NCBI GenBank assembly: GCA_015062115.1
Contig: SUVG01000001.1
Location: 124,001 to 188,000, forward strand
Source: Elusimicrobium sp.
GTDB lineage: Bacteria; Elusimicrobiota; Elusimicrobia; Elusimicrobiales; Elusimicrobiaceae
Length of the DNA: 64,000 nt
Direction of reading: 5' to 3'
How positions within the stretch are numbered: the stretch's first letter is position 1; each line of letters begins with the position of its first letter. Below the pieces are notes generated by a model. It made no database searches, was not told where the DNA came from, and worked only from the letters and a program-made list of their open reading frames with translations. Below are positions 1-64,000 of this stretch, in pieces. The translations under genes and the position numbers were made by a program.

Positions 1-216
1 GATTATCCCTACCCGTTGTTTTTAGCCGGACAGGATAAAAACCACGAACCGTTGGAAGGCTTGGTGGGCAACCGCTACACCTTGGCAGATGCCAAAATAT
101 CAGCCTTGCAACCCAAAACCTTAATCGAAATGGCACAAGATGATTCCCTGGCCGAAAACGCCTTGGAACCGCTTTACTTAAAGCCGGCTCGTTTTGAACT
201 GATTACCCCCAAATGA
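1..216 (+). CDS. tsaB: TsaB C-terminal fragment (gene enters from the left edge)
   Basis: The reading frame is open from base 1 and ends at a TGA at 214-216, so only the last 71 residues are visible. They end in a proline- and leucine-containing tail (ALEPLYLKPARFELITPK) of the kind that closes TsaB, the inactive paralogue of TsaD that supports threonylcarbamoyl-A37 formation on ANN-decoding tRNAs. The direct ATGA overlap with a RimI acetyltransferase is the common tsaB-rimI arrangement and supports the call. The catalytic or dimer-forming N-terminal half lies outside the window, so the identification rests on the tail and the neighbour. Confidence 0.7.
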   Translation, partial: DYPYPLFLAGQDKNHEPLEGLVGNRYTLADAKISALQPKTLIEMAQDDSLAENALEPLYLKPARFELITPK

Positions 217-647
217 AATTTCGCCTGGCCACCCCGTTAGATGCCGAACGATTGGCATACATCGAAACCCAACAACCGTTAAGCGCCCATTGGGGAGCCA
301 AAGGTTTTGCCTCGGAAACAATCCAACCCTCCGCCCGAGTGTGGTGTTGGGAAGAAAACGGGGAAGTTTTAGGGTTCTTGGCCATGCGCCTGACAGCAGG
401 ATTTGGGGAAATTCTAAATTTAGCCGTTCTGCCGCAGGCCTGCAGACAGGGAATCGGCTTTCGGTTAATTACCAAAGCCTTGGCCGACGCGCGGGAAAAA
501 GACGGACACGAAATTACTCTGGAAGTAAATGTGCATAACACGCCTGCCATTTCTTTATATATGAAAGCCGGCCTGAAAGAACTGGGCCGCCGCGAAAAAT
601 TCTACAACAATCAAGATGACGCGCTGATTATGGGAATAACCTTATGA
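213..647 (+). CDS. rimI: Ribosomal-protein-alanine N-acetyltransferase RimI (GNAT)
   Basis: A 144-residue single-domain GNAT protein, normal RimI length. The acetyl-CoA loop RQGIGF sits at residues 79-83 after the beta strand ILNLAVLP; E104 in LEVNVHN and Y116 in AISLYMKAG match the acid/base pair of RimI, and the C-terminus DDALIMG is also typical. RimI acetylates the N-terminal alanine of ribosomal protein S18 in the cytoplasm. The ATG overlaps the tsaB stop (ATGA) and its own stop overlaps the next gene's ATG in the same way, so the three genes are translationally coupled. Confidence 0.88.
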   Translation: MKFRLATPLDAERLAYIETQQPLSAHWGAKGFASETIQPSARVWCWEENGEVLGFLAMRLTAGFGEILNLAVLPQACRQGIGFRLITKALADAREKDGHEITLEVNVHNTPAISLYMKAGLKELGRREKFYNNQDDALIMGITL

Positions 648-2203
648 AAAAATTTCTGCTGTTTATTTTTCTTCTTCCCGGCGCGTTAAACACCTTTGCC
701 TTTACCCTTAGCCCGGAAGCAAAACAGGAAGCCGCCCTTTTTAACACTTTCTTACAAGCCACCTATGCATTACGGGAAGAAGACCCGAAGGCCTTTCTGT
801 ATCTGCAAAAAGCTTTACAAGCCGATCCGGATTCCAAATATCTAAAACGCCTGTTGGTTTCTTCCGCCTTGGCCAATGGCACCCCCGAAGATGCCACACC
901 ATATGCGGACTTTATCAACCAAGGGGAAAACTCCGCCGAAGATTGGAGCATCTACGGGGCCTATCAATGGAAAACCGGAGATTTGAAAGGAGCCAAAGAA
1001 TCATACGAGAAGGCCCTTACGTTGGATCCGGAAGATACGCGGACCCTTTACCAATATGTGCTGTTGCTCTCTACCTTTCCCGTAGATGAAGCCGCCGAAA
1101 ACTTTACAAAAATAGCACAAAAATATCCCGACCTCGCTTGCGATGCTTACACGGAAACGGGCCATTTATACTTACGACGGCAAAATTTTCAAAAAGCCTT
1201 GGAATACTATGGAAAGGCCGTAGAAGCCGACCCGACGGAGCCCACCCCCCGTTTGGGCCGAGGAGAAATTTACGAAAAAACCAATCAATTTTTCCTGATG
1301 CTCCACGAATTTGAAGAACTGGAAAAAATGGGATATGCCAACGCGGGGACGTTGTCTCGCATGGGGTCGGTTTACTTTTTGGTAAAAGATTACGAAAATG
1401 CCGAAAAATATTTTCTAAAAGCCAAGGAACATTTCAATGCCGATGCACCTTCCGCCTACTTTTTGGCATTACTGGCCGAGCAAAAAGGTGACTTTTCCCG
1501 CGCCGTGGGCTACCTGCGCGAAGCATCCGATTACGATGTCAATCCCTCCAAACAACTGCAGGCAGCCTTCTACTTAAAACGCTTAAACCAGCCGAAGGAA
1601 AGCCTAAAAGCGTTGCAACAAGCTTACCGTGCCTTTCCGGATAATATAGAAATTGCGTATTTCTATGCCTTGGCTTTACATGATGATGCCCAATACAAAA
1701 AAGCCAACAAAGTATTAAAAAAATTGCTGCTTACGGCTCCGCTTTATCACGATGCCCGCCTGCAATATGCTTATTCGTTGGAATCCGCCCGCAATTACCA
1801 AGAAATGGAAAACCAACTTAACATTTTACTGGAATATCAACCCAACAATGCCGCCGCGCTTAACTTATACGCGTACTCGTTAGCGCAACGCGGGGAACGC
1901 TTGCCAAAAGCGCAGGAATTTATTGCCAAAGCCTTGGCCCTAAACCCCACCGATTATTCTTTTATAGACACGCAAGCCTGGGTTTATTTTAAGCAGAAAA
2001 ATTACACGGCCGCGGAAGACTTGCTAAAGTCTATACCTCAAGAAGTTTTGCAGGCTAATCCCGAAATTGCTTATCATCTGGGAGCGGTGTATTTCGAAAC
2101 AGGAAACCGGGAACAGGCCAAAATATATTTAGAAATGGCCCTTCCCACTCAAAAAGAAGCCAAAAAACTTTACAAAAAACTACAAAAAAAAGCCGCCCGT
2201 TAA
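644..2203 (+). CDS. Secreted TPR-repeat protein
   Basis: 519 residues. Residues 1-19 (MKKFLLFIFLLPGALNTFA) form a signal peptide, so the protein is probably periplasmic or outer-membrane associated. The rest is made of tetratricopeptide-like helical pairs, visible as repeated A..Y..A....P segments, for example around residues 105-140, 175-215 and 245-285, and again near 400-450. Such proteins serve as scaffolds for envelope complexes; the partner is unknown. It is the last gene of the tsaB-rimI operon and its stop codon lies inside the loop of a terminator hairpin. Confidence 0.75.
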   Translation: MKKFLLFIFLLPGALNTFAFTLSPEAKQEAALFNTFLQATYALREEDPKAFLYLQKALQADPDSKYLKRLLVSSALANGTPEDATPYADFINQGENSAEDWSIYGAYQWKTGDLKGAKESYEKALTLDPEDTRTLYQYVLLLSTFPVDEAAENFTKIAQKYPDLACDAYTETGHLYLRRQNFQKALEYYGKAVEADPTEPTPRLGRGEIYEKTNQFFLMLHEFEELEKMGYANAGTLSRMGSVYFLVKDYENAEKYFLKAKEHFNADAPSAYFLALLAEQKGDFSRAVGYLREASDYDVNPSKQLQAAFYLKRLNQPKESLKALQQAYRAFPDNIEIAYFYALALHDDAQYKKANKVLKKLLLTAPLYHDARLQYAYSLESARNYQEMENQLNILLEYQPNNAAALNLYAYSLAQRGERLPKAQEFIAKALALNPTDYSFIDTQAWVYFKQKNYTAAEDLLKSIPQEVLQANPEIAYHLGAVYFETGNREQAKIYLEMALPTQKEAKKLYKKLQKKAAR

Positions 2204-2214
2204 GGCGGCTTTTT
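2186..2214. terminator. Bidirectional intrinsic terminator
   Basis: GCCGCC at 2192-2197 pairs with GGCGGC at 2204-2209, flanked by an A-run on the left and a T-run on the right, so it can end the TPR gene (plus) and the unknown gene at 2227 (minus). The loop contains the TPR gene's TAA. Confidence 0.85.
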
Positions 2215-2226
2215 AATCAGCGAAAA

Positions 2227-2739
2227 TTATTCTTCCGTTTCTTCCTCTTCGTCGAAATCTTCTTCTTCGGCACGAATATCCCGCGCGAATTGTTCCCAGG
2301 CTTTACGGGGAGCTTCGAAATTGATATTTAGTCCCGTGTTGCAATAAGGGCCGAACACTTTGTCTTCCCCGGCAAAAATATTTTGCTCAAGCGTAATTTG
2401 CAAAAAGAAATTATCGGGTGCATTGTAAGAAGAGCAACACCCCATAGCCGGCGTTCCGGGGCGCATATAGAAAGAGGCCTTCGGCTCAAGCATAATCCAG
2501 TTATTATCTTCCCGTTTGGCTAAGGTTTCGGCAATAAAGTCGGAAAGATAGATACTTTCTTCGTCCTTTACAGCCACTAATTTTTCCTGCACGGCAGAAC
2601 TGAAAACAGGTTCCCCTTCGCAATAAAGCCCAAGTTGATATTCCATAAATTCCCCTTCGCTACCGGGGTTGGACCAAATCGTCAGTGGGGTAATTTCCAA
2701 TTCCAAATGCCCTTCTTTACCAAATTTTATTTTCGCCAT
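2227..2739 (-). CDS. Conserved-looking acidic protein of unknown function
   Basis: 170 residues with no signal peptide and no membrane segment, so probably cytoplasmic. The body is a mix of short beta-rich and aromatic segments (for example EFMEYQLGLYCEGEPVF near residues 30-46) and the last 17 residues are almost all Glu/Asp. I do not recognise the family. The general layout, a beta-rich body ending in a segment with WEQFARDI, is faintly like WapI/immunity-type small proteins, but this is not enough for a name. It follows the DUF2207 gene by 10 nt, with a GGGAG ribosome site, so the two are likely co-transcribed. Confidence 0.6.
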   Translation of the reverse strand: MAKIKFGKEGHLELEITPLTIWSNPGSEGEFMEYQLGLYCEGEPVFSSAVQEKLVAVKDEESIYLSDFIAETLAKREDNNWIMLEPKASFYMRPGTPAMGCCSSYNAPDNFFLQITLEQNIFAGEDKVFGPYCNTGLNINFEAPRKAWEQFARDIRAEEEDFDEEEETEE

Positions 2740-2749
2740 AATGAACTCC

Positions 2750-3487
2750 CTATTTATAAAAATTTTTTATATATGCTTTCATTTTTTCCCAACACTGCAT
2801 AACAGAAGAAAACAACCAAGTAGATTTTATCTTTTCTGTTAAGGTCGGTTCTGTTACCGCTCCTTTATTCCAGGCAAGAGAGATAGTAAATCCCTCTCCC
2901 GGTGCCAAAGGCGTAGTAGTATAGAAAAATAAATTTTCCACACTTTGTGCGGTCCGCTCGCTTCCCTTTGCTCCGGAACGGCCCGCATAAAGAGAAACGC
3001 CGTTCTTTACCAAAGAAGCCCCTTTGGGCAGGGCCACATGCACGGCAGCTTTTTCTATTTCAAATTTCCAATCGTTCCCTGTTAAGTTCCAATAAAACTC
3101 ATCAAAATTTTTATGATAACGCAAAGCGCCAAAAACTCGATAATGGATATCGTAGGCATGAACGCCTTTTGAGATTATCTTCTCAGGGTTTCCGATGCGA
3201 AGAGTAAGCGTTTTTGAATCTTCGGTTTTAGAAAATTCTTCCTTTTGTCCGTCTCTGGATACGGAAAGGATTTCATAGCGGTCCAGCCCTTTTTTAGCAA
3301 GAGTTCGAAAAATACCCCGTTTGATCTCTTTCGAAGTGGAACAAACAAGAATTCTTTCACGAACCGTAACGGAGGAATCCGCACTTATTTGTGTTAATAC
3401 ATCAAACCGAAGGATTTTTTCCGTGTCACACGCACAACACCAAGAAAAAGAAAGTAAAAACAACAAAGAAAGAATTATTTTTTTCAT
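2750..3487 (-). CDS. Secreted DUF2207-type domain protein, without the usual membrane region
   Basis: 245 residues with a signal peptide (1-19, ending in CCAC; a lipobox is possible but weak). Residues 25-205 match the N-terminal extracytoplasmic domain of DUF2207 proteins: the SSVTVRERI strand, the KRGIFRTL motif and the later Y..YRVFGALR and YWNLTGNDWKFEIEKA segments. Family members normally continue into several transmembrane helices and a cytoplasmic tail; here the protein stops after a short helix, so it is a domain-only version. Function of the family is unknown. A TATAAT lies 6 nt before the ATG and no Shine-Dalgarno site is present, so translation is probably leaderless. Confidence 0.7.
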   Translation of the reverse strand: MKKIILSLLFLLSFSWCCACDTEKILRFDVLTQISADSSVTVRERILVCSTSKEIKRGIFRTLAKKGLDRYEILSVSRDGQKEEFSKTEDSKTLTLRIGNPEKIISKGVHAYDIHYRVFGALRYHKNFDEFYWNLTGNDWKFEIEKAAVHVALPKGASLVKNGVSLYAGRSGAKGSERTAQSVENLFFYTTTPLAPGEGFTISLAWNKGAVTEPTLTEKIKSTWLFSSVMQCWEKMKAYIKNFYK

Positions 3488-3493
3488 ATTTTC

Positions 3494-3499
3494 ATTATA
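3494..3499 (-). promoter_or_regulatory. -10 box placing the start of the DUF2207 mRNA at its ATG
   Basis: Perfect TATAAT on the minus strand with 6 nt (GAAAAT) between it and the ATG at 3487. No convincing -35. Transcription would begin at or next to the start codon. Confidence 0.6.
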
Positions 3500-3528
3500 G
3501 TAAATACACGCTTTCCTATGTATTTTGA

Positions 3529-3534
3529 TAGAAT
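3529..3534 (+). promoter_or_regulatory. Extended -10 promoter of the 3551 gene
   Basis: TGA-TAGAAT (TG at 3526-3527). The predicted start of transcription near 3541 leaves a leader of about 10 nt that holds little more than the AGAGG ribosome site at 3541-3545. This also excludes the earlier in-frame ATG at 3518, which lies upstream of the promoter. Confidence 0.5.
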
Positions 3535-3550
3535 ATACACAGAGGATTTT

Positions 3551-4099
3551 ATGCGTTACATTTTATATTTATTTACCATGGCACTTCTGTTTGTGGGCGG
3601 TATGATGGTGGGAAATATGTTTCTGCCGGAGCAGGCGGCTTCGCTTGCGGCGGCGGTGTCGGTTCCTTCTCTAACCGACCAGAACCCCATGTTGCAAACG
3701 CTCACTTCCGAAACAACCGAAAAGAATTTAACCACCCTCAGCCAAGCGCTTGAATCGTGCCCGGTAGTGGTAAATGAAGAAAAAGACCGCATCATCAACG
3801 AAATCCGCCTTCGGCTGGCCATGGAAGATTTTGAACTCAAAAAAGCCCGTTTGGAACTGGAAATTGCCAAAAACAAAGAGGCTAACCGACCTACCGCTCA
3901 GTTTACCCAAGCCAATGTGGAATACAACCAGGCCCGTGCCTATGCGGAAAAATTAGCCAACGAACTTTTCCCCGTCCAAGCACCGGAGGAACAAGTCCCC
4001 GCTGCTGAACCGACGGAAGAAAAAACCTCGACCGAAACTGCCGCACCCGAACAAAAAGCCCCTTCCACCGACATGGCGAAAGAGGCTCCCGGTAAATAA
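3551..4099 (+). CDS. Membrane-anchored coiled-coil protein of unknown function
   Basis: Start chosen at ATG 3551 because AGAGG precedes it by 5 nt; an ATG at 3518 has no ribosome site. The 182-residue product has one N-terminal hydrophobic helix (MRYILYLFTMALLFVGGMMV), a helical stretch with heptad-like E/K/L spacing over roughly residues 60-130, and a disordered tail rich in Pro, Glu and Ala. It is probably anchored in the inner membrane with the rest in the periplasm. I recognise no family. Convergent with the nucleotidyltransferase gene, within which its terminator lies. Confidence 0.6.
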   Translation: MRYILYLFTMALLFVGGMMVGNMFLPEQAASLAAAVSVPSLTDQNPMLQTLTSETTEKNLTTLSQALESCPVVVNEEKDRIINEIRLRLAMEDFELKKARLELEIAKNKEANRPTAQFTQANVEYNQARAYAEKLANELFPVQAPEEQVPAAEPTEEKTSTETAAPEQKAPSTDMAKEAPGK

Positions 4100-4105
4100 A
4101 AGTTT

Positions 4106-5038
4106 TTACTGATTAAATTTATCCAAAACCGCGTGCTTCGCGGTTTTTTGTTGCAGTTTCGTTTGCGGGCCCACGATTGTATCTTCCAATTTGCAATCTT
4201 TCAAGTCGGCCCCGTATGCCACAGATACATAAGGCCCCAACACGCAATTTTCCGCTTTTACGCCTTCTTCAATTTGGCACGGGGGGATAATAGTATTGTT
4301 TTTTTCCAATTCGGCAGGAACCCGATGATAACGGTCTAAAAGCAAACGGTTTGTCTGCAGCAACACTTCCACCGTTCCGCAATCAAACCAGTCTTTCATC
4401 ATGACCGGCACAATCTCTTCCCCGCGCGACAACAAAACAGACAAAGCGTCCGTCAATTGAATTTCATTTTTAACGGTTTTTCCGGAACGGATTACTTCTT
4501 CCAAAGCATCAAACAGTTGGGCCGAATCTAAAAACGAATACGCACCGATAATAGCCAAGTTTGATTTGGGACAAACAGGTTTCTCTTCAAACGAAATAAT
4601 CTTTCCTTCTTTTAGTTCTACAATTCCAAAACGCGAAGGGTCGGCCACTTCTTTGATGCCCACGGCGTTTTGCCCGCCAAAGACTAACGGGCGTAAATCT
4701 CCGTCCACAATCGTGTCGCCCAACAAAATAAAACAAGGGCCCGTTACATAATCTTTCGCTAAATAAATGGCATGGCCCAGGCCCTTGGGTTCGGGTTGTT
4801 CGATAAAAGTTACTTCTAAATGTGCATACCGCTCACGGACAAATTCCACAATGGCTTCTTTTTTATACCCGACGATAAAAGCCACTTTTTTAATGCCGCA
4901 CTTTTCCACTTGATCCAAAATATGGCCCAAAATCGGCTTACCCGCCACGCTAATCATGCTTTTGGGCATATTTTCGGTGTAGGGCAAAAGTCGCACGCCT
5001 TTACCGGCGGCTGGAATAATGGCCGTAAATTCTTTCAT
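4106..5038 (-). CDS. Sugar-1-phosphate nucleotidyltransferase (RmlA/GalU-like)
   Basis: 310 residues. The nucleotide-binding loop PAAGKGVRLLPYT is at 9-21, PKSM at 25-28, QPEPKGLGHA at 81-90 and the metal-binding GDT at 107-109, all in the order of glucose-1-phosphate thymidylyl/uridylyltransferases. The C-terminal 70 residues have the hexapeptide-like pattern (NCVLGPYVSVAYGADLKDCKLED) of a left-handed beta-helix. It makes an NDP-sugar from NTP and sugar-1-phosphate in the cytoplasm; the exact nucleotide and sugar cannot be read from the sequence. Third gene after ridA and malQ, so it could use glucose-1-phosphate from glucan turnover. No clear ribosome site precedes the ATG. Confidence 0.82.
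   Translation of the reverse strand: MKEFTAIIPAAGKGVRLLPYTENMPKSMISVAGKPILGHILDQVEKCGIKKVAFIVGYKKEAIVEFVRERYAHLEVTFIEQPEPKGLGHAIYLAKDYVTGPCFILLGDTIVDGDLRPLVFGGQNAVGIKEVADPSRFGIVELKEGKIISFEEKPVCPKSNLAIIGAYSFLDSAQLFDALEEVIRSGKTVKNEIQLTDALSVLLSRGEEIVPVMMKDWFDCGTVEVLLQTNRLLLDRYHRVPAELEKNNTIIPPCQIEEGVKAENCVLGPYVSVAYGADLKDCKLEDTIVGPQTKLQQKTAKHAVLDKFNQ
4125..4149 (+). terminator. Plus-strand terminator embedded in the 3' end of a minus-strand gene
   Basis: AAAACCGCG (4125-4133), loop TGCTT, CGCGGTTTT (4139-4147) and a T-run to 4149. It serves the 3551 gene while also encoding the last residues of the convergent nucleotidyltransferase. Confidence 0.75.
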
Positions 5039-5054
5039 CTTATGAAGGGCCGTT

Positions 5055-6626
5055 TTAAGCGCGGCCGGTCTCCTTTAGCAGTTCGCGGTACATAGCCAAC
5101 TGCTCGCTATATATTTCGGCGGCTTGCGCGGGGGTATATTCGCTACGATATGTCCAATTTTCTTCTCCCACGGTACCGGGTGTATTGACCCGATCCAGCG
5201 TGCCGATAATATCTTGCCACGAGAACATAGTAAGCGCGGAACTGGAATCTAATACGCGGCGTAAAATAGTGCGTTGCGTACCTAAATTAAAAGGCACATT
5301 TCCGTCTGTTTTTTGAGCGGAAATCATTTCCCAAATGTTGGCTCGTTCGTAATTATCCATGGTTTCCCACCAACCGCGCACGGTTTCGGTATCATGCGTG
5401 GAAGTAGTAGCCAAAGAGACCAGCGGATAATGGCGGGGTTCACGGTAATAACCGTTATCCTCGCGTTCCCAACGCAACACCTTATATCCGGGGATACGCA
5501 AATCTACCAACATACGGCGCACATAGTTGGGGATAACCCCCAAATCTTCCCCGACGGGAAGTTTGCCGTTTGCTTCGTCCAGCACCATGCGCAGGAATTG
5601 ATATCCGCGGTCGATTTGGGCTTGTTCACCCAACCAATCGAAGCCGCCTTGTTCGTCACCCGGCGCAAAAATATACGTGCGGAAAAAACCCACCAAATGG
5701 TCTAAACGGAACACATCATACAGTTCCGTTACCCGGCGGATTTTACGACGCCACAAATCTAAATTATGGGAAAGTTGATAGGCCCAATCATACGCAGGAA
5801 GCCCCCAGCGTTGCCCGCCTTTGGAAAACTGATCGGCAGGGGCGCCGACTTCCCACCCCAAACGATAATTTTCCCGTTCGGACCAAACTTCCGCACTATC
5901 CAAATTGGTTCCGTAGGGGATATCCCCGAAAATCAAAATGCCTTTTTCGGCGGCAAACACTTTGGCCCGGCGCAGTTGTTGATCCAACACCCATTGTACA
6001 TAGCGGAAGAAATCCACATATTCGCGGTATTGGGCTTCAAAAGCGTCCACCGCTTGTTTGTTAAAATCGCGCAAAGCCTCGGGCCATTGCGTCCAGGTTT
6101 GCCATTTATAAAATTCTTTCAGGGTACGGAAAAGCGAATAGCCTCTCAACCAGCCCGACTGCGCGGCACAGTACGCTTCAAAGGCTTGGTAACGCGCGGA
6201 ACGAACACTTTGTTCGGCCACCAAAAACCGTTGGTAACCGTACCACAGTGCTTTCATTTTGGCTTGTTTTACCGCAAAGAAAGGAGCCTTCGGCGCTTTG
6301 TGCCACTCGGCAATTTTGGTTTGCAGACTTTCCACAAACTCACGCGCGCGCGGGCTGGCCATGACATCTTCGGCCTGGGAAATATCGGCATATACCGGGT
6401 CGGTAGCAAAAGCACTTAAGGCCGAATATGGGCAAGTTTCGTTAGGGGCGGTTTCCTGCAAAGGCAAGATTTGGACGATTTTTGTTCCTTGCGAAGCAAA
6501 AAAGGAAGTCCACTCTTGCAGGGAGCCAAAATCTCCCACGCCCCAATCGTGCTCGGTTTTCATGGCGGCAAGCGGCAACAAAATGCCGTTGACGCGCCCG
6601 GAGAGAACTTGGTCTTGTATGGTCAT
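5055..6626 (-). CDS. malQ: 4-alpha-glucanotransferase (GH77, amylomaltase)
   Basis: 523 residues, typical of bacterial MalQ. The catalytic residues are in place: nucleophile D309 in FRLDHLVGF, acid/base E360 in VGEDLGVIP, and D412 in TSTHDTETVRGWW. The N-terminus has the substrate-loop signature WGVGDFGSL and QILPLQ. The enzyme transfers alpha-1,4-glucan segments between maltooligosaccharides and releases glucose in the cytoplasm, for glycogen or maltodextrin use. It lies between ridA and the nucleotidyltransferase in one minus-strand operon with gaps of 9 and 16 nt. Confidence 0.95.
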   Translation of the reverse strand: MTIQDQVLSGRVNGILLPLAAMKTEHDWGVGDFGSLQEWTSFFASQGTKIVQILPLQETAPNETCPYSALSAFATDPVYADISQAEDVMASPRAREFVESLQTKIAEWHKAPKAPFFAVKQAKMKALWYGYQRFLVAEQSVRSARYQAFEAYCAAQSGWLRGYSLFRTLKEFYKWQTWTQWPEALRDFNKQAVDAFEAQYREYVDFFRYVQWVLDQQLRRAKVFAAEKGILIFGDIPYGTNLDSAEVWSERENYRLGWEVGAPADQFSKGGQRWGLPAYDWAYQLSHNLDLWRRKIRRVTELYDVFRLDHLVGFFRTYIFAPGDEQGGFDWLGEQAQIDRGYQFLRMVLDEANGKLPVGEDLGVIPNYVRRMLVDLRIPGYKVLRWEREDNGYYREPRHYPLVSLATTSTHDTETVRGWWETMDNYERANIWEMISAQKTDGNVPFNLGTQRTILRRVLDSSSALTMFSWQDIIGTLDRVNTPGTVGEENWTYRSEYTPAQAAEIYSEQLAMYRELLKETGRA

Positions 6627-6635
6627 CAGGAAATC

Positions 6636-7013
6636 CTATTTTTTAGCAATGGCTTCGATTTCGATAGAACTTCCTTTGGGAAGACCCACCACTTGCACAG
6701 TGGTGCGGGCAGGCGGATTTTCCTTAAAGAAAGTGCCGTACACGGCGTTCATTTCGGCGAATTGGGTTAAATCGGTCATAAAAACGGTAGTTTTTACTAC
6801 ATTTTTAAGCGTGCAACCGGCTTCCTTCAAAATGTTTTCCAAGTTTTTCAGGATAATTTCGGTTTGAACGCGCACATCGCCGTTGTAAATTTCGCTGGTT
6901 ACGGGGTCAATGGGAAGCACACCGGAAGTGTACACGAAACCGCCTTCTTCAATGGCTTGGGAATACGGGCCGATTGCTTTGGGCGCGTTGGAAGAGTTGA
7001 TAACTTTTTTCAT
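6636..7013 (-). CDS. ridA: RidA-family enamine/imine deaminase
   Basis: Start set at ATG 7013, which has GAGG 7 nt upstream and gives the usual 125-residue RidA length; the longer frame back to 7073 has no support. The family signatures AIGPYSQA near the N-terminus, TSGVLPIDP, LKNLENILKEAG and the substrate-binding arginine in ARTTVQVVGLPKG are all present. RidA hydrolyses reactive 2-aminoacrylate-type enamines formed by PLP enzymes. It is the first gene of the operon with malQ and has a good sigma70-like promoter just upstream. Confidence 0.92.
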   Translation of the reverse strand: MKKVINSSNAPKAIGPYSQAIEEGGFVYTSGVLPIDPVTSEIYNGDVRVQTEIILKNLENILKEAGCTLKNVVKTTVFMTDLTQFAEMNAVYGTFFKENPPARTTVQVVGLPKGSSIEIEAIAKK

Positions 7014-7058
7014 AAAAACCTCACAAATAGATTTGGGACTTATATGTCCATTTGTTAT

Positions 7059-7087
7059 ATGGTAGCAAGGCAAGAGGGGGATGTCAA
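7059..7087 (-). promoter_or_regulatory. Promoter of the ridA-malQ operon
   Basis: On the minus strand TTGACA (7087-7082), 17-nt spacer, TACCAT (7064-7059). The leader then carries GAGG before ATG 7013. Confidence 0.75.
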
Positions 7088-7116
7088 ACAGTTTTCTCGC
7101 CGAGAAATAATTTTTT

Positions 7117-7146
7117 TTGACACAACATAAAAAAAATTGCTACAAT
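7117..7146 (+). promoter_or_regulatory. Upstream consensus promoter of the tRNA-Lys/Glu region
   Basis: TTGACA (7117-7122), 18-nt spacer, TACAAT (7141-7146). It points toward the tRNAs and lies about 80 nt before a second promoter; transcripts would carry an extra leader. Confidence 0.65.
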
Positions 7147-7199
7147 AAATTATCGCAAAAACGAAGCCGTGAGCAGTTAAAAAATTTTGAAAAAAAGAC

Positions 7200-7228
7200 T
7201 TGTGCGCGGAACGTAAAATTGATATAAT
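7200..7228 (+). promoter_or_regulatory. Proximal tRNA promoter
   Basis: TTGTGC (7200-7205), 17-nt spacer, perfect TATAAT (7223-7228). It is followed by an inverted repeat, GGGTTTAA (7238-7245) and TTAAACCC (7255-7262), which would form a hairpin in the pre-tRNA leader. Confidence 0.7.
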
Positions 7229-7285
7229 AATTAAGTCGGGTTTAACCTGAACGATTAAACCCAGTAGATATTTGACCGTTTTTCC

Positions 7286-7360
7286 GCGCTCGTAGCTCAG
7301 TGGTAGAGCATCCGCCTTTTAAGCGGGGGGCCGTGAGTTCAAGTCTCACCGGGCGCACCA
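7286..7360 (+). tRNA. tRNA-Lys (anticodon TTT), CCA encoded
   Basis: Cloverleaf: acceptor GCGCTCG/CGGGCGC, D arm GCTC...GAGC, anticodon stem TCCGC/GCGGG with loop CTTTTAA, T arm GTGAG-TTCAAGT-CTCAC, discriminator A and encoded CCA at 7358-7360. The anticodon TTT reads lysine codons. It is separated by 5 nt from tRNA-Glu and both are transcribed together. Confidence 0.95.
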
Positions 7361-7365
7361 TTTAT

Positions 7366-7437
7366 GCCCTCTTCGTCTATCGGTTAGGACGTCGGATTTT
7401 CAATCCGAAAAGAGGAGTTCGATTCTCCTAGAGGGCG
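7366..7437 (+). tRNA. tRNA-Glu (anticodon TTC), CCA not encoded
   Basis: Acceptor GCCCTCT/AGAGGGC, anticodon stem TCGGA/TCCGA with loop TTTTCAA, T arm AGGAG-TTCGATT-CTCCT, discriminator G. The next bases are T's, so CCA must be added after transcription, unlike the neighbouring tRNA-Lys. Confidence 0.95.
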
Positions 7438-7466
7438 TTTTTTTATTGCAGTTGCAGGCATTTTAC

Positions 7467-7498
7467 AAAGGAAGCGAAACAAGACGCTTCCTTTTTTT
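7467..7498 (+). terminator. Terminator of the tRNA operon
   Basis: AAAGGAAGCG (7467-7476) pairs with CGCTTCCTTT (7485-7494), followed by T's to 7498. Confidence 0.88.
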
Positions 7499-7550
7499 AT
7501 TCCCTTTTTTCTAAATGGCAATATCCCTTAAATCTACCGTCACAAAAAGT

Positions 7551-7556
7551 TATAAT
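7551..7556 (+). promoter_or_regulatory. -10 box directly before the Slp-like lipoprotein gene
   Basis: Perfect TATAAT with 6 nt (ATACAC) to the ATG at 7563; no -35 better than TTAAAT and no ribosome site. Predicted to give a leaderless mRNA. Confidence 0.6.
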
Positions 7557-7562
7557 ATACAC

Positions 7563-8525
7563 ATGAAGCAAATTCTTATCCTATTTTTATGTGCATTTTT
7601 AGGGGCTTGCAGTTCTATGATTCCGTACAAAGACCAAGACCTTAACTACCTGCACGGCATAGAACAAAATCCGCAGAATTATATGGATAAGGTGGTTTCT
7701 TTCGGAGGAGAAGTGCAGGGCGTTACCGAAGACACCAACCTGCTTCGCCTGGTACTTAAAATAGATGTACCGCTTTATTATTACGCTATCGGAAAAGATA
7801 CTCTTTCTTACGAACTTTTATTGGTAACCTACGAAAAGAAAGATCTGCCGCAGATGACGGGCATTAAAAAAGGCCATTTGGTAAAAGTATTGGCGCGCGT
7901 AGCCAATTACGAAACACGAAAAAATTTAGTAGGCAAAGAGGTGGCCGTACTGCATTTGAAAGCCTTTGCTCTTTCCAACCGGGATAAAAACAAAGATTTT
8001 TTCCACCCGCAATCCCCCGAAAAAGAACTTTACCAATCTTGGAAATCGGGCAGACTTTTCTTTGAAGAACAACCGGAAGATTTAACGCGCCCCGCCGATG
8101 AGCCTGCCGCGCCTGCCCCCAAACCTGCGAAGGAAAAAACAATTCGCTTGCTCCCGTTGCGGGAAAAAGAGGAAGAATTAAAACCCATTTCCGAGCCTAT
8201 CCCCGGCGGAATTATTTTTGATGAGGAGGAAGAACCCTTTATTCTCCCCCCCGACCCGCAACCCGAACAACCCGCAACCCCCGAAGGGGCAGAGGCCCTA
8301 CAAACGGAACAGGAACAAGAAACGGAAGAACTTTCCGCCGTAGAATCAACCGCCACAACGGCCCTAACGCAAGAAGAAAAGCAGGAGGTCTCCTCTCCCA
8401 AACAAACGGAACAACCCTCGCTTAATGCCCCTACCGAACAGGTAACACAACCTGCCGAAGAAACACAAGAGGCTCCCCAAGAAACTATCCCCGCCGACAA
8501 AACCCAAACCGAGCCTGCGGCTTAA
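7563..8525 (+). CDS. Slp-like outer-membrane lipoprotein with a Pro/Glu-rich tail
   Basis: The start at ATG 7563 gives a lipoprotein signal (MKQILILFLCAFLGAC, lipidated Cys16); the frame extends upstream to 7515 but that would bury the signal. Residues 25-140 resemble the Slp/YeaY lipoprotein fold: an N..NYMDKVVSFGGEVQGV strand pair followed by LVKVLARV and a final AVLHLKAF. From about residue 165 to the end the 155-residue tail is disordered and dominated by Glu, Pro, Gln and Thr, which could span the periplasm or surface. Function of Slp proteins is poorly known (starvation-related in Escherichia coli). Likely leaderless translation. Confidence 0.65.
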   Translation: MKQILILFLCAFLGACSSMIPYKDQDLNYLHGIEQNPQNYMDKVVSFGGEVQGVTEDTNLLRLVLKIDVPLYYYAIGKDTLSYELLLVTYEKKDLPQMTGIKKGHLVKVLARVANYETRKNLVGKEVAVLHLKAFALSNRDKNKDFFHPQSPEKELYQSWKSGRLFFEEQPEDLTRPADEPAAPAPKPAKEKTIRLLPLREKEEELKPISEPIPGGIIFDEEEEPFILPPDPQPEQPATPEGAEALQTEQEQETEELSAVESTATTALTQEEKQEVSSPKQTEQPSLNAPTEQVTQPAEETQEAPQETIPADKTQTEPAA

Positions 8526-8679
8526 ATAATTTTCTTACCAACAATCTTCTATCGTTTCTTTTGTCTTCCCCGCTACGCGTCTGTTTTGCGCAATAAAACA
8601 AGAGACTTTCTCTGTTTGTACTTTTCTTTTTTGAAGGAATAGCCCTTTCCCTATTATCTTTTCCTTCAAATTGCACAAA
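8526..8679. other. Hairpin-dense intergenic stretch between convergent genes
   Basis: AT-rich, no gene. It has three inverted repeats: TGTTTT/AAAACA (8582-8600), AGAGA/TCTCT (8601-8613) and TTGAAGGAA (8631-8639) with TTCCTTCAA (8661-8669), the last enclosing a nested AATAG/CTATT. No promoter is evident, so an RNA gene is only a possibility. Confidence 0.4.
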
Positions 8680-8707
8680 AAAACCCCGCTCTTGCGAGCG
8701 GGGTTTT
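8680..8707. terminator. Terminator of the pilin gene (bidirectional)
   Basis: CCCCGCTC (8684-8691), loop TTGC, GAGCGGGG (8696-8703), A-run left and T-run right. Confidence 0.88.
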
Positions 8708-8727
8708 GTTAAGACCAAATCTTTTTA

Positions 8728-9294
8728 TTAAGAAGCGGTCGGTTTTTTGTAACCATGAGGCCAGGTGCTCAAGGTGTTGGCGGTGTAAGGAAGTTCGGCT
8801 TTGGTTTCTACACCATGGTAGTCCATGCAGAACAACACATCGTCAGAACCGTCGTTGGCGTTACCAGGTACGCAGTAGGCCGGATCGGTGGAGTCGTACA
8901 ATTTTTCAATCGTGTAGGTATATTGACCGGTGCCTACGCGTTTGGCGATTACACCAGAGAAGTTACCATTGGCAGCGCTGGTGCCGACCAAGGTGATTTC
9001 GAAGGCGTTTTGGCCACCGCAGTTGGCGGCTTGGATGCCTTTGGTGCAGTAAATGGCTTGGGCTTTGGCGTTAGCAGGAGCAACGTCCAAGGATTGCCAG
9101 TTTTGGGCATATTTACCGGTTTTCATTTTATAGCGTTGTTGCGCGTTCACGACGGTACCTACCAAGGTATCGGCTTCAGCAGCGCGGGCGCGTTCTACCG
9201 CTTTGAAGTAAGCGGGCATAGCCATGGCGGCCAAGATGCCGATGATCAACACGACCACCAACAATTCCACTAAGGTGAAACCTTTATTATTCAT
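8728..9294 (-). CDS. Type IV pilin-like protein (major-pilin type)
   Basis: 188 residues. It begins [20 protein letters not shown]: a short leader, Gly at -1, Phe at +1 and Glu at +5, the signature cut and methylated by prepilin peptidase PilD. The hydrophobic alpha1 helix continues into AMPAYFKAVERARAAEADTL. The globular part has four cysteines, likely two disulfides. It would assemble into a type IV pilus or a pseudopilus. The gene stands alone, with AGGAGG 7 nt before the ATG and a strong terminator, and a degenerate paralogue lies upstream on the same strand. Confidence 0.9.
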   Translation of the reverse strand: MNNKGFTLVELLVVVLIIGILAAMAMPAYFKAVERARAAEADTLVGTVVNAQQRYKMKTGKYAQNWQSLDVAPANAKAQAIYCTKGIQAANCGGQNAFEITLVGTSAANGNFSGVIAKRVGTGQYTYTIEKLYDSTDPAYCVPGNANDGSDDVLFCMDYHGVETKAELPYTANTLSTWPHGYKKPTAS

Positions 9295-9379
9295 AAAACC
9301 TCCTACAGTTTTATAATCAGTTAATTTAATAGCCCTAGGAAGGACTACCCCTATAGTTTATTAACAATTGTAAAAAAAA

Positions 9380-9940
9380 TCAAGTCTTTTTAGGGCCTAT
9401 TTTTTCGGGCTGATTTTCCGACGGAGAAGTTGCGTTTTTTTCTTGCGGCTTGAACATAATTTCATCGGTGTGTTCGGTAAATTTTTTGCAAAACCAACGG
9501 CCCGCCGCGTTGGCCCCCGTGCAGGAAAAATGAGGGTACGGAAAAGACTCCTGCAAAGTGTAGGCAATCAGTCCGTTGCGTTGCGCGGTTACGGTACCGC
9601 CTTTTAAGTCTTCCGCCAATTCCAAACGGAAATCAAAGCCGTCCTCACTTTCTTCCACCTGAAAAAACCGGGTGCGGGAAACCGCAGAAACGGGCGCAAA
9701 TTTCCCCGGCAAATCCGGCGGGAAGCGGGTATCGAGTTCTCGCCAATCTTCGGTAAAAGAGTGGTGTTCCAAGAAATAATTATTTTCCGCCACACTTACC
9801 TGTACCAAGGTAGCAAGCCCTGCCCCCGCATGGGCACGCTCCAACACCCAGGCAAAATGCGGCAAAACGGCTGCCACCGCCACAATCAAAAGACCTAATA
9901 AAATGACTAAATTTTTAACCGAAACTTTTTTCTTTTTCAT
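9380..9940 (-). CDS. Pilin paralogue without a prepilin peptidase site
   Basis: 186 residues. The N-terminus (MKKKKVSVKNLVILLGLLIV) has no GF motif and no Glu at +5, but the residues after the helix, VLERAHAGAGLATLVQVSVA followed by NNYFLEHHSFTEDW, line up with the neighbouring pilin's AVERARAAEADTLVG...YKMKTGKYAQNW. So it is a pilin-fold protein that should stay as a membrane-anchored protein with a single N-terminal helix. Three cysteines remain in the body and the C-terminus is a polar tail. It has its own TATAAT (9962-9957) and AGAGGTG site. It may be an inner-membrane partner or regulator of the pilus, or a decaying duplicate. Confidence 0.65.
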   Translation of the reverse strand: MKKKKVSVKNLVILLGLLIVAVAAVLPHFAWVLERAHAGAGLATLVQVSVAENNYFLEHHSFTEDWRELDTRFPPDLPGKFAPVSAVSRTRFFQVEESEDGFDFRLELAEDLKGGTVTAQRNGLIAYTLQESFPYPHFSCTGANAAGRWFCKKFTEHTDEIMFKPQEKNATSPSENQPEKIGPKKT

Positions 9941-9966
9941 AATTCACCTCTACCCTATTATAAAAG

Positions 9967-9993
9967 AAAAAGGCCCACAACAGCGGCCTTTTT
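9967..9993 (-). terminator. Terminator of the thioredoxin/CcdA fusion gene
   Basis: AAAAAGGCC (9967-9975) and GGCCTTTTT (9985-9993); on the minus strand followed by TTTTTCTTTT. The -10 box of the pilin paralogue abuts it. Confidence 0.8.
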
Positions 9994-10035
9994 GTAATTA
10001 GATTATATTTTTTACGGAAAGGGCCTTCTCTTCAG

Positions 10036-11178
10036 TTAGATATTCCCTAAAAGGAGCAGAAAAAGCCCCAAAAATACCAAACTAAGGAGCACCTTTGTAA
10101 CACCCAAGTGTTTTTTGAAAAATTCATTAAAACCTTTAGATTCGTACCCCAACAGGGCAAGCACAAAAACCGTAATCAACGGCACCACAAACATTAAGTT
10201 ATAAATAACCAAATAGAAAATGGCACGCATGCGAAATTCCGGGTTTTGCATAATAAGCACGCAGGTGGGCACATACACCTGCCCCGTGCATACGGCTTCC
10301 ACCAAAGACACGCCAAACCCTACCGCCAACGCAGCCAGGGTAAGGCGCCAGGCGCTTTTGTTCTTATCGCGCAAGAAGAAACCCATAATTTTATGGATAC
10401 GCATTTTGAGGCTTTGCGGCAGTTGCAAAATCATCCCGTCGGACTTTTTGGTTTTGCGGTACACCCAAAAATCGTACACGCTTAACCCGAAGAAAATTAA
10501 ACACAAACCCGCCGTAATAATGTAAAACGCTTTGATGACATACGAAAACCCTTGCATGGCATACAGGAATTTGAACAAGCCAAACCCTAACAACAGGTAG
10601 GCACAAAATACGGCAAAACAGTAAGCCGCGCCCACCAGAATAATTTCTTTTCGGTTATACTTATATACGGTAAGAAAAGAAATAAAAAATACGATTACGG
10701 CAAACGCGCAGGGGTTAATTCCATCTACAAGGCCACTGCCTACAATTGCCCAAAAAGTGATTTTTTTGAAGGCCCCTTCCGCATCGTCCGCGCCGGACAC
10801 TTTTACATTTGTTTTTTCGTTTAACAGGCGGGCTTTTTCGATAGCAGCCTCGGCATAGAGGCCGATTTCGCTGGGATATCCCATTAAAAAAGTGCTTCCC
10901 ACCGCGGCGGCAGGGTAGCCCATTTCTTCCATGCCGTAGGCCTTGGCCGTTTCAACAAAAATAAGGTTATTCCCGTCAACGGAAATATCGTATTCGGTAA
11001 AGTGGACGGTATCTTTGTATTTTTCTTTAAGTTGGGGCCAGTACTCGGCTTTCAATCTATTACAATGCACACAAGTAGGGCTGACGAAAAGAGCAAACTC
11101 CACTTTTTCTTGCGCTTGCACAACCGCAGGAAAAACCAAAGCCGCCAACATCATCAAAAAAGCAAAAATCTTTTTCAC
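10036..11178 (-). CDS. Thioredoxin-fold domain fused to a CcdA/DsbD-type membrane domain
   Basis: 380 residues starting at a GTG with AGGAG upstream. Order: signal peptide (1-22), a thioredoxin/glutaredoxin-like domain with CVHC at 36-39, then six or seven hydrophobic helices from about 140 on. The membrane part has the DsbD/CcdA cysteine pair, C157 in DGINPCAF and C297 in EAVCTGQVY. Such proteins pass electrons from cytoplasmic thioredoxin across the inner membrane to periplasmic thiols, so here the membrane carrier and its external acceptor are one polypeptide. It follows marC by 9 nt. The physiological target may be cysteine-rich envelope proteins such as the pilins, which is an inference. 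Confidence 0.82.
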   Translation of the reverse strand: MKKIFAFLMMLAALVFPAVVQAQEKVEFALFVSPTCVHCNRLKAEYWPQLKEKYKDTVHFTEYDISVDGNNLIFVETAKAYGMEEMGYPAAAVGSTFLMGYPSEIGLYAEAAIEKARLLNEKTNVKVSGADDAEGAFKKITFWAIVGSGLVDGINPCAFAVIVFFISFLTVYKYNRKEIILVGAAYCFAVFCAYLLLGFGLFKFLYAMQGFSYVIKAFYIITAGLCLIFFGLSVYDFWVYRKTKKSDGMILQLPQSLKMRIHKIMGFFLRDKNKSAWRLTLAALAVGFGVSLVEAVCTGQVYVPTCVLIMQNPEFRMRAIFYLVIYNLMFVVPLITVFVLALLGYESKGFNEFFKKHLGVTKVLLSLVFLGLFLLLLGNI

Positions 11179-11187
11179 TCCCGACTC

Positions 11188-11775
11188 CTAAAGGCTCATA
11201 AAAGTGGAAATACCGTTCATTACCATGTTTACGGACATCAACACCAAGATCATACCCGTCAAGCGTTCAATGGCCGTCAACCCGCGTTTGCCCAGCAGGT
11301 TGCTAAGCGGAAAAGAGGAAAGCAGAATAACGGAGTTAATCAAAGAAGCCACCACTACCGCCGCCAGGGTGATAAGTTTGTTGGGTTGTTGGGCGGCCGT
11401 AATCATTACAATAGAAAGCGCAGCCGGGCCCGCCACCAAGGGGATAGCAAGCGGTACCACAAAAGGTTCGTCGTCCTTCGGGTCACCTTTCGGGTCATCA
11501 TCTCCGCCGAAAACCAATTTGACGGAGATAATAAATAAAATAAGCCCGCCCGCAATACTAAGCGAGTATTCCGCAATACCGAAAGCCTTTAAGAACCATT
11601 TACCGAGGAACAAAAAGGCCACCATAATAAGAAGGGCAATGCCGAGTTCGCGAATCAACACCGCTTTGCGGCGTTCCGGGGCTACTTTTTTAAGAGCGGA
11701 AATAAATAACGGGATATTCCCGAAGCCGTCCATAACAAGGGCTAGCGTGATAACGGAAGAAATAAACGAATCCAT
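11188..11775 (-). CDS. MarC-family integral membrane protein
   Basis: 195 residues with six predicted transmembrane helices. Family signatures are LVMDGFGNIPLFISALK at the N-terminus and FVVPLAIPLVAGPAALSIVM in the middle. MarC proteins have the fold of small membrane transporters, but their substrate is not established. AAGGAG precedes the ATG. Co-transcribed with the downstream thioredoxin/CcdA fusion and divergent from the ClC gene. Confidence 0.88.
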   Translation of the reverse strand: MDSFISSVITLALVMDGFGNIPLFISALKKVAPERRKAVLIRELGIALLIMVAFLFLGKWFLKAFGIAEYSLSIAGGLILFIISVKLVFGGDDDPKGDPKDDEPFVVPLAIPLVAGPAALSIVMITAAQQPNKLITLAAVVVASLINSVILLSSFPLSNLLGKRGLTAIERLTGMILVLMSVNMVMNGISTFMSL

Positions 11776-11913
11776 ACAGAAAACTCCTTATCAATTTTCC
11801 CCAAATAGCACAAAAAAAGGGATCTCTTTTCTATAGTATAGCAAAATTAACGACGCTCCGCCCAAACACCCCCTAACCCTTTTTAAGATTAGTTTTTTAC
11901 AAATGCAATTTAG

Positions 11914-11919
11914 TAAAAT
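11914..11919 (+). promoter_or_regulatory. -10 box directly before the ClC gene
   Basis: TAAAAT with 6 nt (AGTGGT) to ATG 11926; no clear -35 or ribosome site. Leaderless mRNA predicted. Confidence 0.5.
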
Positions 11920-11925
11920 AGTGGT

Positions 11926-13305
11926 ATGTTAAACGAGCAAAAAAATAATGTGGTAAGTATTGTAAAATGGTTTTTTCTCGCAACGGCTATCGGGTGTGTG
12001 GTCGGCGTGTTGGACGCGGCTTTCTTAAAAATGCTGGATAACTCCATTGCGCTTCGCAACGAAATTCCCCTTTTCTATCTTTGCTTGCCTTTTGCCTTAT
12101 ATATAGTGGCACTTTTGTCGCGCAAAGTGGCTAAAAAAGATAAAGATTTCTCCACCGATGCCGTTATCGATAAAATCAACACCTACAACCCCATTTCGCT
12201 CGTTTCCATTGCAAAAGGATTTGTGCTTTCTATCGTAACCATGGTTACCGGCGGTTCCGCCGGGAAGGAAGCCCCCTGCGCCGATGTGGGGGCGGGCGTG
12301 GCCTCTTTTATTTCCCGCGTGTTCAAAATGAGTTTGGAAGACCAACGCAAAATGATGATTTGCGGCGTAAGTGCCGGGTTTGCGGGAGTGTTCGGCGTGC
12401 CGATATCCGGGGCCATGTTTGGGTTGGAAGTGTTGTGGGTAGGACATATTTTTTACGAAGTTATGTTCCCTGCGTTGGTGGCCGGAATTACGGCCTTTCA
12501 AGTAACCAGTTTTTTGGGAGTAGATTACATTTATCACCCGCTGCACTTTGTACCGGTATTTTCGGAAAAGTTTTTCTTAAAAATGATTGTTGCGGGTATG
12601 TTCTTTGGGCTCGTATCCATTTTATTTATTGAGATAATGAAGTTTACCCGCGTGCTATTTCGCTATATCGCGCTTAGAACGCGTATGTTTTGGGCGTGTT
12701 TTATCGGCGGGTTGGTGTTGGTATGCATCGGGTATTTTATTTCCCCGGCTTATTTGGGGCTCGGTATGCCCGGCATTGAAGGTGCTTTAAGTGGCAACCC
12801 GTTAGACTCGCCTTTTGGGTTTTTGTATAAGATTATTACAACTTCCGTTACCTTTGCCGCAGGCGGTATCGGTGGGGTGGTAACACCTATTTTCTTTGTA
12901 GGGGCCCAAGCAGGAGCCATGCTGGCAGATTTTATCCATGTAGATCCGGCTACTTTAGCCGCACTCGGATTGGTAGCCGTACTGGCGGGAACGGCCAATA
13001 CGCCTTTGGCGGCCAGCATTATGGCTATTGAACTTTTCGGGCCCGCCATCGCCCCGTATGCTACGGTGGCATGTGTAATCAGTTTCTTAATTACCGGGCA
13101 ACAGAGTATCTACCAAAGCCAACGCATTACCTGGGATAGCGGCAAAACACCAGACGAACACCCTGCCGTCCCGCGTGTTTACGGCCGCCGTGCTACCGAC
13201 AAACCTGCTAAAACACATGTGCGCAAGAACCTGCTGAAAAAAGCCTTTAAGGAAATGACACACCACCTAATCCCTAACCCCAAAGGATTTGACGAGAAGA
13301 AGTAA
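11926..13305 (+). CDS. ClC-family chloride channel/antiporter
   Basis: 459 residues with the ClC helix pattern. The selectivity-filter segment GGSAGKEAP at 109-117 carries the gating/proton glutamate E115, and the second anion-binding segment GGIGGVVTPIF lies near residue 315; GTANTPLAASIMAIELF is the third. The first motif (GSGIP in E. coli) is not obvious. A retained gating glutamate fits either an H+/Cl- exchanger or a gated channel. There is no CBS domain; the last 60 residues are a basic cytoplasmic tail. The ClC-family call is safe, the transport mode is not. Confidence 0.9.
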   Translation: MLNEQKNNVVSIVKWFFLATAIGCVVGVLDAAFLKMLDNSIALRNEIPLFYLCLPFALYIVALLSRKVAKKDKDFSTDAVIDKINTYNPISLVSIAKGFVLSIVTMVTGGSAGKEAPCADVGAGVASFISRVFKMSLEDQRKMMICGVSAGFAGVFGVPISGAMFGLEVLWVGHIFYEVMFPALVAGITAFQVTSFLGVDYIYHPLHFVPVFSEKFFLKMIVAGMFFGLVSILFIEIMKFTRVLFRYIALRTRMFWACFIGGLVLVCIGYFISPAYLGLGMPGIEGALSGNPLDSPFGFLYKIITTSVTFAAGGIGGVVTPIFFVGAQAGAMLADFIHVDPATLAALGLVAVLAGTANTPLAASIMAIELFGPAIAPYATVACVISFLITGQQSIYQSQRITWDSGKTPDEHPAVPRVYGRRATDKPAKTHVRKNLLKKAFKEMTHHLIPNPKGFDEKK

Positions 13306-13310
13306 TTAAA

Positions 13311-13341
13311 AAAATTCCCCGAGGTTTCCTCGGGGAATTTT
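13311..13341. terminator. Terminator of the ClC gene
   Basis: AAAATTCCCCGAGG (13311-13324), loop TTT, CCTCGGGGAATTTT (13328-13341). Symmetric, so it may act on both strands. Confidence 0.9.
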
Positions 13342-13353
13342 ATGATTACCAAT

Positions 13354-13387
13354 ACAAAAAAACGGATAGGAATTTATCCTATCCGTT
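13354..13387 (-). terminator. Terminator of the yacL-ispDF-cysS-add operon
   Basis: AACGGATAGGA (13361-13371) and TCCTATCCGTT (13377-13387); on the minus strand the stem is followed by a run of seven T's. Confidence 0.88.
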
Positions 13388-13412
13388 CTTCAAAGAAAAT
13401 ACTTTTCGTTCA

Positions 13413-14639
13413 CTAATACAGCGGAATTTGATACGCTTTAGCCAGTTCGTTGTATTTGTCAATTACTTTGCGTACAAACCGGCGTTTTTCAATATAACTC
13501 CCCGGAAAAAACCCGCTCTTAAACCCGGCTATTACAATGTTTTTAAGTTCTTTAGGAGCAAGTTCCACATGGCGCACCAACAGTTCCATTTCTTTGGTAA
13601 CGGTGGTGTTGGAAACGAGGCGGTTATCGGTATTGATACTGACGGGTAAGCCGCGTTTAATCATTTCTTTAATCGGGTGATTTTTTACCGATTTAATATG
13701 AGGTAAGGTTTGCAGATTGCTCGTTAAGCAGACTTCAATGCCGATGCGTTCTCCGGCGATATAATCTGCCAAAGAATCTACATAGCCTTGTTTGTCTTTT
13801 ACTTTACGGTCTTTAATCATATCCGCAGCAAACAAATGCGTGCCGTGGCCGATGCGGTTGGCGTAGCAATCGGTAATGGCTTGGAAAATAGATTCCGGGC
13901 CGTATGCTTCGCCGGAGTGGACGGTTTTGCGAATAAAATGCTTGTGTACATAGCGGTAAGCGTCCAAGTGATCGGCCGCCGGATAGCCGGCTTCTTCGCC
14001 TGCCAAGTCGAAACCCACAATCGGCAATTTTTCTTCTTTAGCAAGTTTAACTACCATTTTGGCCAATTCCAAAGACGCCACCCCAAACACTTCGCTTTTA
14101 CTGGATTGGGACAAGGCTTTAATCAAATTGGAATAATAAGGCGACATAAAAGCATTGAAATTACGCATGGCACAAGCGATGATGCCAAAATGAAATTCCA
14201 AGTCTTTTCCTTTTTTTACTTCTGCAGAAGCGTTATGCTCTTTTTGGGCCAATTCCAAGCCGCGCACGACCGCGCGTACGGCATCTTGTGCGGTCAAATG
14301 ATCGTTGGCATGAAGTTGCGGAGCAAAGCGCACTTCCAAATAGCGCACTCCTTCGGCGATAGCATCTTGCCCGAGTTCGTAAGAAATACGCTCGATATTT
14401 TCGGCATTTTGCATCACGGCGCCCGTGTAACTAAAGCCTTTCAAATACTCCACCAAAGAAGCATATTTATCCTTAAATACTTTTTGACGGAGGCCTTTTT
14501 CGGTATAGGCAGGCAGTTCCACACCTTCTTTTTTAGCCAGTTCAATCAGCGTAGAAAGGCGGAGAGAGCCGTCCAAATGGACATGCAAATCCGCTTTCGG
14601 GATACGGCGCAAAAATTCGGCAGGAACTTTTTTCATCAT
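13413..14639 (-). CDS. add: Adenosine deaminase-family enzyme
   Basis: 408 residues, longer than the usual 330-350. Zinc and catalytic motifs: HVH at 19-21 in KADLHVHLDGSL, H241 and E244 in HSGE, H265 in RIGHG, and D338 in SINTDNR. The family normally has two aspartates in a row at the last motif; here the second, a purine-contacting residue, is Asn339. The enzyme deaminates adenosine or deoxyadenosine to inosine in the cytoplasm, but the substitution may alter specificity. Its start overlaps the cysS stop. Two in-frame ATGs (14639 and 14636) are possible. Confidence 0.85.
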   Translation of the reverse strand: MMKKVPAEFLRRIPKADLHVHLDGSLRLSTLIELAKKEGVELPAYTEKGLRQKVFKDKYASLVEYLKGFSYTGAVMQNAENIERISYELGQDAIAEGVRYLEVRFAPQLHANDHLTAQDAVRAVVRGLELAQKEHNASAEVKKGKDLEFHFGIIACAMRNFNAFMSPYYSNLIKALSQSSKSEVFGVASLELAKMVVKLAKEEKLPIVGFDLAGEEAGYPAADHLDAYRYVHKHFIRKTVHSGEAYGPESIFQAITDCYANRIGHGTHLFAADMIKDRKVKDKQGYVDSLADYIAGERIGIEVCLTSNLQTLPHIKSVKNHPIKEMIKRGLPVSINTDNRLVSNTTVTKEMELLVRHVELAPKELKNIVIAGFKSGFFPGSYIEKRRFVRKVIDKYNELAKAYQIPLY

Positions 14640-16039
14640 TATTTTTTCTCCGTTTGTTGGCCTTGTGGGGTATCTTTTACCACATACCCCGCTTGGGCAA
14701 TAGCATCGCGCAATTCATCGGACTTTTTCCAATCCTTCGCGGCGCGGGCAGCGGCACGGGCTTCCAATAAAGCCTGTACTTCTGCGGGAATTTCTTGCTT
14801 TTCTTCCGTTACGGGCTTGAATACATCTAACGCTAAAATGGTATCGGCAAATTCCAAGAAGGCCACTTTTTCGGCGGCAGACAAGTCTGCACTGCGCAGG
14901 GCTTCCCAAGTGATGGCCAAGGCTTTGGGGGCGTTTAAGTCGTCCTCCATGGCGGCGGTGAATTTTTCCTTCCACGCAATTACTTTGTCCGTTTCCTGCG
15001 CGGTTCCCTTCGCCGTTTCTTTGGCTTGGCAGGCAAGCGCACGCAAATTCTTCAAACTCTTGGCGGCGCTATCCATACTTTCGTACGAAAATTCCAGTTG
15101 AGTACGGTAGTGGGCACCCAAGCAGAAATAGCGGTAAGAGAGCGGCTCGTAACCTTTTTCCTTCAGCACATCTACCGTCACAAAGGTTCCGCCGGACTTG
15201 GACATTTTGCCCGAGCGTAAAATCAAAAATTCACCGTGCACCCAGTAATTCACATACTTTTCACCGGTGGCGGCTTCGCTTTGGGCGATTTCGTTGGTGT
15301 GGTGAATCGTTACATGGTCAATCCCGCCGCAGTGAATATCCAAGGTATTTCCCAGGTATTTCATGGCCATGGCGGAACATTCTACGTGCCACCCGGGGAA
15401 GCCGACTCCCCACGGGCTATCCCACTCCATTTGGCGTTTTTTGTCTTTCGGGGAAAATTTCCACAAAGCAAAATCGGTCGGGTTGCGTTTTTCGTCGCTC
15501 ATTTCCACACGCGCACCGCCTTGCAAGCCGGTAATGTGCGCATGGCCGACGAGGGCGTCGTAACGGTCGAACTTGGAAGTGTCGTAATAAATACCGTCAC
15601 TGGTTTTGTAGGTGTAACCTTTTTCTTCCAAGGTTTTTACCAGAGAAATCATTTCTTGGATATGTTCCGTGGCGCGGCTGATAACTGTAGGACGGGTGCA
15701 ATTTAAGGCATCGTAATCCTGCCAAAATTTACCTTCGTAAAATTTGGCAATATCCCAGGCGCTTTTTCCCTCGCGGGCAGCCCCGAGTTCCATTTTATCT
15801 TCGCCGTCATCTCCGTCGGAAACCAAGTGTCCCACATCGGTTACGTTCATCACATGTTTTAAGGTGTGTTTCAAACGCAAAGTGCGGGATAACAAATCTT
15901 CAAAAATGTAAGTGCGCAAGTTACCGATATGAGCAAAATTATAAACCGTCGGGCCGCAGCAATACATGGTTACGGTTTGCGGATTTTGGGGTTTGAATTC
16001 GTCCTTATGCCGGGTGGCGGAATTATACAAATACATCAT
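14639..16039 (-). CDS. cysS: Cysteinyl-tRNA synthetase
   Basis: 466 residues, standard length. The class I signature is HIGN at 37-40, preceded by the CCGPTVYN zinc/cysteine-binding motif, and GKMSKSGG provides the KMSKS loop. The central GWHVECSAMA and HCGGIDHVTIHHTNEIAQSE segments are zinc-ligand regions of CysRS. It charges tRNA-Cys with cysteine. The cysS-ispDF neighbourhood is common in bacteria. Start and stop codons overlap with both neighbours, indicating translational coupling. Confidence 0.97.
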   Translation of the reverse strand: MMYLYNSATRHKDEFKPQNPQTVTMYCCGPTVYNFAHIGNLRTYIFEDLLSRTLRLKHTLKHVMNVTDVGHLVSDGDDGEDKMELGAAREGKSAWDIAKFYEGKFWQDYDALNCTRPTVISRATEHIQEMISLVKTLEEKGYTYKTSDGIYYDTSKFDRYDALVGHAHITGLQGGARVEMSDEKRNPTDFALWKFSPKDKKRQMEWDSPWGVGFPGWHVECSAMAMKYLGNTLDIHCGGIDHVTIHHTNEIAQSEAATGEKYVNYWVHGEFLILRSGKMSKSGGTFVTVDVLKEKGYEPLSYRYFCLGAHYRTQLEFSYESMDSAAKSLKNLRALACQAKETAKGTAQETDKVIAWKEKFTAAMEDDLNAPKALAITWEALRSADLSAAEKVAFLEFADTILALDVFKPVTEEKQEIPAEVQALLEARAAARAAKDWKKSDELRDAIAQAGYVVKDTPQGQQTEKK

Positions 16040-16617
16040 CAGTTAGCCTCTTTCATTAACGCTACATAGGAAGTACGAATCGTGTTAAAAAACAAATCGC
16101 AGGTATTTTGGCCCACATCGTTGGCAGAGCGTTCGCTGAGTTTGCAACTTACCTCGATGTCGGACAACGGATTCACCGCCCCTACACTGCTGATAGAATA
16201 TGTAAAACCGCTGGGGCGATAAGTGCGCAAGGCTTGTGCATACGCTTTATCCAACGATTGCTGAAAAACGCCCATCTCTTTACGCGAAGCATTGCCACCC
16301 AACTTGAATTTTCGTTTGGCAACCGTGATTACCACATCGCCGTAAGTACCATAGGTGCTGGCTAAATTTTCGGCAGAAAAATCTTCATCTTCGTTCAAGG
16401 CTTCTTCCTCGGTGGAAGAGACATCTGTTTGGGAGTCGGCCAAAACGGAAGGCTCATCGGGCAAGGCGGAAGTAAATTCATAGTAAGTATCGCTCGCCGC
16501 GGGATAATGGGAATAATCGAGCCCTTGAGCAATTTGCTTGCGGGAACGAAAATCGGTACCGGCACAAGCGCATAAAAGTACCGCCAGTAAAACAGATAAA
16601 GACAAACGAAGTTTCAT
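16039..16617 (-). CDS. Lipoprotein of unknown function
   Basis: Start placed at ATG 16617, where AAGGAG lies 7 nt upstream and the A overlaps the ispDF TAA; the longer frame to 16662 lacks support. The 192-residue product begins MKLRLSLSVLLAVLLCACAG, a lipoprotein signal with Cys18 as lipid anchor. A Ser/Glu-rich linker (about 55-85) leads to a compact alpha/beta domain with two cysteines (VSCKLSERSANDVGQNTC). I know no family for it. Sitting inside an essential-gene operon, it is likely expressed constitutively. Confidence 0.7.
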   Translation of the reverse strand: MKLRLSLSVLLAVLLCACAGTDFRSRKQIAQGLDYSHYPAASDTYYEFTSALPDEPSVLADSQTDVSSTEEEALNEDEDFSAENLASTYGTYGDVVITVAKRKFKLGGNASRKEMGVFQQSLDKAYAQALRTYRPSGFTYSISSVGAVNPLSDIEVSCKLSERSANDVGQNTCDLFFNTIRTSYVALMKEAN

Positions 16618-17783
16618 TATTTTTCTCCTTGAGTAATTTTGACCGTAGCCACAGCATGGCACATGGCCGCTTCTCCGCGGCCGATTTCCCCCACGTGTTC
16701 GTGGCTTTTGGACTTAAAACTGATATTTTCAATCGGCATTTCAAACACATTGGCAAGAGACTTACGCACCGTGTCGTAATGCGGTTTGATTTTGGGTTCT
16801 TGCGTGATAACCGTGGCATCTAAATGCACGATTTCCGCACGGTGGGCACGCACAACTTCCAGCACTTTTTTGGTAATGGTTACGCTGGAAATGCCTTTAA
16901 TAGATTCGTCCGTCGGCGGAAATAAAATGCCGATTTCCCCCGCACACAAGGCACCCAGCACAGCATCGCAAAGAGCATGGAGCACCAAATCTCCGTCACT
17001 ATGGCCCAAAAAACCTTTGGTGTGCGGTATTTCCGCTCCACCCAAAAACAATTTGCGTCCTTCTTCCAGGCGGTGTAAATCAAAACCGAAACCTGTGCGA
17101 TATTGTACTTGTTCGCTCACTAATGCCTCCGCAAAAATCAAATCTTCCGGTGTGGTAATTTTGTTATTTTGATAGTCGGATAAGACCACCCGCACCGCCA
17201 CACCTGTCTTTTCCACCAGTTGCGATTCGTCCGTCGCGTCTTTTTCGTTACCGAATTTTTCCAATGCGTTCCAAAGAACTTCCCGACGGTAACATTGCGG
17301 CGTTTGTGCCGCCCATAAAACGGAGCGGTCGAGCGTTTGTTTTACAACGCTCTTCTCGCAAATTTTTACGGTATCCTTTACCGGTACCGCCAAAACGGCC
17401 GCGCCGTGCTGCTTTGCTTCCGCCAAACAATCTTCAATACGGGCCGGGTTTACAAGCGGGCGGGCCCCGTCGTGTACGGCTACCGTCTCTGCCGCTGCGG
17501 AAGTTTTCATAAAACCGTTTTTTACCGATTCCAAACGCGTAGTTCCCGGATCGGCAAAAATCAAATCCGTAAAGTAAGACTCTAATACCGGGCGATTTTC
17601 CGGCGGGGTTACCACCACAATTTCCCGCACGCCGCAGGTGCGCTTAAAAGCCTCTATGGAGCGAACAAGAACGGGCTTCCCGCCCAAGGGCAACATTTGC
17701 TTCGGGCGGCCCATACGCGTGCCACTGCCCCCCGCAACAATTACCGCAGACGAAAAACCCGTCTCTTTCTTCATAAAATTCAC
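16617..17783 (-). CDS. ispDF: Bifunctional IspD-IspF (MEP isoprenoid pathway)
   Basis: 388 residues from GTG 17783, or 385 from ATG 17774; GGTAG lies before both. Residues 12-225 are the CTP:MEP cytidylyltransferase IspD (IVAGGSGTRMGRPKQMLPL, VHDGARPLV, QTPQCYR). Residues 230-388 are MECDP synthase IspF: GFGFDLHRL (zinc), LGHSDGDLVLHALCDAVLG and SHEHVGEIGRGEA. The fusion joins steps 3 and 5 of the methylerythritol phosphate pathway, as in Campylobacter and some alphaproteobacteria. The GDIG-HFP loop of IspF is changed to EIGILFPPTD. The upstream yacL gene is the usual neighbour of ispD. Confidence 0.95.
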   Translation of the reverse strand: MNFMKKETGFSSAVIVAGGSGTRMGRPKQMLPLGGKPVLVRSIEAFKRTCGVREIVVVTPPENRPVLESYFTDLIFADPGTTRLESVKNGFMKTSAAAETVAVHDGARPLVNPARIEDCLAEAKQHGAAVLAVPVKDTVKICEKSVVKQTLDRSVLWAAQTPQCYRREVLWNALEKFGNEKDATDESQLVEKTGVAVRVVLSDYQNNKITTPEDLIFAEALVSEQVQYRTGFGFDLHRLEEGRKLFLGGAEIPHTKGFLGHSDGDLVLHALCDAVLGALCAGEIGILFPPTDESIKGISSVTITKKVLEVVRAHRAEIVHLDATVITQEPKIKPHYDTVRKSLANVFEMPIENISFKSKSHEHVGEIGRGEAAMCHAVATVKITQGEK

Positions 17784-17789
17784 TACCGT

Positions 17790-18740
17790 TTAATTTTTAA
17801 TTTTGGCAAAAATCATACGGCCCGAAGAAGTTTGCAAAATAGAGTAAACGGAAACTTCCGCCCGTTTGCCGATGTGTTTGCGTCCTTCTTCCACCACTAC
17901 CATGGTGCCGTCGTCCAAATAACCGATGCCCTGTTCTTTTTCTTTGCCGTCTTTCATGATAAAAAGCGACATTGTTTCCCCCGGCAATACAACCGGTTTA
18001 AGAGCAGTGGCCAAATCGGCAATGTTTAAGGCAATTACGTTTTGCAAAGCCGCGGCTTTGTTTACATTGAAATTAAGCGTTACCACTTCGGCATCTAAAC
18101 TTTTGGCCAATTTAACAACGCGTTCTTCCATCGTAGCGCCCTTAGGAGATTTGTTTGTAACGCGCACGGAAATCTCTTTTAATTCCTGCAAGCGGGAGGC
18201 CACATCTAACCCGCGGCGGCCTTTGGCGCGTTCCAACGGGTCGCGCGAGGCGGCCATTTTATTCAATTCTTCCAATACAAACACAGGTAATACAATCACA
18301 CCGGAAAGGAAGTTTATTTCGCACAAATCTACGATGCGCCCGTCCATAAGAGCGGTAACATCGGCTACTTTTAAGTGATGCCCCGTATAGGAAAGGCCTT
18401 CCAAATCGCGCGATTTGAAAATACTGGCAAGCACCCCAAAAACCAAAAGGCCGATTTCAACACTGCGGCTATAACGCGCCCAAAAATTCATGGCTTCGCC
18501 GCTGGCGAAATTCAACATGCCGTAGTCGAACAAGACAAACAACATATACCCCAACAAAAAGCCGGAGCAGGCAATCATAATTTTAATCAGGCGCAGGTTT
18601 TTGAACAACACTTCCCCCGCCACGACGAGCGCACCGCACAACAAACCTGCGAGCAAACTCATCCATTCCTTATCGATAAAGTTGTAGGTTAAAAAAGGAA
18701 ACGCAACTAATGTGGAAATACGAAAAATCCAAATAGGCAT
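17790..18740 (-). CDS. YacL-type membrane PIN-TRAM domain protein
   Basis: 316 residues: four hydrophobic helices (about 1-105), a PIN nuclease-like domain (about 122-235) starting at KVADVTALMDGRIVDLCE with its acidic metal ligands, and a C-terminal TRAM domain (about 250-312, GIGYLDDGTMVVVEEG). This matches Bacillus YacL, thought to act on RNA at the membrane; the substrate is unknown. First gene of the ispDF-cysS-add operon, with AGGAGG before the ATG. Confidence 0.88.
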   Translation of the reverse strand: MPIWIFRISTLVAFPFLTYNFIDKEWMSLLAGLLCGALVVAGEVLFKNLRLIKIMIACSGFLLGYMLFVLFDYGMLNFASGEAMNFWARYSRSVEIGLLVFGVLASIFKSRDLEGLSYTGHHLKVADVTALMDGRIVDLCEINFLSGVIVLPVFVLEELNKMAASRDPLERAKGRRGLDVASRLQELKEISVRVTNKSPKGATMEERVVKLAKSLDAEVVTLNFNVNKAAALQNVIALNIADLATALKPVVLPGETMSLFIMKDGKEKEQGIGYLDDGTMVVVEEGRKHIGKRAEVSVYSILQTSSGRMIFAKIKN

Positions 18741-18754
18741 ATGCCCTCCTAAAA

Positions 18755-18775
18755 ATATGGGGAAAAATCCCCTAT
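18755..18775 (-). promoter_or_regulatory. Hairpin with a T-run in the yacL leader (possible attenuator)
   Basis: On the minus strand ATAGGGGA pairs with TCCCCATAT (one bulge) and is followed by five T's just before the AGGAGG of yacL. A TAAAAT/TATAAC -10 region lies upstream near 18786-18795. The stem is short, so the role is uncertain. Confidence 0.4.
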
Positions 18776-18832
18776 GTAAGACTAGTTATATTTTACCACT
18801 TTACCGCCCCCTTTTGTATATTTTCTTGGGCG

Positions 18833-18864
18833 AAAAAAAAGACGGGCCGTAAAAAGAGCCCGTC
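18833..18864 (-). terminator. Terminator after radA
   Basis: GACGGGC (18841-18847) and GCCCGTC (18858-18864); on the minus strand the stem is followed by eight T's. Confidence 0.88.
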
Positions 18865-18885
18865 CCAAGAAAAATTTTCAGCTTT

Positions 18886-20253
18886 TTAGCGCAGTTTAAG
18901 AGCCAAATCGCTTAAATCTTGCAGTTCCAAAAGGGAGAGTTTTTTCAGTTTCTGCTTTTCGGCTGAAGTAACTGCCGCGGCATAGGCTTTTTTGAAACCC
19001 AACCGTTGGGCTTCTTCCAAGCGTTTTTCAAGCAGCGGCACTTTGGCGGCTTGGCCTAAAATTCCCACTTCCGCCATAAATACGCTGTCATGCGGGAGGG
19101 CAATTTCTTTGCAGGAACTGATTACCGCGGCACAAATTGCCAAGTCAAGGGCGGGATCTTTCAATTTCACCCCGCCTGCCAAACTGACAAAAATATCCTT
19201 GTTATCCAGCGGCAGCCCGATGTGTTTTTCAAGCGCGGCAAACAACATAAGGCAGCGGTTCAAATCTACCCCTGTGGCTACGCGGCGCGGGAACGGATAG
19301 CGTGTGGGCGAAACCAAGGCTTGCACTTCGGTTAATATCGGGCGGGATCCCTCCAACGCAAGGGAATAGGCACGGCCTTTTAAGGCACGGTCGCGCGAGG
19401 TTTGGGCAAAATATTCGCTGGCATTTTCCACCGATTCCAACCCCGCTCCCGTCATTTTGAAAAGGCCGATTTCTCCCGTAGAACCAAAACGGTTTTTGTG
19501 AGGACGCAACAAACGGAGCACATTGTCTTTTTCCGTATCAAAATAGAGAACGCAATCTACCATGTGTTCCAAAATTTTAGGCCCTGCCAGTTCGCCGTCT
19601 TTGGTTACATGGCCGAGAACAAATGTGATAATCCCTTTAGGTTTACACAAGCGCACCAGTTCGCTGGTACATTCGCGCACTTGTGCCACCGTGCCGGAAG
19701 AAGACGTAAATTCCGGATGATAAACGGTTTGGATAGAATCTAAAATCAACACATCGGGGTTTACATTTTCCACTGATTCCACAATTTTTTGGATATCTGT
19801 TTCGCAATGTAAAAAGATATTGTCCCCGTTTACGCCCAGGCGTTGCGCGCGGCCCGAAATTTGGCCGATGCTTTCTTCGCCGGAAATGTAAAGCACTTTT
19901 AGATTTTTTGATAATTCCGCCGCTACCTGTAACATCAGGGTAGATTTTCCGATGCCCGGCGCCCCGGCCAAAAGTGTCAGTTGGCCTTTCACCAGACCAC
20001 CGCCGAGCAGGCGGTCAAATTCACCGATGTGGGTTTCAATGCGCGGTTCTTTTACGGCTTTACTTTGAGAAAGTTTTACTACTTCGGAAGAAAATTCCGT
20101 AAAACTGCGGGTTCGCGTGGCGGTTTTTTTGGTTTCCAGTTGTTTTACTTCTTCCACCAAACTGTTCCACTCCCCGCATTCCGGGCATTTTCCCGCCCAT
20201 TTGGGAGCCTCGTAACCACATTTTTGGCAGATGAAAACCGTTTTGAATTTCAT
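18886..20253 (-). CDS. radA: DNA repair protein RadA
   Basis: 455 residues, full length. N-terminal C4 zinc finger (CQKCGYEAPKWAGKCPEC), Walker A GAPGIGKST near residue 95, Walker B VLILDSIQT, the RadA-specific KNRFG motif and a Lon-like C-terminal domain. RadA is a RecA-related ATPase that drives branch migration in recombination. Last gene of the long dnaB-alr-mla run, 6 nt after mlaD. Confidence 0.97.
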   Translation of the reverse strand: MKFKTVFICQKCGYEAPKWAGKCPECGEWNSLVEEVKQLETKKTATRTRSFTEFSSEVVKLSQSKAVKEPRIETHIGEFDRLLGGGLVKGQLTLLAGAPGIGKSTLMLQVAAELSKNLKVLYISGEESIGQISGRAQRLGVNGDNIFLHCETDIQKIVESVENVNPDVLILDSIQTVYHPEFTSSSGTVAQVRECTSELVRLCKPKGIITFVLGHVTKDGELAGPKILEHMVDCVLYFDTEKDNVLRLLRPHKNRFGSTGEIGLFKMTGAGLESVENASEYFAQTSRDRALKGRAYSLALEGSRPILTEVQALVSPTRYPFPRRVATGVDLNRCLMLFAALEKHIGLPLDNKDIFVSLAGGVKLKDPALDLAICAAVISSCKEIALPHDSVFMAEVGILGQAAKVPLLEKRLEEAQRLGFKKAYAAAVTSAEKQKLKKLSLLELQDLSDLALKLR

Positions 20254-20259
20254 ACCCGA

Positions 20260-21552
20260 TTATTTCCCGGCCATGGTGGCCAAACCGAAGAAGGAGGAAA
20301 TGTCCTGATCGTTAAACGAGATATTGGCTTTGACGGCCACCTCGTTGGTTTCCAACGCATCGCGCACCCACGCACCGGCGGAGAAGTAGCGATTAAAGCG
20401 GAAATCTACCCCGTAATTGACATTAGGTTTATTAAACAAGCGCCCGTTAATCGTGCGGTCGCGTCCCCAATCCGAAAATTCCCCGGTAAATGTAAAGCGT
20501 TGCAAAAATTCTTTATCGTAGAAAGGTTTAAGTTCCAAGGCCACCCCGCCCGCACCGCGGATCAAACCGGCCGACAAAGTAGCCCACTTGTTGTAGAGGC
20601 CGAAGCGGACATCAAATTGATTTTTTTCCAAGTAATCGTGAGGATCCAGGGTGTCGTCTTCGTTTCCGATGTTAGCAATACCGGCCCGATAGAAAGTATA
20701 GCCGCTGGAAGGATAAATTTCCAAAGCCAAATCACTGGTAGAAAGAGAGGCATCGGGCAAATAGAAGAAATCATAATCCCAATACACGCGAAAACGGCTC
20801 ATTTTACCCACAAAAGTTTTTACTTCAGCCATGGTATCTTTTAAGTTGGTAACACTTTCTTTTACTTCTTCCTTCATTTCCGGGTCTTTAATTAAACTGC
20901 CGATGACCCCTTCGCCTTGTTCCAGGCTGGTCATCAAAGAATCAGCCTTAGCCATTAAATCGGTCAAGCGTTCGCTGGCGACATCTAAATTCTGCACGGA
21001 ACGGGTTAAATAGGGGCGCATCGTAGCCACCATTTGGTTTAGGTTGGCGGAAAGTTGGCGTACTTCGGCCATGGTTTGATTCAGTTTATCACCGAAGGCT
21101 CCTTGGTTGTTTACGCTGTCTACAAACTCTTTGATGCTGGCCATGGTTTGTGTAATCATCACATCCATGGGCAAATCGTCCACTCCGTTAAGATAATCGC
21201 CGGGTTTGTATACGGAGGCCAAAGCATCGCCTTGAACGATTTTTAAGTATTTAGAACCGATAATACCCGTCATGACAACGGAAAATTTAGCCCCGGAATA
21301 GATTTCTACCCCTTCGTGGATTTCTGCCACCACAACGACTTCGCCGTCTTGAATTTTAATTTGTTTCACTTTCCCCACTTCCACCCCGGAAAGTTTAACG
21401 GGGGCACGCACCGGCAAACCGGAAACATCGTGAAATTTAATGTTCAAATCGTAAGTGCGCGTAACGGAAAGCCCCCCTAAAAAATAGAGAGAAAAACCGA
21501 ATACGACAAGTCCCAATATGGTAAAAATACCCAATTTTGTTTCTGCTTTCAT
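20260..21552 (-). CDS. mlaD: MlaD-type MCE protein with a C-terminal beta-rich domain
   Basis: 430 residues, much longer than proteobacterial MlaD (about 180). One N-terminal transmembrane helix (7-28), one MCE domain (about 35-120, PVKLSGVEVGKVKQI and GSKYLKI), a helical stretch (about 130-240) and then about 190 residues of alternating hydrophobic, aromatic-rich strands (YWDYDFFYLP, DVRFGLYNKWATLSAGLI, FRFNRYFSAGAWV) that look like part of an outer-membrane beta-barrel. It would bind phospholipid between the MlaE/F transporter and the outer membrane. The mlaF gene lies 218 nt upstream, separated by the repeat region at 21618-21766. Confidence 0.85.
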   Translation of the reverse strand: MKAETKLGIFTILGLVVFGFSLYFLGGLSVTRTYDLNIKFHDVSGLPVRAPVKLSGVEVGKVKQIKIQDGEVVVVAEIHEGVEIYSGAKFSVVMTGIIGSKYLKIVQGDALASVYKPGDYLNGVDDLPMDVMITQTMASIKEFVDSVNNQGAFGDKLNQTMAEVRQLSANLNQMVATMRPYLTRSVQNLDVASERLTDLMAKADSLMTSLEQGEGVIGSLIKDPEMKEEVKESVTNLKDTMAEVKTFVGKMSRFRVYWDYDFFYLPDASLSTSDLALEIYPSSGYTFYRAGIANIGNEDDTLDPHDYLEKNQFDVRFGLYNKWATLSAGLIRGAGGVALELKPFYDKEFLQRFTFTGEFSDWGRDRTINGRLFNKPNVNYGVDFRFNRYFSAGAWVRDALETNEVAVKANISFNDQDISSFFGLATMAGK

Positions 21553-21617
21553 AATTTATCCTTGTTTATAAAATAAAAATAATACTACCCGTTATTTTAA
21601 CTATTCAAAATGTAAAT

Positions 21618-21648
21618 AAAAAACAATAAAATAAGCCAAAATCTGCCG
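21618..21648. repeat. 31-bp direct repeat, copy 1
   Basis: Matches 21736-21766 with one mismatch (A for G at the ninth base). It lies in the mlaF-mlaD gap; read on the minus strand it ends in a T-rich tract. Confidence 0.8.
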
Positions 21649-21735
21649 GCAATTTCCGCTCTCTATTTTCAAAGAGTTTGTGCTTAGTTTACCGTTTCTT
21701 TGAAACGAAGCGTATTTCACAATACGCGAGTGAAC

Positions 21736-21766
21736 AAAAAACAGTAAAATAAGCCAAAATCTGCCG
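21736..21766. repeat. 31-bp direct repeat, copy 2
   Basis: Second copy, ending 5 nt before the mlaF stop codon. Between the copies are short hairpins: CGTTTC/GAAACG (21693-21707) and GCGTATT/AATACGC (21710-21727). Confidence 0.8.
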
Positions 21767-21770
21767 AAAA

Positions 21771-22535
21771 TTACTCCTTCATCAATTTCATTTGTATAGG
21801 CCCTTGACTGCTGCCGTTTACAAATTGTTTAACGAAGGGATTATCGGTTTTGCGGAACTCCTCGGGAGTGCCGTACATCAAAATTTCACCTTCGTATAAG
21901 AAGGCAATATAGTCCGCTATTTTGAAAGCGGAGTGCATATCGTGCGTAATAACCACCGAGGTAACGCCCAATTTTGCTTTTAAGTCTAAAATCAAATCGC
22001 TGATAATGTCGGACATGATGGGGTCTAAGCCGGTGGTCGGTTCATCGTACAAAATAACTTTGGGGTTAACCGCCAACACCCGCGCCAGCGACACGCGTTT
22101 TTTCATACCGCCGGAAAGTTCGCTGGGGTTGAGTTTGGCTACCTCTTCCTTTAAGCCTACCAAAGCCAGTTTTTCTTTGATGATTTTGGGATATTTACTT
22201 TCCGGAGTGTCGGTTAAGTATTTAAGGCCAAAGGCCACATTTTCCCCTACGGTCATGGAGTCAAAAAGGGCCCCCTCCTGAAAAAGATACCCGAAATGCC
22301 GGCGAATAGCGGCCAGTTTTACTTCGCTGTGAATTTTAGTAATGTCCTTTCCGCCCAATATAATTTTGCCGCCGGTGGGGTCTTCCAAGCGAATCAAACA
22401 TTTAATTAAGGTGCTTTTCCCGGAGCCGGAACCACCCAAAATACAGGTGGTTTTTCCCTCTTCTATTTTGAGGTTAACCCCTTTAAGCACTTGCTTGGAA
22501 CCGAAATTCTTTTGCAGGTTAATAATCTCAATCAT
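21771..22535 (-). CDS. mlaF: Phospholipid-transport ABC ATPase MlaF
   Basis: 254 residues. Walker A GGSGSGKST near residue 34, Q-loop LFQEGALFDS, signature LSGGMKKRVSLAR, Walker B VILYDEP and the H-loop ITHDMHS are all present. The LFQ.GALF..M pattern is diagnostic for the Mla/Ttg2A group. It powers MlaE for lipid movement between inner and outer membrane. The mlaE gene precedes it with a 2-nt gap. Confidence 0.95.
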   Translation of the reverse strand: MIEIINLQKNFGSKQVLKGVNLKIEEGKTTCILGGSGSGKSTLIKCLIRLEDPTGGKIILGGKDITKIHSEVKLAAIRRHFGYLFQEGALFDSMTVGENVAFGLKYLTDTPESKYPKIIKEKLALVGLKEEVAKLNPSELSGGMKKRVSLARVLAVNPKVILYDEPTTGLDPIMSDIISDLILDLKAKLGVTSVVITHDMHSAFKIADYIAFLYEGEILMYGTPEEFRKTDNPFVKQFVNGSSQGPIQMKLMKE

Positions 22536-22537
22536 GG

Positions 22538-23314
22538 TTAAATTCCAAAAGCCGTTAAAATAGCGGTTAAAAAGTAGTCCAACACCAAAATCAGTACAAT
22601 CGTGGTAACCACTGCCCCGGTGGTAGATTTCCCCACCCCTTCGGCACCGCCACGGGTGCTGATGCCTTTATAACAGCAAACCGTCGCCACCATAAAGGCA
22701 AAAATAAAAGACTTAATAAACCCGTGCATAAAATCGTCCACATCCATAAAGGAAGTGATATCCGTCATGTAAACTTCTCCGGGGATACCCAAAGCATAAA
22801 TGGCTACTAGGTATCCGCCCAAGACTCCGAAAAGATTGGAGAAAAGCGTTAAAATGGGCATGGTGAGAAGGAACCCGAACATACGGGGAATTACCAAATA
22901 ACGAATCGGGTTTGTTCCCAAAGTGTAGAGGGCATCAATCTGTTCCGTTACCGCCATGGTGCCGATTTGCGCCGTAACGGCGGCACCCGCACGGCCGGAA
23001 ACCACCACACTGGTCAACACGGGGCCCAGTTCGCGAATAAGAGAGAAGGTAACAATCGTTCCTACAAAAATCGGTTCTCCGAAGATGTTGCCAATCGTAT
23101 TACCGGCTTGTAAGGCAAGCACCATGCCGGTAAATAAACTGGTCAGTGCGGTAACGCCTAAAGACTCTACCCCAATCGTTACGCTTTGATCCACCGCTTG
23201 GTGAAATTCAAAACGGGAGTGGGTGACCCAAAATAAACTGGAACGAACCATTTGGGCAGCGCCGCCCACTTGGTCGAACAGGTTCATCATGTATTTTCCG
23301 ATAGCCGTAAACAT
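22538..23314 (-). CDS. mlaE: Phospholipid-transport permease MlaE
   Basis: 258 residues with about six hydrophobic segments. The MlaE signature RELGPVLTSVVVSGRAGAAVTAQIGTM (given here as RELGPVLTS...AQIGTM) and VTEQIDALYTLGTNPIRYL are present. It forms the inner-membrane channel of the Mla complex. Its start overlaps the alr stop by one base. Confidence 0.95.
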   Translation of the reverse strand: MFTAIGKYMMNLFDQVGGAAQMVRSSLFWVTHSRFEFHQAVDQSVTIGVESLGVTALTSLFTGMVLALQAGNTIGNIFGEPIFVGTIVTFSLIRELGPVLTSVVVSGRAGAAVTAQIGTMAVTEQIDALYTLGTNPIRYLVIPRMFGFLLTMPILTLFSNLFGVLGGYLVAIYALGIPGEVYMTDITSFMDVDDFMHGFIKSFIFAFMVATVCCYKGISTRGGAEGVGKSTTGAVVTTIVLILVLDYFLTAILTAFGI

Positions 23315-24420
23315 TATTTTTTATAAATCCTCGGTACGCGCGCTTGCAAAAGCGTGCAAAGTTCGTAATCAATCGTGCCGGCAACTTGCGCCAGTTCCGC
23401 CCAAGTAATTTCCTCGTCCCCTTGGCGGCCGACCAGCACGGCTTCGTCCCCTACGGCAACATCTTCCACCCGGGTTACATCTACCATCATCATATCCATG
23501 GTTACATTGCCCAATACGCGGCAACGTTTCCCACGGACAAGCACTTCCCCTTTGTTGGAAAAATCGCGTAAGTAGCCGTCTCCGTATCCTACGGGCAAAG
23601 TGGCCACTTTCATATTTTGAGCCGCCATAAAACTGCGCCCGTAGCTGACACTGGAACCGGCCGGTAAATCTTTTAGATACACCACGCGGGTCTTAAACGA
23701 TAAAACAGGTTCAAAGCCTTCCCGTAATCCATACGCACTGTGCCCGGGGCGCACCATATCGTAATACACATCGGGCCGTTTTTCCACCGCCGCAGAAGCA
23801 GCCAAGTGGCAATGGTTGATGTGGATACCCCGCAGACTAATGTTGGTAAGGGTATCGCGATAGTAACCGATTTGTTCTTCCGTAAAAGCCTCATCGCTGT
23901 CTACACTGGAAAGATGAGAATAAAAACCGTCCAAAATGATATTCGGGTGATTTGACAGTTCTTCAATCACACCCATCACTCCGCCACGACGGGTACCAAT
24001 ACGCCCCATGCCCGTATCTTGTTTTACATGGCAGTAGGCTTTTTTCCCCATTTTTTCGGCAATTCGGCAAACGGCTTGCGCGGCCTGACGGCTGGCAATG
24101 GTAACGGCCAAATTGTTTTCTATGGCATATTCAAAAGCCTCAAAAGGATAGATACTTCCCAATACCAAAATAGGCATTTTAAGCCCGGCTTCGCGCAATT
24201 GCATTCCTTCTTCCACCGAAGCCGTACCGAAAAATTGGCACAAGGCGTTTTCTTCCAAGAAACGCCCCACCCCTTCCGCTCCGTGCCCGTACGCATTGGC
24301 TTTTAAGGGAACCAAAATACCGACACCTTCCCCTACCTGCATTTTTATTTTATGCAAGTTGCGGGAAAGTTTTTTCAAATCCACCTCGGCAACGGTGGGG
24401 CGGAGAAGGGGTAAAGTCAT
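23314..24420 (-). CDS. alr: Alanine racemase
   Basis: 368 residues. The PLP lysine is K40 in VPLKANAYGHG, and the second catalytic residue is the tyrosine in SVSYGRSF; VRPGHSAYG and PVGYGDGY are further family motifs. The racemase converts L-Ala to D-Ala for peptidoglycan, the substrate of the Ddl ligase encoded at 27.8 kb. The motif has LKANAYGHG in place of the usual VKADAYGHG. Located between dnaB and mlaE in one transcription run. Confidence 0.96.
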   Translation of the reverse strand: MTLPLLRPTVAEVDLKKLSRNLHKIKMQVGEGVGILVPLKANAYGHGAEGVGRFLEENALCQFFGTASVEEGMQLREAGLKMPILVLGSIYPFEAFEYAIENNLAVTIASRQAAQAVCRIAEKMGKKAYCHVKQDTGMGRIGTRRGGVMGVIEELSNHPNIILDGFYSHLSSVDSDEAFTEEQIGYYRDTLTNISLRGIHINHCHLAASAAVEKRPDVYYDMVRPGHSAYGLREGFEPVLSFKTRVVYLKDLPAGSSVSYGRSFMAAQNMKVATLPVGYGDGYLRDFSNKGEVLVRGKRCRVLGNVTMDMMMVDVTRVEDVAVGDEAVLVGRQGDEEITWAELAQVAGTIDYELCTLLQARVPRIYKK

Positions 24421-24425
24421 AAAAA

Positions 24426-25853
24426 TTATTCCGGAATTTCGATAATGGTATCGTGGCTCATTTCCTGGGCCCGTTCCATTTGTTCGGGAGCGGGGTTGGT
24501 GAATAGTGCGTATTCGGCAATAAACATCAAGTCCACATCACCTACCGGGCCGTTACGTTGTTTAGCGATAATCAGTTTTGCCTCGCGTTCCACGGCTTCG
24601 CGTTCCGGCCCTTCGGGCTTATAGTAAGCTTCGCGGTGAATCAAAGCCACCACATCAGCGTCCTGTTCAATAGAACCCGATTCGCGCAAGTCGGAAAGTT
24701 GAGGGCGGTTGCCGGTGCGGCCTTTGTCTTCGTTTTTACGGCTTAACTGCGAAAGAGCCACCACCGGCACATTTAAGGTGCGGGCCAGATCTTTCAGCAT
24801 GCGGGAAATTTCGGATACTTCCTGTTGGCGGCTTTCCATACGCCGTTCCCCGCCGCGAATTAACTGTAAATAATCGATAACGATAAGGCCTAATTCTTTG
24901 CCTTGTTTTTTTAGTTCGCTTGCCAATCGGCGCGCACGCATACGAAGTTCGGTAATAGACAGGCCGGAGGTATCGTCAATGTAAAAAGGAGCGGAAGCCA
25001 AACGGCCCATTTCGCGGGTCAAGTCAGACCATTTGCTCCTGTCGAAATATCCGCGGCGCAGTTTGTGAATTTCTACTTGCGCGGCAGCACCGATCATACG
25101 TTCAAAAATACTGTGGCGGCCCATTTCCAACGAGAAAAACGCCACCGGAATCCCGCAGTTTACGCACGCATGGTGAGCCATGTTAAGTGCGAGGGCGGTC
25201 TTCCCTTGGCTGGGGCGAGCCCCCAAGATAATCAAGTCCGACTTGCGAAGCCCGCCGGTGCGTTCGTCAAAGCGAGAAAGCCCCGTAGGAACCCCCTGAA
25301 CGGCACTTTTATTTTGAACGGCTTTTTCCAACAAGTCCATCACTTCGGGAGCCAAATCTTTGGAAGCCACAAAACCGGAAAGTTTTTGTTTTTGGCTTAA
25401 TTTGTAAATTTGGTCGGCGGCGGAATCAATCAACACCTGCGGTTCATCGTCTTCTTCTTTATAGCAGCGTTGCACCAAAGCAGTAGCCGTGCGAATCAAA
25501 TCACGCACGACAAACTTTTTATAGACGATTTCCGCATAGTGTTTTACGTGAGCCGTAGTGGCTACTTTGTCCACCAATTGCGTAAGATAAAGTTCTCCGC
25601 CCAGTTGAGTGAGCAGGTTTTTCTTCTTTAATTCTTCGCTTAAAGTAACAATATCTACCGCCTGTCCGCGGTCTATCAGGGTTTTAATCGTGTCAAAAAT
25701 CTTTTGGTGCGATTCTTTATAAAAATGTTCGGGAGTCAAAATTTCCAAAGCATCGGTAACTGCTTCGCTGTCTAAAAGCATAGACCCCAAAACGGCCATT
25801 TCCGCATCTATCGCTTGCGGAGGGATTCTTTCTTCTAATAAATTACTTGCCAT
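24426..25853 (-). CDS. dnaB: Replicative DNA helicase DnaB
   Basis: 475 residues. The N-terminal helical domain starts IPPQAIDAEMAVLGSMLLD; the RecA-like domain has Walker A GARPSQGKTALALN, LGLIVIDYLQLI as Walker B and the arginine-finger region SQLSRKNEDKGR. It unwinds DNA at the replication fork as a hexamer. First gene of the run that continues through alr, the mla genes and radA. GAGG precedes the ATG. No intein or insertion is seen. Confidence 0.97.
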   Translation of the reverse strand: MASNLLEERIPPQAIDAEMAVLGSMLLDSEAVTDALEILTPEHFYKESHQKIFDTIKTLIDRGQAVDIVTLSEELKKKNLLTQLGGELYLTQLVDKVATTAHVKHYAEIVYKKFVVRDLIRTATALVQRCYKEEDDEPQVLIDSAADQIYKLSQKQKLSGFVASKDLAPEVMDLLEKAVQNKSAVQGVPTGLSRFDERTGGLRKSDLIILGARPSQGKTALALNMAHHACVNCGIPVAFFSLEMGRHSIFERMIGAAAQVEIHKLRRGYFDRSKWSDLTREMGRLASAPFYIDDTSGLSITELRMRARRLASELKKQGKELGLIVIDYLQLIRGGERRMESRQQEVSEISRMLKDLARTLNVPVVALSQLSRKNEDKGRTGNRPQLSDLRESGSIEQDADVVALIHREAYYKPEGPEREAVEREAKLIIAKQRNGPVGDVDLMFIAEYALFTNPAPEQMERAQEMSHDTIIEIPE

Positions 25854-25954
25854 AAAAAACCTCGTTCAATAAAATAAAACCCACGCGGGTTATTTTATTT
25901 TATCCACCAGGTGCGACAACACCTGTTCGCTCCCCAAAAAGGGAATATATTTCT

Positions 25955-25963
25955 ATTGTAGCA
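25955..25963 (-). promoter_or_regulatory. Extended -10 promoter of dnaB
   Basis: TGC-TACAAT on the minus strand, with about 100 nt of leader to the dnaB ATG. No good -35. Confidence 0.55.
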
Positions 25964-26040
25964 ATTTAGTAAAGGCCCGCCAAACTAATCATTTCCCGTG
26001 AGTTGTATAAAAACCGATATTTATTAGCCTATCAGTATAA

Positions 26041-27318
<1,278 letters not shown>

Positions 27319-27320
27319 TA

Positions 27321-27348
27321 AAAAACCCCGGAAATCCCGGGGTTTTTT
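27321..27348. terminator. Bidirectional terminator after tgt
   Basis: CCCCGG (27326-27331) and CCGGGG (27337-27342) with A-run before and T-run after; it also ends the minus-strand ddl-27364 unit. Confidence 0.88.
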
Positions 27349-27363
27349 ATTGCTCAAAAAATT

Positions 27364-27816
27364 TTACTTTTCCGCTACAGGCTCTTTCTTGGGGGCCGGT
27401 TTGGGGAAGGATACAAGCAACACATACGCGCTTAACATCTGCAAAGTAAATGCTGCCGATATAAAGATATATTTATAAGCGCTCATCATCTGCAGAGTAG
27501 GGACGGGGAACAACACATAATACACCGTTCCCACCGCACGCAAAAGCGGTACAAAGGTAAAATCGGCGTTGGTAAAGAAGGCAAGCAACCCCTGTACCAA
27601 AGCCAAAACACTCACATAGCGTTCGCCCAGCAAAATAAATACAGCCTGCGATGCATACAACACCCAAAAACCGGCATGAAGGCGAAACAGAATTCCCCCT
27701 GTCATCAGGTCTCTGATACACAGTACGGTATTGGACAATACCCCGATCAGGCAAAAACAAAAAATCATTTTCACCCAAAAATTTAAGTTCGTAAAACGAA
27801 TCAGTAAATTTTTCAT
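27364..27816 (-). CDS. Small integral membrane protein of unknown function
   Basis: 150 residues with about four hydrophobic helices (roughly 15-33, 45-63, 66-82 and 115-137) and a basic, proline-rich cytoplasmic end (KPAPKKEPVAEK). I recognise no family. It follows ddl by 7 nt and shares its terminator, so it is probably expressed with it. Confidence 0.6.
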   Translation of the reverse strand: MKNLLIRFTNLNFWVKMIFCFCLIGVLSNTVLCIRDLMTGGILFRLHAGFWVLYASQAVFILLGERYVSVLALVQGLLAFFTNADFTFVPLLRAVGTVYYVLFPVPTLQMMSAYKYIFISAAFTLQMLSAYVLLVSFPKPAPKKEPVAEK

Positions 27817-27823
27817 ACAAGTT

Positions 27824-28897
27824 TTACCGGGTTAAACTTAACTCCGCCTTACGTGCATGAACCGCCAAGGCCAGTTGGATAAGTCCGTCCAAAATATCGT
27901 TATAATTTTCCCCGCCTGCTTCAAAAAGTTGCGGGAACAGGCTGGTATCGCTCATACCGGGCAATGTGTTAATTTCGGAGAAATAATACCGTCCTTCTTT
28001 ATCCATTAAAAAGTCAACCCGCGCCAGGCCGCTGCAACGAAGGGCCCTAAAAATGGCTTGGCTGTCTTCGCGCATACAGGCCTGCACATCTTCGGGCAAA
28101 TCTGCCGGAACATTGGTCTCGCATCCGCCGGCTACTACATATTTGGCATTATAATCAAAAAACTCGCCCGCCACAGTACGGAGTTCCCCGCAAGCAGAGG
28201 CTTTTACCGTTTGCCCCTCTCCATACAAAGCGCAGAAAATCTCTCGCGCACAATCAACCCCTTTTTCAATCATGACGTCCGTATCAAATTGAAGGGCAAA
28301 AGAAACGGCTTCATGCAGTTCGCTGATTTCTTTTACTTTACGGACACCCACGGAAGAACCCAAACGGACGGGTTTTACAAAAACGGGAAGCCCCGCCTCT
28401 TTTACCCAGGTTTCGAGTTCTTGTTTATCGTAATCCTGCCCGCGCGAAACCACGCAATAAGGGAGAACTTCCGCCCCCGTTTTGCGGGCAATCAATTTGG
28501 AAATTTCTTTATCCATACCCATGGCGGAAGCCAACACTCCGCAACCCACATACGGCAAATCCAAGGTTTCCAAAAAACCTTGCAGGGTACCGTCTTCACA
28601 GTTTGTTCCGTGAAGAACGGGGAATACGACATCTGCTTTTAAGGTAAATGTTCCGTCCAAAGACATTAAATGTGCATCGGTACGCAAAACGGGCGTAAGA
28701 GGTTTATCCTGCGGAGTTTGCTCTCCACAGGTTTCCTGCAAAAACCAGTAACCTTTTTTATCAATAAAAACAGGATATACGCGGTATTTTTCCGGTTGAG
28801 CCTGCAAACGGGCGCACACCGTTTGCGCGCTATGAACAGAAACTTCATGTTCGGTAGATTTTCCACCGTAAAGAACAACAACATTTAGACAAGCCAT
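27824..28897 (-). CDS. ddl: D-alanine-D-alanine ligase
   Basis: Start set at ATG 28897 with GAAGGAAG upstream; the longer frame to 28933 would begin in the terminator hairpin of the preceding gene. 357 residues. VVLYGGKSTEHEVSVHSAQ is the family N-terminus, followed by FVKPVRLGSSVGVRKV (ATP grasp), DFLMDKEGRYYFSEINTLPGMS (metal ligands) at the end. It joins two D-Ala for the peptidoglycan stem. Alr, at 23 kb, supplies its substrate. The ligase type (D-Ala versus D-Lac) was not assigned beyond the normal YxxK-like region. Confidence 0.94.
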   Translation of the reverse strand: MACLNVVVLYGGKSTEHEVSVHSAQTVCARLQAQPEKYRVYPVFIDKKGYWFLQETCGEQTPQDKPLTPVLRTDAHLMSLDGTFTLKADVVFPVLHGTNCEDGTLQGFLETLDLPYVGCGVLASAMGMDKEISKLIARKTGAEVLPYCVVSRGQDYDKQELETWVKEAGLPVFVKPVRLGSSVGVRKVKEISELHEAVSFALQFDTDVMIEKGVDCAREIFCALYGEGQTVKASACGELRTVAGEFFDYNAKYVVAGGCETNVPADLPEDVQACMREDSQAIFRALRCSGLARVDFLMDKEGRYYFSEINTLPGMSDTSLFPQLFEAGGENYNDILDGLIQLALAVHARKAELSLTR

Positions 28898-28915
28898 ATT
28901 CTTCCTTCTATAGTT

Positions 28916-28939
28916 AAAAGGCCTGATTTGCATCAGGCC
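28916..28939 (-). terminator. Terminator after the coiled-coil gene
   Basis: GGCCTGAT (28920-28927), loop TTGC, ATCAGGCC (28932-28939), followed by TTTT on the minus strand. Confidence 0.8.
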
Positions 28940-28955
28940 CGGATTGTAAAGAAAA

Positions 28956-31553
28956 TTATCTGTCTTCCCGGAAAATAGACCATTTCATGCGGCCGATAAA
29001 ACTGTCTGTTTTTTCCAAGAAGTCTTCCCCGTTGAAAAGAGATTCCGTTTGCGGGACGGGGTCGGCCACTTTAATTTCGGGCAGGTCGGCCTCCGTTTGT
29101 ACTTTGGCGGGGGCTTGCTTACTCATGGCCACGGGTTGTTCCGATAACGGCACTTCTTCGGTTTTGTGGGAAACTTTCTTTGCGACAATTTTGGGAGCGG
29201 CGGGCTCTTGGGGAACGGGTTGATCCGTCCAAGCCTGCGCTACCGCCGGTTTTTGCATGGCGGCGGGTTTGGCCGGTTCTTGAGCCGGGGCATTTTTCCG
29301 TTGGGAAAATTCTTGTTTTTCGGCGCGTTCTTTTTCCTGAACCAAGCGGGCCGCCAACAACGCCGCACTTTGGTTGCGCAGTTGTTGATTTTCTTTGGCT
29401 AAAGTTTGCTTTTCTCCCGCCAATTCACGCGCTTGTTCTTCTAATTTTTGAGATTTGGCCGCTAAAGCTTCTTTTTCTGCTTTCAAACTTTCAGTTTGTT
29501 CCAGCAGAGATTCTTTTTCGCGGGAAAGTTCTTCCCGTTCGCGGAAAGCAATTTGCAAATCGTGTTGTAAGTTTTCTTTGGCACCGCTTAATTCTTGCGC
29601 TTGGCGGGCCAAGGTCTGGCGCGCTTGCTCCACTTGGGCGGATAAGGCCGTTTTTTCCTGAGACAAAGCTTCCACGCGAGCGGAAAGGGCTTCTTTTTCT
29701 TGGCTGATTTCTTGGGTGCGTGCCGCCAGTTCCGCGTTTTCGCGGTCTAATTCCTGCGTACGAGTTACCAACTGGGCTTTTTCTTGTTCCAATTCAGCCA
29801 CGCGTTTATTTAATTCTTCTTTTTCCTGTACCAGTTGGTTTTGGGAACCCTGCATCGTGCCGTGTTGGGTTTCCCAACTTTTCACTTGGGCAACCACGGT
29901 TTCTTTTTCCCGGCTGAGTTCCTCCACACGCGCTAAAAGCGAAGCCTTTTCCTGCGTTAAAGCACCGGCACGCAAAGAAAGTTGCTGTTTTTCTTTTCCG
30001 AGTTCTTCGGTACGGGCAACGAGTTCCGCTTTTTCGCGGTCTAATTCCACTAAGCGCGTTTCCAAATTATCTTTTTGTTCGGTTAACGCACGGTTGGCAT
30101 TTTGGAGTTCCGCTTTTTCCTGTTTTAATTGCTCATTGGAAGAACGCCATTCCTCGCGTTCCTGGCTCCAAGATTCGGACTGCATATCAAAAAATTCTCT
30201 TTCACGGGAAAGTTCGTCCGTGCGGGCCGAAAGGGTATCCTTTTCGCGGGTCAATTCTTCCGCACGCAAATTTGCCGCGGAAAGGTTTTGTTCCAAGTTT
30301 TGCTTGGCATCTTGCAAAGTGGCATTTTGGTGGGAAAGTTCTTCATTTTGTTGGCCCAACACTTCGATTTTTTGTTTTAGTTGGCCGATAACCACATCGT
30401 TTTGGTTGATTTTTTCCACCAATTCTTTGAAATTCTTTTCCAACATTTCTTTTTCTTGACGGACGGCTTCCAAAGCGGATTGGGCAGATTGGAATTGAGT
30501 AGAAAGTTCGTCGCGTTGACCTTCCAACACACGCAAACGTTCCGAGAAAACAGTGAGTTGCTTTTTGGAAGTTTGGCTGTGGTTTTCGCGCAAAGCGGCC
30601 ATTTCCGCTTTGAGTGTTTCCAATTCGCGTTCTTTGGCTTCCAAACGCGCCAAGGCTTGTTCTTTTTCTTCGGCGGCTTTGTGAAGTTTGATATTTTCCG
30701 CACGCAAGGATTCGATTTCTTCCACCTGCCGCATACAGGTATCGGAAATTTCCTGCAATTGGTTTTCCAAACTGGTTACTTTTTGTTGGTATTGCTGCTT
30801 AATGGAAATGATGCGGTTTTCAAAATCGAAAGATTTGAAGCGCTCCTCCGCCGCCGTTAACTGGTCGCGCAAAGAAAGAATTTCTTTGGCTTGTTCGGCA
30901 GATTTTTTGAGGGCTTCCATTTTTTCCTGTTGCACTTTGCGAATTTCGCGATCCAACGCGCTGTTCACCGCTTTCAACTGGGACGCTTTTTGATGCAAAC
31001 TGGAAATAATCCGCTCTTTTTCTTCGTATTCGCGGCGCATTTTTTCGGCTTGGGCGGCACGGTAATTATCGGGTTGATAATGGTAAATGGCGGTATGTGC
31101 TTCGTCGGCGGCTTTGGGGAAATGCGGCTCCGTATCAAAACTGCGTTGCACATCGGGGGCGCGGTAAGAGAAAGAGGAAGTATTTTGTTGCGAGCGGGAA
31201 AGATTTTCCACGCTGGCTTTTAAGTTAGAAATCGTACGGGAAATATGTTCCAAAAAGGCATCTTTGTCTTTTTGGCGTTCCATAGCCTCCCGCGTGCGGG
31301 CCAATTCGGAAAGAATCATTTGGTTTTGGCCGGCGGTAGCTTCGAATTTATCTTCCAATTCCTGAATTTTTTGTTCCAGTTTTTCTAACGATTTCTCGTA
31401 CTGGACAGATTTAGCGGGAAGGGAATTTTCGCGCGGGGCAAAATCGGAGGGTTGGAAGGGGGCATTGGCGGGAGAGAAAGTTTGTTCCTTAAACTTCTCC
31501 AAAAATTGGGCGATATCGCCGTGTCCGTCAAATTGGTTATTGTCTAACGCCAT
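28956..31553 (-). CDS. Very long coiled-coil protein
   Basis: 865 residues, no signal peptide and no membrane segment, so cytoplasmic. Residues 50-130 and 165-725 are almost unbroken coiled coil. From about 415 to 700 a 14-residue pattern based on ELxREKAELxARTEEL recurs, which fits two heptads per unit. A low-complexity Ala/Pro/Lys/Gln linker (about 735-830) leads to a short conserved-looking end, SLFNGEDFLEKTDSFIGRMKW. It could be a filament or scaffold protein; SMC heads or DivIVA motifs are absent. It has its own TTGACA promoter and terminator. GGGGGA precedes the ATG. Confidence 0.8.
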   Translation of the reverse strand: MALDNNQFDGHGDIAQFLEKFKEQTFSPANAPFQPSDFAPRENSLPAKSVQYEKSLEKLEQKIQELEDKFEATAGQNQMILSELARTREAMERQKDKDAFLEHISRTISNLKASVENLSRSQQNTSSFSYRAPDVQRSFDTEPHFPKAADEAHTAIYHYQPDNYRAAQAEKMRREYEEKERIISSLHQKASQLKAVNSALDREIRKVQQEKMEALKKSAEQAKEILSLRDQLTAAEERFKSFDFENRIISIKQQYQQKVTSLENQLQEISDTCMRQVEEIESLRAENIKLHKAAEEKEQALARLEAKERELETLKAEMAALRENHSQTSKKQLTVFSERLRVLEGQRDELSTQFQSAQSALEAVRQEKEMLEKNFKELVEKINQNDVVIGQLKQKIEVLGQQNEELSHQNATLQDAKQNLEQNLSAANLRAEELTREKDTLSARTDELSREREFFDMQSESWSQEREEWRSSNEQLKQEKAELQNANRALTEQKDNLETRLVELDREKAELVARTEELGKEKQQLSLRAGALTQEKASLLARVEELSREKETVVAQVKSWETQHGTMQGSQNQLVQEKEELNKRVAELEQEKAQLVTRTQELDRENAELAARTQEISQEKEALSARVEALSQEKTALSAQVEQARQTLARQAQELSGAKENLQHDLQIAFREREELSREKESLLEQTESLKAEKEALAAKSQKLEEQARELAGEKQTLAKENQQLRNQSAALLAARLVQEKERAEKQEFSQRKNAPAQEPAKPAAMQKPAVAQAWTDQPVPQEPAAPKIVAKKVSHKTEEVPLSEQPVAMSKQAPAKVQTEADLPEIKVADPVPQTESLFNGEDFLEKTDSFIGRMKWSIFREDR

Positions 31554-31586
31554 GCCAGTTCCCCCGACTAAAAATACCTATACTAA

Positions 31587-31615
31587 ATTTAACCACAATA
31601 TGGACGAAATGTCAA
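31587..31615 (-). promoter_or_regulatory. Promoter of the coiled-coil gene
   Basis: On the minus strand TTGACA (31615-31610), 17-nt spacer, TTAAAT (31592-31587). Confidence 0.65.
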
Positions 31616-31641
31616 CCGGGTTTTATGACGAGAATTTAGGT

Positions 31642-32889
31642 TTATGAAGCGCGTTTTGACAGGCGGTTTCTAACGGCACCCGCCAAATAGAAGGAACCCG
31701 TGCACAACACGCGTTCGCGCGTTAAGGCGCGTTGAAGGGCTTTGCCCCAATCGGCCTCGAATACAATCTGCGTGCGGGCCGGCAAGGCTTCTTCTATCAG
31801 TTCCTGGTCGGCCCCGCGGGAAGAGGGCGGCACCGTAACAATGATTTCCTTAAAATGAGGGCTTAAAAGCGTTAGCATTTTTTTATAATCTTTATCTTTC
31901 ATAAACCCACACAAAAGGGTGGCATTTTCGTAATAAGGGCTTTTGCGCCAAAAATCAACCAATAATTCCACGGCCTGCGGATTGTGTGCACCGTCCAATA
32001 CAAAGAGCGTTTTACCGCAACGGAGCACCTCAAAACGGCCGGGTAACGAAACACTCTCCAGCCCCTTGCGAACTGCTTTTTCCGCCAGGCCCAATTGTTT
32101 GGCGGCTTGATAAACGACGCAGGCGTTAATCACTTGGCGCGTTCCCAACGCATGCAGCATCCACTCGTCGCCTTCCTGTTCGGTATGCAAAACGGTTTGC
32201 CCGTTTACAAAATCATAAGCATAATCAAAAAAAGGTTCTCCCAAACCCACAAAAGTAAGCGGGGCTTTTTTGGCCTTGGCTACTTTGGAAATTACCTCGC
32301 GCGCGGCGGGGTTTACCGTTCCGCTGATAACGGGAACACCCGGCTTAATAATACCTGCTTTTTCCCGCGCAATTTGAGTTAGAGTAGAGCCTAAGTATTG
32401 GGTATGGTCTAAACCGATGGAAGTAATAATACTTAGTACCGGTAAACAGACATTGGTGGGGTCTTTTCTTCCCCCGAGTCCTGTTTCCAGCACTACATAA
32501 TCGGCCTTTTTGCGGGCAAAATAAACAAGCGCGGCCGCCGTTAAAATTTCAAAAAAGTTCAGTTCTTCCTCTTCTTCCTGGAAAACTTCCAATACGATTT
32601 TGGAAAATACTTGTTTGGAAATAGGTTTGCCGTTAAATTGGATACGCTCGGTGGGATTTTGCAAATGAGGGGAGACGAAAAGCCCCGTTTTATAACCGGC
32701 ACAAGCAAGGGTGTGGGCTAAAAGAGTACAAACAGAACCTTTGCCGTTCGTCCCTGCCACATGGATAATTTTGCATTTTTCCTGAGGGTTTCCCAAGCGG
32801 GCAAGTAAACGCGAAAAGCCGTCCGGGCCGGCCCCCAGGCCTACTCCCGTACGCTTGAGAATATAATTAAAAACAATATCAAAACTCAT
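31642..32889 (-). CDS. folC: Folylpolyglutamate/dihydrofolate synthase
   Basis: 415 residues from ATG 32889, overlapping the end of murA by 11 nt; a GTG at 32922 is possible but would lengthen the N-terminus beyond the usual MxFD start. The P-loop VAGTNGKGSVCTLLAH, LETGLGGRKDPTN and ITSIGLDHTQYLG are Mur-ligase/FolC signatures, and FVLDGAHNPQAVE is in the C-terminal domain. It adds glutamate to folates (and possibly to dihydropteroate). Lies at the end of the murA unit. Confidence 0.93.
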   Translation of the reverse strand: MSFDIVFNYILKRTGVGLGAGPDGFSRLLARLGNPQEKCKIIHVAGTNGKGSVCTLLAHTLACAGYKTGLFVSPHLQNPTERIQFNGKPISKQVFSKIVLEVFQEEEEELNFFEILTAAALVYFARKKADYVVLETGLGGRKDPTNVCLPVLSIITSIGLDHTQYLGSTLTQIAREKAGIIKPGVPVISGTVNPAAREVISKVAKAKKAPLTFVGLGEPFFDYAYDFVNGQTVLHTEQEGDEWMLHALGTRQVINACVVYQAAKQLGLAEKAVRKGLESVSLPGRFEVLRCGKTLFVLDGAHNPQAVELLVDFWRKSPYYENATLLCGFMKDKDYKKMLTLLSPHFKEIIVTVPPSSRGADQELIEEALPARTQIVFEADWGKALQRALTRERVLCTGSFYLAGAVRNRLSKRAS

Positions 32890-34150
32890 TTTTGTCCGGG
32901 TTATAACGGCGGATATCCGCACCCAAAGCCGTCAGTTTTTCTTCTAACTTTTCATATCCGCGGTCAATATGATACACGCGCTCCACTTCCGTTTCGCCTT
33001 TGGCGCAAAGCCCTGCCATTACCAAGGCAAAACCGCCGCGCAGATCGGAAGATTGCACATGAGCAGCCGATAATTCTTTTACGCCCGTAATGCGCGCCAC
33101 ACTTTTTTCGGTAGCGATATCCGCCCCCATACGCACCAATTCGGGTGCATGCATAAAACGGTTTTCAAAAATATCTTCGTCCACTTCGGCCGTACCGTTG
33201 GCCAAGGTCATCAGTGTCATCCACGGGGCTTGTAAATCGGTGGCAAAGCCCGGATAGGGAGCCGTACGGATACGCAAGGGTTTAATTTCTCCATCATAGG
33301 CGTGCACACGCACGGAATCTTTTGTAATGGTAAGCGGAAACCCCGCTTCCTGTAAATCTTCCAGCAAAATGGCATTATGTTCCGGTACACACCCGGTTAC
33401 GGTTACATCTCCGCGGGTAACGGCGGCCGCCAACATATAAGAGCCGCTTTCAATGCGGTCGGCCACTACGGTGTGTTCCGCCCCATGCAACGATTTTTTA
33501 CCCCGAATAACCAGGCGGCCTTTTTCATCGGCATGGATATCGGCCCCCATTTTGTTTAAGAAATCGACCACATCATCAATTTCCGGTTCTTTGGCCACAT
33601 TTTCCAAAACGGTTTCCCCTTCAATCAAGCACGCGCACATAAGCAAGTTTTGCGTGGCACCCACGCTCGGGAAGCGAAGCACAATTTTGGCAGGGGATAA
33701 TTTTTCGGCACGGATAATCACGTTGCCGCCCTTGGTTTCGCAGGTCGCTCCCAATTTTTCAAATCCTTTCAAGTGAATATCTACCGGGCGAACCCCGATG
33801 GCACAACCTCCGGGGAGCGGAATTTCCGCCGTTTGAAAACGCGTCAACAAAGGCCCCGCCACCCAAAAACTGGCGCGCATTTGTTTTACCAGTTCGTACG
33901 GAAGATTATTTTTCAATTCTCCGTTAGCGGAAATGGTAACGGTGTTGTTTTTGTATTCCACTTTTTTACCGAGATATTCCAAAATTTTAAGCGTAGTGCG
34001 GACATCGCGCAAATTAGGCACACGATGAATCACACACGGCTCGTCCGTAAGCAAAGTGGCTACCAAAATAGGTAACGCCGCATTTTTGCTGCCGCTGATT
34101 TGTACCGTGCCTTGTAATTTTTTTCCGCCGCGAATTAACAATCTATCCAT
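32879..34150 (-). CDS. murA: UDP-N-acetylglucosamine 1-carboxyvinyltransferase
   Basis: 423 residues, normal length. SGSKNAALPIL at 19-29 holds the substrate-binding lysine (K22), and C116 in LPGGCAIGVRPVDIHLKG is the catalytic cysteine alkylated by fosfomycin, so sensitivity at the target level is expected. It performs the first committed step of peptidoglycan synthesis. AAGGGAG precedes the ATG. Located between prmC (18-nt gap) and folC. Confidence 0.97.
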   Translation of the reverse strand: MDRLLIRGGKKLQGTVQISGSKNAALPILVATLLTDEPCVIHRVPNLRDVRTTLKILEYLGKKVEYKNNTVTISANGELKNNLPYELVKQMRASFWVAGPLLTRFQTAEIPLPGGCAIGVRPVDIHLKGFEKLGATCETKGGNVIIRAEKLSPAKIVLRFPSVGATQNLLMCACLIEGETVLENVAKEPEIDDVVDFLNKMGADIHADEKGRLVIRGKKSLHGAEHTVVADRIESGSYMLAAAVTRGDVTVTGCVPEHNAILLEDLQEAGFPLTITKDSVRVHAYDGEIKPLRIRTAPYPGFATDLQAPWMTLMTLANGTAEVDEDIFENRFMHAPELVRMGADIATEKSVARITGVKELSAAHVQSSDLRGGFALVMAGLCAKGETEVERVYHIDRGYEKLEEKLTALGADIRRYNPDKNEF

Positions 34151-34168
34151 AAAAACTCCCTTAAAATA

Positions 34169-35017
34169 TTAAATTTTACGCGCCAACACAAAACGCTCTA
34201 TCCCCACTATATCTTTTTTTACCTCTGCCTTCCAGCCGATTTCCTCAAGTCCTCTCGCAACGGCCGCCGCTTGCCCTTTGCAAAGTTCCAAGGCAAACAG
34301 TCCCCCGGGGTTCAAGTAATCGCCCGCCAAGGCACACAAGGGCCGCACGATATCTAACCCGTCCGCACCGCCGTCCAAGGCCAGGCGGGGTTCGTGCAAC
34401 ACCTCACGCGTTAGTGTATCCACAATTTCGCTGGGGATATAAGGCGGGTTGGAAATAATTAAATCAAAAGTACCCTGTACATTTTCCCAAATATCACTTT
34501 GCAAAAATTGTACTTGTTGAAGAAGCCTCAACCGGGTGGCATTTTCCTGCGCTACTTTTAAGGCACTTTCGGAAATATCTACCCCTAAAATTTGCGCTTT
34601 GGAAAAACGATCTGCCAGAGCCAAAGCAATGCAACCGCTTCCGGTACACATATCCAAAAAACGATAGTTTCCGCGCCGCTCGTAGTGGGCACTTACCAGA
34701 TCTACCAGTTCTTCTGTTTCGGGGCGCGGAGTTAAAACAGACGGTGTAACACGGATATCCAACCCGCAAAAAGGTTGAAAGCCTACAATATGTGACAAAG
34801 GCTCCCCGGCGGCTTTGCGCGCCAAAAAAGTTTGATATTGGGAAAAGTCGTTCTCGCCGATGTGTTGCGAACGGTTCATCAACAGCCAAGTGCGCGTGAC
34901 ATTTAACACACACGCAAGCAGCCACTCCGCATTGGCCTGAGGCTCGTCCGAGCCGGCTTCGGCTAATTGTTCGGCCGCGGCGGAAATAAGTTCTTCTATT
35001 GTGTAAGAGGTATCCAT
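34169..35017 (-). CDS. prmC: Peptide chain release factor N5-glutamine methyltransferase
   Basis: 282 residues. The AdoMet motif FLDMCTGSGCIALALA and the substrate-binding NPPY in LIISNPPYIPS identify PrmC; PRPETEELVD is also typical. It methylates the GGQ glutamine of release factors. It follows prfA, its substrate's gene, on the same strand, but a terminator lies between the two. Confidence 0.96.
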   Translation of the reverse strand: MDTSYTIEELISAAAEQLAEAGSDEPQANAEWLLACVLNVTRTWLLMNRSQHIGENDFSQYQTFLARKAAGEPLSHIVGFQPFCGLDIRVTPSVLTPRPETEELVDLVSAHYERRGNYRFLDMCTGSGCIALALADRFSKAQILGVDISESALKVAQENATRLRLLQQVQFLQSDIWENVQGTFDLIISNPPYIPSEIVDTLTREVLHEPRLALDGGADGLDIVRPLCALAGDYLNPGGLFALELCKGQAAAVARGLEEIGWKAEVKKDIVGIERFVLARKI

Positions 35018-35027
35018 AAACCGTTCA

Positions 35028-35057
35028 AAAAGCCGGAGGCTTTAATAGCCCTCCGGC
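35028..35057 (-). terminator. Terminator between prfA and prmC
   Basis: GCCGGAGG (35032-35039) and CCTCCGGC (35050-35057); T-run on the minus strand after the stem. Confidence 0.85.
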
Positions 35058-35072
35058 AAATAAAAATACTTA

Positions 35073-36131
35073 TCAGATTTGCAGATTTTTTAGTTTCTGC
35101 TCCACGCGAAAAGCGCGTAAATCTTCCAGTATAGGCTCCACATTTCCTTCCATAATCTCCAAAATGTTATGGTAAGAAATATCCGTGCGGTGATCCGTCA
35201 CGCGGCTTTGCGGGAAGTTGTAGGTGCGGATTTTTTCGGAACGATCCCCCGTGCCCACTTGGCTTTTGCGTTCATCATAAATTTCTTTATTGCGTTTTTC
35301 TTCTTCAATTTGATAGAGTTTCGCGCGCAACATAGCCATGGCTTTTTCGCGGTTTTTACCTTGGTGGCGTTCTTCCCGGCAGGAAACCACAATGCCCGTC
35401 GGTTTGTGGATAATGCGTACAGCCGTTTCCACTTTGTTTACGTTTTGCCCGCCGGCACCGCCGGAACGGCAGGTTTCCATTTCCAAATCTTCGGGACGAA
35501 TTTCAATATCGATTTCTTCGGCTTCGGGCATAATAGCCACCGTAACGGTGGAGGTATGCACGCGTCCGGCCGTTTCGGTATCGGGTACGCGTTGTACGCG
35601 GTGGGTGCCGGCTTCGGTGCGAAGCCAAGAGTAGGCCCCGTCCCCTTTAATAAACATACTTACATATTTGCACCCTTTTAAGCCGGTAGGGGTAAATTCC
35701 AAAATTTCGGTCGTCCAACCTTTGGTTTGGGCAAAGTGCTGATACACACGCAACAGTTCCGCCGCAAACAGGGCCGATTCGTCACCGCCGGCACCGGGGC
35801 GGATTTCCAGATAGATATTTTTGGAATCGTTGGGATCGGGCGGGATAACCAAAATACGCAGTTCTTTTTGAAGTTCGGGGAGTTTTTCTTCCAATTCCGC
35901 CAATTCTTCCGCCGCCATTTTAACAAGTTCTTTATCTTCGCCGGCTTCAATCATGGCGCGGTCGTCCGCGATGGCTTTTTCCACAGAGGCGATTTCTTGT
36001 TCTTTTTCAATAATCGGTTTCAAAAAAGCATGGCGTTTGGCTTTGACAGCCAATTCTTGCCCGGACAAATTCCCGGAAGAAAGTTCTTCTTCCAACTGTT
36101 TGAATTCTACTACGTATTTGGAGGTATCCAT
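35073..36131 (-). CDS. prfA: Peptide chain release factor 1
   Basis: 352 residues. The peptidyl-hydrolysis motif GGQ is at 227-229 ([17 protein letters not shown]), and the codon-recognition tripeptide is PDT at 183-185, the PxT type that reads UAA and UAG. No programmed frameshift is present, which also separates it from RF2. AAAGGA lies before the ATG. Downstream of rpmE, with a terminator between. Confidence 0.97.
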
Positions 36132-36161
36132 AAGTTTTCCTTTTACCAGTATTTACAAAGA

Positions 36162-36198
36162 AAAAGAGCAGACCCCCTTTCGGACAGTCTGCTCTTTT
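36162..36198 (-). terminator. Terminator after rpmE
   Basis: AAAAGAGCAGAC (36162-36173) and GTCTGCTCTTTT (36187-36198), 12-bp stem. Confidence 0.88.
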
Positions 36199-36210
36199 GA
36201 ACAAAGGTTG

Positions 36211-36546
36211 CTATTTTACTTCCGCTTCAGCTTTGGCAGCCTTTTTAGCCGGTTTAGCGGCGGCTTTTTTGGCTACGGCCGGTTTTTTGGCCAATTTGGC
36301 TTTAGCTTTTACTTCGGTTTTCGGTTTGCGAACCAAGGTTTTACCTTCGGTTTTCGCAAAGCGTTTGTTGAATTTTTCTACCATACCTTCCGTATCGAGC
36401 AATTTTTGTTTGCCGGTGAAGAAGGGGTGGCAAGCGGAGCAAATGTCCAATTTCAAAGTTTTGGCCGTGGAGCGGGTGGTAAATTTATTACCGCAAGCGC
36501 AAGTGGCTTCCACGAATTCATAAGTAGGGTGTAATTTTTCTTTCAT
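36211..36546 (-). CDS. rpmE: Ribosomal protein bL31 with a Lys/Ala tail
   Basis: 111 residues, of which the first 68 are bL31 and the rest a basic extension. The zinc-binding cysteines are C17 and C19 in CACGN and CSACH further on, so this is the zinc-containing (C+) form. The tail repeats AKPA/KKA-type units like those of histone-like proteins and is unusual for L31, where the family ends near residue 70. AAGGA precedes the ATG. Its place after rho is widely conserved. Confidence 0.93.
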
Positions 36547-36630
36547 TTTATTCGTCCTTTCAAAAAACTATATAGTTTATTTTACCATATTCTTTTTAAT
36601 TTTGGAAAACAAAATTCTTTTTACGCCCGG

Positions 36631-38118
36631 TTAAAAGGCGTTTACCTCCATTTGTTTGAAGAAGTCCTTGTTGGACTTGGTGGAGGATAATTTTTCCAAA
36701 AGCAACGTCATGGCGTCTACGGAACTTAACGGAGCGAGCACTTTACGCATAATCCACACTTTGTTCAGTTCGTCTTCGCTTAGAAGCAGATTTTCCTTAC
36801 GGGTGGAACTGCGGTTGATATCCACCGCCGGGAAAATGCGGCGTTCGGAAAGTTTGCGGTCCAGGCTCAGTTCGCTGTTGCCGGTACCTTTGAATTCTTC
36901 GAAGATAACTTCGTCCATACGGCTACCGGTATCCACCATAGCCGTTGCGATGATAGTAAGCGAACCGCCTTCTTCGATATTGCGTGCCGCACCCAAAAAG
37001 CGTTTGGGTTTTTGCAAAGAAGTGGCTTCCAACCCCCCGGTCAATACACGACCGGAAGACGGGGCAACCGTGTTATACGCACGGGCTAAACGGGTGATAG
37101 AGTCCAACAGAACAACCACATCTTTGCCTTGTTCGGCCATGCGTTTGGCTTTTTCGATAACCATTTCCGCTACTTGCACGTGGCGGTCGGCCGGTTCGTC
37201 GAAAGTGGAAGCAACCACTTCGCCTTTTACACTGCGGCTCATATCGGTTACTTCTTCCGGGCGCTCATCAATTAAAAGAACCATTAAAACGGCATCTTTG
37301 TAATTTTCGGCAATGGAGTGCGCAATGGCTTGCAAAATCATGGTTTTACCGCTTTTGGGCGGAGCCACGATAAGAGCACGCTGGCCCTTACCGATAGGAG
37401 CAATCAAATCAATCACCCGTTGGGTAAGAGAAGATTTATCAATCTCCAGCGTAAAGCGTTCATTGGGGTGAAGCGGAGTTAAGTTTTCAAAAAGCGGACG
37501 GTTGTATATTTTATCGGACTCCAAACCGTTTACCTTTTGAACTTGGAGCATGGCAAAATAGCGTTCGTTATCTTTCGGCGGGCGAATAAGGCCTTCGATG
37601 GTATCGCCTTTGCGAAGCCCGAAGCGTTTGATTTGGGAAGGAGAAACATAGATATCTTCTCCCCCGGCCAAATAGTTGTTTTCCACCGCACGCAAGAAAC
37701 CGAAACCGTCCGGCAGGATTTCCAACACGCCGCCGCCGTACACAGAACCGTTTTGTTTGGCTTGCACGGCCACAATGCGGCCGATCAATTCCTGTTTACG
37801 CAGGCCGGAGATATCTTCCAAATTGTAATTAACCGCCAGTTTCGTCAGTTCCGGCATGCTTAATTTATTAAGAGCACGGGCGTCCATAGGTTTAGCACCG
37901 TTGGGCTGACGGGCAGGTTGTTGCGCGGCAGCATAATTCATGCGCGGCGTTGTGCGTTGCAAATTTTGCGGACGCACCGCTTTTTCCGCGCGTTCGTTTT
38001 TTTCGATTTTCTCTGCTTTTTCTGCCTTGACCGCTTCGATAGTTTTAGCGGCAGAGGCTTTCGTTTTGGTTTCTTTTACCGTTTTAACAGGTTTTTCCTG
38101 CGGTATATTTTCTTCCAT
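36631..38118 (-). CDS. rho: Transcription termination factor Rho
   Basis: 495 residues, 75 more than E. coli Rho because of an N-terminal Lys/Glu/Ala-rich region (about 1-80). The RNA-binding OSB region starts [10 protein letters not shown], Walker A is [11 protein letters not shown], followed by [15 protein letters not shown] and the Q/R-loop segments. It terminates transcription by RNA translocation. AAGGAG before the ATG. Placed between coaE and rpmE. Confidence 0.97.
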
Positions 38119-38127
38119 ACTGGCTCC

Positions 38128-38718
38128 TTACTTAAGTCCGTAAATATGTTGGAACGCTTTACAGATGCGTTCGACTTTTAACCCCAAATCTTTTTTGCTT
38201 CCTCCGTTGGACAATACAACATCTGCCAAACGGATTTTTTCGCTATCGGGTATTTGAGCCTGCAAACGGCGCTTATATTCGGCCAAAGATACCCCGCGGG
38301 CTTGCAAGCGTTGTTTTAAGGTGCCCGGGTTTCCCAGCACCAAGATATTCAAATCCGTTAATTTATTCCACCCGGCCTCGAATAAAAGCGGCACTTCAAA
38401 AACAATAAAGGAGTGGGAAGTTTTTTTAATTTCTTCCCGAGCCGTTTTAAGTACCCGAGGATGTAAAAATTTTTCCAGTTTTTGGCGGGCGGCCGAATCA
38501 ACAAAAACCTTTTCGGCCACTTTTGCCGGCTCACACGAACCGAACCAAGCCGTCAACTTCTTTTGAACTTCGTCGGTTTGATACAACCGTCGCACCAATT
38601 CATCGGCAGACAATGTATAGGCTCCGTGTTTGGCAAAATACGAAAGCGCCACACTTTTTCCGCTTGCCATATTACCGGTAAGGCCCACCACCAACTTATT
38701 TTTTACGCTCAATTTCAT
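38128..38718 (-). CDS. coaE: Dephospho-CoA kinase
   Basis: Start at ATG 38718, overlapping the polA stop (ATGA); the frame runs back to 38745 without a better signal. 196 residues. P-loop GLTGNMASGKSVAL, the helical lid with SADELVRRLY, and FEVPLLFEAGWNKLTD match CoaE. It phosphorylates the 3'-hydroxyl of dephospho-CoA, the last step of CoA synthesis. Confidence 0.95.
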   Translation of the reverse strand: MKLSVKNKLVVGLTGNMASGKSVALSYFAKHGAYTLSADELVRRLYQTDEVQKKLTAWFGSCEPAKVAEKVFVDSAARQKLEKFLHPRVLKTAREEIKKTSHSFIVFEVPLLFEAGWNKLTDLNILVLGNPGTLKQRLQARGVSLAEYKRRLQAQIPDSEKIRLADVVLSNGGSKKDLGLKVERICKAFQHIYGLK

Positions 38719-41294
38719 AAAGGTAATTTTTCCATATCGTACCAATTGTTCCCGGCTTTGGCCGCCGCTAACAGCGGTACCCGAAGTTTAACGGCCGATT
38801 GCATGAGCGCCTTAATACGGGCGGCCGTTTCGGTTAAGACATTTTGGGGAAGTTCAAAAATAAGTTCATCGTGCACCTGCATGGTCATTTGTACGGAAGA
38901 ACCGCGATAAGCGTTAAAAACATCTAACATCGCTTTTTTAATAATATCCGCGGAACCTCCCTGCACAATGGTGTTAATGGCGGCACGCTGGGCAAAAGAA
39001 GTCATTGCCCCAACTCCCATGTTAAATTCCGGTAAATAACGCACATGGCCCAACATGGTTTTTACAAAACCGTTTTGACGGGCCAAGGCTACATTGGCAT
39101 CAATCCACTCACGCACAATACGGAAATTTTTGAAGTAATTATCAATGTATTCTTTGGCTTCGCGCAGGGAAATCCCCAGCGATTGGGAAAGGCCCATGGG
39201 GCCCTGTCCATAAATGATACCAAAATTGATTGCCTTTGCACTAGAGCGCATTTCCTCGGTAACCATCAGCGGCATCACGCCGAAAATCTGCGCGGCCGTT
39301 TGGGTGTGAATATCCCCTCCCTCCAAAAAAGCCTGAATAAGAACGGGGTCTTGGCTTTCGTGCGCCAATACGCGCAAATCAATTTGCGAATAGTCCACAC
39401 TTAATAAAGTATTTCCGGGAGCGGCACAAAAAGCTTTACGCAAATAGCGGCCTTTTTCGGTGCGGACGGGGATATTTTGCAGGTTGGGGCTGGAACTCGA
39501 CAAACGCCCCGTAACCGTTCCCGTTTGATCCAAATAAGAGTGTACTTTGTCTTCTTCATCGGCCATTAAAAGCAAATTATCTACATAAGTAGATTTTAAT
39601 TTAGCGTTGGAACGGTATTCCAAAATCTCGCGCGCGATAGGATAGTTTTGGGCGATTTGTTCCAAGACTTCTTCGTCCGTGGAATAGCCGGTTTTTGTTT
39701 TTTTCACGGGAGGAATTTTCATTTCTTCAAATAAAAGAGTTCCCAGTTGTTTGGTAGAGTTGACATTAACCGAATACCCGGCACGGGCATCTATATCTTT
39801 TTGCAAACGGGCGATTTCCTGCTCTAACAAGGCCTTGAATCCTTCCAACCACCCCGGATCCACCCGAAAGCCCGCGAACTCCATATCAGCCAACACCATC
39901 ATCAGCGGAAGTTCCAAGTTTTGGAACAAATCCTCTTGTCCGCTTTCTTTTAATTTCTGCATTAAAACAGTTTGCAACGGCCACATAAAACGATTGTAGG
40001 CACGCATCAGTTCCAGGGGGTCATCGTCATTTAACATGGCGGAAAAATACTCCGCACAAGCCCCCGAAAAACTCAAATCTCCGGACGGATTTAATAAATA
40101 GCGCGCCAAACGGCCGTCAAAACAGCGGATAAATTTTCCCTGCACATTTAAGTTTAATTCGCGCAAGGTTAACTTCAAATCGTAGCCGATTTTTTTGATT
40201 TCATCGTTCAATACTAATTTTTTTATTTCCGCCAGTTCCCACGGATGCACATCGGCCTGTAACACCACGGCGGCTTCGCTTTCGTTTAACCCCAAGACGA
40301 GCAAATCATCTTGTGCGTGCAGAAAAATTTCCGCCGCCGAGCGGGCTTTTTCAATCGCTTGCGCAAGCGGAATATCCTTAAAAGTAATTTCGGCAGGTTG
40401 GGATTTCTTGAAAACGGCAGAGGGTTGAAAAAAATCTAATAAATTCTTAAATTCATAGCGGGCAAATAAATCGGCCAATTTTTCCCGTTCGGGTGTTTGC
40501 ACACGGTAATCTTCCAAAGAAAAATCCATTTCCAAGTTGGAATCAAACATCACCAACTGTTTAGATAACAAGGCCTCTCCTTCGTGGTCTAAAATTTTCT
40601 TGGACAGGGCAGGTTTCATGTCAGGGCTGTCGTTATGGGCAGCACGCAAAATATCTTCCAAATGGCCGAAACGGGTAATCAGTTGTAGGGCCGATTTGGG
40701 GCCCACCCCCATAATGCCGGGGATATTATCCGAAGCATCACCCACAATGGAAAAATAGTCCGCAAGGAAATCTGCCGACACACCAAACTTTTCCACGGCC
40801 GCTTCCGGCCCTTTGAAACCGTCTTTCCCGCCAGCAGGCCAAATGTGGATAAAATCACTTAAAAATTGGTATACATCTTTATCGGTAGTGGCTAATACAC
40901 TGGGCACTTTTTCAGCCGCCGCGCGCGTAGCCAAAAACGCCATCAAATCGTCCGCCTCTATGCCTGGTTTCGCCACCACGGTAAGGCCCAATTCGCGCAC
41001 GAGTTCCCGCGCCAAATTTAATTGGCTCACCAGTGCATCGTCCGGTTTTTTGCGTGTACCTTTATATGCGGGCCATAAATTCTTACGCCGGGCGCAACCG
41101 CCGGGAGAGTCGAAACAAACAGCCACATAGGCGGGTTGATAATCGCGTAACATTTTGATTAACCACCGCACAAACCCATACAAAGCCCCCACCTCCAGCC
41201 CGGCCGAAGTGGTTAATTTAGGCAAAGCATGATAATTACGATGCAAAAAGTTGTGGGCATCTACCAAAAAAAATTGCGGTTGAAATTGACTCAT
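38715..41294 (-). CDS. polA: DNA polymerase I with an apparently inactive proofreading domain
   Basis: 859 residues. The 5'-nuclease domain (about 1-290) keeps TDKDVYQ and VGDASDNIPG. The polymerase domain keeps motif A (DYSQIDLRVLAHESQD), motif B (RSSAKAINFGIIYG, with Phe not Tyr) and motif C (VHDELIFE). The middle 3'-5' exonuclease domain lacks its metal ligands: the DTE site reads HAQ in AEIFLHAQDDL, and the NLKYD and YxxxD sites are also changed. So it should do nick translation and repair without proofreading, like Taq polymerase. No clear ribosome site precedes the ATG. Confidence 0.94.
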   Translation of the reverse strand: MSQFQPQFFLVDAHNFLHRNYHALPKLTTSAGLEVGALYGFVRWLIKMLRDYQPAYVAVCFDSPGGCARRKNLWPAYKGTRKKPDDALVSQLNLARELVRELGLTVVAKPGIEADDLMAFLATRAAAEKVPSVLATTDKDVYQFLSDFIHIWPAGGKDGFKGPEAAVEKFGVSADFLADYFSIVGDASDNIPGIMGVGPKSALQLITRFGHLEDILRAAHNDSPDMKPALSKKILDHEGEALLSKQLVMFDSNLEMDFSLEDYRVQTPEREKLADLFARYEFKNLLDFFQPSAVFKKSQPAEITFKDIPLAQAIEKARSAAEIFLHAQDDLLVLGLNESEAAVVLQADVHPWELAEIKKLVLNDEIKKIGYDLKLTLRELNLNVQGKFIRCFDGRLARYLLNPSGDLSFSGACAEYFSAMLNDDDPLELMRAYNRFMWPLQTVLMQKLKESGQEDLFQNLELPLMMVLADMEFAGFRVDPGWLEGFKALLEQEIARLQKDIDARAGYSVNVNSTKQLGTLLFEEMKIPPVKKTKTGYSTDEEVLEQIAQNYPIAREILEYRSNAKLKSTYVDNLLLMADEEDKVHSYLDQTGTVTGRLSSSSPNLQNIPVRTEKGRYLRKAFCAAPGNTLLSVDYSQIDLRVLAHESQDPVLIQAFLEGGDIHTQTAAQIFGVMPLMVTEEMRSSAKAINFGIIYGQGPMGLSQSLGISLREAKEYIDNYFKNFRIVREWIDANVALARQNGFVKTMLGHVRYLPEFNMGVGAMTSFAQRAAINTIVQGGSADIIKKAMLDVFNAYRGSSVQMTMQVHDELIFELPQNVLTETAARIKALMQSAVKLRVPLLAAAKAGNNWYDMEKLPL

Positions 41295-41343
41295 ATAATT
41301 AAAAAATAAAAAGGGAGAAAATCAGGGGAAAGAGAAGAAATAT

Positions 41344-41368
41344 CCGCCCCGAGAAAACCCCGGGGCGG
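41344..41368 (-). terminator. Hairpin between the thioredoxin genes and polA
   Basis: CCGCCCC (41344-41350) and GGGGCGG (41362-41368); the minus-strand tail is T-rich but interrupted, so termination may be partial. Confidence 0.5.
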
Positions 41369-41377
41369 AAAAACAGT

Positions 41378-41818
41378 TTACATTTTGGAATCTACAGTTT
41401 CCAAAATATTCTTTTTAATAGTTTCTTTTTTATCAAGAGAGTAACCGCTTGTCGTATACAAGTTAGCTTTATTATGTAAAACACGGAACGTGGGCAACAA
41501 CAACACGCCCTCGCTCCACTCAAACGGAACCCCTTCCAAAAAACCTCTCGTTATATCAACGGTATACACGCCCACTTTCCCTTTGTATTTATTAGTAGCA
41601 AAGGTTTGCATAAGTTCGGGCAATAATTCCTGTTTAGCCTTCCGGCAAGGTTGGCACCCGACAGCTGTAAACATAATTACATATACTTTGTCGGGGTTGG
41701 CTTTATATTCTTCAACCGTAAGTTTAGGAACAACCGGAGCGGGGGTTTGTGCTTGGGCGAAAATACCTGTGCCCAACACAAAGGCAACTACTAAAAGCAG
41801 TAACGATAATTTCTTCAT
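41378..41818 (-). CDS. Secreted thioredoxin-fold protein
   Basis: 146 residues with a clear signal peptide (1-23, ending AQAQ). VYVIMFTAVGCQPCRKAKQELLPEL carries a CQPC active site (C55, C58) in a thioredoxin fold, and LLPTFRVL is the usual cis-proline region. It should act on thiols in the periplasm, as a reductase or oxidase. It is 9 nt after trxA, so cytoplasmic and periplasmic thioredoxins are produced together. Which protein it serves is not evident. Confidence 0.8.
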   Translation of the reverse strand: MKKLSLLLLVVAFVLGTGIFAQAQTPAPVVPKLTVEEYKANPDKVYVIMFTAVGCQPCRKAKQELLPELMQTFATNKYKGKVGVYTVDITRGFLEGVPFEWSEGVLLLPTFRVLHNKANLYTTSGYSLDKKETIKKNILETVDSKM

Positions 41819-41826
41819 AAGTTATC

Positions 41827-42147
41827 CTATAACAACTCGTTTAATTTTTCCTGCAGGGCCGACTTAGATTGTAAGCCGACCAACTGGCCTGCCACTTCTC
41901 CGTTTTTGAAGAAAATAAGAGTAGGCAAAGAGGACACGCGATATTTCCCGGGGGTTTCGGGTGCTTCGTCCGCGTTTAACTTGCAAACTTTCACTCTACC
42001 GGCGTATTCAACCGCCAATTCTTCAATAACGGGGCCCAACATGCGGCACGGCCCGCACCAAGAGGCCCAAAAATCAACCAACACCGGGCCATTGAATTTT
42101 AATACTTCTTCTTCGAAATTTGCATCCGTTAAAATTACTTCGCTCAT
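41827..42147 (-). CDS. trxA: Thioredoxin
   Basis: 106 residues, standard TrxA. WCGPC at 30-34 is the redox site, D26-type DFWASW and the cis-Pro segment SLPTLIFF are present. Cytoplasmic reductant for ribonucleotide reductase, reductases and DsbD-type carriers such as the fusion at 10 kb. AGGGGGC precedes the ATG. Confidence 0.96.
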   Translation of the reverse strand: MSEVILTDANFEEEVLKFNGPVLVDFWASWCGPCRMLGPVIEELAVEYAGRVKVCKLNADEAPETPGKYRVSSLPTLIFFKNGEVAGQLVGLQSKSALQEKLNELL

Positions 42148-42247
42148 AATGCCCCCTGTACATAATACTCTATATATTCAAGAGTAGCAAAGGCAGGCCC
42201 CGCTGTCAAGATAAAAAAAGGGCTATTTGGAAAGTTGTAGAAAAATA

Positions 42248-42276
42248 AACACCCCCCGAATTTTTCGAGGGGTGTT
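42248..42276 (-). terminator. Terminator of the frameshifted pilin gene
   Basis: AACACCCC (42248-42255) and GGGGTGTT (42269-42276), followed on the minus strand by TTATTTTT. Confidence 0.8.
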
Positions 42277-42290
42277 CTATATTCAATTCA

Positions 42291-43585
42291 TTAAATACAA
42301 TTTACATTTCCGTAATCGCCGGTACAACTATTGTAAGAAACACTACACCAAGTGTATTCGGAGCCGGCTTCAAAGTTGGTAAAACGCAAAGTTTCCACTC
42401 CGCAACCGCCGGCACCGCCGCCACCGCCACCGCCGCCGCCACCGCCTCCGCCGCCGGAGGAAGTAGGACAAGCGATTTTTTCCCATTTACAGGAAGAGTT
42501 ACATTTGCGGCCGGAATTGTAAGTGGTAGGTGTGTTATTATTATTATTTCCAGAACCTAAACCATCATCGAGTCCTAAAGAGGGAGCTTCAACCTGCTCT
42601 TTGGCCGCAAGTTCTTGGCTAACCATAAATTGAGCCGTCTTTCCCGTACCGGTACATGTATTCCCACCCGTCACAGTGTAAGTACCCGGTTCGCATTCGG
42701 CGCCGGTCGGCTGGTTACATTTGGTCCAGGCGCCGGCTGTCCAAGTGCCGCTGGAGGTGTCGCAAGTGACGCTTCTGGTTTGGGTGCCGCAGTAGCCGCA
42801 GTCTTGGCTAGCCATCGGTTTCAAAGATTCATTACAAGATTTATTGCTACATTCTGCCAGCGTTTTACTGCACGAACCCCAACCGGTTGCTATCCATTGG
42901 CCGGAAGAAGTATCGCAACTCACACTTCTGGTTTGAGTACCACAACCGTTACAAACTTGCAAGGTAGTAGGTTTTGTTCCCGTACATTCACATGCTTCGG
43001 AAATACTACACGCACTCCAAGCACTCCACTCACCGGTAGAAGTATTGCAGGTGCGCGTTCTTTCTCCCGCGTTGTTACAGCCGCATTTTTCGGTGGCAGA
43101 ACCGGAACATTGGATTACGGGCGGAACAGAAGCTTCCCCTTCGCATGCGGAGCCGTCTTGATAATCGGCTTTGGCAATCAGTTCGCTACACAACGGATAG
43201 TCTTTATTTAATTTCAAACACTCCGTTTCGTTCTCACAGCAAATGCGTCCGTCTTCATAAGAAGGCATCTGCAATTCGTACGCATATTTCCCTTTGCTGG
43301 TAGCTTTCATACCTGTGCTGGTAAGGGAGTAATTAAAGTTTTTGGTACTGGTAGAAGTTAACACATCGGTTAACTTGGCGCTATCGGTTAAATAATTCTT
43401 ATCCAACGCACAGCGTTTTTCCTGTTCCGTGCGTACGGCCGCCATCAGTTCTTCCGCTTCTGTTGTTTTGCGGGTTTCCACAATTTTGTTAAACTTGGGA
43501 AGCACCACGGCAGACAATACGCCTATTATAATTACAACAACGAGAATTCGGTAAGAGTAAATGCTTTCTTTTTACTTACCTTCAT
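42291..43585 (-). pseudogene. Pilin with thrombospondin-like repeats, frameshifted in its first helix
   Basis: From ATG 43585 (AGGAGG upstream) the frame reads MKVSKKKAFTLTEFSLL and stops at 43532-43534. If one base is restored near 43545, it becomes AFTLTELLVVVIIIGVLSAV and runs on to the stop at 42291, giving a pilin of about 430 residues with Ala instead of Gly at the cleavage site. The globular part is unusual: three cysteine-rich repeats (about 42650-43090) with CGTQTRSVxCDTSSGxW patterns resemble thrombospondin type-1 modules, then a run of 14 glycines, then a pilin-like C-terminal domain. The rest of the gene has intact codons and a terminator, so the lesion is recent, or a sequencing error. 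Confidence 0.8.
42412..42464. repeat. Trinucleotide tract encoding polyglycine
   Basis: A run of GGN codons (CCG/CCA on the plus strand) inside the pilin pseudogene, coding 14 glycines. Such tracts are prone to length change. Confidence 0.8.
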
Positions 43586-43709
43586 AGGCCCTCCTTAATT
43601 ATGTGTACAAAATGGATAGAAAAACTCCATACTAATAGTATTGTGTATTTTTGGGTAAAAAATCAAGTTCTTTTTTGTTGTCGGGTTTACAAAAAGAAAA
43701 AGTTTATTT

Positions 43710-43718
43710 TGCTACAAT
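43710..43718 (+). promoter_or_regulatory. Extended -10 box directly before dedA
   Basis: TGC-TACAAT ending 6 nt before ATG 43725; no ribosome site. Leaderless mRNA predicted. Confidence 0.6.
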
Positions 43719-43724
43719 CTAAAT

Positions 43725-44375
43725 ATGGAATTTTTAACACAAATAATTGATATTTTTTTACATTTAGATGTCCACCTGAACACCTGGGCCGCCTGGATGG
43801 GGGTTTGGCTTTATGTGGTTATTTTCGTTGTCGTTTTTTGCGAAACGGGATTGGTGGTTACGCCCTTTTTGCCGGGAGATTCGTTATTGTTTGCCTGCGG
43901 GGCCTTGGCCGCCACGGAAGGAAGTTCTATCAATTTAGGTTGGTTGATTCCCGTTATTTTGGCGGCCGCAGTATTGGGTGATTTTTGCAACTACGAAATC
44001 GGCAAGTGGTTGGGGCCCAAAGTATTTACGCGGGAAAACAGTATCTTTTTGAATAAAGACCACCTGAATAAAGCCCATGCCTTTTATGAAAAATACGGCG
44101 GGAAAACGATTATTTTGGCGCGGTTTATCCCCATTATCCGCACCTTTGCGCCTTTTGTGGCGGGAATAGGCAAAATGACTTATTTTCATTTTGCCTCTTA
44201 CAACATTATCGGAGCGATATTGTGGGTGTGTTTATTTACGGTGGGCGGATATTTCTTTGCCGATTTACCCCTCGTAAAAGACCAGTTCCACTATGTGGTA
44301 CTTGCCATTATTGTCATTTCCGTACTTCCGGCTGTTTACGAATTTATCGCGGCCCGAAAAAAGAAATCTTCTTAA
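43725..44375 (+). CDS. DedA-family membrane protein
   Basis: 216 residues. Family signatures FCETGLVVTPFLPGDSLLFACGAL and FYEKYGGKTIILARFIPIIRTFAPFVAG are intact, including the acidic and arginine residues needed in E. coli YqjA/YghB. Members are VTT-domain proteins; several act in undecaprenyl-phosphate or phosphatidylethanolamine translocation, but the ligand of this one is not known. Single gene with own promoter and terminator. Confidence 0.93.
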   Translation: MEFLTQIIDIFLHLDVHLNTWAAWMGVWLYVVIFVVVFCETGLVVTPFLPGDSLLFACGALAATEGSSINLGWLIPVILAAAVLGDFCNYEIGKWLGPKVFTRENSIFLNKDHLNKAHAFYEKYGGKTIILARFIPIIRTFAPFVAGIGKMTYFHFASYNIIGAILWVCLFTVGGYFFADLPLVKDQFHYVVLAIIVISVLPAVYEFIAARKKKSS

Positions 44376-44379
44376 CTAA

Positions 44380-44408
44380 AAAACCCCGCTCGATTAAGCG
44401 GGGTTTTT
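44380..44408. terminator. Bidirectional terminator between dedA and the GH3 gene
   Basis: CCCCGCT (44384-44390) and AGCGGGG (44397-44403) with flanking A- and T-runs. Confidence 0.88.
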
Positions 44409-44409
44409 G

Positions 44410-46044
44410 TTATTCCTGTATTTTTAATTCTACGGGGAGTTTGCCTTGCGGGGTGATATCTCCCAAAATGATTTTGGCCGCCGTTTGTAATACATAGCGG
44501 TTTAGTCCGTAAGTGGCCAAAACGGTTTTGGCTTCGGGATAGTTTACGATATCGTACGGACTCATCGTGGAAATAAACACCACATTTTTATTTTCTTTGA
44601 TTAGCCCGTTGATAGCATTTTTCTGATTGATATTGGTTTTATCTGCCCATTGTAAACTGGTTAAAATCAGCAAATCGGCCCCTTTGGCACACTCCGCCGC
44701 GCGGCGGCTGTCTTTTTTACGCGGGGTTAAAGCGGCATTATAACTGCGAATCGTCCACCCCTTTTCCAAAAACGGTTTAGAAAAACTCATCAATTGATCG
44801 GCAAAACGCGACGGGGCAAAAAATACCGCACAGACCGTCGGCTTTTTTCCCCCCGCCAACTGAGGAGCAAACGGAAGGAGATTTTGGCGATCCCGCACCA
44901 AAGTAACGGCACCGTCGCTTATTTTTTCCAATTCAGCCTGGTAGGCTTCCTGTATAGGGGAAGGGCGTTGAGTTTTACCATCTAAAAGCCCCATTTCTTT
45001 TTTGATTTCAAAAATTTTTCGGGCGGCATCTTCCATGCGGTTATTTAAGCCTTTGGTTTTGATTTCCTGCACCATTTGATTAAACACGCTAATCGGTTTT
45101 ACATAACGCCCTAATAAAATCATATCGGCTCCGCTTTCCAAAGCACGCACGCCGCACCCGGCGATCGTACAGAAAGTAGTGGCACTTTTCATATCCAAAC
45201 TGTCCGTTACAATAAGGCCCTTAAAACCCATTTTATTACGCAGAAGCCCCTGTAAAATAGGTTGCGAAAAAGTAGCGATATTTTTTTCGTCCAAGGCAGG
45301 ATACAGAACATGGCCCGTCATCACGCCGTCCACCCCATGTTTGGCGGCCGCCACAAACGGAGGAAGATGTATGCGCTGCATTTGGGAAAAATCAGCTTTC
45401 ACTACCGGCACTTCGTAGTGTGAATCTAAGGAGGTGTCGCCATGACCCGGAAAATGCTTAACGATGCTGAGGATTCCCGCGGCCTTAAACCCGTTGATAA
45501 GAGAAACCCCCATGCGCGTTACATTTTTAGGATCGGAACCAAAAGAACGCACCCCGATAATCGGGTTATGCGGATTGCTGTTTACATCCAACACCGGGGA
45601 GAAATTGATATGCACCCCGGCCCGGCGCAGTTCCAACCCCGCCAAATAGGCAATGGTAGCGGCGCCTTCCTCGTCCCCCGAAGCGGAAAGCATCATGTTT
45701 GTCGGCAAATAATCAAAACCCAAAGTAATGGGAGTGTAAACGGTTCCGCCTTCGTAGTCAATAGAAATCAAAAGCGGAATTTTGTGCGGGCTTTTTGCGG
45801 CCCAACTTTGCAGTTTGTCCACCAGGGCCTGTGTTTGTTTGAGAGAATAATTCCCCCATTGAATCAGCACCCCGCCGATTTTCCCCGCTTCAATGGCCGG
45901 GCGCACCAGTTCGGCACTGTCCACATCTACAAATACCACCAGCGTTTGTCCTAATTTTTCATCAAAAGAAAGGTCTTCAAACGCAGGTGCCGCCGCTAAG
46001 GGTAAACTTAATATCCATAAAAAAACAAAAATCAACTTGCGCAT
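44410..46044 (-). CDS. Secreted GH3 beta-N-acetylhexosaminidase (NagZ-like)
   Basis: 544 residues. Signal peptide 1-19, then a GH3 domain with the NagZ signature KHFPGHGDT (around residue 208) whose His acts as acid/base, and the nucleophile Asp in IVTDSLDM. A C-terminal Rossmann-like domain (about 380-535) follows, so it is of the longer two-domain NagZ type seen in Bacteroidota and Gram-positives. It removes terminal N-acetylglucosamine, probably from muropeptides or dietary glycans, in the periplasm. Overlaps the metallophosphoesterase stop (ATGA). Confidence 0.9.
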   Translation of the reverse strand: MRKLIFVFLWILSLPLAAAPAFEDLSFDEKLGQTLVVFVDVDSAELVRPAIEAGKIGGVLIQWGNYSLKQTQALVDKLQSWAAKSPHKIPLLISIDYEGGTVYTPITLGFDYLPTNMMLSASGDEEGAATIAYLAGLELRRAGVHINFSPVLDVNSNPHNPIIGVRSFGSDPKNVTRMGVSLINGFKAAGILSIVKHFPGHGDTSLDSHYEVPVVKADFSQMQRIHLPPFVAAAKHGVDGVMTGHVLYPALDEKNIATFSQPILQGLLRNKMGFKGLIVTDSLDMKSATTFCTIAGCGVRALESGADMILLGRYVKPISVFNQMVQEIKTKGLNNRMEDAARKIFEIKKEMGLLDGKTQRPSPIQEAYQAELEKISDGAVTLVRDRQNLLPFAPQLAGGKKPTVCAVFFAPSRFADQLMSFSKPFLEKGWTIRSYNAALTPRKKDSRRAAECAKGADLLILTSLQWADKTNINQKNAINGLIKENKNVVFISTMSPYDIVNYPEAKTVLATYGLNRYVLQTAAKIILGDITPQGKLPVELKIQE

Positions 46045-47120
46045 CAGTTAACCTCTATAACCGGAATCTCGGCAGGAGACAAAAAGCGAAACGGAATGCC
46101 CCAGTAAAACATTCCGGAAGTAATGTAAAATTTCATTTTTTCCACTTCATACAAACCATATACGCGCGGGAATTGCAACCGCACCAATGCATTAAACGGA
46201 AAAATTTGCCCGTTATGCGTGTGACCGCTAAACATCAAGTCCGCTCCGCCGGCGGAGGCCTCTTCGGCATACAAAGGTGTATGGCTCAGCCAAATAAGCG
46301 GCTTCGTCGGTTCAGTTTTGGCGAGGAGTTCTTGCAACTCTGTTTTGGTTACACGCGCGGTGCGGATATCTTTTACCCCCGCCACTTGTACGCCGTTCTC
46401 CAAAACCGCCGTTTCGTTTTGTAATAAAGAGATACCGGCATCTTTATAAAATTGCAACGAATTTTGATATCCGGTGTAATACTCGTGATTTCCAAACACG
46501 CCATACACCCCCAGCGGCGGGCGTACTTGGGCTAAACGGGCGGCATATTTTTCTTTGTCGGGCCCGTATTCAAATACATCTCCTAATACAAAAAGGACAT
46601 CGGGGTTTTCTTCTTCCAATTTTTTTAAGGCCGCATCAAACCGCTCCACCGAAACCCCCATGCCTAAATGCGAATCGGACAACAAGGCAATCTTCATTTT
46701 CGGGGCTCCCGGCACAGAAACGGATACGCGTTTAATTTTCGGCTCGGACAGGCCGCCCCACAAAGAAACGGCAAATACCCCCGCCATAACCAACACACTA
46801 AGCGGGCCCAACCAAGCCCGCATATTAAGATGAAAGAAAAACAATATCCACTGCACCAACGCAAATACCGCACAAATGCAAAAAGCCAAAAAGGCCAACC
46901 CAAACCAAGTGTAAGAGGCCAAATACAGGGCTTGTTCCCAAGAGCCGTAATGCGAGCGCGTATAACTGATACCGAATAAAGTAAAGGCTGTCATCACGGC
47001 GGGCAATACACCCACCGGCACTTTCCACCCCAATACAGGGAAGGCAAAATACAGCCAAAGGCCTACCGCCGCCTGCATGCCCCAAAGCACCAAAATGACT
47101 GTCATTAAAAATCCGCTCAC
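46044..47120 (-). CDS. Membrane-anchored metallophosphoesterase (YkuE/YaeI-like)
   Basis: 358 residues from GTG 47120, chosen because AGGAG lies 8 nt upstream; an ATG at 47105 is possible. Four N-terminal hydrophobic helices (about 5-125) precede a calcineurin-type phosphoesterase domain with DSHLG, GDVFEYG, GNHEYY, SHTP and SGHTHNGQ in order. YaeI-type enzymes remove phosphate from lipid intermediates; the true substrate is unknown. Pairs with the downstream hexosaminidase, suggesting envelope turnover. Confidence 0.9.
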   Translation of the reverse strand: MSGFLMTVILVLWGMQAAVGLWLYFAFPVLGWKVPVGVLPAVMTAFTLFGISYTRSHYGSWEQALYLASYTWFGLAFLAFCICAVFALVQWILFFFHLNMRAWLGPLSVLVMAGVFAVSLWGGLSEPKIKRVSVSVPGAPKMKIALLSDSHLGMGVSVERFDAALKKLEEENPDVLFVLGDVFEYGPDKEKYAARLAQVRPPLGVYGVFGNHEYYTGYQNSLQFYKDAGISLLQNETAVLENGVQVAGVKDIRTARVTKTELQELLAKTEPTKPLIWLSHTPLYAEEASAGGADLMFSGHTHNGQIFPFNALVRLQFPRVYGLYEVEKMKFYITSGMFYWGIPFRFLSPAEIPVIEVN

Positions 47121-47223
47121 AAAAAATACTCCTAAAAAACAGACCTATCTATTATATTTTACACCATAAAGAGGTATAATATATCTATATATAAATACCA
47201 ATCAAAGAGGATAATACATCACT

Positions 47224-48687
47224 ATGACCGTAAGAGTTAGATTTGCCCCTTCACCGACAGGATTTTTACATATCGGCGGGGTTCGCACGGCGCTTTTCAA
47301 TTACCTTTTCGCTAAAAAAAATAAAGGCACTTTCTTGCTTCGCATCGAAGACACCGACGAAGAACGCTCCACCCAAGCCTCTACCGATGCCATTTTCGAA
47401 GGTATGCAATGGATGAATTTAACCTGGGACGAAGGCCCCATGCCCGACGGTACCGATAAAGGGCCGGATTTCCCTTATTACCAAGCCCTCCGTGCCGATC
47501 AAGGCCTTTACAAAAAATACATTGACCAACTTCTCGCCGAAGGCAAAGCCTACAAATGCTACTGCACGGCCGAAGAATTGGAAGCAAACCGTCAAAAATG
47601 CATCGAAGAACACCGTCCGCCGAAATACGACGGCAAATGCAGTCGCTTGACGGAAGAACAACAAAAGGAATTGGAAGCCCAAGGGCGCAAATATGTAATC
47701 CGCTTTCGCATGCCTCAGGAAGGTGATGTGGAATGGGACGACATGATTCGCGGTCATGTAAAATTTGCCAGCAAAGATTTGTACGATTTGGTTATCCAAA
47801 AAACAAGCGGGTATCCCACCTACAACTTTGCCGTAGTGGTAGATGACCATTTAATGCGCATGACGCACATTATCCGCGGGGACGACCACATTTCCAACAC
47901 GCCGGCTCAAATTCAAATTTATCGTGCCCTCGGTTGGAAGGAACCGATTTTTGCCCACTTATCCATGATTCACGGGCCGGACGGCAAAAAACTTTCCAAA
48001 CGCCACGGCGCCACCAATGTGGTGGAATTTAGAAACATGGGTTACCTGCCCGAAGCCTTGAAAAACTACTTGGCTCTCTTGGGTTGGGCTACCTCGGATT
48101 CGCAACAAATTTTCGCCCCCGGCGAACTGGAAGAAAAATTTGATATTGCCGGTTGCCAACCCAGCCCGGCCGTAATGGATCCCGAAAAATTAAACTGGAT
48201 GAACGGGGAATATATCCGCGCAACTTCTTTAAGCCGCTTGACCGACTTGGCCTTGCCGTTTATCGAAAAAGCCGGCATCAACATTTCCTCCGTCAGCCGC
48301 GAACGCTTGGAAGGCATTATCGGTTTGGAACATGAAAAATACAAATTGTTAACCGAAATCCCGGATTTAATCCGCTTCTTCTTTGAAGAACCTGTTTTTG
48401 AACAGGAAGCCATCGAAAAAGTTTTCGGTAAACCCGAAGCCAAACAAGTACTTGAACTGATGATTAACGCTTACGGCAAATTGGAAGATTTTACGGAAGC
48501 CAATTTGGAAGCCACTGCCCGTGCCACCGCCAAGGAAAACGGTTTGAAAGCAGGCCAAATCTTCCACCCGATTCGCGTTTCCGTATCGGGCCGCACCCAT
48601 GGGCCGACCTTATTCAAAATGTTGGAATACATGGGCAAGGAAACCGTACTTGCACGCTTGAATAACGCCCTTCAATACTGCAAATAA
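47224..48687 (+). CDS. gltX: Glutamyl-tRNA synthetase
   Basis: 487 residues. FAPSPTGFLHIGGVRTALFN holds the HIGH-type motif and KLSKRHGATNV the KMSKS loop; CYCTAEELE is the zinc-binding SWIM-like region and LRIEDTDEERS is diagnostic for GluRS. It charges tRNA-Glu, one of whose genes is at 7.4 kb. AGAGG precedes the ATG. No GatCAB genes are in the window, so it cannot be told whether it also charges tRNA-Gln. Confidence 0.95.
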   Translation: MTVRVRFAPSPTGFLHIGGVRTALFNYLFAKKNKGTFLLRIEDTDEERSTQASTDAIFEGMQWMNLTWDEGPMPDGTDKGPDFPYYQALRADQGLYKKYIDQLLAEGKAYKCYCTAEELEANRQKCIEEHRPPKYDGKCSRLTEEQQKELEAQGRKYVIRFRMPQEGDVEWDDMIRGHVKFASKDLYDLVIQKTSGYPTYNFAVVVDDHLMRMTHIIRGDDHISNTPAQIQIYRALGWKEPIFAHLSMIHGPDGKKLSKRHGATNVVEFRNMGYLPEALKNYLALLGWATSDSQQIFAPGELEEKFDIAGCQPSPAVMDPEKLNWMNGEYIRATSLSRLTDLALPFIEKAGINISSVSRERLEGIIGLEHEKYKLLTEIPDLIRFFFEEPVFEQEAIEKVFGKPEAKQVLELMINAYGKLEDFTEANLEATARATAKENGLKAGQIFHPIRVSVSGRTHGPTLFKMLEYMGKETVLARLNNALQYCK

Positions 48688-48712
48688 TTTTGCGCCGGGC
48701 AGATAAGAACTT

Positions 48713-50506
48713 ATGAAATACTGGATTTTTGACGGAAGCGATGTCGTCGGCCCTTTTACGCCGCAGGAACTTGCGGCGCGCCCCGGCTTTGCCTCTACCA
48801 GCCTTATCTGCCCGGAAAATTTCAGCGACGATGAAGACAGCTGGAAGCCTGCCTCCAAGTTCCCGGAATTTCAGTTTGATGCACTAGACGGCTCTGCTGA
48901 AGTTTTGTTCCAAGAAACAGAAGACGAGAACTTCGAAAAAGAAATGGATACTCTTTTACAAGAGCAAAATCCGCTGGACGGCCCGGACTCTTCCGCCTTG
49001 GAAGGCCCCTCGCTTGAAATTCCTAAAAAACCTTCCAAACCCGGCCCGATAGAAGAATACTTCAACACCATTAACGGCGAAGATTTAGGGGATATTTTGG
49101 GAATTCCCGACCCCAATGAATCTTCGGATATGAATTTAGCCCGCGCGTTGGAAAGCCAATTCGGCAAAACAAACCCTCCTACCGATAAAGAAATTACACC
49201 GATAGAGGACGACCCTTTTGACGAGTTCTCCCAAGAGGAAGAAAAAACCAAAACGCTTCCGCCCGCACAAGAATCTTCCGCCCAAGCGGATCCTTCTGCC
49301 GCAAAAGATGAGGCAGAACCCGAACCGGTAACCGACAAAAAAACAGAACCCGAGGCGGACGAAACGGAACCGGCGGTGCTTACGCAAACCACCCGCCAGG
49401 AAACAGGGCCGCTTTCCGTGCCGATTTCAAAGGCGGATGAAAGTGAAGAATTTTTATCTTTAGGGACGCCTTCTTCCCAAGAGCAAGAAAAGCAGGAAAC
49501 GAAAGAACCGGAAGAAGAAAAACCTTCTGTTCCCGTGTATGAACCGACGGAAGAGGCTGAGCCCGTGCAACCGTGCGAACTGCCCACCTTGGTAGAACAG
49601 GAAAATCCGCTTTTGCAAAATAAAACACAGGAAGAGCCCCCGCAAGCAGAAGAACCCATTACCCAACCTTCTTGCGATGAAGAAGAAAAGCCTTCTGCCG
49701 ACGAAAAATCTGTCCCTGAAAAAAAAGAAAACCTGCCCGACCAAACAGCCTGGTTTCCGTTCCCCACGAACGAAGAAGAGGAAGAAGAAACCGAGGAAAT
49801 AGCGGCAGAAAATCAACCGGAAGAACAAACCCCTGTTGCCCACGAAAGCGAGCCGATCCTTGCTACAGAAAAAGAAACACCAGAAAAACAAAATGCGGAC
49901 GAAACAGCAGAAGAACCGGCCGAAGAAAAAAAATTATATCCGGAAATAAACAAAATACGCTCGCAATTAAAAAACACGCCGGAAATTGAAAATTTCTTAA
50001 ATACCCAACGCATCAAAATAAAACCGTCCAATAAAAAAATGAAAACGGTTTTTATGCTGCTGCTTGCCTTGTTGGCTGTAGGGGTAGCCCTTTATATCAA
50101 CACCCTTTTCCCGGGAACGGCTAGTTCTGCAAAAAACGAAAAAACAATCCAGGCAGAAACTGTTTCCCCGGTGCCTGCCGTGCAACAACCCGTTCGTCCC
50201 GTTCCGCCGCCGGCCCCGCTCTCCGCGGAAGACAAAGTGCTGGCCGCCGTACAAAATTATCAACTTCCCGGCGGGAAAGGAACGATTGCCTCTTACTTTG
50301 ACCGCATTTATAAAGACAAGTTGGACAAAGGCTACACGGCCTCTTGGTCTGCCGAGCCTTTGCATAGAAGCACATATATTGTAAAATACAGACTAACGAA
50401 GACCCGCATGGAACCCATTGTGTATGTGTTCCAAGCGGATGCGACCCGCGGACGTTTAACCGGGGCGCTTAACAACATCGCACTCGATTTAGTGGGAAAA
50501 ATTTAG
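48713..50506 (+). CDS. GYF-like domain protein with an acidic linker and one membrane helix
   Basis: 597 residues. Residues 3-50 fit a bacterial GYF_2-type domain (YWIFDGSDVVGPFTPQEL). A 390-residue low-complexity region of Glu, Pro, Thr and Ser follows. One transmembrane helix spans about 445-465 (FMLLLALLAVGVALYI), and a 130-residue domain ends the protein, probably in the periplasm (TASWSAEPLHRSTYIVKYRL). This puts the GYF domain in the cytoplasm. GYF domains bind proline-rich peptides. It lies directly before pilT and may belong to the pilus machine, which is an inference. The linker explains the long spurious antisense frames. Confidence 0.7.
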   Translation: MKYWIFDGSDVVGPFTPQELAARPGFASTSLICPENFSDDEDSWKPASKFPEFQFDALDGSAEVLFQETEDENFEKEMDTLLQEQNPLDGPDSSALEGPSLEIPKKPSKPGPIEEYFNTINGEDLGDILGIPDPNESSDMNLARALESQFGKTNPPTDKEITPIEDDPFDEFSQEEEKTKTLPPAQESSAQADPSAAKDEAEPEPVTDKKTEPEADETEPAVLTQTTRQETGPLSVPISKADESEEFLSLGTPSSQEQEKQETKEPEEEKPSVPVYEPTEEAEPVQPCELPTLVEQENPLLQNKTQEEPPQAEEPITQPSCDEEEKPSADEKSVPEKKENLPDQTAWFPFPTNEEEEEETEEIAAENQPEEQTPVAHESEPILATEKETPEKQNADETAEEPAEEKKLYPEINKIRSQLKNTPEIENFLNTQRIKIKPSNKKMKTVFMLLLALLAVGVALYINTLFPGTASSAKNEKTIQAETVSPVPAVQQPVRPVPPPAPLSAEDKVLAAVQNYQLPGGKGTIASYFDRIYKDKLDKGYTASWSAEPLHRSTYIVKYRLTKTRMEPIVYVFQADATRGRLTGALNNIALDLVGKI

Positions 50507-50554
50507 CCAACCTGGCACACGCTATTTTGGCAAACTTATAAGAGAGGGTTTATT

Positions 50555-51658
50555 ATGGCAGAACAACAACCGATGGCAAAAGCAAACATGGACGATTTGT
50601 TCAAACTGATGAAGGCGAAAAATGCGTCCGATATTCACTTAACCGTAGGCGTTCCTCCGGTACTTCGTATTCAAGGGCGTTTGTATCAAACCCCGTTTGA
50701 ACCCTTAACCAAAGAAAGCGCACAAACGCTTATTTACTCTATCATGAACGACGAACAACGCCAACGCTTCGAAGACGAATTGGAGTTGGACTTCTCCTTC
50801 GGTTTGAAAGCCTTGGGCCGTCTTCGTGTAAACATTTACAAACAAAAAGGTTGTGTGGCTGCCGCACTCCGTTCTATTCCTAACGACTTTAAGACCTTTG
50901 AACAATTAAACCTTCCGCCTGTGGTGTACAACATCATGAAATTAAACAAAGGGCTCGTACTCGTAACCGGTTGTACCGGTTCCGGTAAATCTACCTCTTT
51001 GGCCAGCATGATTAACTACCTGAACATGAACGAAAGTAACCACATCATGACAGTAGAAGACCCTATCGAATTCGTACACCCGCACAAACGCAGTATCGTA
51101 AACCAACGCGAAGTAGGTGCCGACACTCACACCTTCGCCGCCGCCCTTAAACACTTCCTCCGCCAAGACCCGGATATTATTCTGGTAGGGGAATTGCGCG
51201 ACATCGAAACTATGGAAGCCTGCTTAACCTTAGCCGAAACGGGGCACTTAGTGTTTGCCACCTTGCACACCAACGACGCGGTGCAATCTATCAACCGTAT
51301 CATTGACGTATTCCCGCCGAACCAACAACCGCAAATCCGCACGCAGTTGTCCTTCGTGTTGGAAGCCATCATGTCCCAACAGTTAATTCCTACCTTGGAC
51401 GGCAAACGCGCCATGGCGTGCGAAGTAATGCTTGCTAACTCCGCCGTGCGCAGTTTAATTCGCGACGGGAAACCGGAACAAATCCTTTCCACCATGCAAA
51501 CCAACGTGGGTATGGGTATGATTACCATGAACCAAGCCTTGGGCGATTTGTATATCCAAAAGAAAATCAGCTACCAAGAAGCCTTGGGTCACTCGGGCGA
51601 TCCGTCCGGGCTCAAAACCTACTTACAACAAAAATTGGGAACCGCCAATTTCAAATAA
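50555..51658 (+). CDS. pilT: Type IV pilus retraction ATPase PilT
   Basis: 367 residues, PilT length. Walker A is GCTGSGKSTSLASM, the Asp box VEDPIEFVH, Walker B ILVGELRDIETM (GELRD), and the C-terminal AIRNLIRE equivalent reads RSLIRDGKPEQI. N-terminal KAKNASDIHLTVG is the PilT start. The hexamer depolymerises the pilus for twitching and DNA uptake. Its presence makes a retractable pilus, and not only a type II secretion pseudopilus, likely. AGAGAGG precedes the ATG. Confidence 0.95.
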   Translation: MAEQQPMAKANMDDLFKLMKAKNASDIHLTVGVPPVLRIQGRLYQTPFEPLTKESAQTLIYSIMNDEQRQRFEDELELDFSFGLKALGRLRVNIYKQKGCVAAALRSIPNDFKTFEQLNLPPVVYNIMKLNKGLVLVTGCTGSGKSTSLASMINYLNMNESNHIMTVEDPIEFVHPHKRSIVNQREVGADTHTFAAALKHFLRQDPDIILVGELRDIETMEACLTLAETGHLVFATLHTNDAVQSINRIIDVFPPNQQPQIRTQLSFVLEAIMSQQLIPTLDGKRAMACEVMLANSAVRSLIRDGKPEQILSTMQTNVGMGMITMNQALGDLYIQKKISYQEALGHSGDPSGLKTYLQQKLGTANFK

Positions 51659-51672
51659 GCTTAGTTGGATAC

Positions 51673-51704
51673 AAAAAACCCGCTCACTTACGAGCGGGTT
51701 TTTT
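51673..51704. terminator. Bidirectional terminator between pilT and a pilin gene
   Basis: CCCGCTC (51679-51685), loop ACTTAC, GAGCGGG (51692-51698), T-run to 51704. Confidence 0.9.
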
Positions 51705-51732
51705 GTTTTATTTCAAATTGTATTTCCGTTTT

Positions 51733-52272
51733 TCAGCAAGGAGCAGCCAAACTGGGATTTATAGTTTTATACCACTCGCACACCGCTTTTTTTTCTGCTT
51801 GCCCCAAACTGGAAACTCCAGCAGTCTGAAGGACTTTAATACCGGGGTTCCAAGTAATAGAGCCGTCTACTCCGTCCAAAATAAACGCCACGGACCAACC
51901 GTCGCTACTACCGCCACAACCACTACCATTTTTTTTATGCCTGGAACCGATTTGCATGGTGCACTTAGTACCGCTACAGGTAGACCACCAACCTATTTTA
52001 TCATTGCAAGAAACATTGGAGGAGTTTGCACTTCCAACGACCTCTACATCTAAGAAACCTTCTCCTGATGTCCCCGTAATAGCCGCCGGAACGCTACCAT
52101 TAGCTAACACATAGGAGGATAGCCCCTTGCTATAAGTATTAGCAATGGTGGTAGCCTCCGTCAAGCGAGCTTTCATAACCGCTTTTCCATATTGAGGAAG
52201 AGCCACCGCAGATAAGATACCAATGATTAACACTACAACTAAAAGTTCTATCAAAGTAAAACCCTTTTTCAT
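51733..52272 (-). CDS. Type IV pilin-like protein
   Basis: Start at ATG 52272 (GAGG upstream); the frame extends to 52404 but the pilin leader MKKGFTLIE fixes the true N-terminus. 179 residues: [20 protein letters not shown], the cleavage Gly, Phe+1 and Glu+5 all correct. The body has six cysteines ([23 protein letters not shown] and the last residue), so up to three disulfides. Convergent with pilT and likely part of its pilus. Confidence 0.92.
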
Positions 52273-52344
52273 ATAAAACCTCTTATAAATAAGTTTTCGG
52301 CAAGTAAAAAACACTACAATTCTTCCTGCCTGCCGATTAGGTAC

Positions 52345-52374
52345 ATTGTAAGAAAAAAAGAAAAACTGGGTCAA
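52345..52374 (-). promoter_or_regulatory. Promoter of the 52272 pilin
   Basis: On the minus strand TTGACC (52374-52369), 18-nt spacer, TACAAT (52350-52345). The leader of about 65 nt begins with an imperfect CGGCA/TGCCG hairpin. Confidence 0.65.
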
Positions 52375-52467
52375 TCCCTCGTCCAGTAACTCCTTCCTTC
52401 CCACACCTCGAAAAATCCCCCCTTCGGAGCGGCTAGTCCAAGGAAATACTTAATAAAAATGATTGGC

Positions 52468-53835
52468 TTATTGGCGGCCGGCCGGGTCTTTTCCGTCCAA
52501 AAGTCCTTCCTGTTTTTGATGACCGCAGAAAGTGGCTTTGTCGCGCAGTTTTCGGTGATAGGTTACAGCGAAACGGTGAACCTCGTCGCGGATTTCCATT
52601 AGTAAGTTAAGTGCCGGGTCGCCCAGCGGCAGTTTAATGCTTTCTTCGCTTCCGGGCAGATAAATTCCCTCGTGGGTTTCGGCCAAAGAAATAAACGGAA
52701 CAAAAAGTTTGGCACGCTCAAAGGCATTTAGCGCGGCAGAAATTTGGCTTTTCCCGCCGTCCAACAAAAAGAGGTCGGGCATTTGGGACGGGTCGCGCTT
52801 GAGTTGCCTAAGACGCCGATAGACACTTTCTTCCATCATGGCAAAATCACTTCCGCCGCGGGTGGGCAGTTTGGAACGAATCTTAAAACGGCGGTAGTGC
52901 TCATGATGCTTTTCTCCGTTGATAAAACAGACCATACACCCCACCGCCTCCCGGCCGAACAAGTGGGAATTATCAAAGGCTTCTATATGCGCAGGTAATT
53001 TTTTGAAACCGATTACTTCCGCCAGGCGTTTTAATTTATCGGTATTCTGCATAGAAGTAGTAATTTTTTCATCATTAAAGCGCCCGACCAGTACCCGTTC
53101 CTTCATGTGTGAAAGAGCCTGTAAAAAATTGCGGAAAACAGCCGCCTGTTCGTATTCCATATGAGCGGAGTGGGTCTTCATCAAAGCGGTAATTTTTTCG
53201 GTAATACTGCCAAAATTCCCGTCTAAAAATTCTGCCAACCTCTCGGCAAGTGCCCGGTAATCTTCGTACGATATCTTCCCCGCACACGGCGCAGGACATT
53301 GCCCCGTATGGTAGTAAATACAAGTGTTTATTTTTCGATCGTCCAGTTCTTTTTCTCGCGAAAAATTCCACTTACACGGGCGCAAGGGAGCGTACTTACT
53401 TTTCCATAAAAAGCGCATTAAACTTTTGATAATGCTAGATTTTGGATAAGGGCCGAAGTACAAATCTTTTCCGCGCACCACCCGGCGGGTAAGAACCAGG
53501 CGGGGGTAGTCTTCGCTCATGGTAATTTTTAGATAAGGGTAACTTTTGCCGTCCTTGCCCAAGGAGTTGAAAAACGGTTGATATTGCTTAATCAGTTTTT
53601 CCTCTAGTACCAAAGCATCACGCTCGCTGGCACAGGTAACATAGTCAATCTTGGCAATAAGCGGGAGCAGACTGGGCAACTTCCACCCGCGCGAATAGAG
53701 GTTGGACTCTTGAAAGTATTGTTTCACCCGGTCGGCCAGATTTTTGGCTTTCCCCACATACAAAATCGTGCCCTCTTTCGAGCGCATGATGTAAACCCCG
53801 GGTTTATTTGGTAAAATATTAAGGCGCGGATCCAT
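52468..53835 (-). CDS. uvrC: UvrC excinuclease subunit lacking the helix-hairpin-helix end
   Basis: 455 residues against about 600 for UvrC. The GIY-YIG domain (PGVYIMRSKEGTILYVGKAK, with its Tyr, Arg and Glu) and the RNase H-like nuclease (D in EAFDNSHLFG, D in FLLDGGKSQ, H in DEVHRFAVTYHR) are complete. After that last His there are only about 25 residues instead of a double helix-hairpin-helix DNA-binding domain, and none is found in other frames downstream. The UVR motif region is around residue 200-230. Predicted leaderless, with its -10 box 6 nt before the ATG. Confidence 0.9.
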   Translation of the reverse strand: MDPRLNILPNKPGVYIMRSKEGTILYVGKAKNLADRVKQYFQESNLYSRGWKLPSLLPLIAKIDYVTCASERDALVLEEKLIKQYQPFFNSLGKDGKSYPYLKITMSEDYPRLVLTRRVVRGKDLYFGPYPKSSIIKSLMRFLWKSKYAPLRPCKWNFSREKELDDRKINTCIYYHTGQCPAPCAGKISYEDYRALAERLAEFLDGNFGSITEKITALMKTHSAHMEYEQAAVFRNFLQALSHMKERVLVGRFNDEKITTSMQNTDKLKRLAEVIGFKKLPAHIEAFDNSHLFGREAVGCMVCFINGEKHHEHYRRFKIRSKLPTRGGSDFAMMEESVYRRLRQLKRDPSQMPDLFLLDGGKSQISAALNAFERAKLFVPFISLAETHEGIYLPGSEESIKLPLGDPALNLLMEIRDEVHRFAVTYHRKLRDKATFCGHQKQEGLLDGKDPAGRQ

Positions 53836-53841
53836 GGATAT

Positions 53842-53850
53842 ATTCTAACA
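53842..53850 (-). promoter_or_regulatory. Extended -10 box directly before uvrC
   Basis: TGT-TAGAAT on the minus strand, 6 nt (ATATCC) before the ATG at 53835; no ribosome site. Confidence 0.6.
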
Positions 53851-53889
53851 TTTCCCGCAGCCGGCCGAACGGGGAGCCTTAAAAACGGG

Positions 53890-53918
53890 TTGACCCGGGG
53901 CTAATAATTGGCTAAAAT
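53890..53918 (+). promoter_or_regulatory. Promoter of rpsT
   Basis: TTGACC (53890-53895), 17-nt spacer, TAAAAT (53913-53918). Confidence 0.75.
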
Positions 53919-53956
53919 ATTAATAATCCGATTTTTCTATATAGAGGAAATATTAA

Positions 53957-54238
53957 ATGGCAAAATTAAAAACTGGTAGACACACTAGCGCCATCAAAGC
54001 GCAACGCCAAGCTGAAAAAAGAACTTCTGAAAACAAAGGTTTAATCAAAAAAGTTCGCTTGGCCACCAAAGCCGTGAAAGCCTCCGCCAAAACGCAGGCC
54101 GCCACGCTGAAGGAAGACTTAAACAAAGCTGCTTCTTGCATTGACAAAGCCGCCAAAAAGAAAGTAATTCACTGGAAAACGGCTGCCCGCAAGAAATCTC
54201 GCTTGGCCAAAGAAGCCAACAAAGCGACTGCCAAATAA
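53957..54238 (+). CDS. rpsT: Ribosomal protein bS20
   Basis: 93 residues, very rich in Lys and Ala, starting MAKLKTGRHTSAIKAQRQAE and containing the helical bS20 pattern (KKVRLATKAVKAS, CIDKAAKKKVIH, KKSRLAKEANK). It binds 16S rRNA early in 30S assembly. AGAGG lies before the ATG. Single gene with strong promoter and terminator, the usual arrangement for rpsT. Confidence 0.95.
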   Translation: MAKLKTGRHTSAIKAQRQAEKRTSENKGLIKKVRLATKAVKASAKTQAATLKEDLNKAASCIDKAAKKKVIHWKTAARKKSRLAKEANKATAK

Positions 54239-54255
54239 GGTTTTCGTTCACTAAA

Positions 54256-54290
54256 AATTCCCGCGTTTCTAGAGCGCGGGAATTTTTTTT
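54256..54290 (+). terminator. Terminator of rpsT
   Basis: ATTCCCGCG (54257-54265) and CGCGGGAAT (54275-54283) followed by T's to 54290. Confidence 0.9.
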
Positions 54291-54312
54291 GTCTTTTGGT
54301 TTCTTACCCAAC

Positions 54313-54347
54313 AAAAAAACTCCCCGATACTGCTTGGGGAGTTTTTA
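54313..54347. terminator. Terminator of the minus-strand 54369 gene
   Basis: ACTCCCC (54319-54325) and GGGGAGT (54336-54342) with A- and T-runs on the sides. Confidence 0.85.
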
Positions 54348-54368
54348 TAGTTAAATCCGAGAGAAGGC

Positions 54369-54866
54369 TTATTTTTGGGGGTCGTTTTCTTGGAGCCAAG
54401 TTACATCATGTACTTCCAAGAAAGGAAACTGTCTTTCTACGGCATTTTGAATCCCGTACAAGTTCAAGGCCTCTTTATCCAATTCAATCCAATACAAGTG
54501 ATTGCAGATTTTATAGGCTTCGTAATAGACACCTTCATTTTTCTTTTTCAGGTTGTACAAGTCTTCGTACAAATCTTCCAATCTGTAAGTTAAGGTTTGG
54601 TAAATAAAGTTTTCGGCTCTATCGCGGTTAGTAATGTCTCTTCTGGCATCTAAAGCCGTTTCTTTCAATACCGCATGACTACCGATAACCGCTTTAAGTT
54701 CGGCCTCTACGGAAGTGTTTTTGGCGGCCAAGTTTTTCAATTGGCTTTCCGCACGGGCGAAGTCAGCCTTGGCTTTAATAAGGTCTTCATTTACCTTGTC
54801 CGCCTGGGCAAACACACATAGCGGAGTAATGAGGGCCAACAATAAAACAAAAATAATCTTTTTCAT
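54369..54866 (-). CDS. Secreted helical protein of unknown function
   Basis: 165 residues with a signal peptide (1-20, ending VFA). Residues 22-75 are a Lys/Ala/Glu-rich coiled coil (KVNEDLIKAKADFARAESQL), and the remainder is aromatic-rich helix (YRLEDLYEDLYNLKKKNEG). No family recognised. Probably periplasmic. AGGAG is 7 nt before the ATG; it has its own terminator. Confidence 0.6.
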   Translation of the reverse strand: MKKIIFVLLLALITPLCVFAQADKVNEDLIKAKADFARAESQLKNLAAKNTSVEAELKAVIGSHAVLKETALDARRDITNRDRAENFIYQTLTYRLEDLYEDLYNLKKKNEGVYYEAYKICNHLYWIELDKEALNLYGIQNAVERQFPFLEVHDVTWLQENDPQK

Positions 54867-54951
54867 AGTTTTTTCTCCTTTTGAAATCTATCTTACTAAT
54901 AGGTTATCTTTTTATTCATAAAAAAACGAGAGCCACAAGACCCAGAACCCT

Positions 54952-54992
54952 CCGTTTTTTGGGCCTATATTTTTCTAGGCCCAAAAAAACGG
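54952..54992. repeat. Long imperfect inverted repeat
   Basis: 16 bases at 54952-54967 pair with 54976-54992 apart from one bulged base (six T's against seven A's); 8-nt loop. It overlaps the first bases of the MFS terminator stem. Confidence 0.65.
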
Positions 54993-55015
54993 CGCTCCGC
55001 AAGGAGCGCCGTTTT
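54983..55015 (-). terminator. Terminator of the nucleoside transporter gene
   Basis: CGGCGCTCC (54990-54998), loop GCAA, GGAGCGCCG (55003-55011); seven T's follow on the minus strand. Confidence 0.9.
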
Positions 55016-55031
55016 AAGTAAACATAGTTTA

Positions 55032-56330
55032 TTAGTTTTCGGCCGGGGTATGTTTGTATTTGAAAATAATAGCAAACAAAATAGCCACCACTAACGAGAA
55101 TCCGGCAAACACAAACCAAGAGTTGCTCCACCCTTGCATAATTTGTTGGGAAATCGCCGTCGGGTACACGCCGTTTACCATTTCGGCCGGATTCATATGG
55201 ACATTGACCAAAGAGTTAATTACTTTTTGGGCCGCCAAAGAACCGATTGCCGCGCCCAAACCGTTGGTCATCAACATAAACACGCCTTGCGCGCTGGAGC
55301 GGATAGACGGGTCGGTTTCTTGATCCACATACAAAGAACCGGAAACGTTGAAGAAGTCAAAGGCTACCCCGTATACAATCATGGAAGCAACCAAAAACAC
55401 GATACCGGTAGCCGTGGTGGGGTTACCGATACCCAAGAAACCAAAGCGCAAGAACCAGGCAAACATACTGATTAACATCACTTTCTTAATACCGTAGCGT
55501 TTCAAGAAGAACGGAATCAGCAAGATACACAAAGTTTCCGAAATTTGGGAAAGGGAAATAAGCGCATTGGCATTGTTAGCCCCCCAAGAACCGGCAAAGC
55601 CTTCCAAAGAGTTAAAACCGGTAATAAACGGGCCGGCAAAACCGTTGGTAATTTGCAAGGACATACCCAAAAGCATAGAGAAGATAAAGAAAATGGCCAT
55701 TTTCTTTTCTTTGAACAAAGCAAACGCTTTCAACCCCAACGCTTCAGCCAAAGTTCTGGCCGTGGTGGCCACCGGGCAGGCGGGCAAGGTAAAGCAATAA
55801 ACACCCAACAACAAGCCCAAAATACCGGAGAAATACCATTGGGTATAGCTGGTTTGGAAACCGGCAAAGTTGGTGGTTAACATAGCACAAATAAAACCGA
55901 CCGTCCCGAATACACGAATCGGCGGGAAAACTTTTACGGTATCCATATTGTTTTGGCGGAGTACCGTGTAGGCCACCGAGTTGGAAAGAGCAATCGTCGG
56001 CATATAGAAAGCCACGCTGACGGTATAAAGCGTAAACATAACGCCAAAGTTAATGACGGGTTGCGCACCGGCATACCCGGCACCGGCAATGGCCGCCGCC
56101 GCTAACAAATGGCACAAGCCCAACATTTTTTGAGCAGGAACCCAACGATCGGCCACAATACCCACTAACGCAGGCATAAAAATAGACACAAAACCTTGTG
56201 TCGCATAAAACAAACCAATCTTATCAGCAAATCCAGCCCCGGCTAAAAAAGTGCCCATGGAAGTTAAATAAGCACCCCAAAGCCCGAACTGAAGGAAGTT
56301 CATGACAGTCAAACGAATTTTGATATTCAT
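55032..56330 (-). CDS. NupG-type nucleoside:H+ symporter (MFS)
   Basis: 432 residues with 12 predicted helices. The N-terminus IRLTVMNFLQFGLWGAYLTSMGTF and the later GVAFDFFNVSGSLYVDQETDPSIRSSAQG are signatures of the NupG/XapB nucleoside permease family. It would import nucleosides with protons across the inner membrane. Adenosine deaminase (13.4 kb) and the PfkB kinase (59 kb) are possible downstream users. Substrate preference cannot be deduced. Own terminator, no partner gene. Confidence 0.85.
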   Translation of the reverse strand: MNIKIRLTVMNFLQFGLWGAYLTSMGTFLAGAGFADKIGLFYATQGFVSIFMPALVGIVADRWVPAQKMLGLCHLLAAAAIAGAGYAGAQPVINFGVMFTLYTVSVAFYMPTIALSNSVAYTVLRQNNMDTVKVFPPIRVFGTVGFICAMLTTNFAGFQTSYTQWYFSGILGLLLGVYCFTLPACPVATTARTLAEALGLKAFALFKEKKMAIFFIFSMLLGMSLQITNGFAGPFITGFNSLEGFAGSWGANNANALISLSQISETLCILLIPFFLKRYGIKKVMLISMFAWFLRFGFLGIGNPTTATGIVFLVASMIVYGVAFDFFNVSGSLYVDQETDPSIRSSAQGVFMLMTNGLGAAIGSLAAQKVINSLVNVHMNPAEMVNGVYPTAISQQIMQGWSNSWFVFAGFSLVVAILFAIIFKYKHTPAEN

Positions 56331-56485
56331 ATTCTTCTTAACCCGGACTCAACACCCGGGCCAGCACACGACGAACGCTCTCCTTCATAAATTTGGCAGG
56401 CCAATCCTGCCGTTAAAACCATTGTACAAAAAAAGATATAATATAGGAAACACACCGGCCCAGGCCGACCCCGGAGGTTATACTT

Positions 56486-56980
56486 ATGGCAGATTATAGT
56501 TTTGATGTTGTGTCCAAAGTGGACTTAAATGTTATTGCGGAAGCCGTCAGCGCCGCCAATAAAGAAATCACAAACCGCTACGATTTCAAAGGCACCAATT
56601 CCTCTATTGAACTCAACCAAAAAGACAATGAGTTAAAATTGGCGTCCAGCGATGAATACAAAGTAAACACTTTGCGTGATATTATTTTTACCCGTATCGC
56701 CAAACGCGGTATTCCGCTTAAAAACATGCAACCCCAAAAAATCGAAGCGGCCTTGGGCGGAACCGCCAAACAAACGGTAAAAATTCAACAAGGTATCCCT
56801 TCCGATAAAGCCAAAGAAATTTCCAAAGCCATCAAAGATGCCAAATTAAAAGTTTCCGCTTCTATTCAAGGGGATCAACTGCGTGTTTCCTCTAAATCTA
56901 AAGACGAATTGCAAAACACCATGGCCGTTTTACGCAACGGAGATTACGGTGTGGAATTGCAATTTACCAACTATCGGTAG
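56486..56980 (+). CDS. YajQ-family nucleotide-binding protein
   Basis: 164 residues. The family pattern is complete: YSFDVVSKVDLNVIAEAV, ITNRYDFKG, a central KIEAALGGTAKQ.VKI and C-terminal LRVSSKSKDELQ. YajQ proteins bind cyclic di-GMP or other nucleotides and RNA in some species; whether this one does is unknown. GGAGG lies before the ATG. It is followed by the TPR gene 4 nt later, so the two are one operon with a TATAAT at 56437-56442. Confidence 0.95.
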   Translation: MADYSFDVVSKVDLNVIAEAVSAANKEITNRYDFKGTNSSIELNQKDNELKLASSDEYKVNTLRDIIFTRIAKRGIPLKNMQPQKIEAALGGTAKQTVKIQQGIPSDKAKEISKAIKDAKLKVSASIQGDQLRVSSKSKDELQNTMAVLRNGDYGVELQFTNYR

Positions 56981-56984
56981 GTTT

Positions 56985-58244
56985 ATGCAGAAAGTACTGA
57001 TCCTCTGTTTGGTTTTACTTTTAACGGCTCCGGCGGCCTTTGCTAACCCGGCGGCTGCCGGTTTGGAGTTCTACAAAAAAGAACTGGTAAATTTTCACCC
57101 CGAAAATAACCGCGAAACCCGCGCCTATGCCAAATCCTTGGCGGACGGCCTGGGTACTTGGGCCCGCCAAAACGAAAATCAACCCGCCGCCAAAGATGCC
57201 CTCCTGATGCAAGCGCGCCTTTATTTGCGTGCACAGGAAAACGGACTTGCGTTTGTTACTTTATTCAAACTGCGCAACCTCTATCCGCAAATGGATATGG
57301 CCCTGTTAAAACCGTTACTGGCCGACACTTTGCCTGCGTTGCCCAAAGAACAACGCAACCTGGCTCTTCGTTTATTTTCGGCTACGCTCCCGGCAGATGC
57401 CCAAACACCGCAAGACCGCGAAGCCGAAATGCTCTATGCGCTTTCCAAAATCTCGGGAAAGGAAATGTACCCGGCTATTACCCAAGCATTTGAAGATTTC
57501 TTCGCCCGTAACCCGAATCATAAAAGCAACGACCGCGTAGAACTGTGGTATGGCGATTTGCACCGCGCAAACGGCAACTATTTAGCCGCTATTGTGCAGT
57601 ACAAAAAAACCCACGAGCTCTACCCGAAATCTCCCTACAAAGCGGCCAGTTTACGCATGGTGGGTGATGTATATGCCGGAGATTTGAAAAATACCGAAAA
57701 AGCCACCGAGGCTTACACCAGAGTTTTGCGCGAGTTCGAAGGCTCCAATGAAATCGGCATCGTCTATAAACACATGGCCATCATGGATGAAAACAACAAG
57801 AATTACGACAGCGCCCTCATCAATTACGATAAAGCCATTGAATTATTGGGCACAGCCCCCAATGCCTATGAAGCCTATCGCGGCAAAGCCGATGTATTTG
57901 TAAAAATGAAAAATTACGAAGAGGCTTATAACCAACTGCACCAAACAGCCGCCGCTTATGCCGCGGAAGAAGACAAAGCCGTTTCGTGCTGGGTAAAGGC
58001 CGCCGAACTTGCTGAAAAACGCTTACGCGAACCGGCCAAATACACCCAAACCTTGGAAAAAGCCCTCTTGGCCTACCCCAAAGGAACTCAAGCGCCCGAA
58101 CTCATGTTTGATTTGGCACAAGGATACGAAGATCAAGGCAAAACCGCCCAAGCCATTGAGATTTATAAAAAACTCATCATCAACTATCCTACGGATAAAC
58201 GCGCTTCCCGCGCCCAAGGCAAATTAAACAAGTTACAAAAATAA
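56985..58244 (+). CDS. Secreted TPR protein (YbgF/BamD-like arrangement)
   Basis: Start at ATG 56985 (GGTAGG upstream), where a signal peptide MQKVLILCLVLLLTAPAAFA begins; the frame to 56883 overlaps yajQ and has no start signal. 419 residues. At least six TPR pairs can be seen from about residue 50 to the end (ANGNYLAAIVQYKKTHELYP, NYDSALINYDKAIELLG, GKTAQAIEIYKKLIINYP). The spacing of P-ending helical pairs is like CpoB/BamD-type outer-membrane assembly proteins, but no diagnostic motif was found. Probably periplasmic. Confidence 0.75.
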   Translation: MQKVLILCLVLLLTAPAAFANPAAAGLEFYKKELVNFHPENNRETRAYAKSLADGLGTWARQNENQPAAKDALLMQARLYLRAQENGLAFVTLFKLRNLYPQMDMALLKPLLADTLPALPKEQRNLALRLFSATLPADAQTPQDREAEMLYALSKISGKEMYPAITQAFEDFFARNPNHKSNDRVELWYGDLHRANGNYLAAIVQYKKTHELYPKSPYKAASLRMVGDVYAGDLKNTEKATEAYTRVLREFEGSNEIGIVYKHMAIMDENNKNYDSALINYDKAIELLGTAPNAYEAYRGKADVFVKMKNYEEAYNQLHQTAAAYAAEEDKAVSCWVKAAELAEKRLREPAKYTQTLEKALLAYPKGTQAPELMFDLAQGYEDQGKTAQAIEIYKKLIINYPTDKRASRAQGKLNKLQK

Positions 58245-58257
58245 TTTTTCTAAAAAG

Positions 58258-58288
58258 AAAAACCCCCGATTACTCGGGGGTTTTTTGT
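58258..58288. terminator. Bidirectional terminator after the TPR gene
   Basis: CCCCCGA (58263-58269), loop TTAC, TCGGGGG (58274-58280), T-run to 58286. Confidence 0.9.
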
Positions 58289-58297
58289 TTATAAATT

Positions 58298-58861
58298 TTA
58301 GGGCATTTTATAACGGGCCCAACCCCAGGGCTCCTCGTAATAAGTGGCACTTTCCAATTTCTCGCAGAAGTCTCCCGCTTTAATGGTAGAAGTTCCGTTG
58401 CGGGCTTCTACACATCTCATAAAGTCCTGTTCATTTTGGGTTACACTCCAACTAAACCCGTTGCACTTATATTTCCCCTCGCTCCATACGGCCGTTATAC
58501 TTCCCCCGGCATTATTGGAAGAGTTGTTATTCAAAACGACAATAAAATTTTTCCCTTTCCGGATAGAGTCCCCCGCACCCGTAATCAGTTGGCAAACATT
58601 TCCGCCCGTACCGGCAGAAGTTTTAACGGGTGTAAGGGGTAAGTCCAAATCCAAGGAAGAAAAATCATCACAAAAACGGCCGTTTGCCATAAAATAAACT
58701 TTTTGAGCCTGGAGTACCGACCGAACGGCTGTTTTTAATTGGGAGTTGCGGCTTTCCCACACAGAGCGTTCATATTGAGGAAGCGCGATGGCCGCCAAAA
58801 TACCCAAAATCAAAACAACCACTAACATTTCTATCAGCGTGAAACCCAATTTCTTTTTCAT
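58298..58861 (-). CDS. Type IV pilin-like protein
   Basis: 187 residues. MKKKLGFTLIEMLVVVLILG carries Gly-1, Phe+1 and Glu+5 of the prepilin site. The body has five cysteines (RFCDDF, NVCQL, YKCNGF, MRCVEA, DFCEKL), an odd number. It would be processed and assembled like the other pilins. AGAGGA precedes the ATG by 9 nt, and an extended -10 (TGT-TATAAT) lies at 58892-58884. Confidence 0.92.
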   Translation of the reverse strand: MKKKLGFTLIEMLVVVLILGILAAIALPQYERSVWESRNSQLKTAVRSVLQAQKVYFMANGRFCDDFSSLDLDLPLTPVKTSAGTGGNVCQLITGAGDSIRKGKNFIVVLNNNSSNNAGGSITAVWSEGKYKCNGFSWSVTQNEQDFMRCVEARNGTSTIKAGDFCEKLESATYYEEPWGWARYKMP

Positions 58862-58883
58862 ATTCGATTTATCCTCTACGTCT

Positions 58884-58892
58884 ATTATAACA
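58884..58892 (-). promoter_or_regulatory. Extended -10 promoter of the 58861 pilin
   Basis: TGT-TATAAT on the minus strand, no -35; leader of about 15 nt with AGAGGA. Confidence 0.6.
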
Positions 58893-58911
58893 CTTTTGAA
58901 AAAATCGGCAT

Positions 58912-58939
58912 AAAAAAACCGCCCTTAGCCGGGCGGTTT
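58912..58939 (-). terminator. Terminator of the M23-bactofilin-PfkB operon
   Basis: AAACCGCCC (58916-58924) and GGGCGGTTT (58931-58939); seven T's follow on the minus strand. Confidence 0.88.
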
Positions 58940-58957
58940 ATATTAAAAATTCCAAGC

Positions 58958-59866
58958 TTAAAATTTAAGCATAGAAGTATATTCCTTCAAGCGTTTGTTA
59001 ATATCGCGGCGGGTTAAATTGGCCAAACGATCCACACTGAAAGATTCAATCGTAAACGAAGCCATCACGTTTCCAATCATCATGGCGCGTTTAATGGCTT
59101 GCAAGGTGTTCCAGTTCTTTTGGCTGGCCAGGTAACCGGTAAAACCACCGCCAAATGTATCACCTGCACCGGTGGTATCGTGCACATGTTCCAAAATATA
59201 CGGCGGAAGTTGGGCAATACCTTTTTTGCTTACCAACATGGAACCGTTGGAACCCAATTTGATAATGGCGTATTTTACACCTTGTTTCAAAAGCAGGCGG
59301 CCCGCTTTTACCAGGTTATATTCCCCGGTTAATTGGCGCGCTTCGGTTTCGTTTAAGAACAGAATATCAATCTTTTTAATAACCTTCATTAAGGTTTCTT
59401 TTTTGGAAGAAATCCAATAATTCATGGTATCGCAAGCCACTAAGCGCGGTTTTTTAACCTGCTTCAATACGGAAAGTTGAAGTTCCGGATCGATATTGGC
59501 TAAAAATACGGCCTTGGCATTTTTCTGTTCCGCAGTCAAAACGGGGTTAAAGTCCTGAAAAACATTTAAGTCCGTAAACTTGGTAACGGCCGTGTTGAAA
59601 TCTTTATCATAACTGCCGCCCCAATGAAAGGTTTTGCCTTTTTTAATTTCCAGTCCCGTCAAATCTACGCCTCTTTTAACAAAAGGCGCACGATCGGCTT
59701 CGGTAAAATCAGTCCCTACCACGGCCACGATGGAAGGCTGGGCATAGTAACTGGCGCAAATAGAAGAATAACTGGCCGCGCCGCCCAACACGCGTTTTAC
59801 ATGCCCGTTGGCATTTTCAATCGTATCAAAAGCAACCGACCCTACCACTAATATTTCGTTCGCCAT
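58958..59866 (-). CDS. PfkB-family carbohydrate/nucleoside kinase
   Basis: 302 residues. The N-terminus VVGSVAFDTIENANG with VLGGAASYSSICASYY and the signature DTTGAGDTFGGGFTGYL (catalytic Asp in GAGD) define the PfkB/ribokinase family. Substrate could be a sugar, a nucleoside or a pathway sugar phosphate; this cannot be decided. Placed last in an envelope operon, 3 nt after the SurA_N gene, which is an unusual spot for such a kinase. Confidence 0.88.
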   Translation of the reverse strand: MANEILVVGSVAFDTIENANGHVKRVLGGAASYSSICASYYAQPSIVAVVGTDFTEADRAPFVKRGVDLTGLEIKKGKTFHWGGSYDKDFNTAVTKFTDLNVFQDFNPVLTAEQKNAKAVFLANIDPELQLSVLKQVKKPRLVACDTMNYWISSKKETLMKVIKKIDILFLNETEARQLTGEYNLVKAGRLLLKQGVKYAIIKLGSNGSMLVSKKGIAQLPPYILEHVHDTTGAGDTFGGGFTGYLASQKNWNTLQAIKRAMMIGNVMASFTIESFSVDRLANLTRRDINKRLKEYTSMLKF

Positions 59867-59869
59867 AGA

Positions 59870-60553
59870 CTAGTCCTGTAAGAAGGTTTCGATTTCTACT
59901 TTTTCGTTGAAATCATCAAAGAACCCTTGTTGGGCCGTTTCCATTTTGCTATCCATCAACTGGTTGGCAAAATCTTTTTTATTCTTTTCAAAATCTTTCA
60001 TATTGCCGTGTTGCACATGGTAGGCATGTTTGATTTCGGCGGGAGTCAATTTGTAAAAAGAATACAACACCCCGCGGAAACGGTTGGATAAAGCACCGCG
60101 GCGAAGTTGGTTTTCAAATTCCATCGGTGTTAAACCGGTAGATTGTTTGATAGCAGCTTCGTAAGCAGCCTTGTTAAATTGCCCGTTTTGTGCAAAGAAC
60201 GGCGAGGTTTGAATTTCGTAAGCCACTTCGTAATCGGACACACTCAAACCCGCTTTTTCGACGGCCTGATTCAATACTTCTTCGCTGATTAAAGAGGCTA
60301 ACATTTGTTGGCGTAAAAATTTCAGGATATTTTCGTCCACATCGATACCTTGGTTGCGAAGGATACGGGCACGGTCTTCGGTAACGCGGTACAAAAGGCG
60401 GTTTTCGATTTCCTGAGAACCCACGCGGGCGGCTACGGAACTGAAATCGCCGCGGCTATAGGCATCTGCGCCCAAGTACACGATGCTTCCTAAAAAGAAA
60501 GCCAAGGTGATGATGAGAATACTTTTTTTATGTGTAATTAAAAACGAAATCAT
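59870..60553 (-). CDS. Membrane-anchored SurA/PpiD N-terminal-domain protein, no isomerase domain
   Basis: 227 residues. A signal anchor (12-32, IITLAFFLGSIVYLG) is followed by a helical chaperone-like domain typical of the N-terminal part of PpiD/SurA (VGSQEIENRLLYRV, EEVLNQAVEKAGL, SPFFAQNGQFNKAAYEAAIK). A parvulin peptidyl-prolyl isomerase domain, expected after about residue 200, is absent; the protein ends in a short acidic helix. It would act as a periplasmic chaperone tied to the inner membrane. Between bactofilin and PfkB, gap of 16 nt. Confidence 0.78.
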   Translation of the reverse strand: MISFLITHKKSILIITLAFFLGSIVYLGADAYSRGDFSSVAARVGSQEIENRLLYRVTEDRARILRNQGIDVDENILKFLRQQMLASLISEEVLNQAVEKAGLSVSDYEVAYEIQTSPFFAQNGQFNKAAYEAAIKQSTGLTPMEFENQLRRGALSNRFRGVLYSFYKLTPAEIKHAYHVQHGNMKDFEKNKKDFANQLMDSKMETAQQGFFDDFNEKVEIETFLQD

Positions 60554-60569
60554 ATTTTTCGCTCCCTAG

Positions 60570-60959
60570 TTATTTATCTTCTTCCGGCTCGTCGGTAGCA
60601 GTTTCTTCCCCACCGCCGATTTTGCATTGTCCGTCAATGCGGCCGCCTTCTTCTACAATCATTTTTTTGGCGCGGATATCGCCTTGAATAGAGGCTTGAG
60701 CCAATACTTCCAACATTTCGGCACAGACATTTCCTTCAATCACGCCTCCACAAACCACAATTTTTCCGGTTACATCTCCCACAATTTTGCCGTCCGTACC
60801 CACGATTACGTGGCGGGCATTATCCACAGAACCTTCCAAGGTGCCGTCCACGCGCAAAGAACCTTGCACGCTCAGCGTCCCTTGGAAATAACATTCCGCG
60901 CTCACAACAGAAAAATGTTCGCCGGAAGAAAAATCAGAGTCTTTTTTCAAAAATCCCAT
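60570..60959 (-). CDS. Bactofilin
   Basis: 129 residues. A central right-handed beta-helix is evident from the G.L.V.GSLRVDGTLEGSV, GKIVGDVTGKIVVCGGVIEGNV pattern, with short disordered ends (acidic tail EEDK). Bactofilins form nucleotide-free filaments and recruit cell-wall enzymes. The gene directly follows an M23 peptidase gene, the standard pairing that links bactofilins to peptidoglycan shape control. Confidence 0.93.
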   Translation of the reverse strand: MGFLKKDSDFSSGEHFSVVSAECYFQGTLSVQGSLRVDGTLEGSVDNARHVIVGTDGKIVGDVTGKIVVCGGVIEGNVCAEMLEVLAQASIQGDIRAKKMIVEEGGRIDGQCKIGGGEETATDEPEEDK

Positions 60960-60974
60960 ACGTCCTCCTAAAAA

Positions 60975-61895
60975 TTACTTAAAATAGTTTCGCGGATTAA
61001 CGGCTTGGCCGTCCTTCCACACTTCATAATGCAAATGCGTGCCGGTAGAACGACCGCTCGAGCCCATGGTGGCAATTACCGCCCCGCGTTTTACCACATC
61101 TCCCGCTTTTACGCGGATATCCGTGGCGTGGGCATAAAGGGTGGAATAACCAAAACCGTGATCCACCAAAATAGCCTGCCCATAACTGGGCACCCACCCC
61201 GCGTGACGCACGACTCCGTCCGCCGTTACAAAAATGGGGCTGTCCGGCTTGCCGGCAAAATCTAACCCGTTGTGGCGTTTGGTGGTGCGTCGGCCGAACG
61301 GATCCAACCGGTAGCCAAAACCCGAACTAATCCGCGCCGTGGACGGACGGATAGACGGAGTGGAGTTTAAGCCTTCGCGTCGGTTGGCAAAGTACCAGGC
61401 GATTTCCTGGAAGCTGGCCAGGCGCGCTTTGGCAGTTTCTTCGATTGAATCGATGTATTTTTCAAATTCTACGGCATCTAAATCTTTCAAATCTTTGCCC
61501 AAAAGTTCCTGGGCGCGGGCATCTTCTTTGGCTTTGGCATCTTCCCACCCTTTGGGCAGGTTAATAAATTTACCGCCCGGCATACCCAGCATTTGGCGCA
61601 TTTGGGTATCGGTGGTGCGGGTCATCTCCAAATAACGACGGCCACGCTCCAACTCGTCGGCAATCAATTTCATTTTCACGCGCATGAGTTCGTTGTCGGC
61701 TTTGGTGATATTATAGTCGTACCCGCGGATAAAAAATAAAAATCCGCACAGGGTTACCGCCAACCACGCCACTCCCGCTAACAGCAACGTAACCACACGC
61801 ACTTTGAACTTAACAGGGGAACTCAGGCGAGGCATCAACATGATGTCCACCCGTTCTCCCAATACGCGGCTCAAAGAATTGATTATTTTACCCAT
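60975..61895 (-). CDS. M23 metallopeptidase with membrane anchor and coiled coil
   Basis: 306 residues: a transmembrane helix near 35-55, a coiled-coil segment (about 65-160), and a C-terminal LytM/M23 domain with HNGLDFAG and HLHYEV zinc motifs plus the catalytic His in VDHGFGYSTLYAH. It is inserted in the inner membrane and cuts peptide cross-links in peptidoglycan. First gene of the bactofilin operon. No ribosome site; a -10 box ends 7 nt before ATG 61895, so leaderless translation is predicted. Confidence 0.93.
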   Translation of the reverse strand: MGKIINSLSRVLGERVDIMLMPRLSSPVKFKVRVVTLLLAGVAWLAVTLCGFLFFIRGYDYNITKADNELMRVKMKLIADELERGRRYLEMTRTTDTQMRQMLGMPGGKFINLPKGWEDAKAKEDARAQELLGKDLKDLDAVEFEKYIDSIEETAKARLASFQEIAWYFANRREGLNSTPSIRPSTARISSGFGYRLDPFGRRTTKRHNGLDFAGKPDSPIFVTADGVVRHAGWVPSYGQAILVDHGFGYSTLYAHATDIRVKAGDVVKRGAVIATMGSSGRSTGTHLHYEVWKDGQAVNPRNYFK

Positions 61896-61902
61896 CTTTT
61901 GT

Positions 61903-61911
61903 ATTCTATCA
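61903..61911 (-). promoter_or_regulatory. Extended -10 box directly before the M23 gene
   Basis: TGA-TAGAAT on the minus strand with 7 nt (ACAAAAG) to the ATG. Confidence 0.6.
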
Positions 61912-61955
61912 TATACAGAGCCCTTACAGGGCGGTTTTCGTAAAAAGGAGAATCT

Positions 61956-62444
61956 ATGAAAAAATTGTTATGGACTGTTGCCCTGGCTGTATTTGCCGGT
62001 GCCTGTATGTTCAAACCCCTTCCGGAAGTTCCGGTATTGGGTGATGTAGAATTGCCTGTTGTCGCCGAAGAAGAAGTCATTTGGAAATCGGCCGATTACA
62101 AAGGCAAACCCATGATTATGGTTTTTATGGGGTCTTGGTGTCCTTATTGCAAAAAGAGCATGCCCGCCGTTCAAGCCGCCGCCGAAGCCTATGGCGATAA
62201 AGCGGAAATTGTAGCCGTGTTTGTAGACCAAGATGCCAAAACCGTGCAAGAAGTAGCCCAAGAACACGAATTTACCGTAAAATCTTTGTATGCCGGCGGT
62301 GCCGCTGCCCAAGCGTTGGGTGTATCGGGCTTGCCCCATGCTATTTTGTTTGATAAAAAACATCAAATTGTAAAAACATGGGAAGGTTTCAGCCCCTCTT
62401 TGGAAACGGAATTCAAAGAACAATTGGAAAAACGCACCAAATAA
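61956..62444 (+). CDS. TlpA-like thioredoxin-fold lipoprotein
   Basis: 162 residues. The signal ends in a lipobox (VFAGAC, Cys17), so it is anchored in a membrane. GSWCPYCKKSMP gives a CPYC active site (DsbA/TlpA-like), and VSGLPHAILFD is the cis-Pro region. It would reduce or oxidise thiols in the periplasm. AAGGAG before the ATG. Divergent from the M23-bactofilin operon, with a terminator behind. Confidence 0.85.
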   Translation: MKKLLWTVALAVFAGACMFKPLPEVPVLGDVELPVVAEEEVIWKSADYKGKPMIMVFMGSWCPYCKKSMPAVQAAAEAYGDKAEIVAVFVDQDAKTVQEVAQEHEFTVKSLYAGGAAAQALGVSGLPHAILFDKKHQIVKTWEGFSPSLETEFKEQLEKRTK

Positions 62445-62456
62445 ACTTTTTCTTAT

Positions 62457-62482
62457 CCCCCGTCCAAAAACGGGGGATTATT
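62457..62482 (+). terminator. Terminator of the TlpA-like gene
   Basis: CCCCCGT (62457-62463) and ACGGGGG (62470-62476) followed by ATTATTTTA. Confidence 0.8.
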
Positions 62483-62515
62483 TTATATTTAGAAAACGAA
62501 ATAAAAAAATAAAAG

Positions 62516-62544
62516 TTTGCTTTTGCGTGTAAATTTGTTATAAT
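62516..62544 (+). promoter_or_regulatory. Promoter of tRNA-Leu
   Basis: Extended -10 TGT-TATAAT (62536-62544) with a fair -35 TTTGCT (62516-62521) at 17 nt. Confidence 0.7.
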
Positions 62545-62562
62545 AAATGTACACGATTTCAT

Positions 62563-62646
62563 GCCGGGGTGCTGGAATTGGTATACAGGATAGTCTCAAA
62601 AACTATTGCCCGCACGGGCTTAAGGGTTCAAGTCCCTTCCCCGGTA
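62563..62646 (+). tRNA. tRNA-Leu (anticodon CAA), CCA not encoded
   Basis: 84 nt. Acceptor GCCGGGG/CCCCGGT (terminal G-T pair), anticodon stem ATAGT/ACTAT with loop CTCAAAA, long variable arm GCCCGCACGGGC, T arm AGGG-TTCAAGT-CCCT. Anticodon CAA reads the leucine codon UUG. The 3' end is followed by AAA instead of CCA. Confidence 0.95.
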
Positions 62647-62654
62647 AAATTTAG

Positions 62655-62680
62655 AAAACCACCTGAAAAGGTGGTTTTTT
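62655..62680 (+). terminator. Terminator of tRNA-Leu
   Basis: AAAACCACCT (62655-62664), loop GAAA, AGGTGGTTTT (62669-62678) and T's. Confidence 0.9.
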
Positions 62681-62859
62681 ATTTTGCCGCAGAGAGCGCA
62701 TAAACTGCTATATGCGCGTAAGGACTTGAAAGGCGCAACGATGTTTTTGTTTGAGCGGAGAAACTCCGTGAAAGGCAAAAACCGCGAGCCCGGCCTGCAG
62801 GCATTTTGACGCAATAGATAGATTTATTCAGTTATGTAGAAATTAACGCCAATCAAATT
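62681..62859. other. Structured non-coding segment between tRNA-Leu and the NERD gene
   Basis: Higher GC than the gene that follows. It contains GCGCATA/TATGCGC (62696-62717), CGGAG/CTCCG (62756-62768) and the palindrome GCCTGCAGGC (62793-62802). A minus-strand frame (62620-62814) runs across the tRNA and is not credible as a gene. Function unknown; a repeat element or an integration scar is possible. Confidence 0.4.
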
Positions 62860-63972
62860 TTAACGATAAAGTCTGTCTTCCCCTTTCATGTCTTTAATAT
62901 TTTCAATATGCTTGGTTTTGATGAAATCATTTCTTCCATACTCTACGGCTTGAGATAGTCTTTTTTTGATATTTATATCATAAAACACGGATCTATCTTC
63001 TGCCAAAATTCTATCTAGGACATTAGAAATTTGTCTTGGTTTAGCAATATAAGTGTCTTTTGGAATAAAACTTATATCTTTTAATTCAGAGTTTCCATAG
63101 AAAACAATTACTGAAAAACAAGGAATAGATTTACCAATATAATTTTTTAAATTGGATATATGTTTTTCATTCTGCTTGATTGGATTGTAGAATCTGTGTT
63201 TTTCCTTTCCATAATTTAGCACTTGAGTCCATTGATTATGATTGCCTTTACCAAAAATCCAACCACTATAATCTTTTACCTCAAAGACAATAATACCCAC
63301 AGATGTCAAAAGCAGTAAATCTATTTGAGAAAAATTCCCATTTTTTAATGGTATGTACAGGTTGTGATAGATGTCTTCGGCAGAATATCCAAGATTTCTT
63401 AACATCAAAATTAAGCGTTCTTCAGATTTTTCACCTATTCCTATTTCTGTTATTTCTTCCAAAGTTTTACGGTCTTGTATCCAATTAAATATATAGCAAC
63501 AGAAAAAACCTAAAAGAGCCAAAAGTATTATTAGCCACCAAACACCTAGCCACCAAACACCGCTAAAATCGTCATGGTTGGTATATTCAGTATATCGGTT
63601 TATTTTAGCTTGAGAGACCTGTCTTTTAATTTTAGGCCATATTACTTTGATGTTTTCCAGTTCCACATCCTGTGTTTTTGTTTTAACTTTTATTTCTTTT
63701 GTTTTGCCTTTTTCCAATTCCATAGTTAAAAGAAGAACTAAATTTTCTCTTTTATCTAATTCGATATTGGATATAACTAAAGTTTTTCCGGCAAATGCCT
63801 TGGTTTTAAATTTCTTGTTTGCAATTTTATATCTTTCTCCTTTGGAAATTGTATCTGCAAACTTGATTTTCTTTCCAATAAAGCCTTTATAATTAGAAAT
63901 AGTTATCTCTCCTGCTAATGAACACAGGCTAACCAAACAAAAACAACACAAAAAAATTATTTTTCTAATCAT
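62860..63972 (-). CDS. NERD-domain (nuclease-related) membrane protein
   Basis: 370 residues. Signal peptide 1-20, an extracytoplasmic beta-rich region (20-135), a transmembrane helix (about 145-165, LGVWWLIILLALLGFFCCYIF given here in part as LGVWWLIILLALL), then a NERD domain (about 180-290): GEKSEERLILMLRNLG, FSQIDLLLLTSVGIIVFEVKDYSG with the D..ExK core of PD-(D/E)XK-like nucleases, and YNPIKQNEKHI. The gene is clearly more AT-rich than the rest of the window and rich in Lys, Ile and Asn codons, a sign of recent transfer. Its ATG has a -10 box 6 nt upstream. DNA or RNA processing or defence is possible; none is shown. Confidence 0.85.
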   Translation of the reverse strand: MIRKIIFLCCFCLVSLCSLAGEITISNYKGFIGKKIKFADTISKGERYKIANKKFKTKAFAGKTLVISNIELDKRENLVLLLTMELEKGKTKEIKVKTKTQDVELENIKVIWPKIKRQVSQAKINRYTEYTNHDDFSGVWWLGVWWLIILLALLGFFCCYIFNWIQDRKTLEEITEIGIGEKSEERLILMLRNLGYSAEDIYHNLYIPLKNGNFSQIDLLLLTSVGIIVFEVKDYSGWIFGKGNHNQWTQVLNYGKEKHRFYNPIKQNEKHISNLKNYIGKSIPCFSVIVFYGNSELKDISFIPKDTYIAKPRQISNVLDRILAEDRSVFYDINIKKRLSQAVEYGRNDFIKTKHIENIKDMKGEDRLYR

Positions 63973-63978
63973 ACACCT

Positions 63979-63987
63979 ATTATAACA
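63979..63987 (-). promoter_or_regulatory. Extended -10 box directly before the NERD gene
   Basis: TGT-TATAAT on the minus strand, 6 nt (AGGTGT) from the ATG at 63972. AGGTG is too close to act as a ribosome site. Confidence 0.6.
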
Positions 63988-64000
63988 TTTATTTTTAGAC

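Follow-up and report, generated by a model that had tools for sequence, protein, structure and literature searches.

The uncultured bacterium Elusimicrobium sp. appears to express a class of operon-first genes from leaderless mRNAs of the ordinary bacterial kind, transcribed from a -10 promoter without a detectable -35 element, beside other genes that are led by a Shine-Dalgarno (SD) sequence. We give this reading a probability of about 90%. An earlier note on the window, the whole stretch of 64,000 nucleotides analyzed here, had claimed that eight genes carry a TATAAT-like hexamer directly before the ATG and no SD site. Inspection of the upstream regions confirmed a TANNNT box in all eight, with its 3' edge 6 nt from the ATG (7 nt in tgt and the M23 peptidase gene) (Table 1). 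The absence of an SD held for seven of them, in which scanning of the final 20 nt revealed no GGAG core at a usable distance and a match to AAAGGAGGTGATC of at most 3 to 4 bases; in uvrC, a GGA is present, 17 nt away. It did not hold for the NERD gene, in which an AGGTG ends 1 nt before the ATG, a site that is weak and too close for a normal SD, yet not to be discounted altogether. The contrasting arrangement is seen in gltX, which has a GAGG SD and whose -10 box lies 43 nt from the ATG.

Table 1. Promoter elements next to the start codon of eight window genes, and the leadered promoter region of gltX for contrast
Feature	Gene	Position in the window	Strand	Domain match
-10 box TATAAT + 6-nt gap	DUF2207 gene (2750-3487)	3488..3499	-	DUF2207 (Pfam)
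-10 box TATAAT + 6-nt gap	lipoprotein-like (Slp) gene (start 7563)	7551..7562	+	
-10 box TAAAAT + 6-nt gap	ClC channel gene (11926-13305)	11914..11925	+	Voltage_CLC
-10 box TAAAAT + 7-nt gap	tgt (26149-27318)	26136..26148	+	
-10 box TACAAT + 6-nt gap	dedA (43725-44375)	43713..43724	+	
-10 box TAGAAT + 6-nt gap	uvrC (52468-53835)	53836..53847	-	
-10 box TAGAAT + 7-nt gap	M23 peptidase gene (60975-61895)	61896..61908	-	
-10 box TATAAT + 6-nt gap	NERD gene (62860-63972)	63973..63984	-	NERD domain
Leadered, SD-led promoter region	gltX (47224-48687)	47163..47223	+	

Positional counts covered 444 kb, equal to 31% of the genome, with two stretches left out that overlap others (L001 and L021). Genes were taken from a simple purpose-made caller (369 called, 354 used), excluding 3 open-ended genes and those without an upstream neighbor in the stretch; the caller missed 2 of the eight window genes, and 2 more starts were placed elsewhere by coding score. 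The box was defined as TATAAT with at most one inner mismatch, and d as the number of nucleotides between box and start. Outside the window, 26 of 161 operon-first genes, each counted once, had a box at d=6 (17 genes) or d=7 (9 genes), compared to ∼7 expected from the background (a mean of 3.4 boxes per position at d=12 to 40). Leaderless-type genes would hence make up ∼12% of operon-first genes after background subtraction. Boxes at these two distances were concentrated at first genes (32/194), as opposed to internal genes (2/129 at d=6 and 0/129 at d=7). Against the background of the same reading frame, ATG starts gave P = 2e-7 at d=6 and P = 0.02 at d=7, and it is therefore d=6 that carries the positional signal. 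When starts were sorted by codon, TANNNT at d=6 preceded 28 ATG genes (background, 11.1), no GTG gene, and 2 TTG genes, while at d=7 the other codons were slightly raised (TTG, 10 versus a background of 5.4; GTG, 5 versus 3.4; CTG, 5 versus 2.2). Since the in-frame P value at d=7 is only 0.02 and other codons are raised there as well, some d=7 boxes are due to chance, and any single case may be.

That chance explains the whole class, with TATAAT boxes simply falling beside ATGs in A+T-rich intergenic DNA, is extremely improbable. A blind genome count of TANNNT-N6-ATG did fit such an explanation, with no enrichment over the reversed pattern (530 versus 547). The tighter TNNTANAAT-N6-ATG was found 68 times, compared to 10 times for its reversal; because every instance of the reversed pattern includes a TAA, we considered this control biased and ran a same-frame control at d=15, which gave 20. 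For the class of genes as a whole, the positional peak and conservation footprints already contradict chance, which is also opposed by the SD/distance classes and by the excess across related genomes described below. The genome-wide positional test proposed in the earlier note thus came out positive in the gene-aware counts (444 kb, 31%), but not in the blind pattern count. Its statement that most neighboring genes have AGGAG-type sites was borne out for matches of at least 4 bases at some candidate start (120/162 other operon-first genes), but not for matches of at least 5 bases (only 72/162).

The element, its spacing, and the lack of an SD are what the sequence shows; element and spacing are conserved within the genus in the four genes traced, in up to 30 genomes: tgt, uvrC, dedA, and the M23 gene. 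Orthologue tables comprised the best 30 loci per search, counting the organism itself whenever its genome was among those searched; genomes with matches numbered 60/61 for tgt, 35/37 each for uvrC and dedA, 37/37 each for M23 and gltX, and 32/35 for tgt of family f15. One row each was dropped for tgt (L037), uvrC (L181), and f15 tgt (L363), in which the match began at residues 24, 12, and 13, respectively, and one tgt (L042) and one uvrC locus (L179), whose projected start was not ATG, were set aside. Among the best 30 loci for each of the four genes, 108 of the 116 aligned starts had the box at a distance of 5 to 8 nt from the ATG (tgt, 26/28, and uvrC, 28/28 ATG-aligned rows; dedA, 24/30, and M23, 30/30 rows). 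In the gltX control, also for the best 30 loci, there was no box at this distance (0/30), but an SD in 30/30 and an exact TATAAT at 32 to 57 nt in 29/30. Pairwise identity within the box was 0.56 to 0.94; upstream of position -20 it was 0.26 to 0.30 in tgt, uvrC, and dedA and 0.31 to 0.44 in M23, and at -45 to -31 it was 0.26 to 0.30 and 0.41, respectively. For DUF2207, Slp, ClC, and NERD, a tblastn search over 275 loci, including 20 flanking stretches, yielded no orthologue at 1e-8 or 1e-3.

The same alignments bear on the question of whether the box is a promoter whose true start codon lies further downstream, so that a leader would be present. Some starts are indeed put elsewhere by the coding score, and a few of the listed boxes plainly precede ATGs inside SD-led genes (L018, 9225; L002, 16468). 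However, among the best 30 loci the ATG at the box was kept in 28/29 rows for tgt, 28/29 for uvrC, 30/30 for dedA, and 30/30 for M23, and the products of the Slp, DUF2207, and NERD genes have signal-peptide-like N termini at the box-proximal ATG, which makes a downstream start very unlikely. The Slp-like product had no match in a Pfam search; its N terminus, MKQILILFLCAFLGACSS, is what we take to be a lipoprotein signal, favoring a start at 7563.

Upstream regions were further scanned with a single promoter matrix, AATTTGnTAnAATA, over up to 300 bases (in the shuffle control, stretches were no longer than 150 bases). An SD accompanied none of the 28 matrix boxes at 5 to 8 nt from the ATG, and 32 of the 43 boxes at 20 to 60 nt; a second species of the genus gave 0/10 and 16/20, respectively. 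The absence of SDs from box genes is partly mechanical, because there is hardly any space for one next to a box at -12 to -7. When the SD was defined more broadly and any candidate start was counted, 4/32 box genes had a match of at least 4 bases and 1/32 of at least 5 bases, and in two other genomes this definition gave 2/10 (G030) and 4/9 (G048) box genes. In the columns before the hexamer, T was present in 31/39 and G in 22/39, with A in 13 more; TG one base upstream of the hexamer occurred jointly in 9/32, a tendency rather than a rule. By sequence, no -35 element was detectable at the usual spacing of the predicted leaderless promoters. TTGACA was matched at 4 or more of 6 positions in 0/39 leaderless versus 14/86 leadered promoters at a spacer of 17, which was chosen post hoc, and in 5/117 versus 27/258 when spacers of 16 to 18 were pooled. 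Loss of sigma region 4 as the cause of the absent -35 was rejected, as RpoD has sigma-70 regions 1.1 to 4 (Pfam). A search for the 16S tail with the anti-SD found no 16S match in the assembly, and the same search missed 5 of 14 control genomes. We took the SD system to be canonical because PMC10783764, in its accessible part, appears to tabulate CCUCCUUU for Elusimicrobia and Endomicrobia.

Alternatively, the boxes might not be promoters, but A+T-rich, unstructured stretches that aid SD-less translation, e.g., through ribosomal protein S1, with transcripts coming from farther upstream. The sequence flanking the box is A+T-rich, and an A+T-rich bias before SD-less genes of other phyla may reflect S1, according to the available text of PMC5397173. 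Nevertheless, this is unlikely: the box has a definite sequence and a constant distance, beyond mere composition; the same element is found 20 to 60 nt upstream of SD-led genes and before a tRNA gene (at 62562; matrix score of 15.5, 17 nt from the gene); conservation drops at -20; and the peak is still present at 69% G+C. Taken together, peak, genus conservation, and distance/SD classes support two kinds of initiation side by side, as the earlier note had suggested.

For the precise point of initiation, the sigma factor used, and the way in which ribosomes take up the leaderless message, we infer the following. The housekeeping RNA polymerase would bind an extended -10-like element, AATTTG/A-n-TAnAAT-A, without a detectable -35, open it, and initiate 6 to 8 nt downstream, at or within 1 to 2 nt of the A in the ATG. 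The resulting mRNA would have its AUG at the 5' end and would be translated without an SD by 5'-terminal AUG recognition, as elsewhere in bacteria. Other operon-first genes would use an identical -10 element farther upstream, plus an SD. Many bacteria are known to use SD and leaderless initiation side by side, and a defining trait of the bacterial leaderless gene is that its message, lacking a leader, is translated through 70S or 30S-IF2 initiation.

Sequence signs of leaderless genes are common to relatives across the class. Of 199 class genomes, 198 showed an excess in the same-pattern test, compared to only a weak one (ratio of 1.24) for the 85 phylum genomes outside the class. In a high-G+C relative (G168), TANNNT was present at d=6 in 10/72 first genes, with a background of 0.36 per position. 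The peak was not significant in G039 (4 versus 1.5; P = 0.07); in G030, P was 0.17 for the loose TANNNT and 0.007 for the tight box. For tgt of family f15, TANNNT preceded the ATG in 4/29 genomes among the best 30 loci, at least one of these boxes lying inside a neighboring ORF. Tentatively, leaderless initiation may be ancestral to the class Elusimicrobia and retained there with a promoter type of its own, promoter type and translation mode being coupled (-10-only promoters giving leaderless mRNAs and, possibly, -35-bearing ones SD-led mRNAs), while other lineages of the phylum would have it weakly or not at all.

Leaderless genes with TA-like signals were described in bacteria by Zheng et al. 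in 2011 (PMC3160421). As far as the accessible text goes, those genes, like the ones studied here, coexist with SD-led genes and carry a TANNNT ∼12 bp ahead of the start codon, and Lactococcus has a TG before the box and probably lacks a -35; in our organism, in contrast, the G/A and the box follow an AATTT block. The string "Elusimicrobi" is absent from that paper's main text, in which one positive genome is labeled only "unclassified." In Deinococcus-Thermus (PMC12340547, accessible sections), a TANNNT likewise lies ∼6 to 7 bp before the ORF and is conserved within the genus, transcript reads rise after the -10 motif, and section headings indicate promoter tests; there, nearly one third of genes are concerned, as opposed to ∼12% of operon-first genes here, and the box here differs in being TAnAAT with an upstream element. 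GeneMarkS-2 (Lomsadze et al. 2018, as cited in the available text of PMC9581028) predicted leaderless transcription in 21.6% of bacterial species, and its leaderless class, as here, combines promoter and RBS models within one genome. Our literature search found no report of leaderless genes for the phylum. The kind of gene itself is already known from Zheng et al. (accessible text).

On the evidence of sequence, these results extend leaderless gene expression to a phylum most of whose members are uncultured. The box 5 to 8 nt before the ATG provides a rule by which the gene starts of these genomes can be corrected, and both promoter types are testable within one organism. Comparing this class with the other lineages of the phylum is a natural way to ask what allows leaderless translation to be retained in a lineage.

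In each of the eight genes (DUF2207, Slp-like lipoprotein, ClC, tgt, dedA, uvrC, M23 peptidase, and NERD), the upstream region agreed with the earlier note, with a TANNNT-type -10 box next to the ATG at the distance described there. Its proposal that such genes yield leaderless mRNAs beside Shine-Dalgarno (SD)-led genes was supported at the level of sequence, and we put its probability at about 0.9. Pfam searches matched DUF2207, ClC, TGT, a DedA-type VTT domain, UvrC domains, M23, and NERD and gave no match for the "Slp-like" lipoprotein. UvrC comprised 455 aa, with GIY-YIG and UvrC RNase H as its only Pfam domains; UvrC proteins are usually longer. The source genome (1.44 Mb, 8 contigs, 95.6% complete; G+C of the window, 46%) belongs to the Elusimicrobiota and, we infer, to the class Elusimicrobia. 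The closest named match of tgt came from an "uncultured Elusimicrobiales bacterium" contig (L051; 80% identity over residues 103 to 386), and further named matches reached at most 55% identity, with a matching tool that may omit very near records.

Positional enrichment appeared as a peak at d=6 (d, nucleotides between box end and ATG) in a gene-aware count on 444 kb. Genes were called by simple coding potential, ignoring upstream motifs, which gave 369 genes (DUF2207 and NERD were missed), 354 of them usable, including 194 operon-first and 129 internal genes. With all candidate ATGs counted, a tight box (TATAAT with at most one inner mismatch) stood at d=6 in 21 and at d=7 in 11 operon-first genes, over a background of 4.0 per position at d=13 to 40. 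Outside the window, the counts were 17/161 at d=6 and 9/161 at d=7 (26 distinct genes), for in-frame backgrounds of 3.5 (P = 2e-7) and 4.0 (P = 0.02). Internal genes carried the tight box at d=6 in 2/129 cases and at d=7 in 0/129. Before other start codons, TANNNT showed no excess at d=6 (GTG, 0; TTG, 2); at d=7, TTG, GTG, and CTG were slightly above background. After background removal, ∼12% of operon-first genes had this layout. In two species together, 39 genes were box-proximal; as identified by their N termini, they presumably include several aminoacyl-tRNA synthetases, SmpB, ClpP, LipA, FolD, MutY, MnmE, and secreted proteins; read in this way, they form an ordinary housekeeping set rather than a single pathway.

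Aligned on the box, 32 sites read A-A-T-T-T, G or A, any base, TAnAAT, A, and TTGACA-like hexamers (at least 4/6) at spacers of 15 to 19 were at background level (0 to 2/32 per spacer). A matrix made from these sites, scored by leave-one-out with a cutoff of at least 7 bits and an ATG downstream, found sites in 108/194 operon-first genes, with a mean of 23.9 in shuffled stretches (up to 150 bases). Because two tRNA genes also have high-scoring upstream sites, the matrix is a general promoter mark.

Matrix sites of operon-first genes by distance to the next ATG
Distance (nt)	Genes	With SD
0-4	4	1
5-8	28	0
9-19	10	5
20-60	43	32
61-300	23	17

Locations of individual features (positions in the window unless a DNA stretch, L, is named)
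Feature	Position	Strand	Remark
gltX	47224-48687	plus	leadered and SD-led contrast gene
uvrC	52468-53835	minus	
tRNA gene	62562		matrix site 15.5 bits, 17 nt upstream
tRNA gene	7286		matrix site 15.2 bits, 139 nt upstream, far from the gene
Second sigma-70-type factor	L152:1363-2559		398 aa
Second sigma-70-type factor, other species	L131:5998 onward		402 aa

Of the promoters pooled from this genome and a second species of the genus (G030), 14/86 leadered and 0/39 leaderless ones had a TTGACA-like hexamer at spacer 17, a spacer picked after looking at the data (Fisher P = 0.005); with spacers 16 to 18 pooled, the counts were 27/258 and 5/117. Promoter type and mode of translation may be coupled. 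RpoD carries all sigma-70 regions. A second sigma-70-type factor has a Lys/Ala-rich, histone-H1-like C-terminal tail in two species, and a TATGAT box lies 6 nt before its own ATG in both.

For tgt, uvrC, dedA, and M23, the sequence before the start codon was compared across the genus, in at most 30 genomes counting this one; for DUF2207, Slp, ClC, and NERD, tblastn against 275 loci gave no hit. Over rows with an aligned ATG, the box lay 5 to 8 nt from the ATG in 26/28 (tgt), 28/28 (uvrC), 24/30 (dedA), and 30/30 (M23) rows, with pairwise identities in the box of 0.76, 0.72, 0.56, and 0.94, respectively. Upstream of -20, identity was 0.31 to 0.44 for M23 but 0.26 to 0.30 for tgt, uvrC, and dedA, which is roughly what unrelated sequences give. 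In contrast, gltX had an SD in 30/30 rows, a box at 5 to 8 nt in 0/30, and an exact TATAAT at 32 to 57 nt in 29/30. Five dedA exceptions (L195, L198, L199, L203, and L204) had neither box nor SD, and their ATG lay 2 to 6 nt past the stop of a conserved upstream open reading frame (ORF) with the C-terminal tail DPK..LKGIL.TL., which looks like an apparent switch from a leaderless start to translational coupling; the sixth (L211) had TAAGAT at 6 nt. For tgt, one species (L032) had lost the box and carried AGGA with a hairpin-plus-T stretch upstream, which suggests a change to an SD-led start, and L034 had TAGTAT as its box.

Across 284 genomes of the phylum, the pattern TNNTANAAT followed by ATG was counted at d=6 versus d=15, in the same reading frame. 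The d=6/d=15 ratio was 4.1 in the genus (60 genomes), 2.7 in the remaining family (20 genomes), 3.4 in the second family of the order (51 genomes), and 1.9, 3.3, and 4.7 in three further families of the class (24, 7, and 37 genomes). Within the class, d=6 exceeded d=15 in 198/199 genomes; outside it (85 genomes), the ratio was 1.24, and d=6 was still the higher count in 70/85 genomes, which amounts to a weak excess.

Gene-aware counts in sampled genomes of the phylum, d=6 and 7 combined (observed/expected)
Genome	Tight box	TANNNT
G030	10/3.9 (P 0.007)	15/11.3 (P 0.17)
G048	9/2.7 (P 0.002)	12/5.1 (P 0.006)
G039	4/1.5 (P 0.07)	7/4.4 (P 0.16)
G159	4/0.07	8/0.7 (P 9e-7)
G168	2/0.07	10/0.7 (P 5e-9)
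G244 (outside the class)	6/5.3 (P 0.43)	14/12.6 (P 0.39)

A broad SD match also occurred in 4/9 box genes of G048. At tgt of one family (f15), TANNNT lay 5 to 8 nt before an in-frame ATG in 4/29 genomes examined, and the start adjoined or overlapped the preceding ORF in many. Five more f15 genomes (L357 to L361, genus g47) had TAGAAT 6 to 7 nt before GTG and may use leaderless GTG starts; sampled genome G168 had no general GTG peak. Since the excess is class-wide but the box is mostly absent at f15 tgt, the leaderless system looks old, with turnover in which genes belong to it.

The mechanism is conventional. In the accessible portions of the respective papers, a 2011 survey of 953 bacterial genomes found 207 positive for leaderless genes with TANNNT ∼12 bp upstream and noted TG and probably no -35 at leaderless genes of Lactococcus (PMC3160421), the same box-next-to-start layout was studied in Deinococcus (PMC12340547), and leaderless use was predicted for 21.6% of bacterial species (PMC9581028). 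"Elusimicrobium minutum" and "leaderless" were not found together in a literature search beyond whose reach lay most subscription papers and all supplements; the available text of PMC10783764 contains "Elusimicrobia" and "leaderless" but names the class solely in an anti-SD table, and the taxon is absent from the main texts of PMC5397173 and PMC4535381. As the layout was already described and the taxon was not found among the reports, the leaderless genes here would represent a known bacterial type in another lineage, and their main interest lies in the class-wide distribution and the possible tie between promoter type and translation mode.

Follow-up and report, generated by a model that had tools for sequence, protein, structure and literature searches.

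The window, a 64,000-nucleotide stretch of an Elusimicrobium genome, comes from an Elusimicrobiota gut bacterium whose assembly comprises 1.44 Mb in 8 contigs and is 95.6% complete. On its minus strand lies the operon mlaE-mlaF-mlaD, with alr upstream, a radA-like gene downstream, and no other gene interposed among the three. The lipid ABC transporter permease encoded by mlaE (22538..23314) matches PF02405 (E = 4e-75), scores above the TIGR00056 cut-off, and is present in a single genome copy. Adjoining it is mlaF (21771..22535), whose product is an ABC ATPase (PF00005, E = 2.1e-35); the MlaF model PRK11831 matches with E = 1.5e-56, a score below its cut-off. The operon closes with a long form of mlaD (20260..21552), which reads in the same direction and encodes 430 amino acids. 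Searches of the whole genome returned one MlaE match and one MCE-domain match, the latter being this mlaD. Its open reading frame begins with an ATG, and the start (M-K-P-E-T-K-L-G-I-F) is conserved in relatives, which in named records belong to Elusimicrobiota (Elusimicrobiales, Elusimicrobiaceae, uncultured Elusimicrobium, and Candidatus Avelusimicrobium).

The gap between mlaF and mlaD is 218 bp here and shorter in most close relatives. Within it we observed a 43-nt direct repeat, present as two copies (21612-21654 and 21730-21772) that are 118 bp apart and 88% identical. Assignment to a genome-wide repeated element was ruled out, as the sequence is not repeated elsewhere in the genome; its 19-nt core occurs only at these two places.

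Partner proteins were sought across the same assembly. Neither MlaA (PF04333) nor MlaC (PF05494) was detectable in this 95.6% complete genome, and the same profiles detect both proteins in the E. coli control. A single BamA/Omp85 protein is present (E = 4.8e-62), along with weak TamB and LptD_N-type matches; the cell therefore has outer-membrane assembly genes.

Domain organization of the long MlaD

The sequence-only reading had described this protein as an MlaD with a large, aromatic, β-rich C-terminal extension, and the domain analysis bears that description out. PF02470 matches residues 32-108 with 57.9 bits against a curated cut-off of 25.1 (E = 1.2e-15). To model the protein, we supplied AlphaFold2 with a family alignment of 38 Elusimicrobiota MlaD proteins that cover the full length at 24-83% identity to the query. 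A predicted N-terminal transmembrane helix (residues 3-24; 21481..21546, minus strand) is hydrophobic and conserved in this alignment and would serve as an inner-membrane anchor. It precedes the MCE domain (residues 33-122; 21187..21456, minus strand), whose predicted strands occupy the same residues and whose Foldseek matches include the E. coli MlaD structures 5uw8 and 6xbd.

Next comes a helical tract of ~120 residues (residues 129-251; 20800..21168, minus strand), modeled at low confidence, with much of residues 128-252 below a pLDDT of 50. The mean pLDDT of the whole-protein model is only 68.8 because this tract is poorly placed. In relatives with 60% identity or more, every length change falls within the helical tract, each amounting to 7 residues or to 4+3, and the MCE domain and barrel show none. 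Steps of this size would fit a heptad-based coiled helical tube.

Beyond the helices, AlphaFold2 predicts a ten-stranded outer-membrane β-barrel (residues 254-414; 20311..20793, minus strand). The span of 245-430 first proposed for the extension contains the barrel, whose start moves from residue 245 to about residue 254. In a Foldseek search with the whole-protein model, the MCE part alone was matched; the barrel was therefore folded and searched separately. Folding of residues 245-430 gave the same ten strands as the whole-protein model, with a mean pLDDT of 87.8 and a pTM of 0.79; the prediction is a membrane barrel rather than a soluble domain. Outer-membrane barrels account for nearly all matches of this model in the PDB; among them are domains of invasin and intimin, OprF, OmpX, and the designed ten-stranded TMB10 (probability 1.00). 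Scores were modest, with a best E-value of 1.1e-3 and TM-scores of at most ~0.5-0.6, and the soluble chains 2ich and 2zf4 appear lower in the list. Many outer-membrane barrel annotations were also retrieved by a search of viral models. In a phmmer search, the barrel hit 7jwb, the VH chain of a human antibody (E about 5e-8); we rejected this hit, as its value sums three identical weak matches (each with an i-E of 0.33) to a triplicated chain.

The composition and patterning of the extension were consistent with this fold. Aromatic residues make up a fraction of 0.19 of the extension, 0.03 of the helical tract, and 0.09 of the N-terminal part. With strand limits taken from the AlphaFold2 model, we computed the family-averaged alternation of hydrophobicity between inward- and outward-facing positions over the ten strands; the sum was 21.6, compared with 8.8 +/- 2.0 after within-strand permutation, and none of 5000 permutations reached the observed value. 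Nine of the ten strands contribute to the signal, the exception being strand 286-293. The extension remains alignable in relatives at 20-34% identity and retains ten invariant residues. Because fold, alternation, and conservation in relatives agree, the extension is not a chance reading.

In the AlphaFold2 models, the loops between strands 3-4 and 7-8 are 18 and 16 residues long, and the turns on the opposite side measure 3, 4, 4, and 11 residues. If the chain enters the barrel from the periplasmic side, the two longest loops would lie outside the cell, and the mostly short turns and the C-terminus would be periplasmic, as is usual for outer-membrane proteins. A conserved helix (residues 418-429; 20266..20301, minus strand), supported by both the model and the family alignment, follows the last strand. 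The motif DxD(I/L)AxLFGL (residues 415-423, at about 20284-20310) joins strand and helix and is among the best-conserved parts of the extension phylum-wide.

Variation at the alr-radA slot across Elusimicrobiota

We surveyed 199 Elusimicrobiota genomes and found MlaD in 180 and MlaE in 181, with MlaC in 4 and MlaA in 2. Restricting the survey to the 143 genomes with completeness of at least 90% and contamination of at most 5% gave 141 with MlaD, 141 with MlaE, 4 with MlaC, and 2 with MlaA. Relatives examined across the phylum retain the order mlaE-mlaF-mlaD, and in most loci with enough flanking sequence radA adjoins mlaD. The barrel-ended MlaD architecture is standard across most of Elusimicrobiota.

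Two departures from this arrangement emerged, both single-locus observations on metagenome assemblies. In families f11-f13, the operon is kept with a barrel-less MlaD of about 272-302 residues that ends after the helices and, in the loci read (L052, L065, L072, and L090 at 4937-5842), lies directly before radA. Some genomes of these families have a second MCE match. The other departure is found in genome G087, a 95% complete member of the same class (family f8) in which neither MlaD nor MlaE was matched. Its alr-radA slot (L089, G087:C96, 8457-12439, minus strand) contains mlaA, mlaC, and a gene for an MMPL-type RND transporter instead of mlaE-mlaF-mlaD. The flanks are those seen elsewhere: alr and a gene for a dnaB-type replicative helicase lie to one side, and radA, a PIN/TRAM gene, and an ispDF-like gene lie to the other. 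In G087, the RND transporter resembles HpnN and MlaC resembles HpnM, with scores below the cut-offs of those models. A literature search found no description of an mlaA-mlaC-RND operon, which is weak evidence given the many journals missing from it. In another metagenome assembly, G188, a single locus (L091, G188:C23, about 2605-5572) has an MlaA gene adjoining an RND transporter gene whose product is 37% identical to that of G087; a long MlaD is also present in that genome.

Tentatively, and with more doubt than confidence, these loci might be read as one slot holding three solutions to inter-membrane lipid transport, namely MlaEF with a barrel-MlaD, MlaEF with a barrel-less MlaD (f11-f13), and MlaA-MlaC with an HpnN-like MMPL transporter of the RND type (G087). 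Should the G087 set perform the same job, an RND pump could replace the MCE/ABC engine, and barrel-MlaD and MlaA-MlaC would be functionally interchangeable.

A candidate transenvelope route for phospholipids

The closest described counterpart is the long MlaD that Grasekamp et al. (2023, PMC10665443) reported from Veillonella parvula. In this protein of 419 residues, a transmembrane helix and an MCE domain are followed by about 150 residues of helix and then by a C-terminal barrel of ten strands. Its gene belongs to an mlaEFD operon, and the genome has neither MlaA nor MlaC. Likened by described architecture, the 430-residue Elusimicrobium protein shares the N-terminal transmembrane helix, the single MCE domain, the long helical tract, the ten-stranded C-terminal barrel, and the MlaEFD operon, as well as the lack of MlaA and MlaC and of an MlaB in the operon. 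The two differ in phylum and in gene context, with the V. parvula operon preceding tolC and tamB and the present one lying between alr and radA. The conserved helix after the barrel is a feature of the protein studied here, and helical extensions are reported for some long MlaD members (PMC10665443). Fractionation in V. parvula assigned the isolated barrel to the outer membrane and the TMD-MCE part to the inner one, and mla mutants show outer-membrane defects (PMC10665443); the Elusimicrobium barrel is a predicted one.

Other MCE systems resemble it in part. E. coli MlaD, part of the MlaFEDB-MlaC-MlaA system, shares the MCE fold and the MlaE and MlaF partners, but it is a barrel-less protein of 183 residues that needs MlaC and MlaA, both absent here; the Elusimicrobium protein scores 68.6 bits against the cut-off of 135 for the equivalog model TIGR04430 (OM_asym_MlaD). 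The best solved-structure match is the mycobacterial Mce1 complex (8fed), which likewise has an MCE domain followed by long helices that form a tube. Mce1, however, is a heterohexamer in which each chain contributes one strand to one shared barrel (PMC10665443), and it operates in another type of envelope. PqiB and LetB of E. coli also form MCE tubes that span the periplasm; each of their chains carries several MCE domains and lacks a barrel, in contrast to the one MCE domain in the whole genome studied here.

From these comparisons and the structural models, we consider it highly probable that 20260..21552 encodes a transenvelope MlaD, a single protein that probably joins the inner and outer membranes for phospholipid transport. 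A direct link from MlaEF to the outer membrane had been suggested in the sequence-only reading, and the predicted barrel, the absence of MlaA and MlaC, and the match to the V. parvula MlaD architecture all favor it. By homology, six MlaD copies would sit on an inner-membrane MlaE2F2 ABC transporter, where their MCE domains would form a ring that binds lipid. Across the periplasm, the helical tracts would come together as a hydrophobic tube with a length of about 18 nm, reckoning 0.15 nm for each of about 123 residues. At each C-terminus, a barrel of ten strands would be inserted into the outer membrane by the single BamA/Omp85. Phospholipid would then be moved between the membranes, driven by the ATPase MlaF, most likely in the retrograde direction as argued for V. 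parvula, with need for neither an MlaC shuttle nor MlaA. The further suggestion that the long MlaD replaces MlaA/MlaC holds as far as their absence is concerned. As a history it runs backward, because long MlaD, widespread in diderm Terrabacteria and some Gracilicutes, is argued to be ancestral and MlaABC to have come later (PMC10665443); "never having had them" is the better wording.

The nature of the C-terminal domain and its contribution to transport bear on this model. A soluble, β-rich periplasmic domain that binds, for example, lipid or peptidoglycan would account for the lack of a recognised Pfam domain, the Foldseek E-values of only ~1e-3, and the soluble chains lower in that list. 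We regard this as very improbable given the confident ten-strand model, matches dominated by outer-membrane barrels, the strong outward hydrophobic alternation with aromatic residues, and the outer-membrane localization of the barrel in the V. parvula MlaD (PMC10665443). Within the transenvelope reading, the barrel may only anchor, holding the helical tube at the inner leaflet of the outer membrane as a spacer so that lipids exit at the tube tip and not via the barrel. This variant, which does not exclude the model above, has in our estimation about an even chance of being correct. A phospholipid does not fit through a lone ten-stranded barrel (PMC10665443), and families f11-f13 manage with a barrel-less MlaD at the same locus; extraction from the outer leaflet would require another component. 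Against a purely passive role, the ten residues invariant phylum-wide are more than an anchor might need, and barrels could merge or cooperate. No description exists of six barrels arranged in a ring (PMC10665443).

The direction of transport by Mla is disputed in the literature (PMC10665443), which leaves room for an anterograde system that exports lipids instead of retrieving them. We think this unlikely, since tamB suppressors in V. parvula support opposite roles for a retrograde Mla and TamB (PMC10665443), and a weak TamB match occurs in the present genome too.

The transenvelope MlaD idea was already published for Veillonella in 2023 (PMC10665443), and the Elusimicrobium protein is a further example. 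The string "Elusimicrobi-" is absent from the main text of that article; its databank spans all phyla, so the supplements may already list this one. Relative to that main text, the in-place exchange in G087 and the barrel-less MlaD of f11-f13 are additional observations. Together, these data carry the published transenvelope MlaD into Elusimicrobiota, a phylum with hardly any other Mla system: of its good-quality genomes, about 99% encode an MCE protein and about 1% encode MlaA. The natural comparisons that the phylum offers, a barrel-less MlaD and one mlaA-mlaC-RND exchange in place, bear on what the barrel is for.
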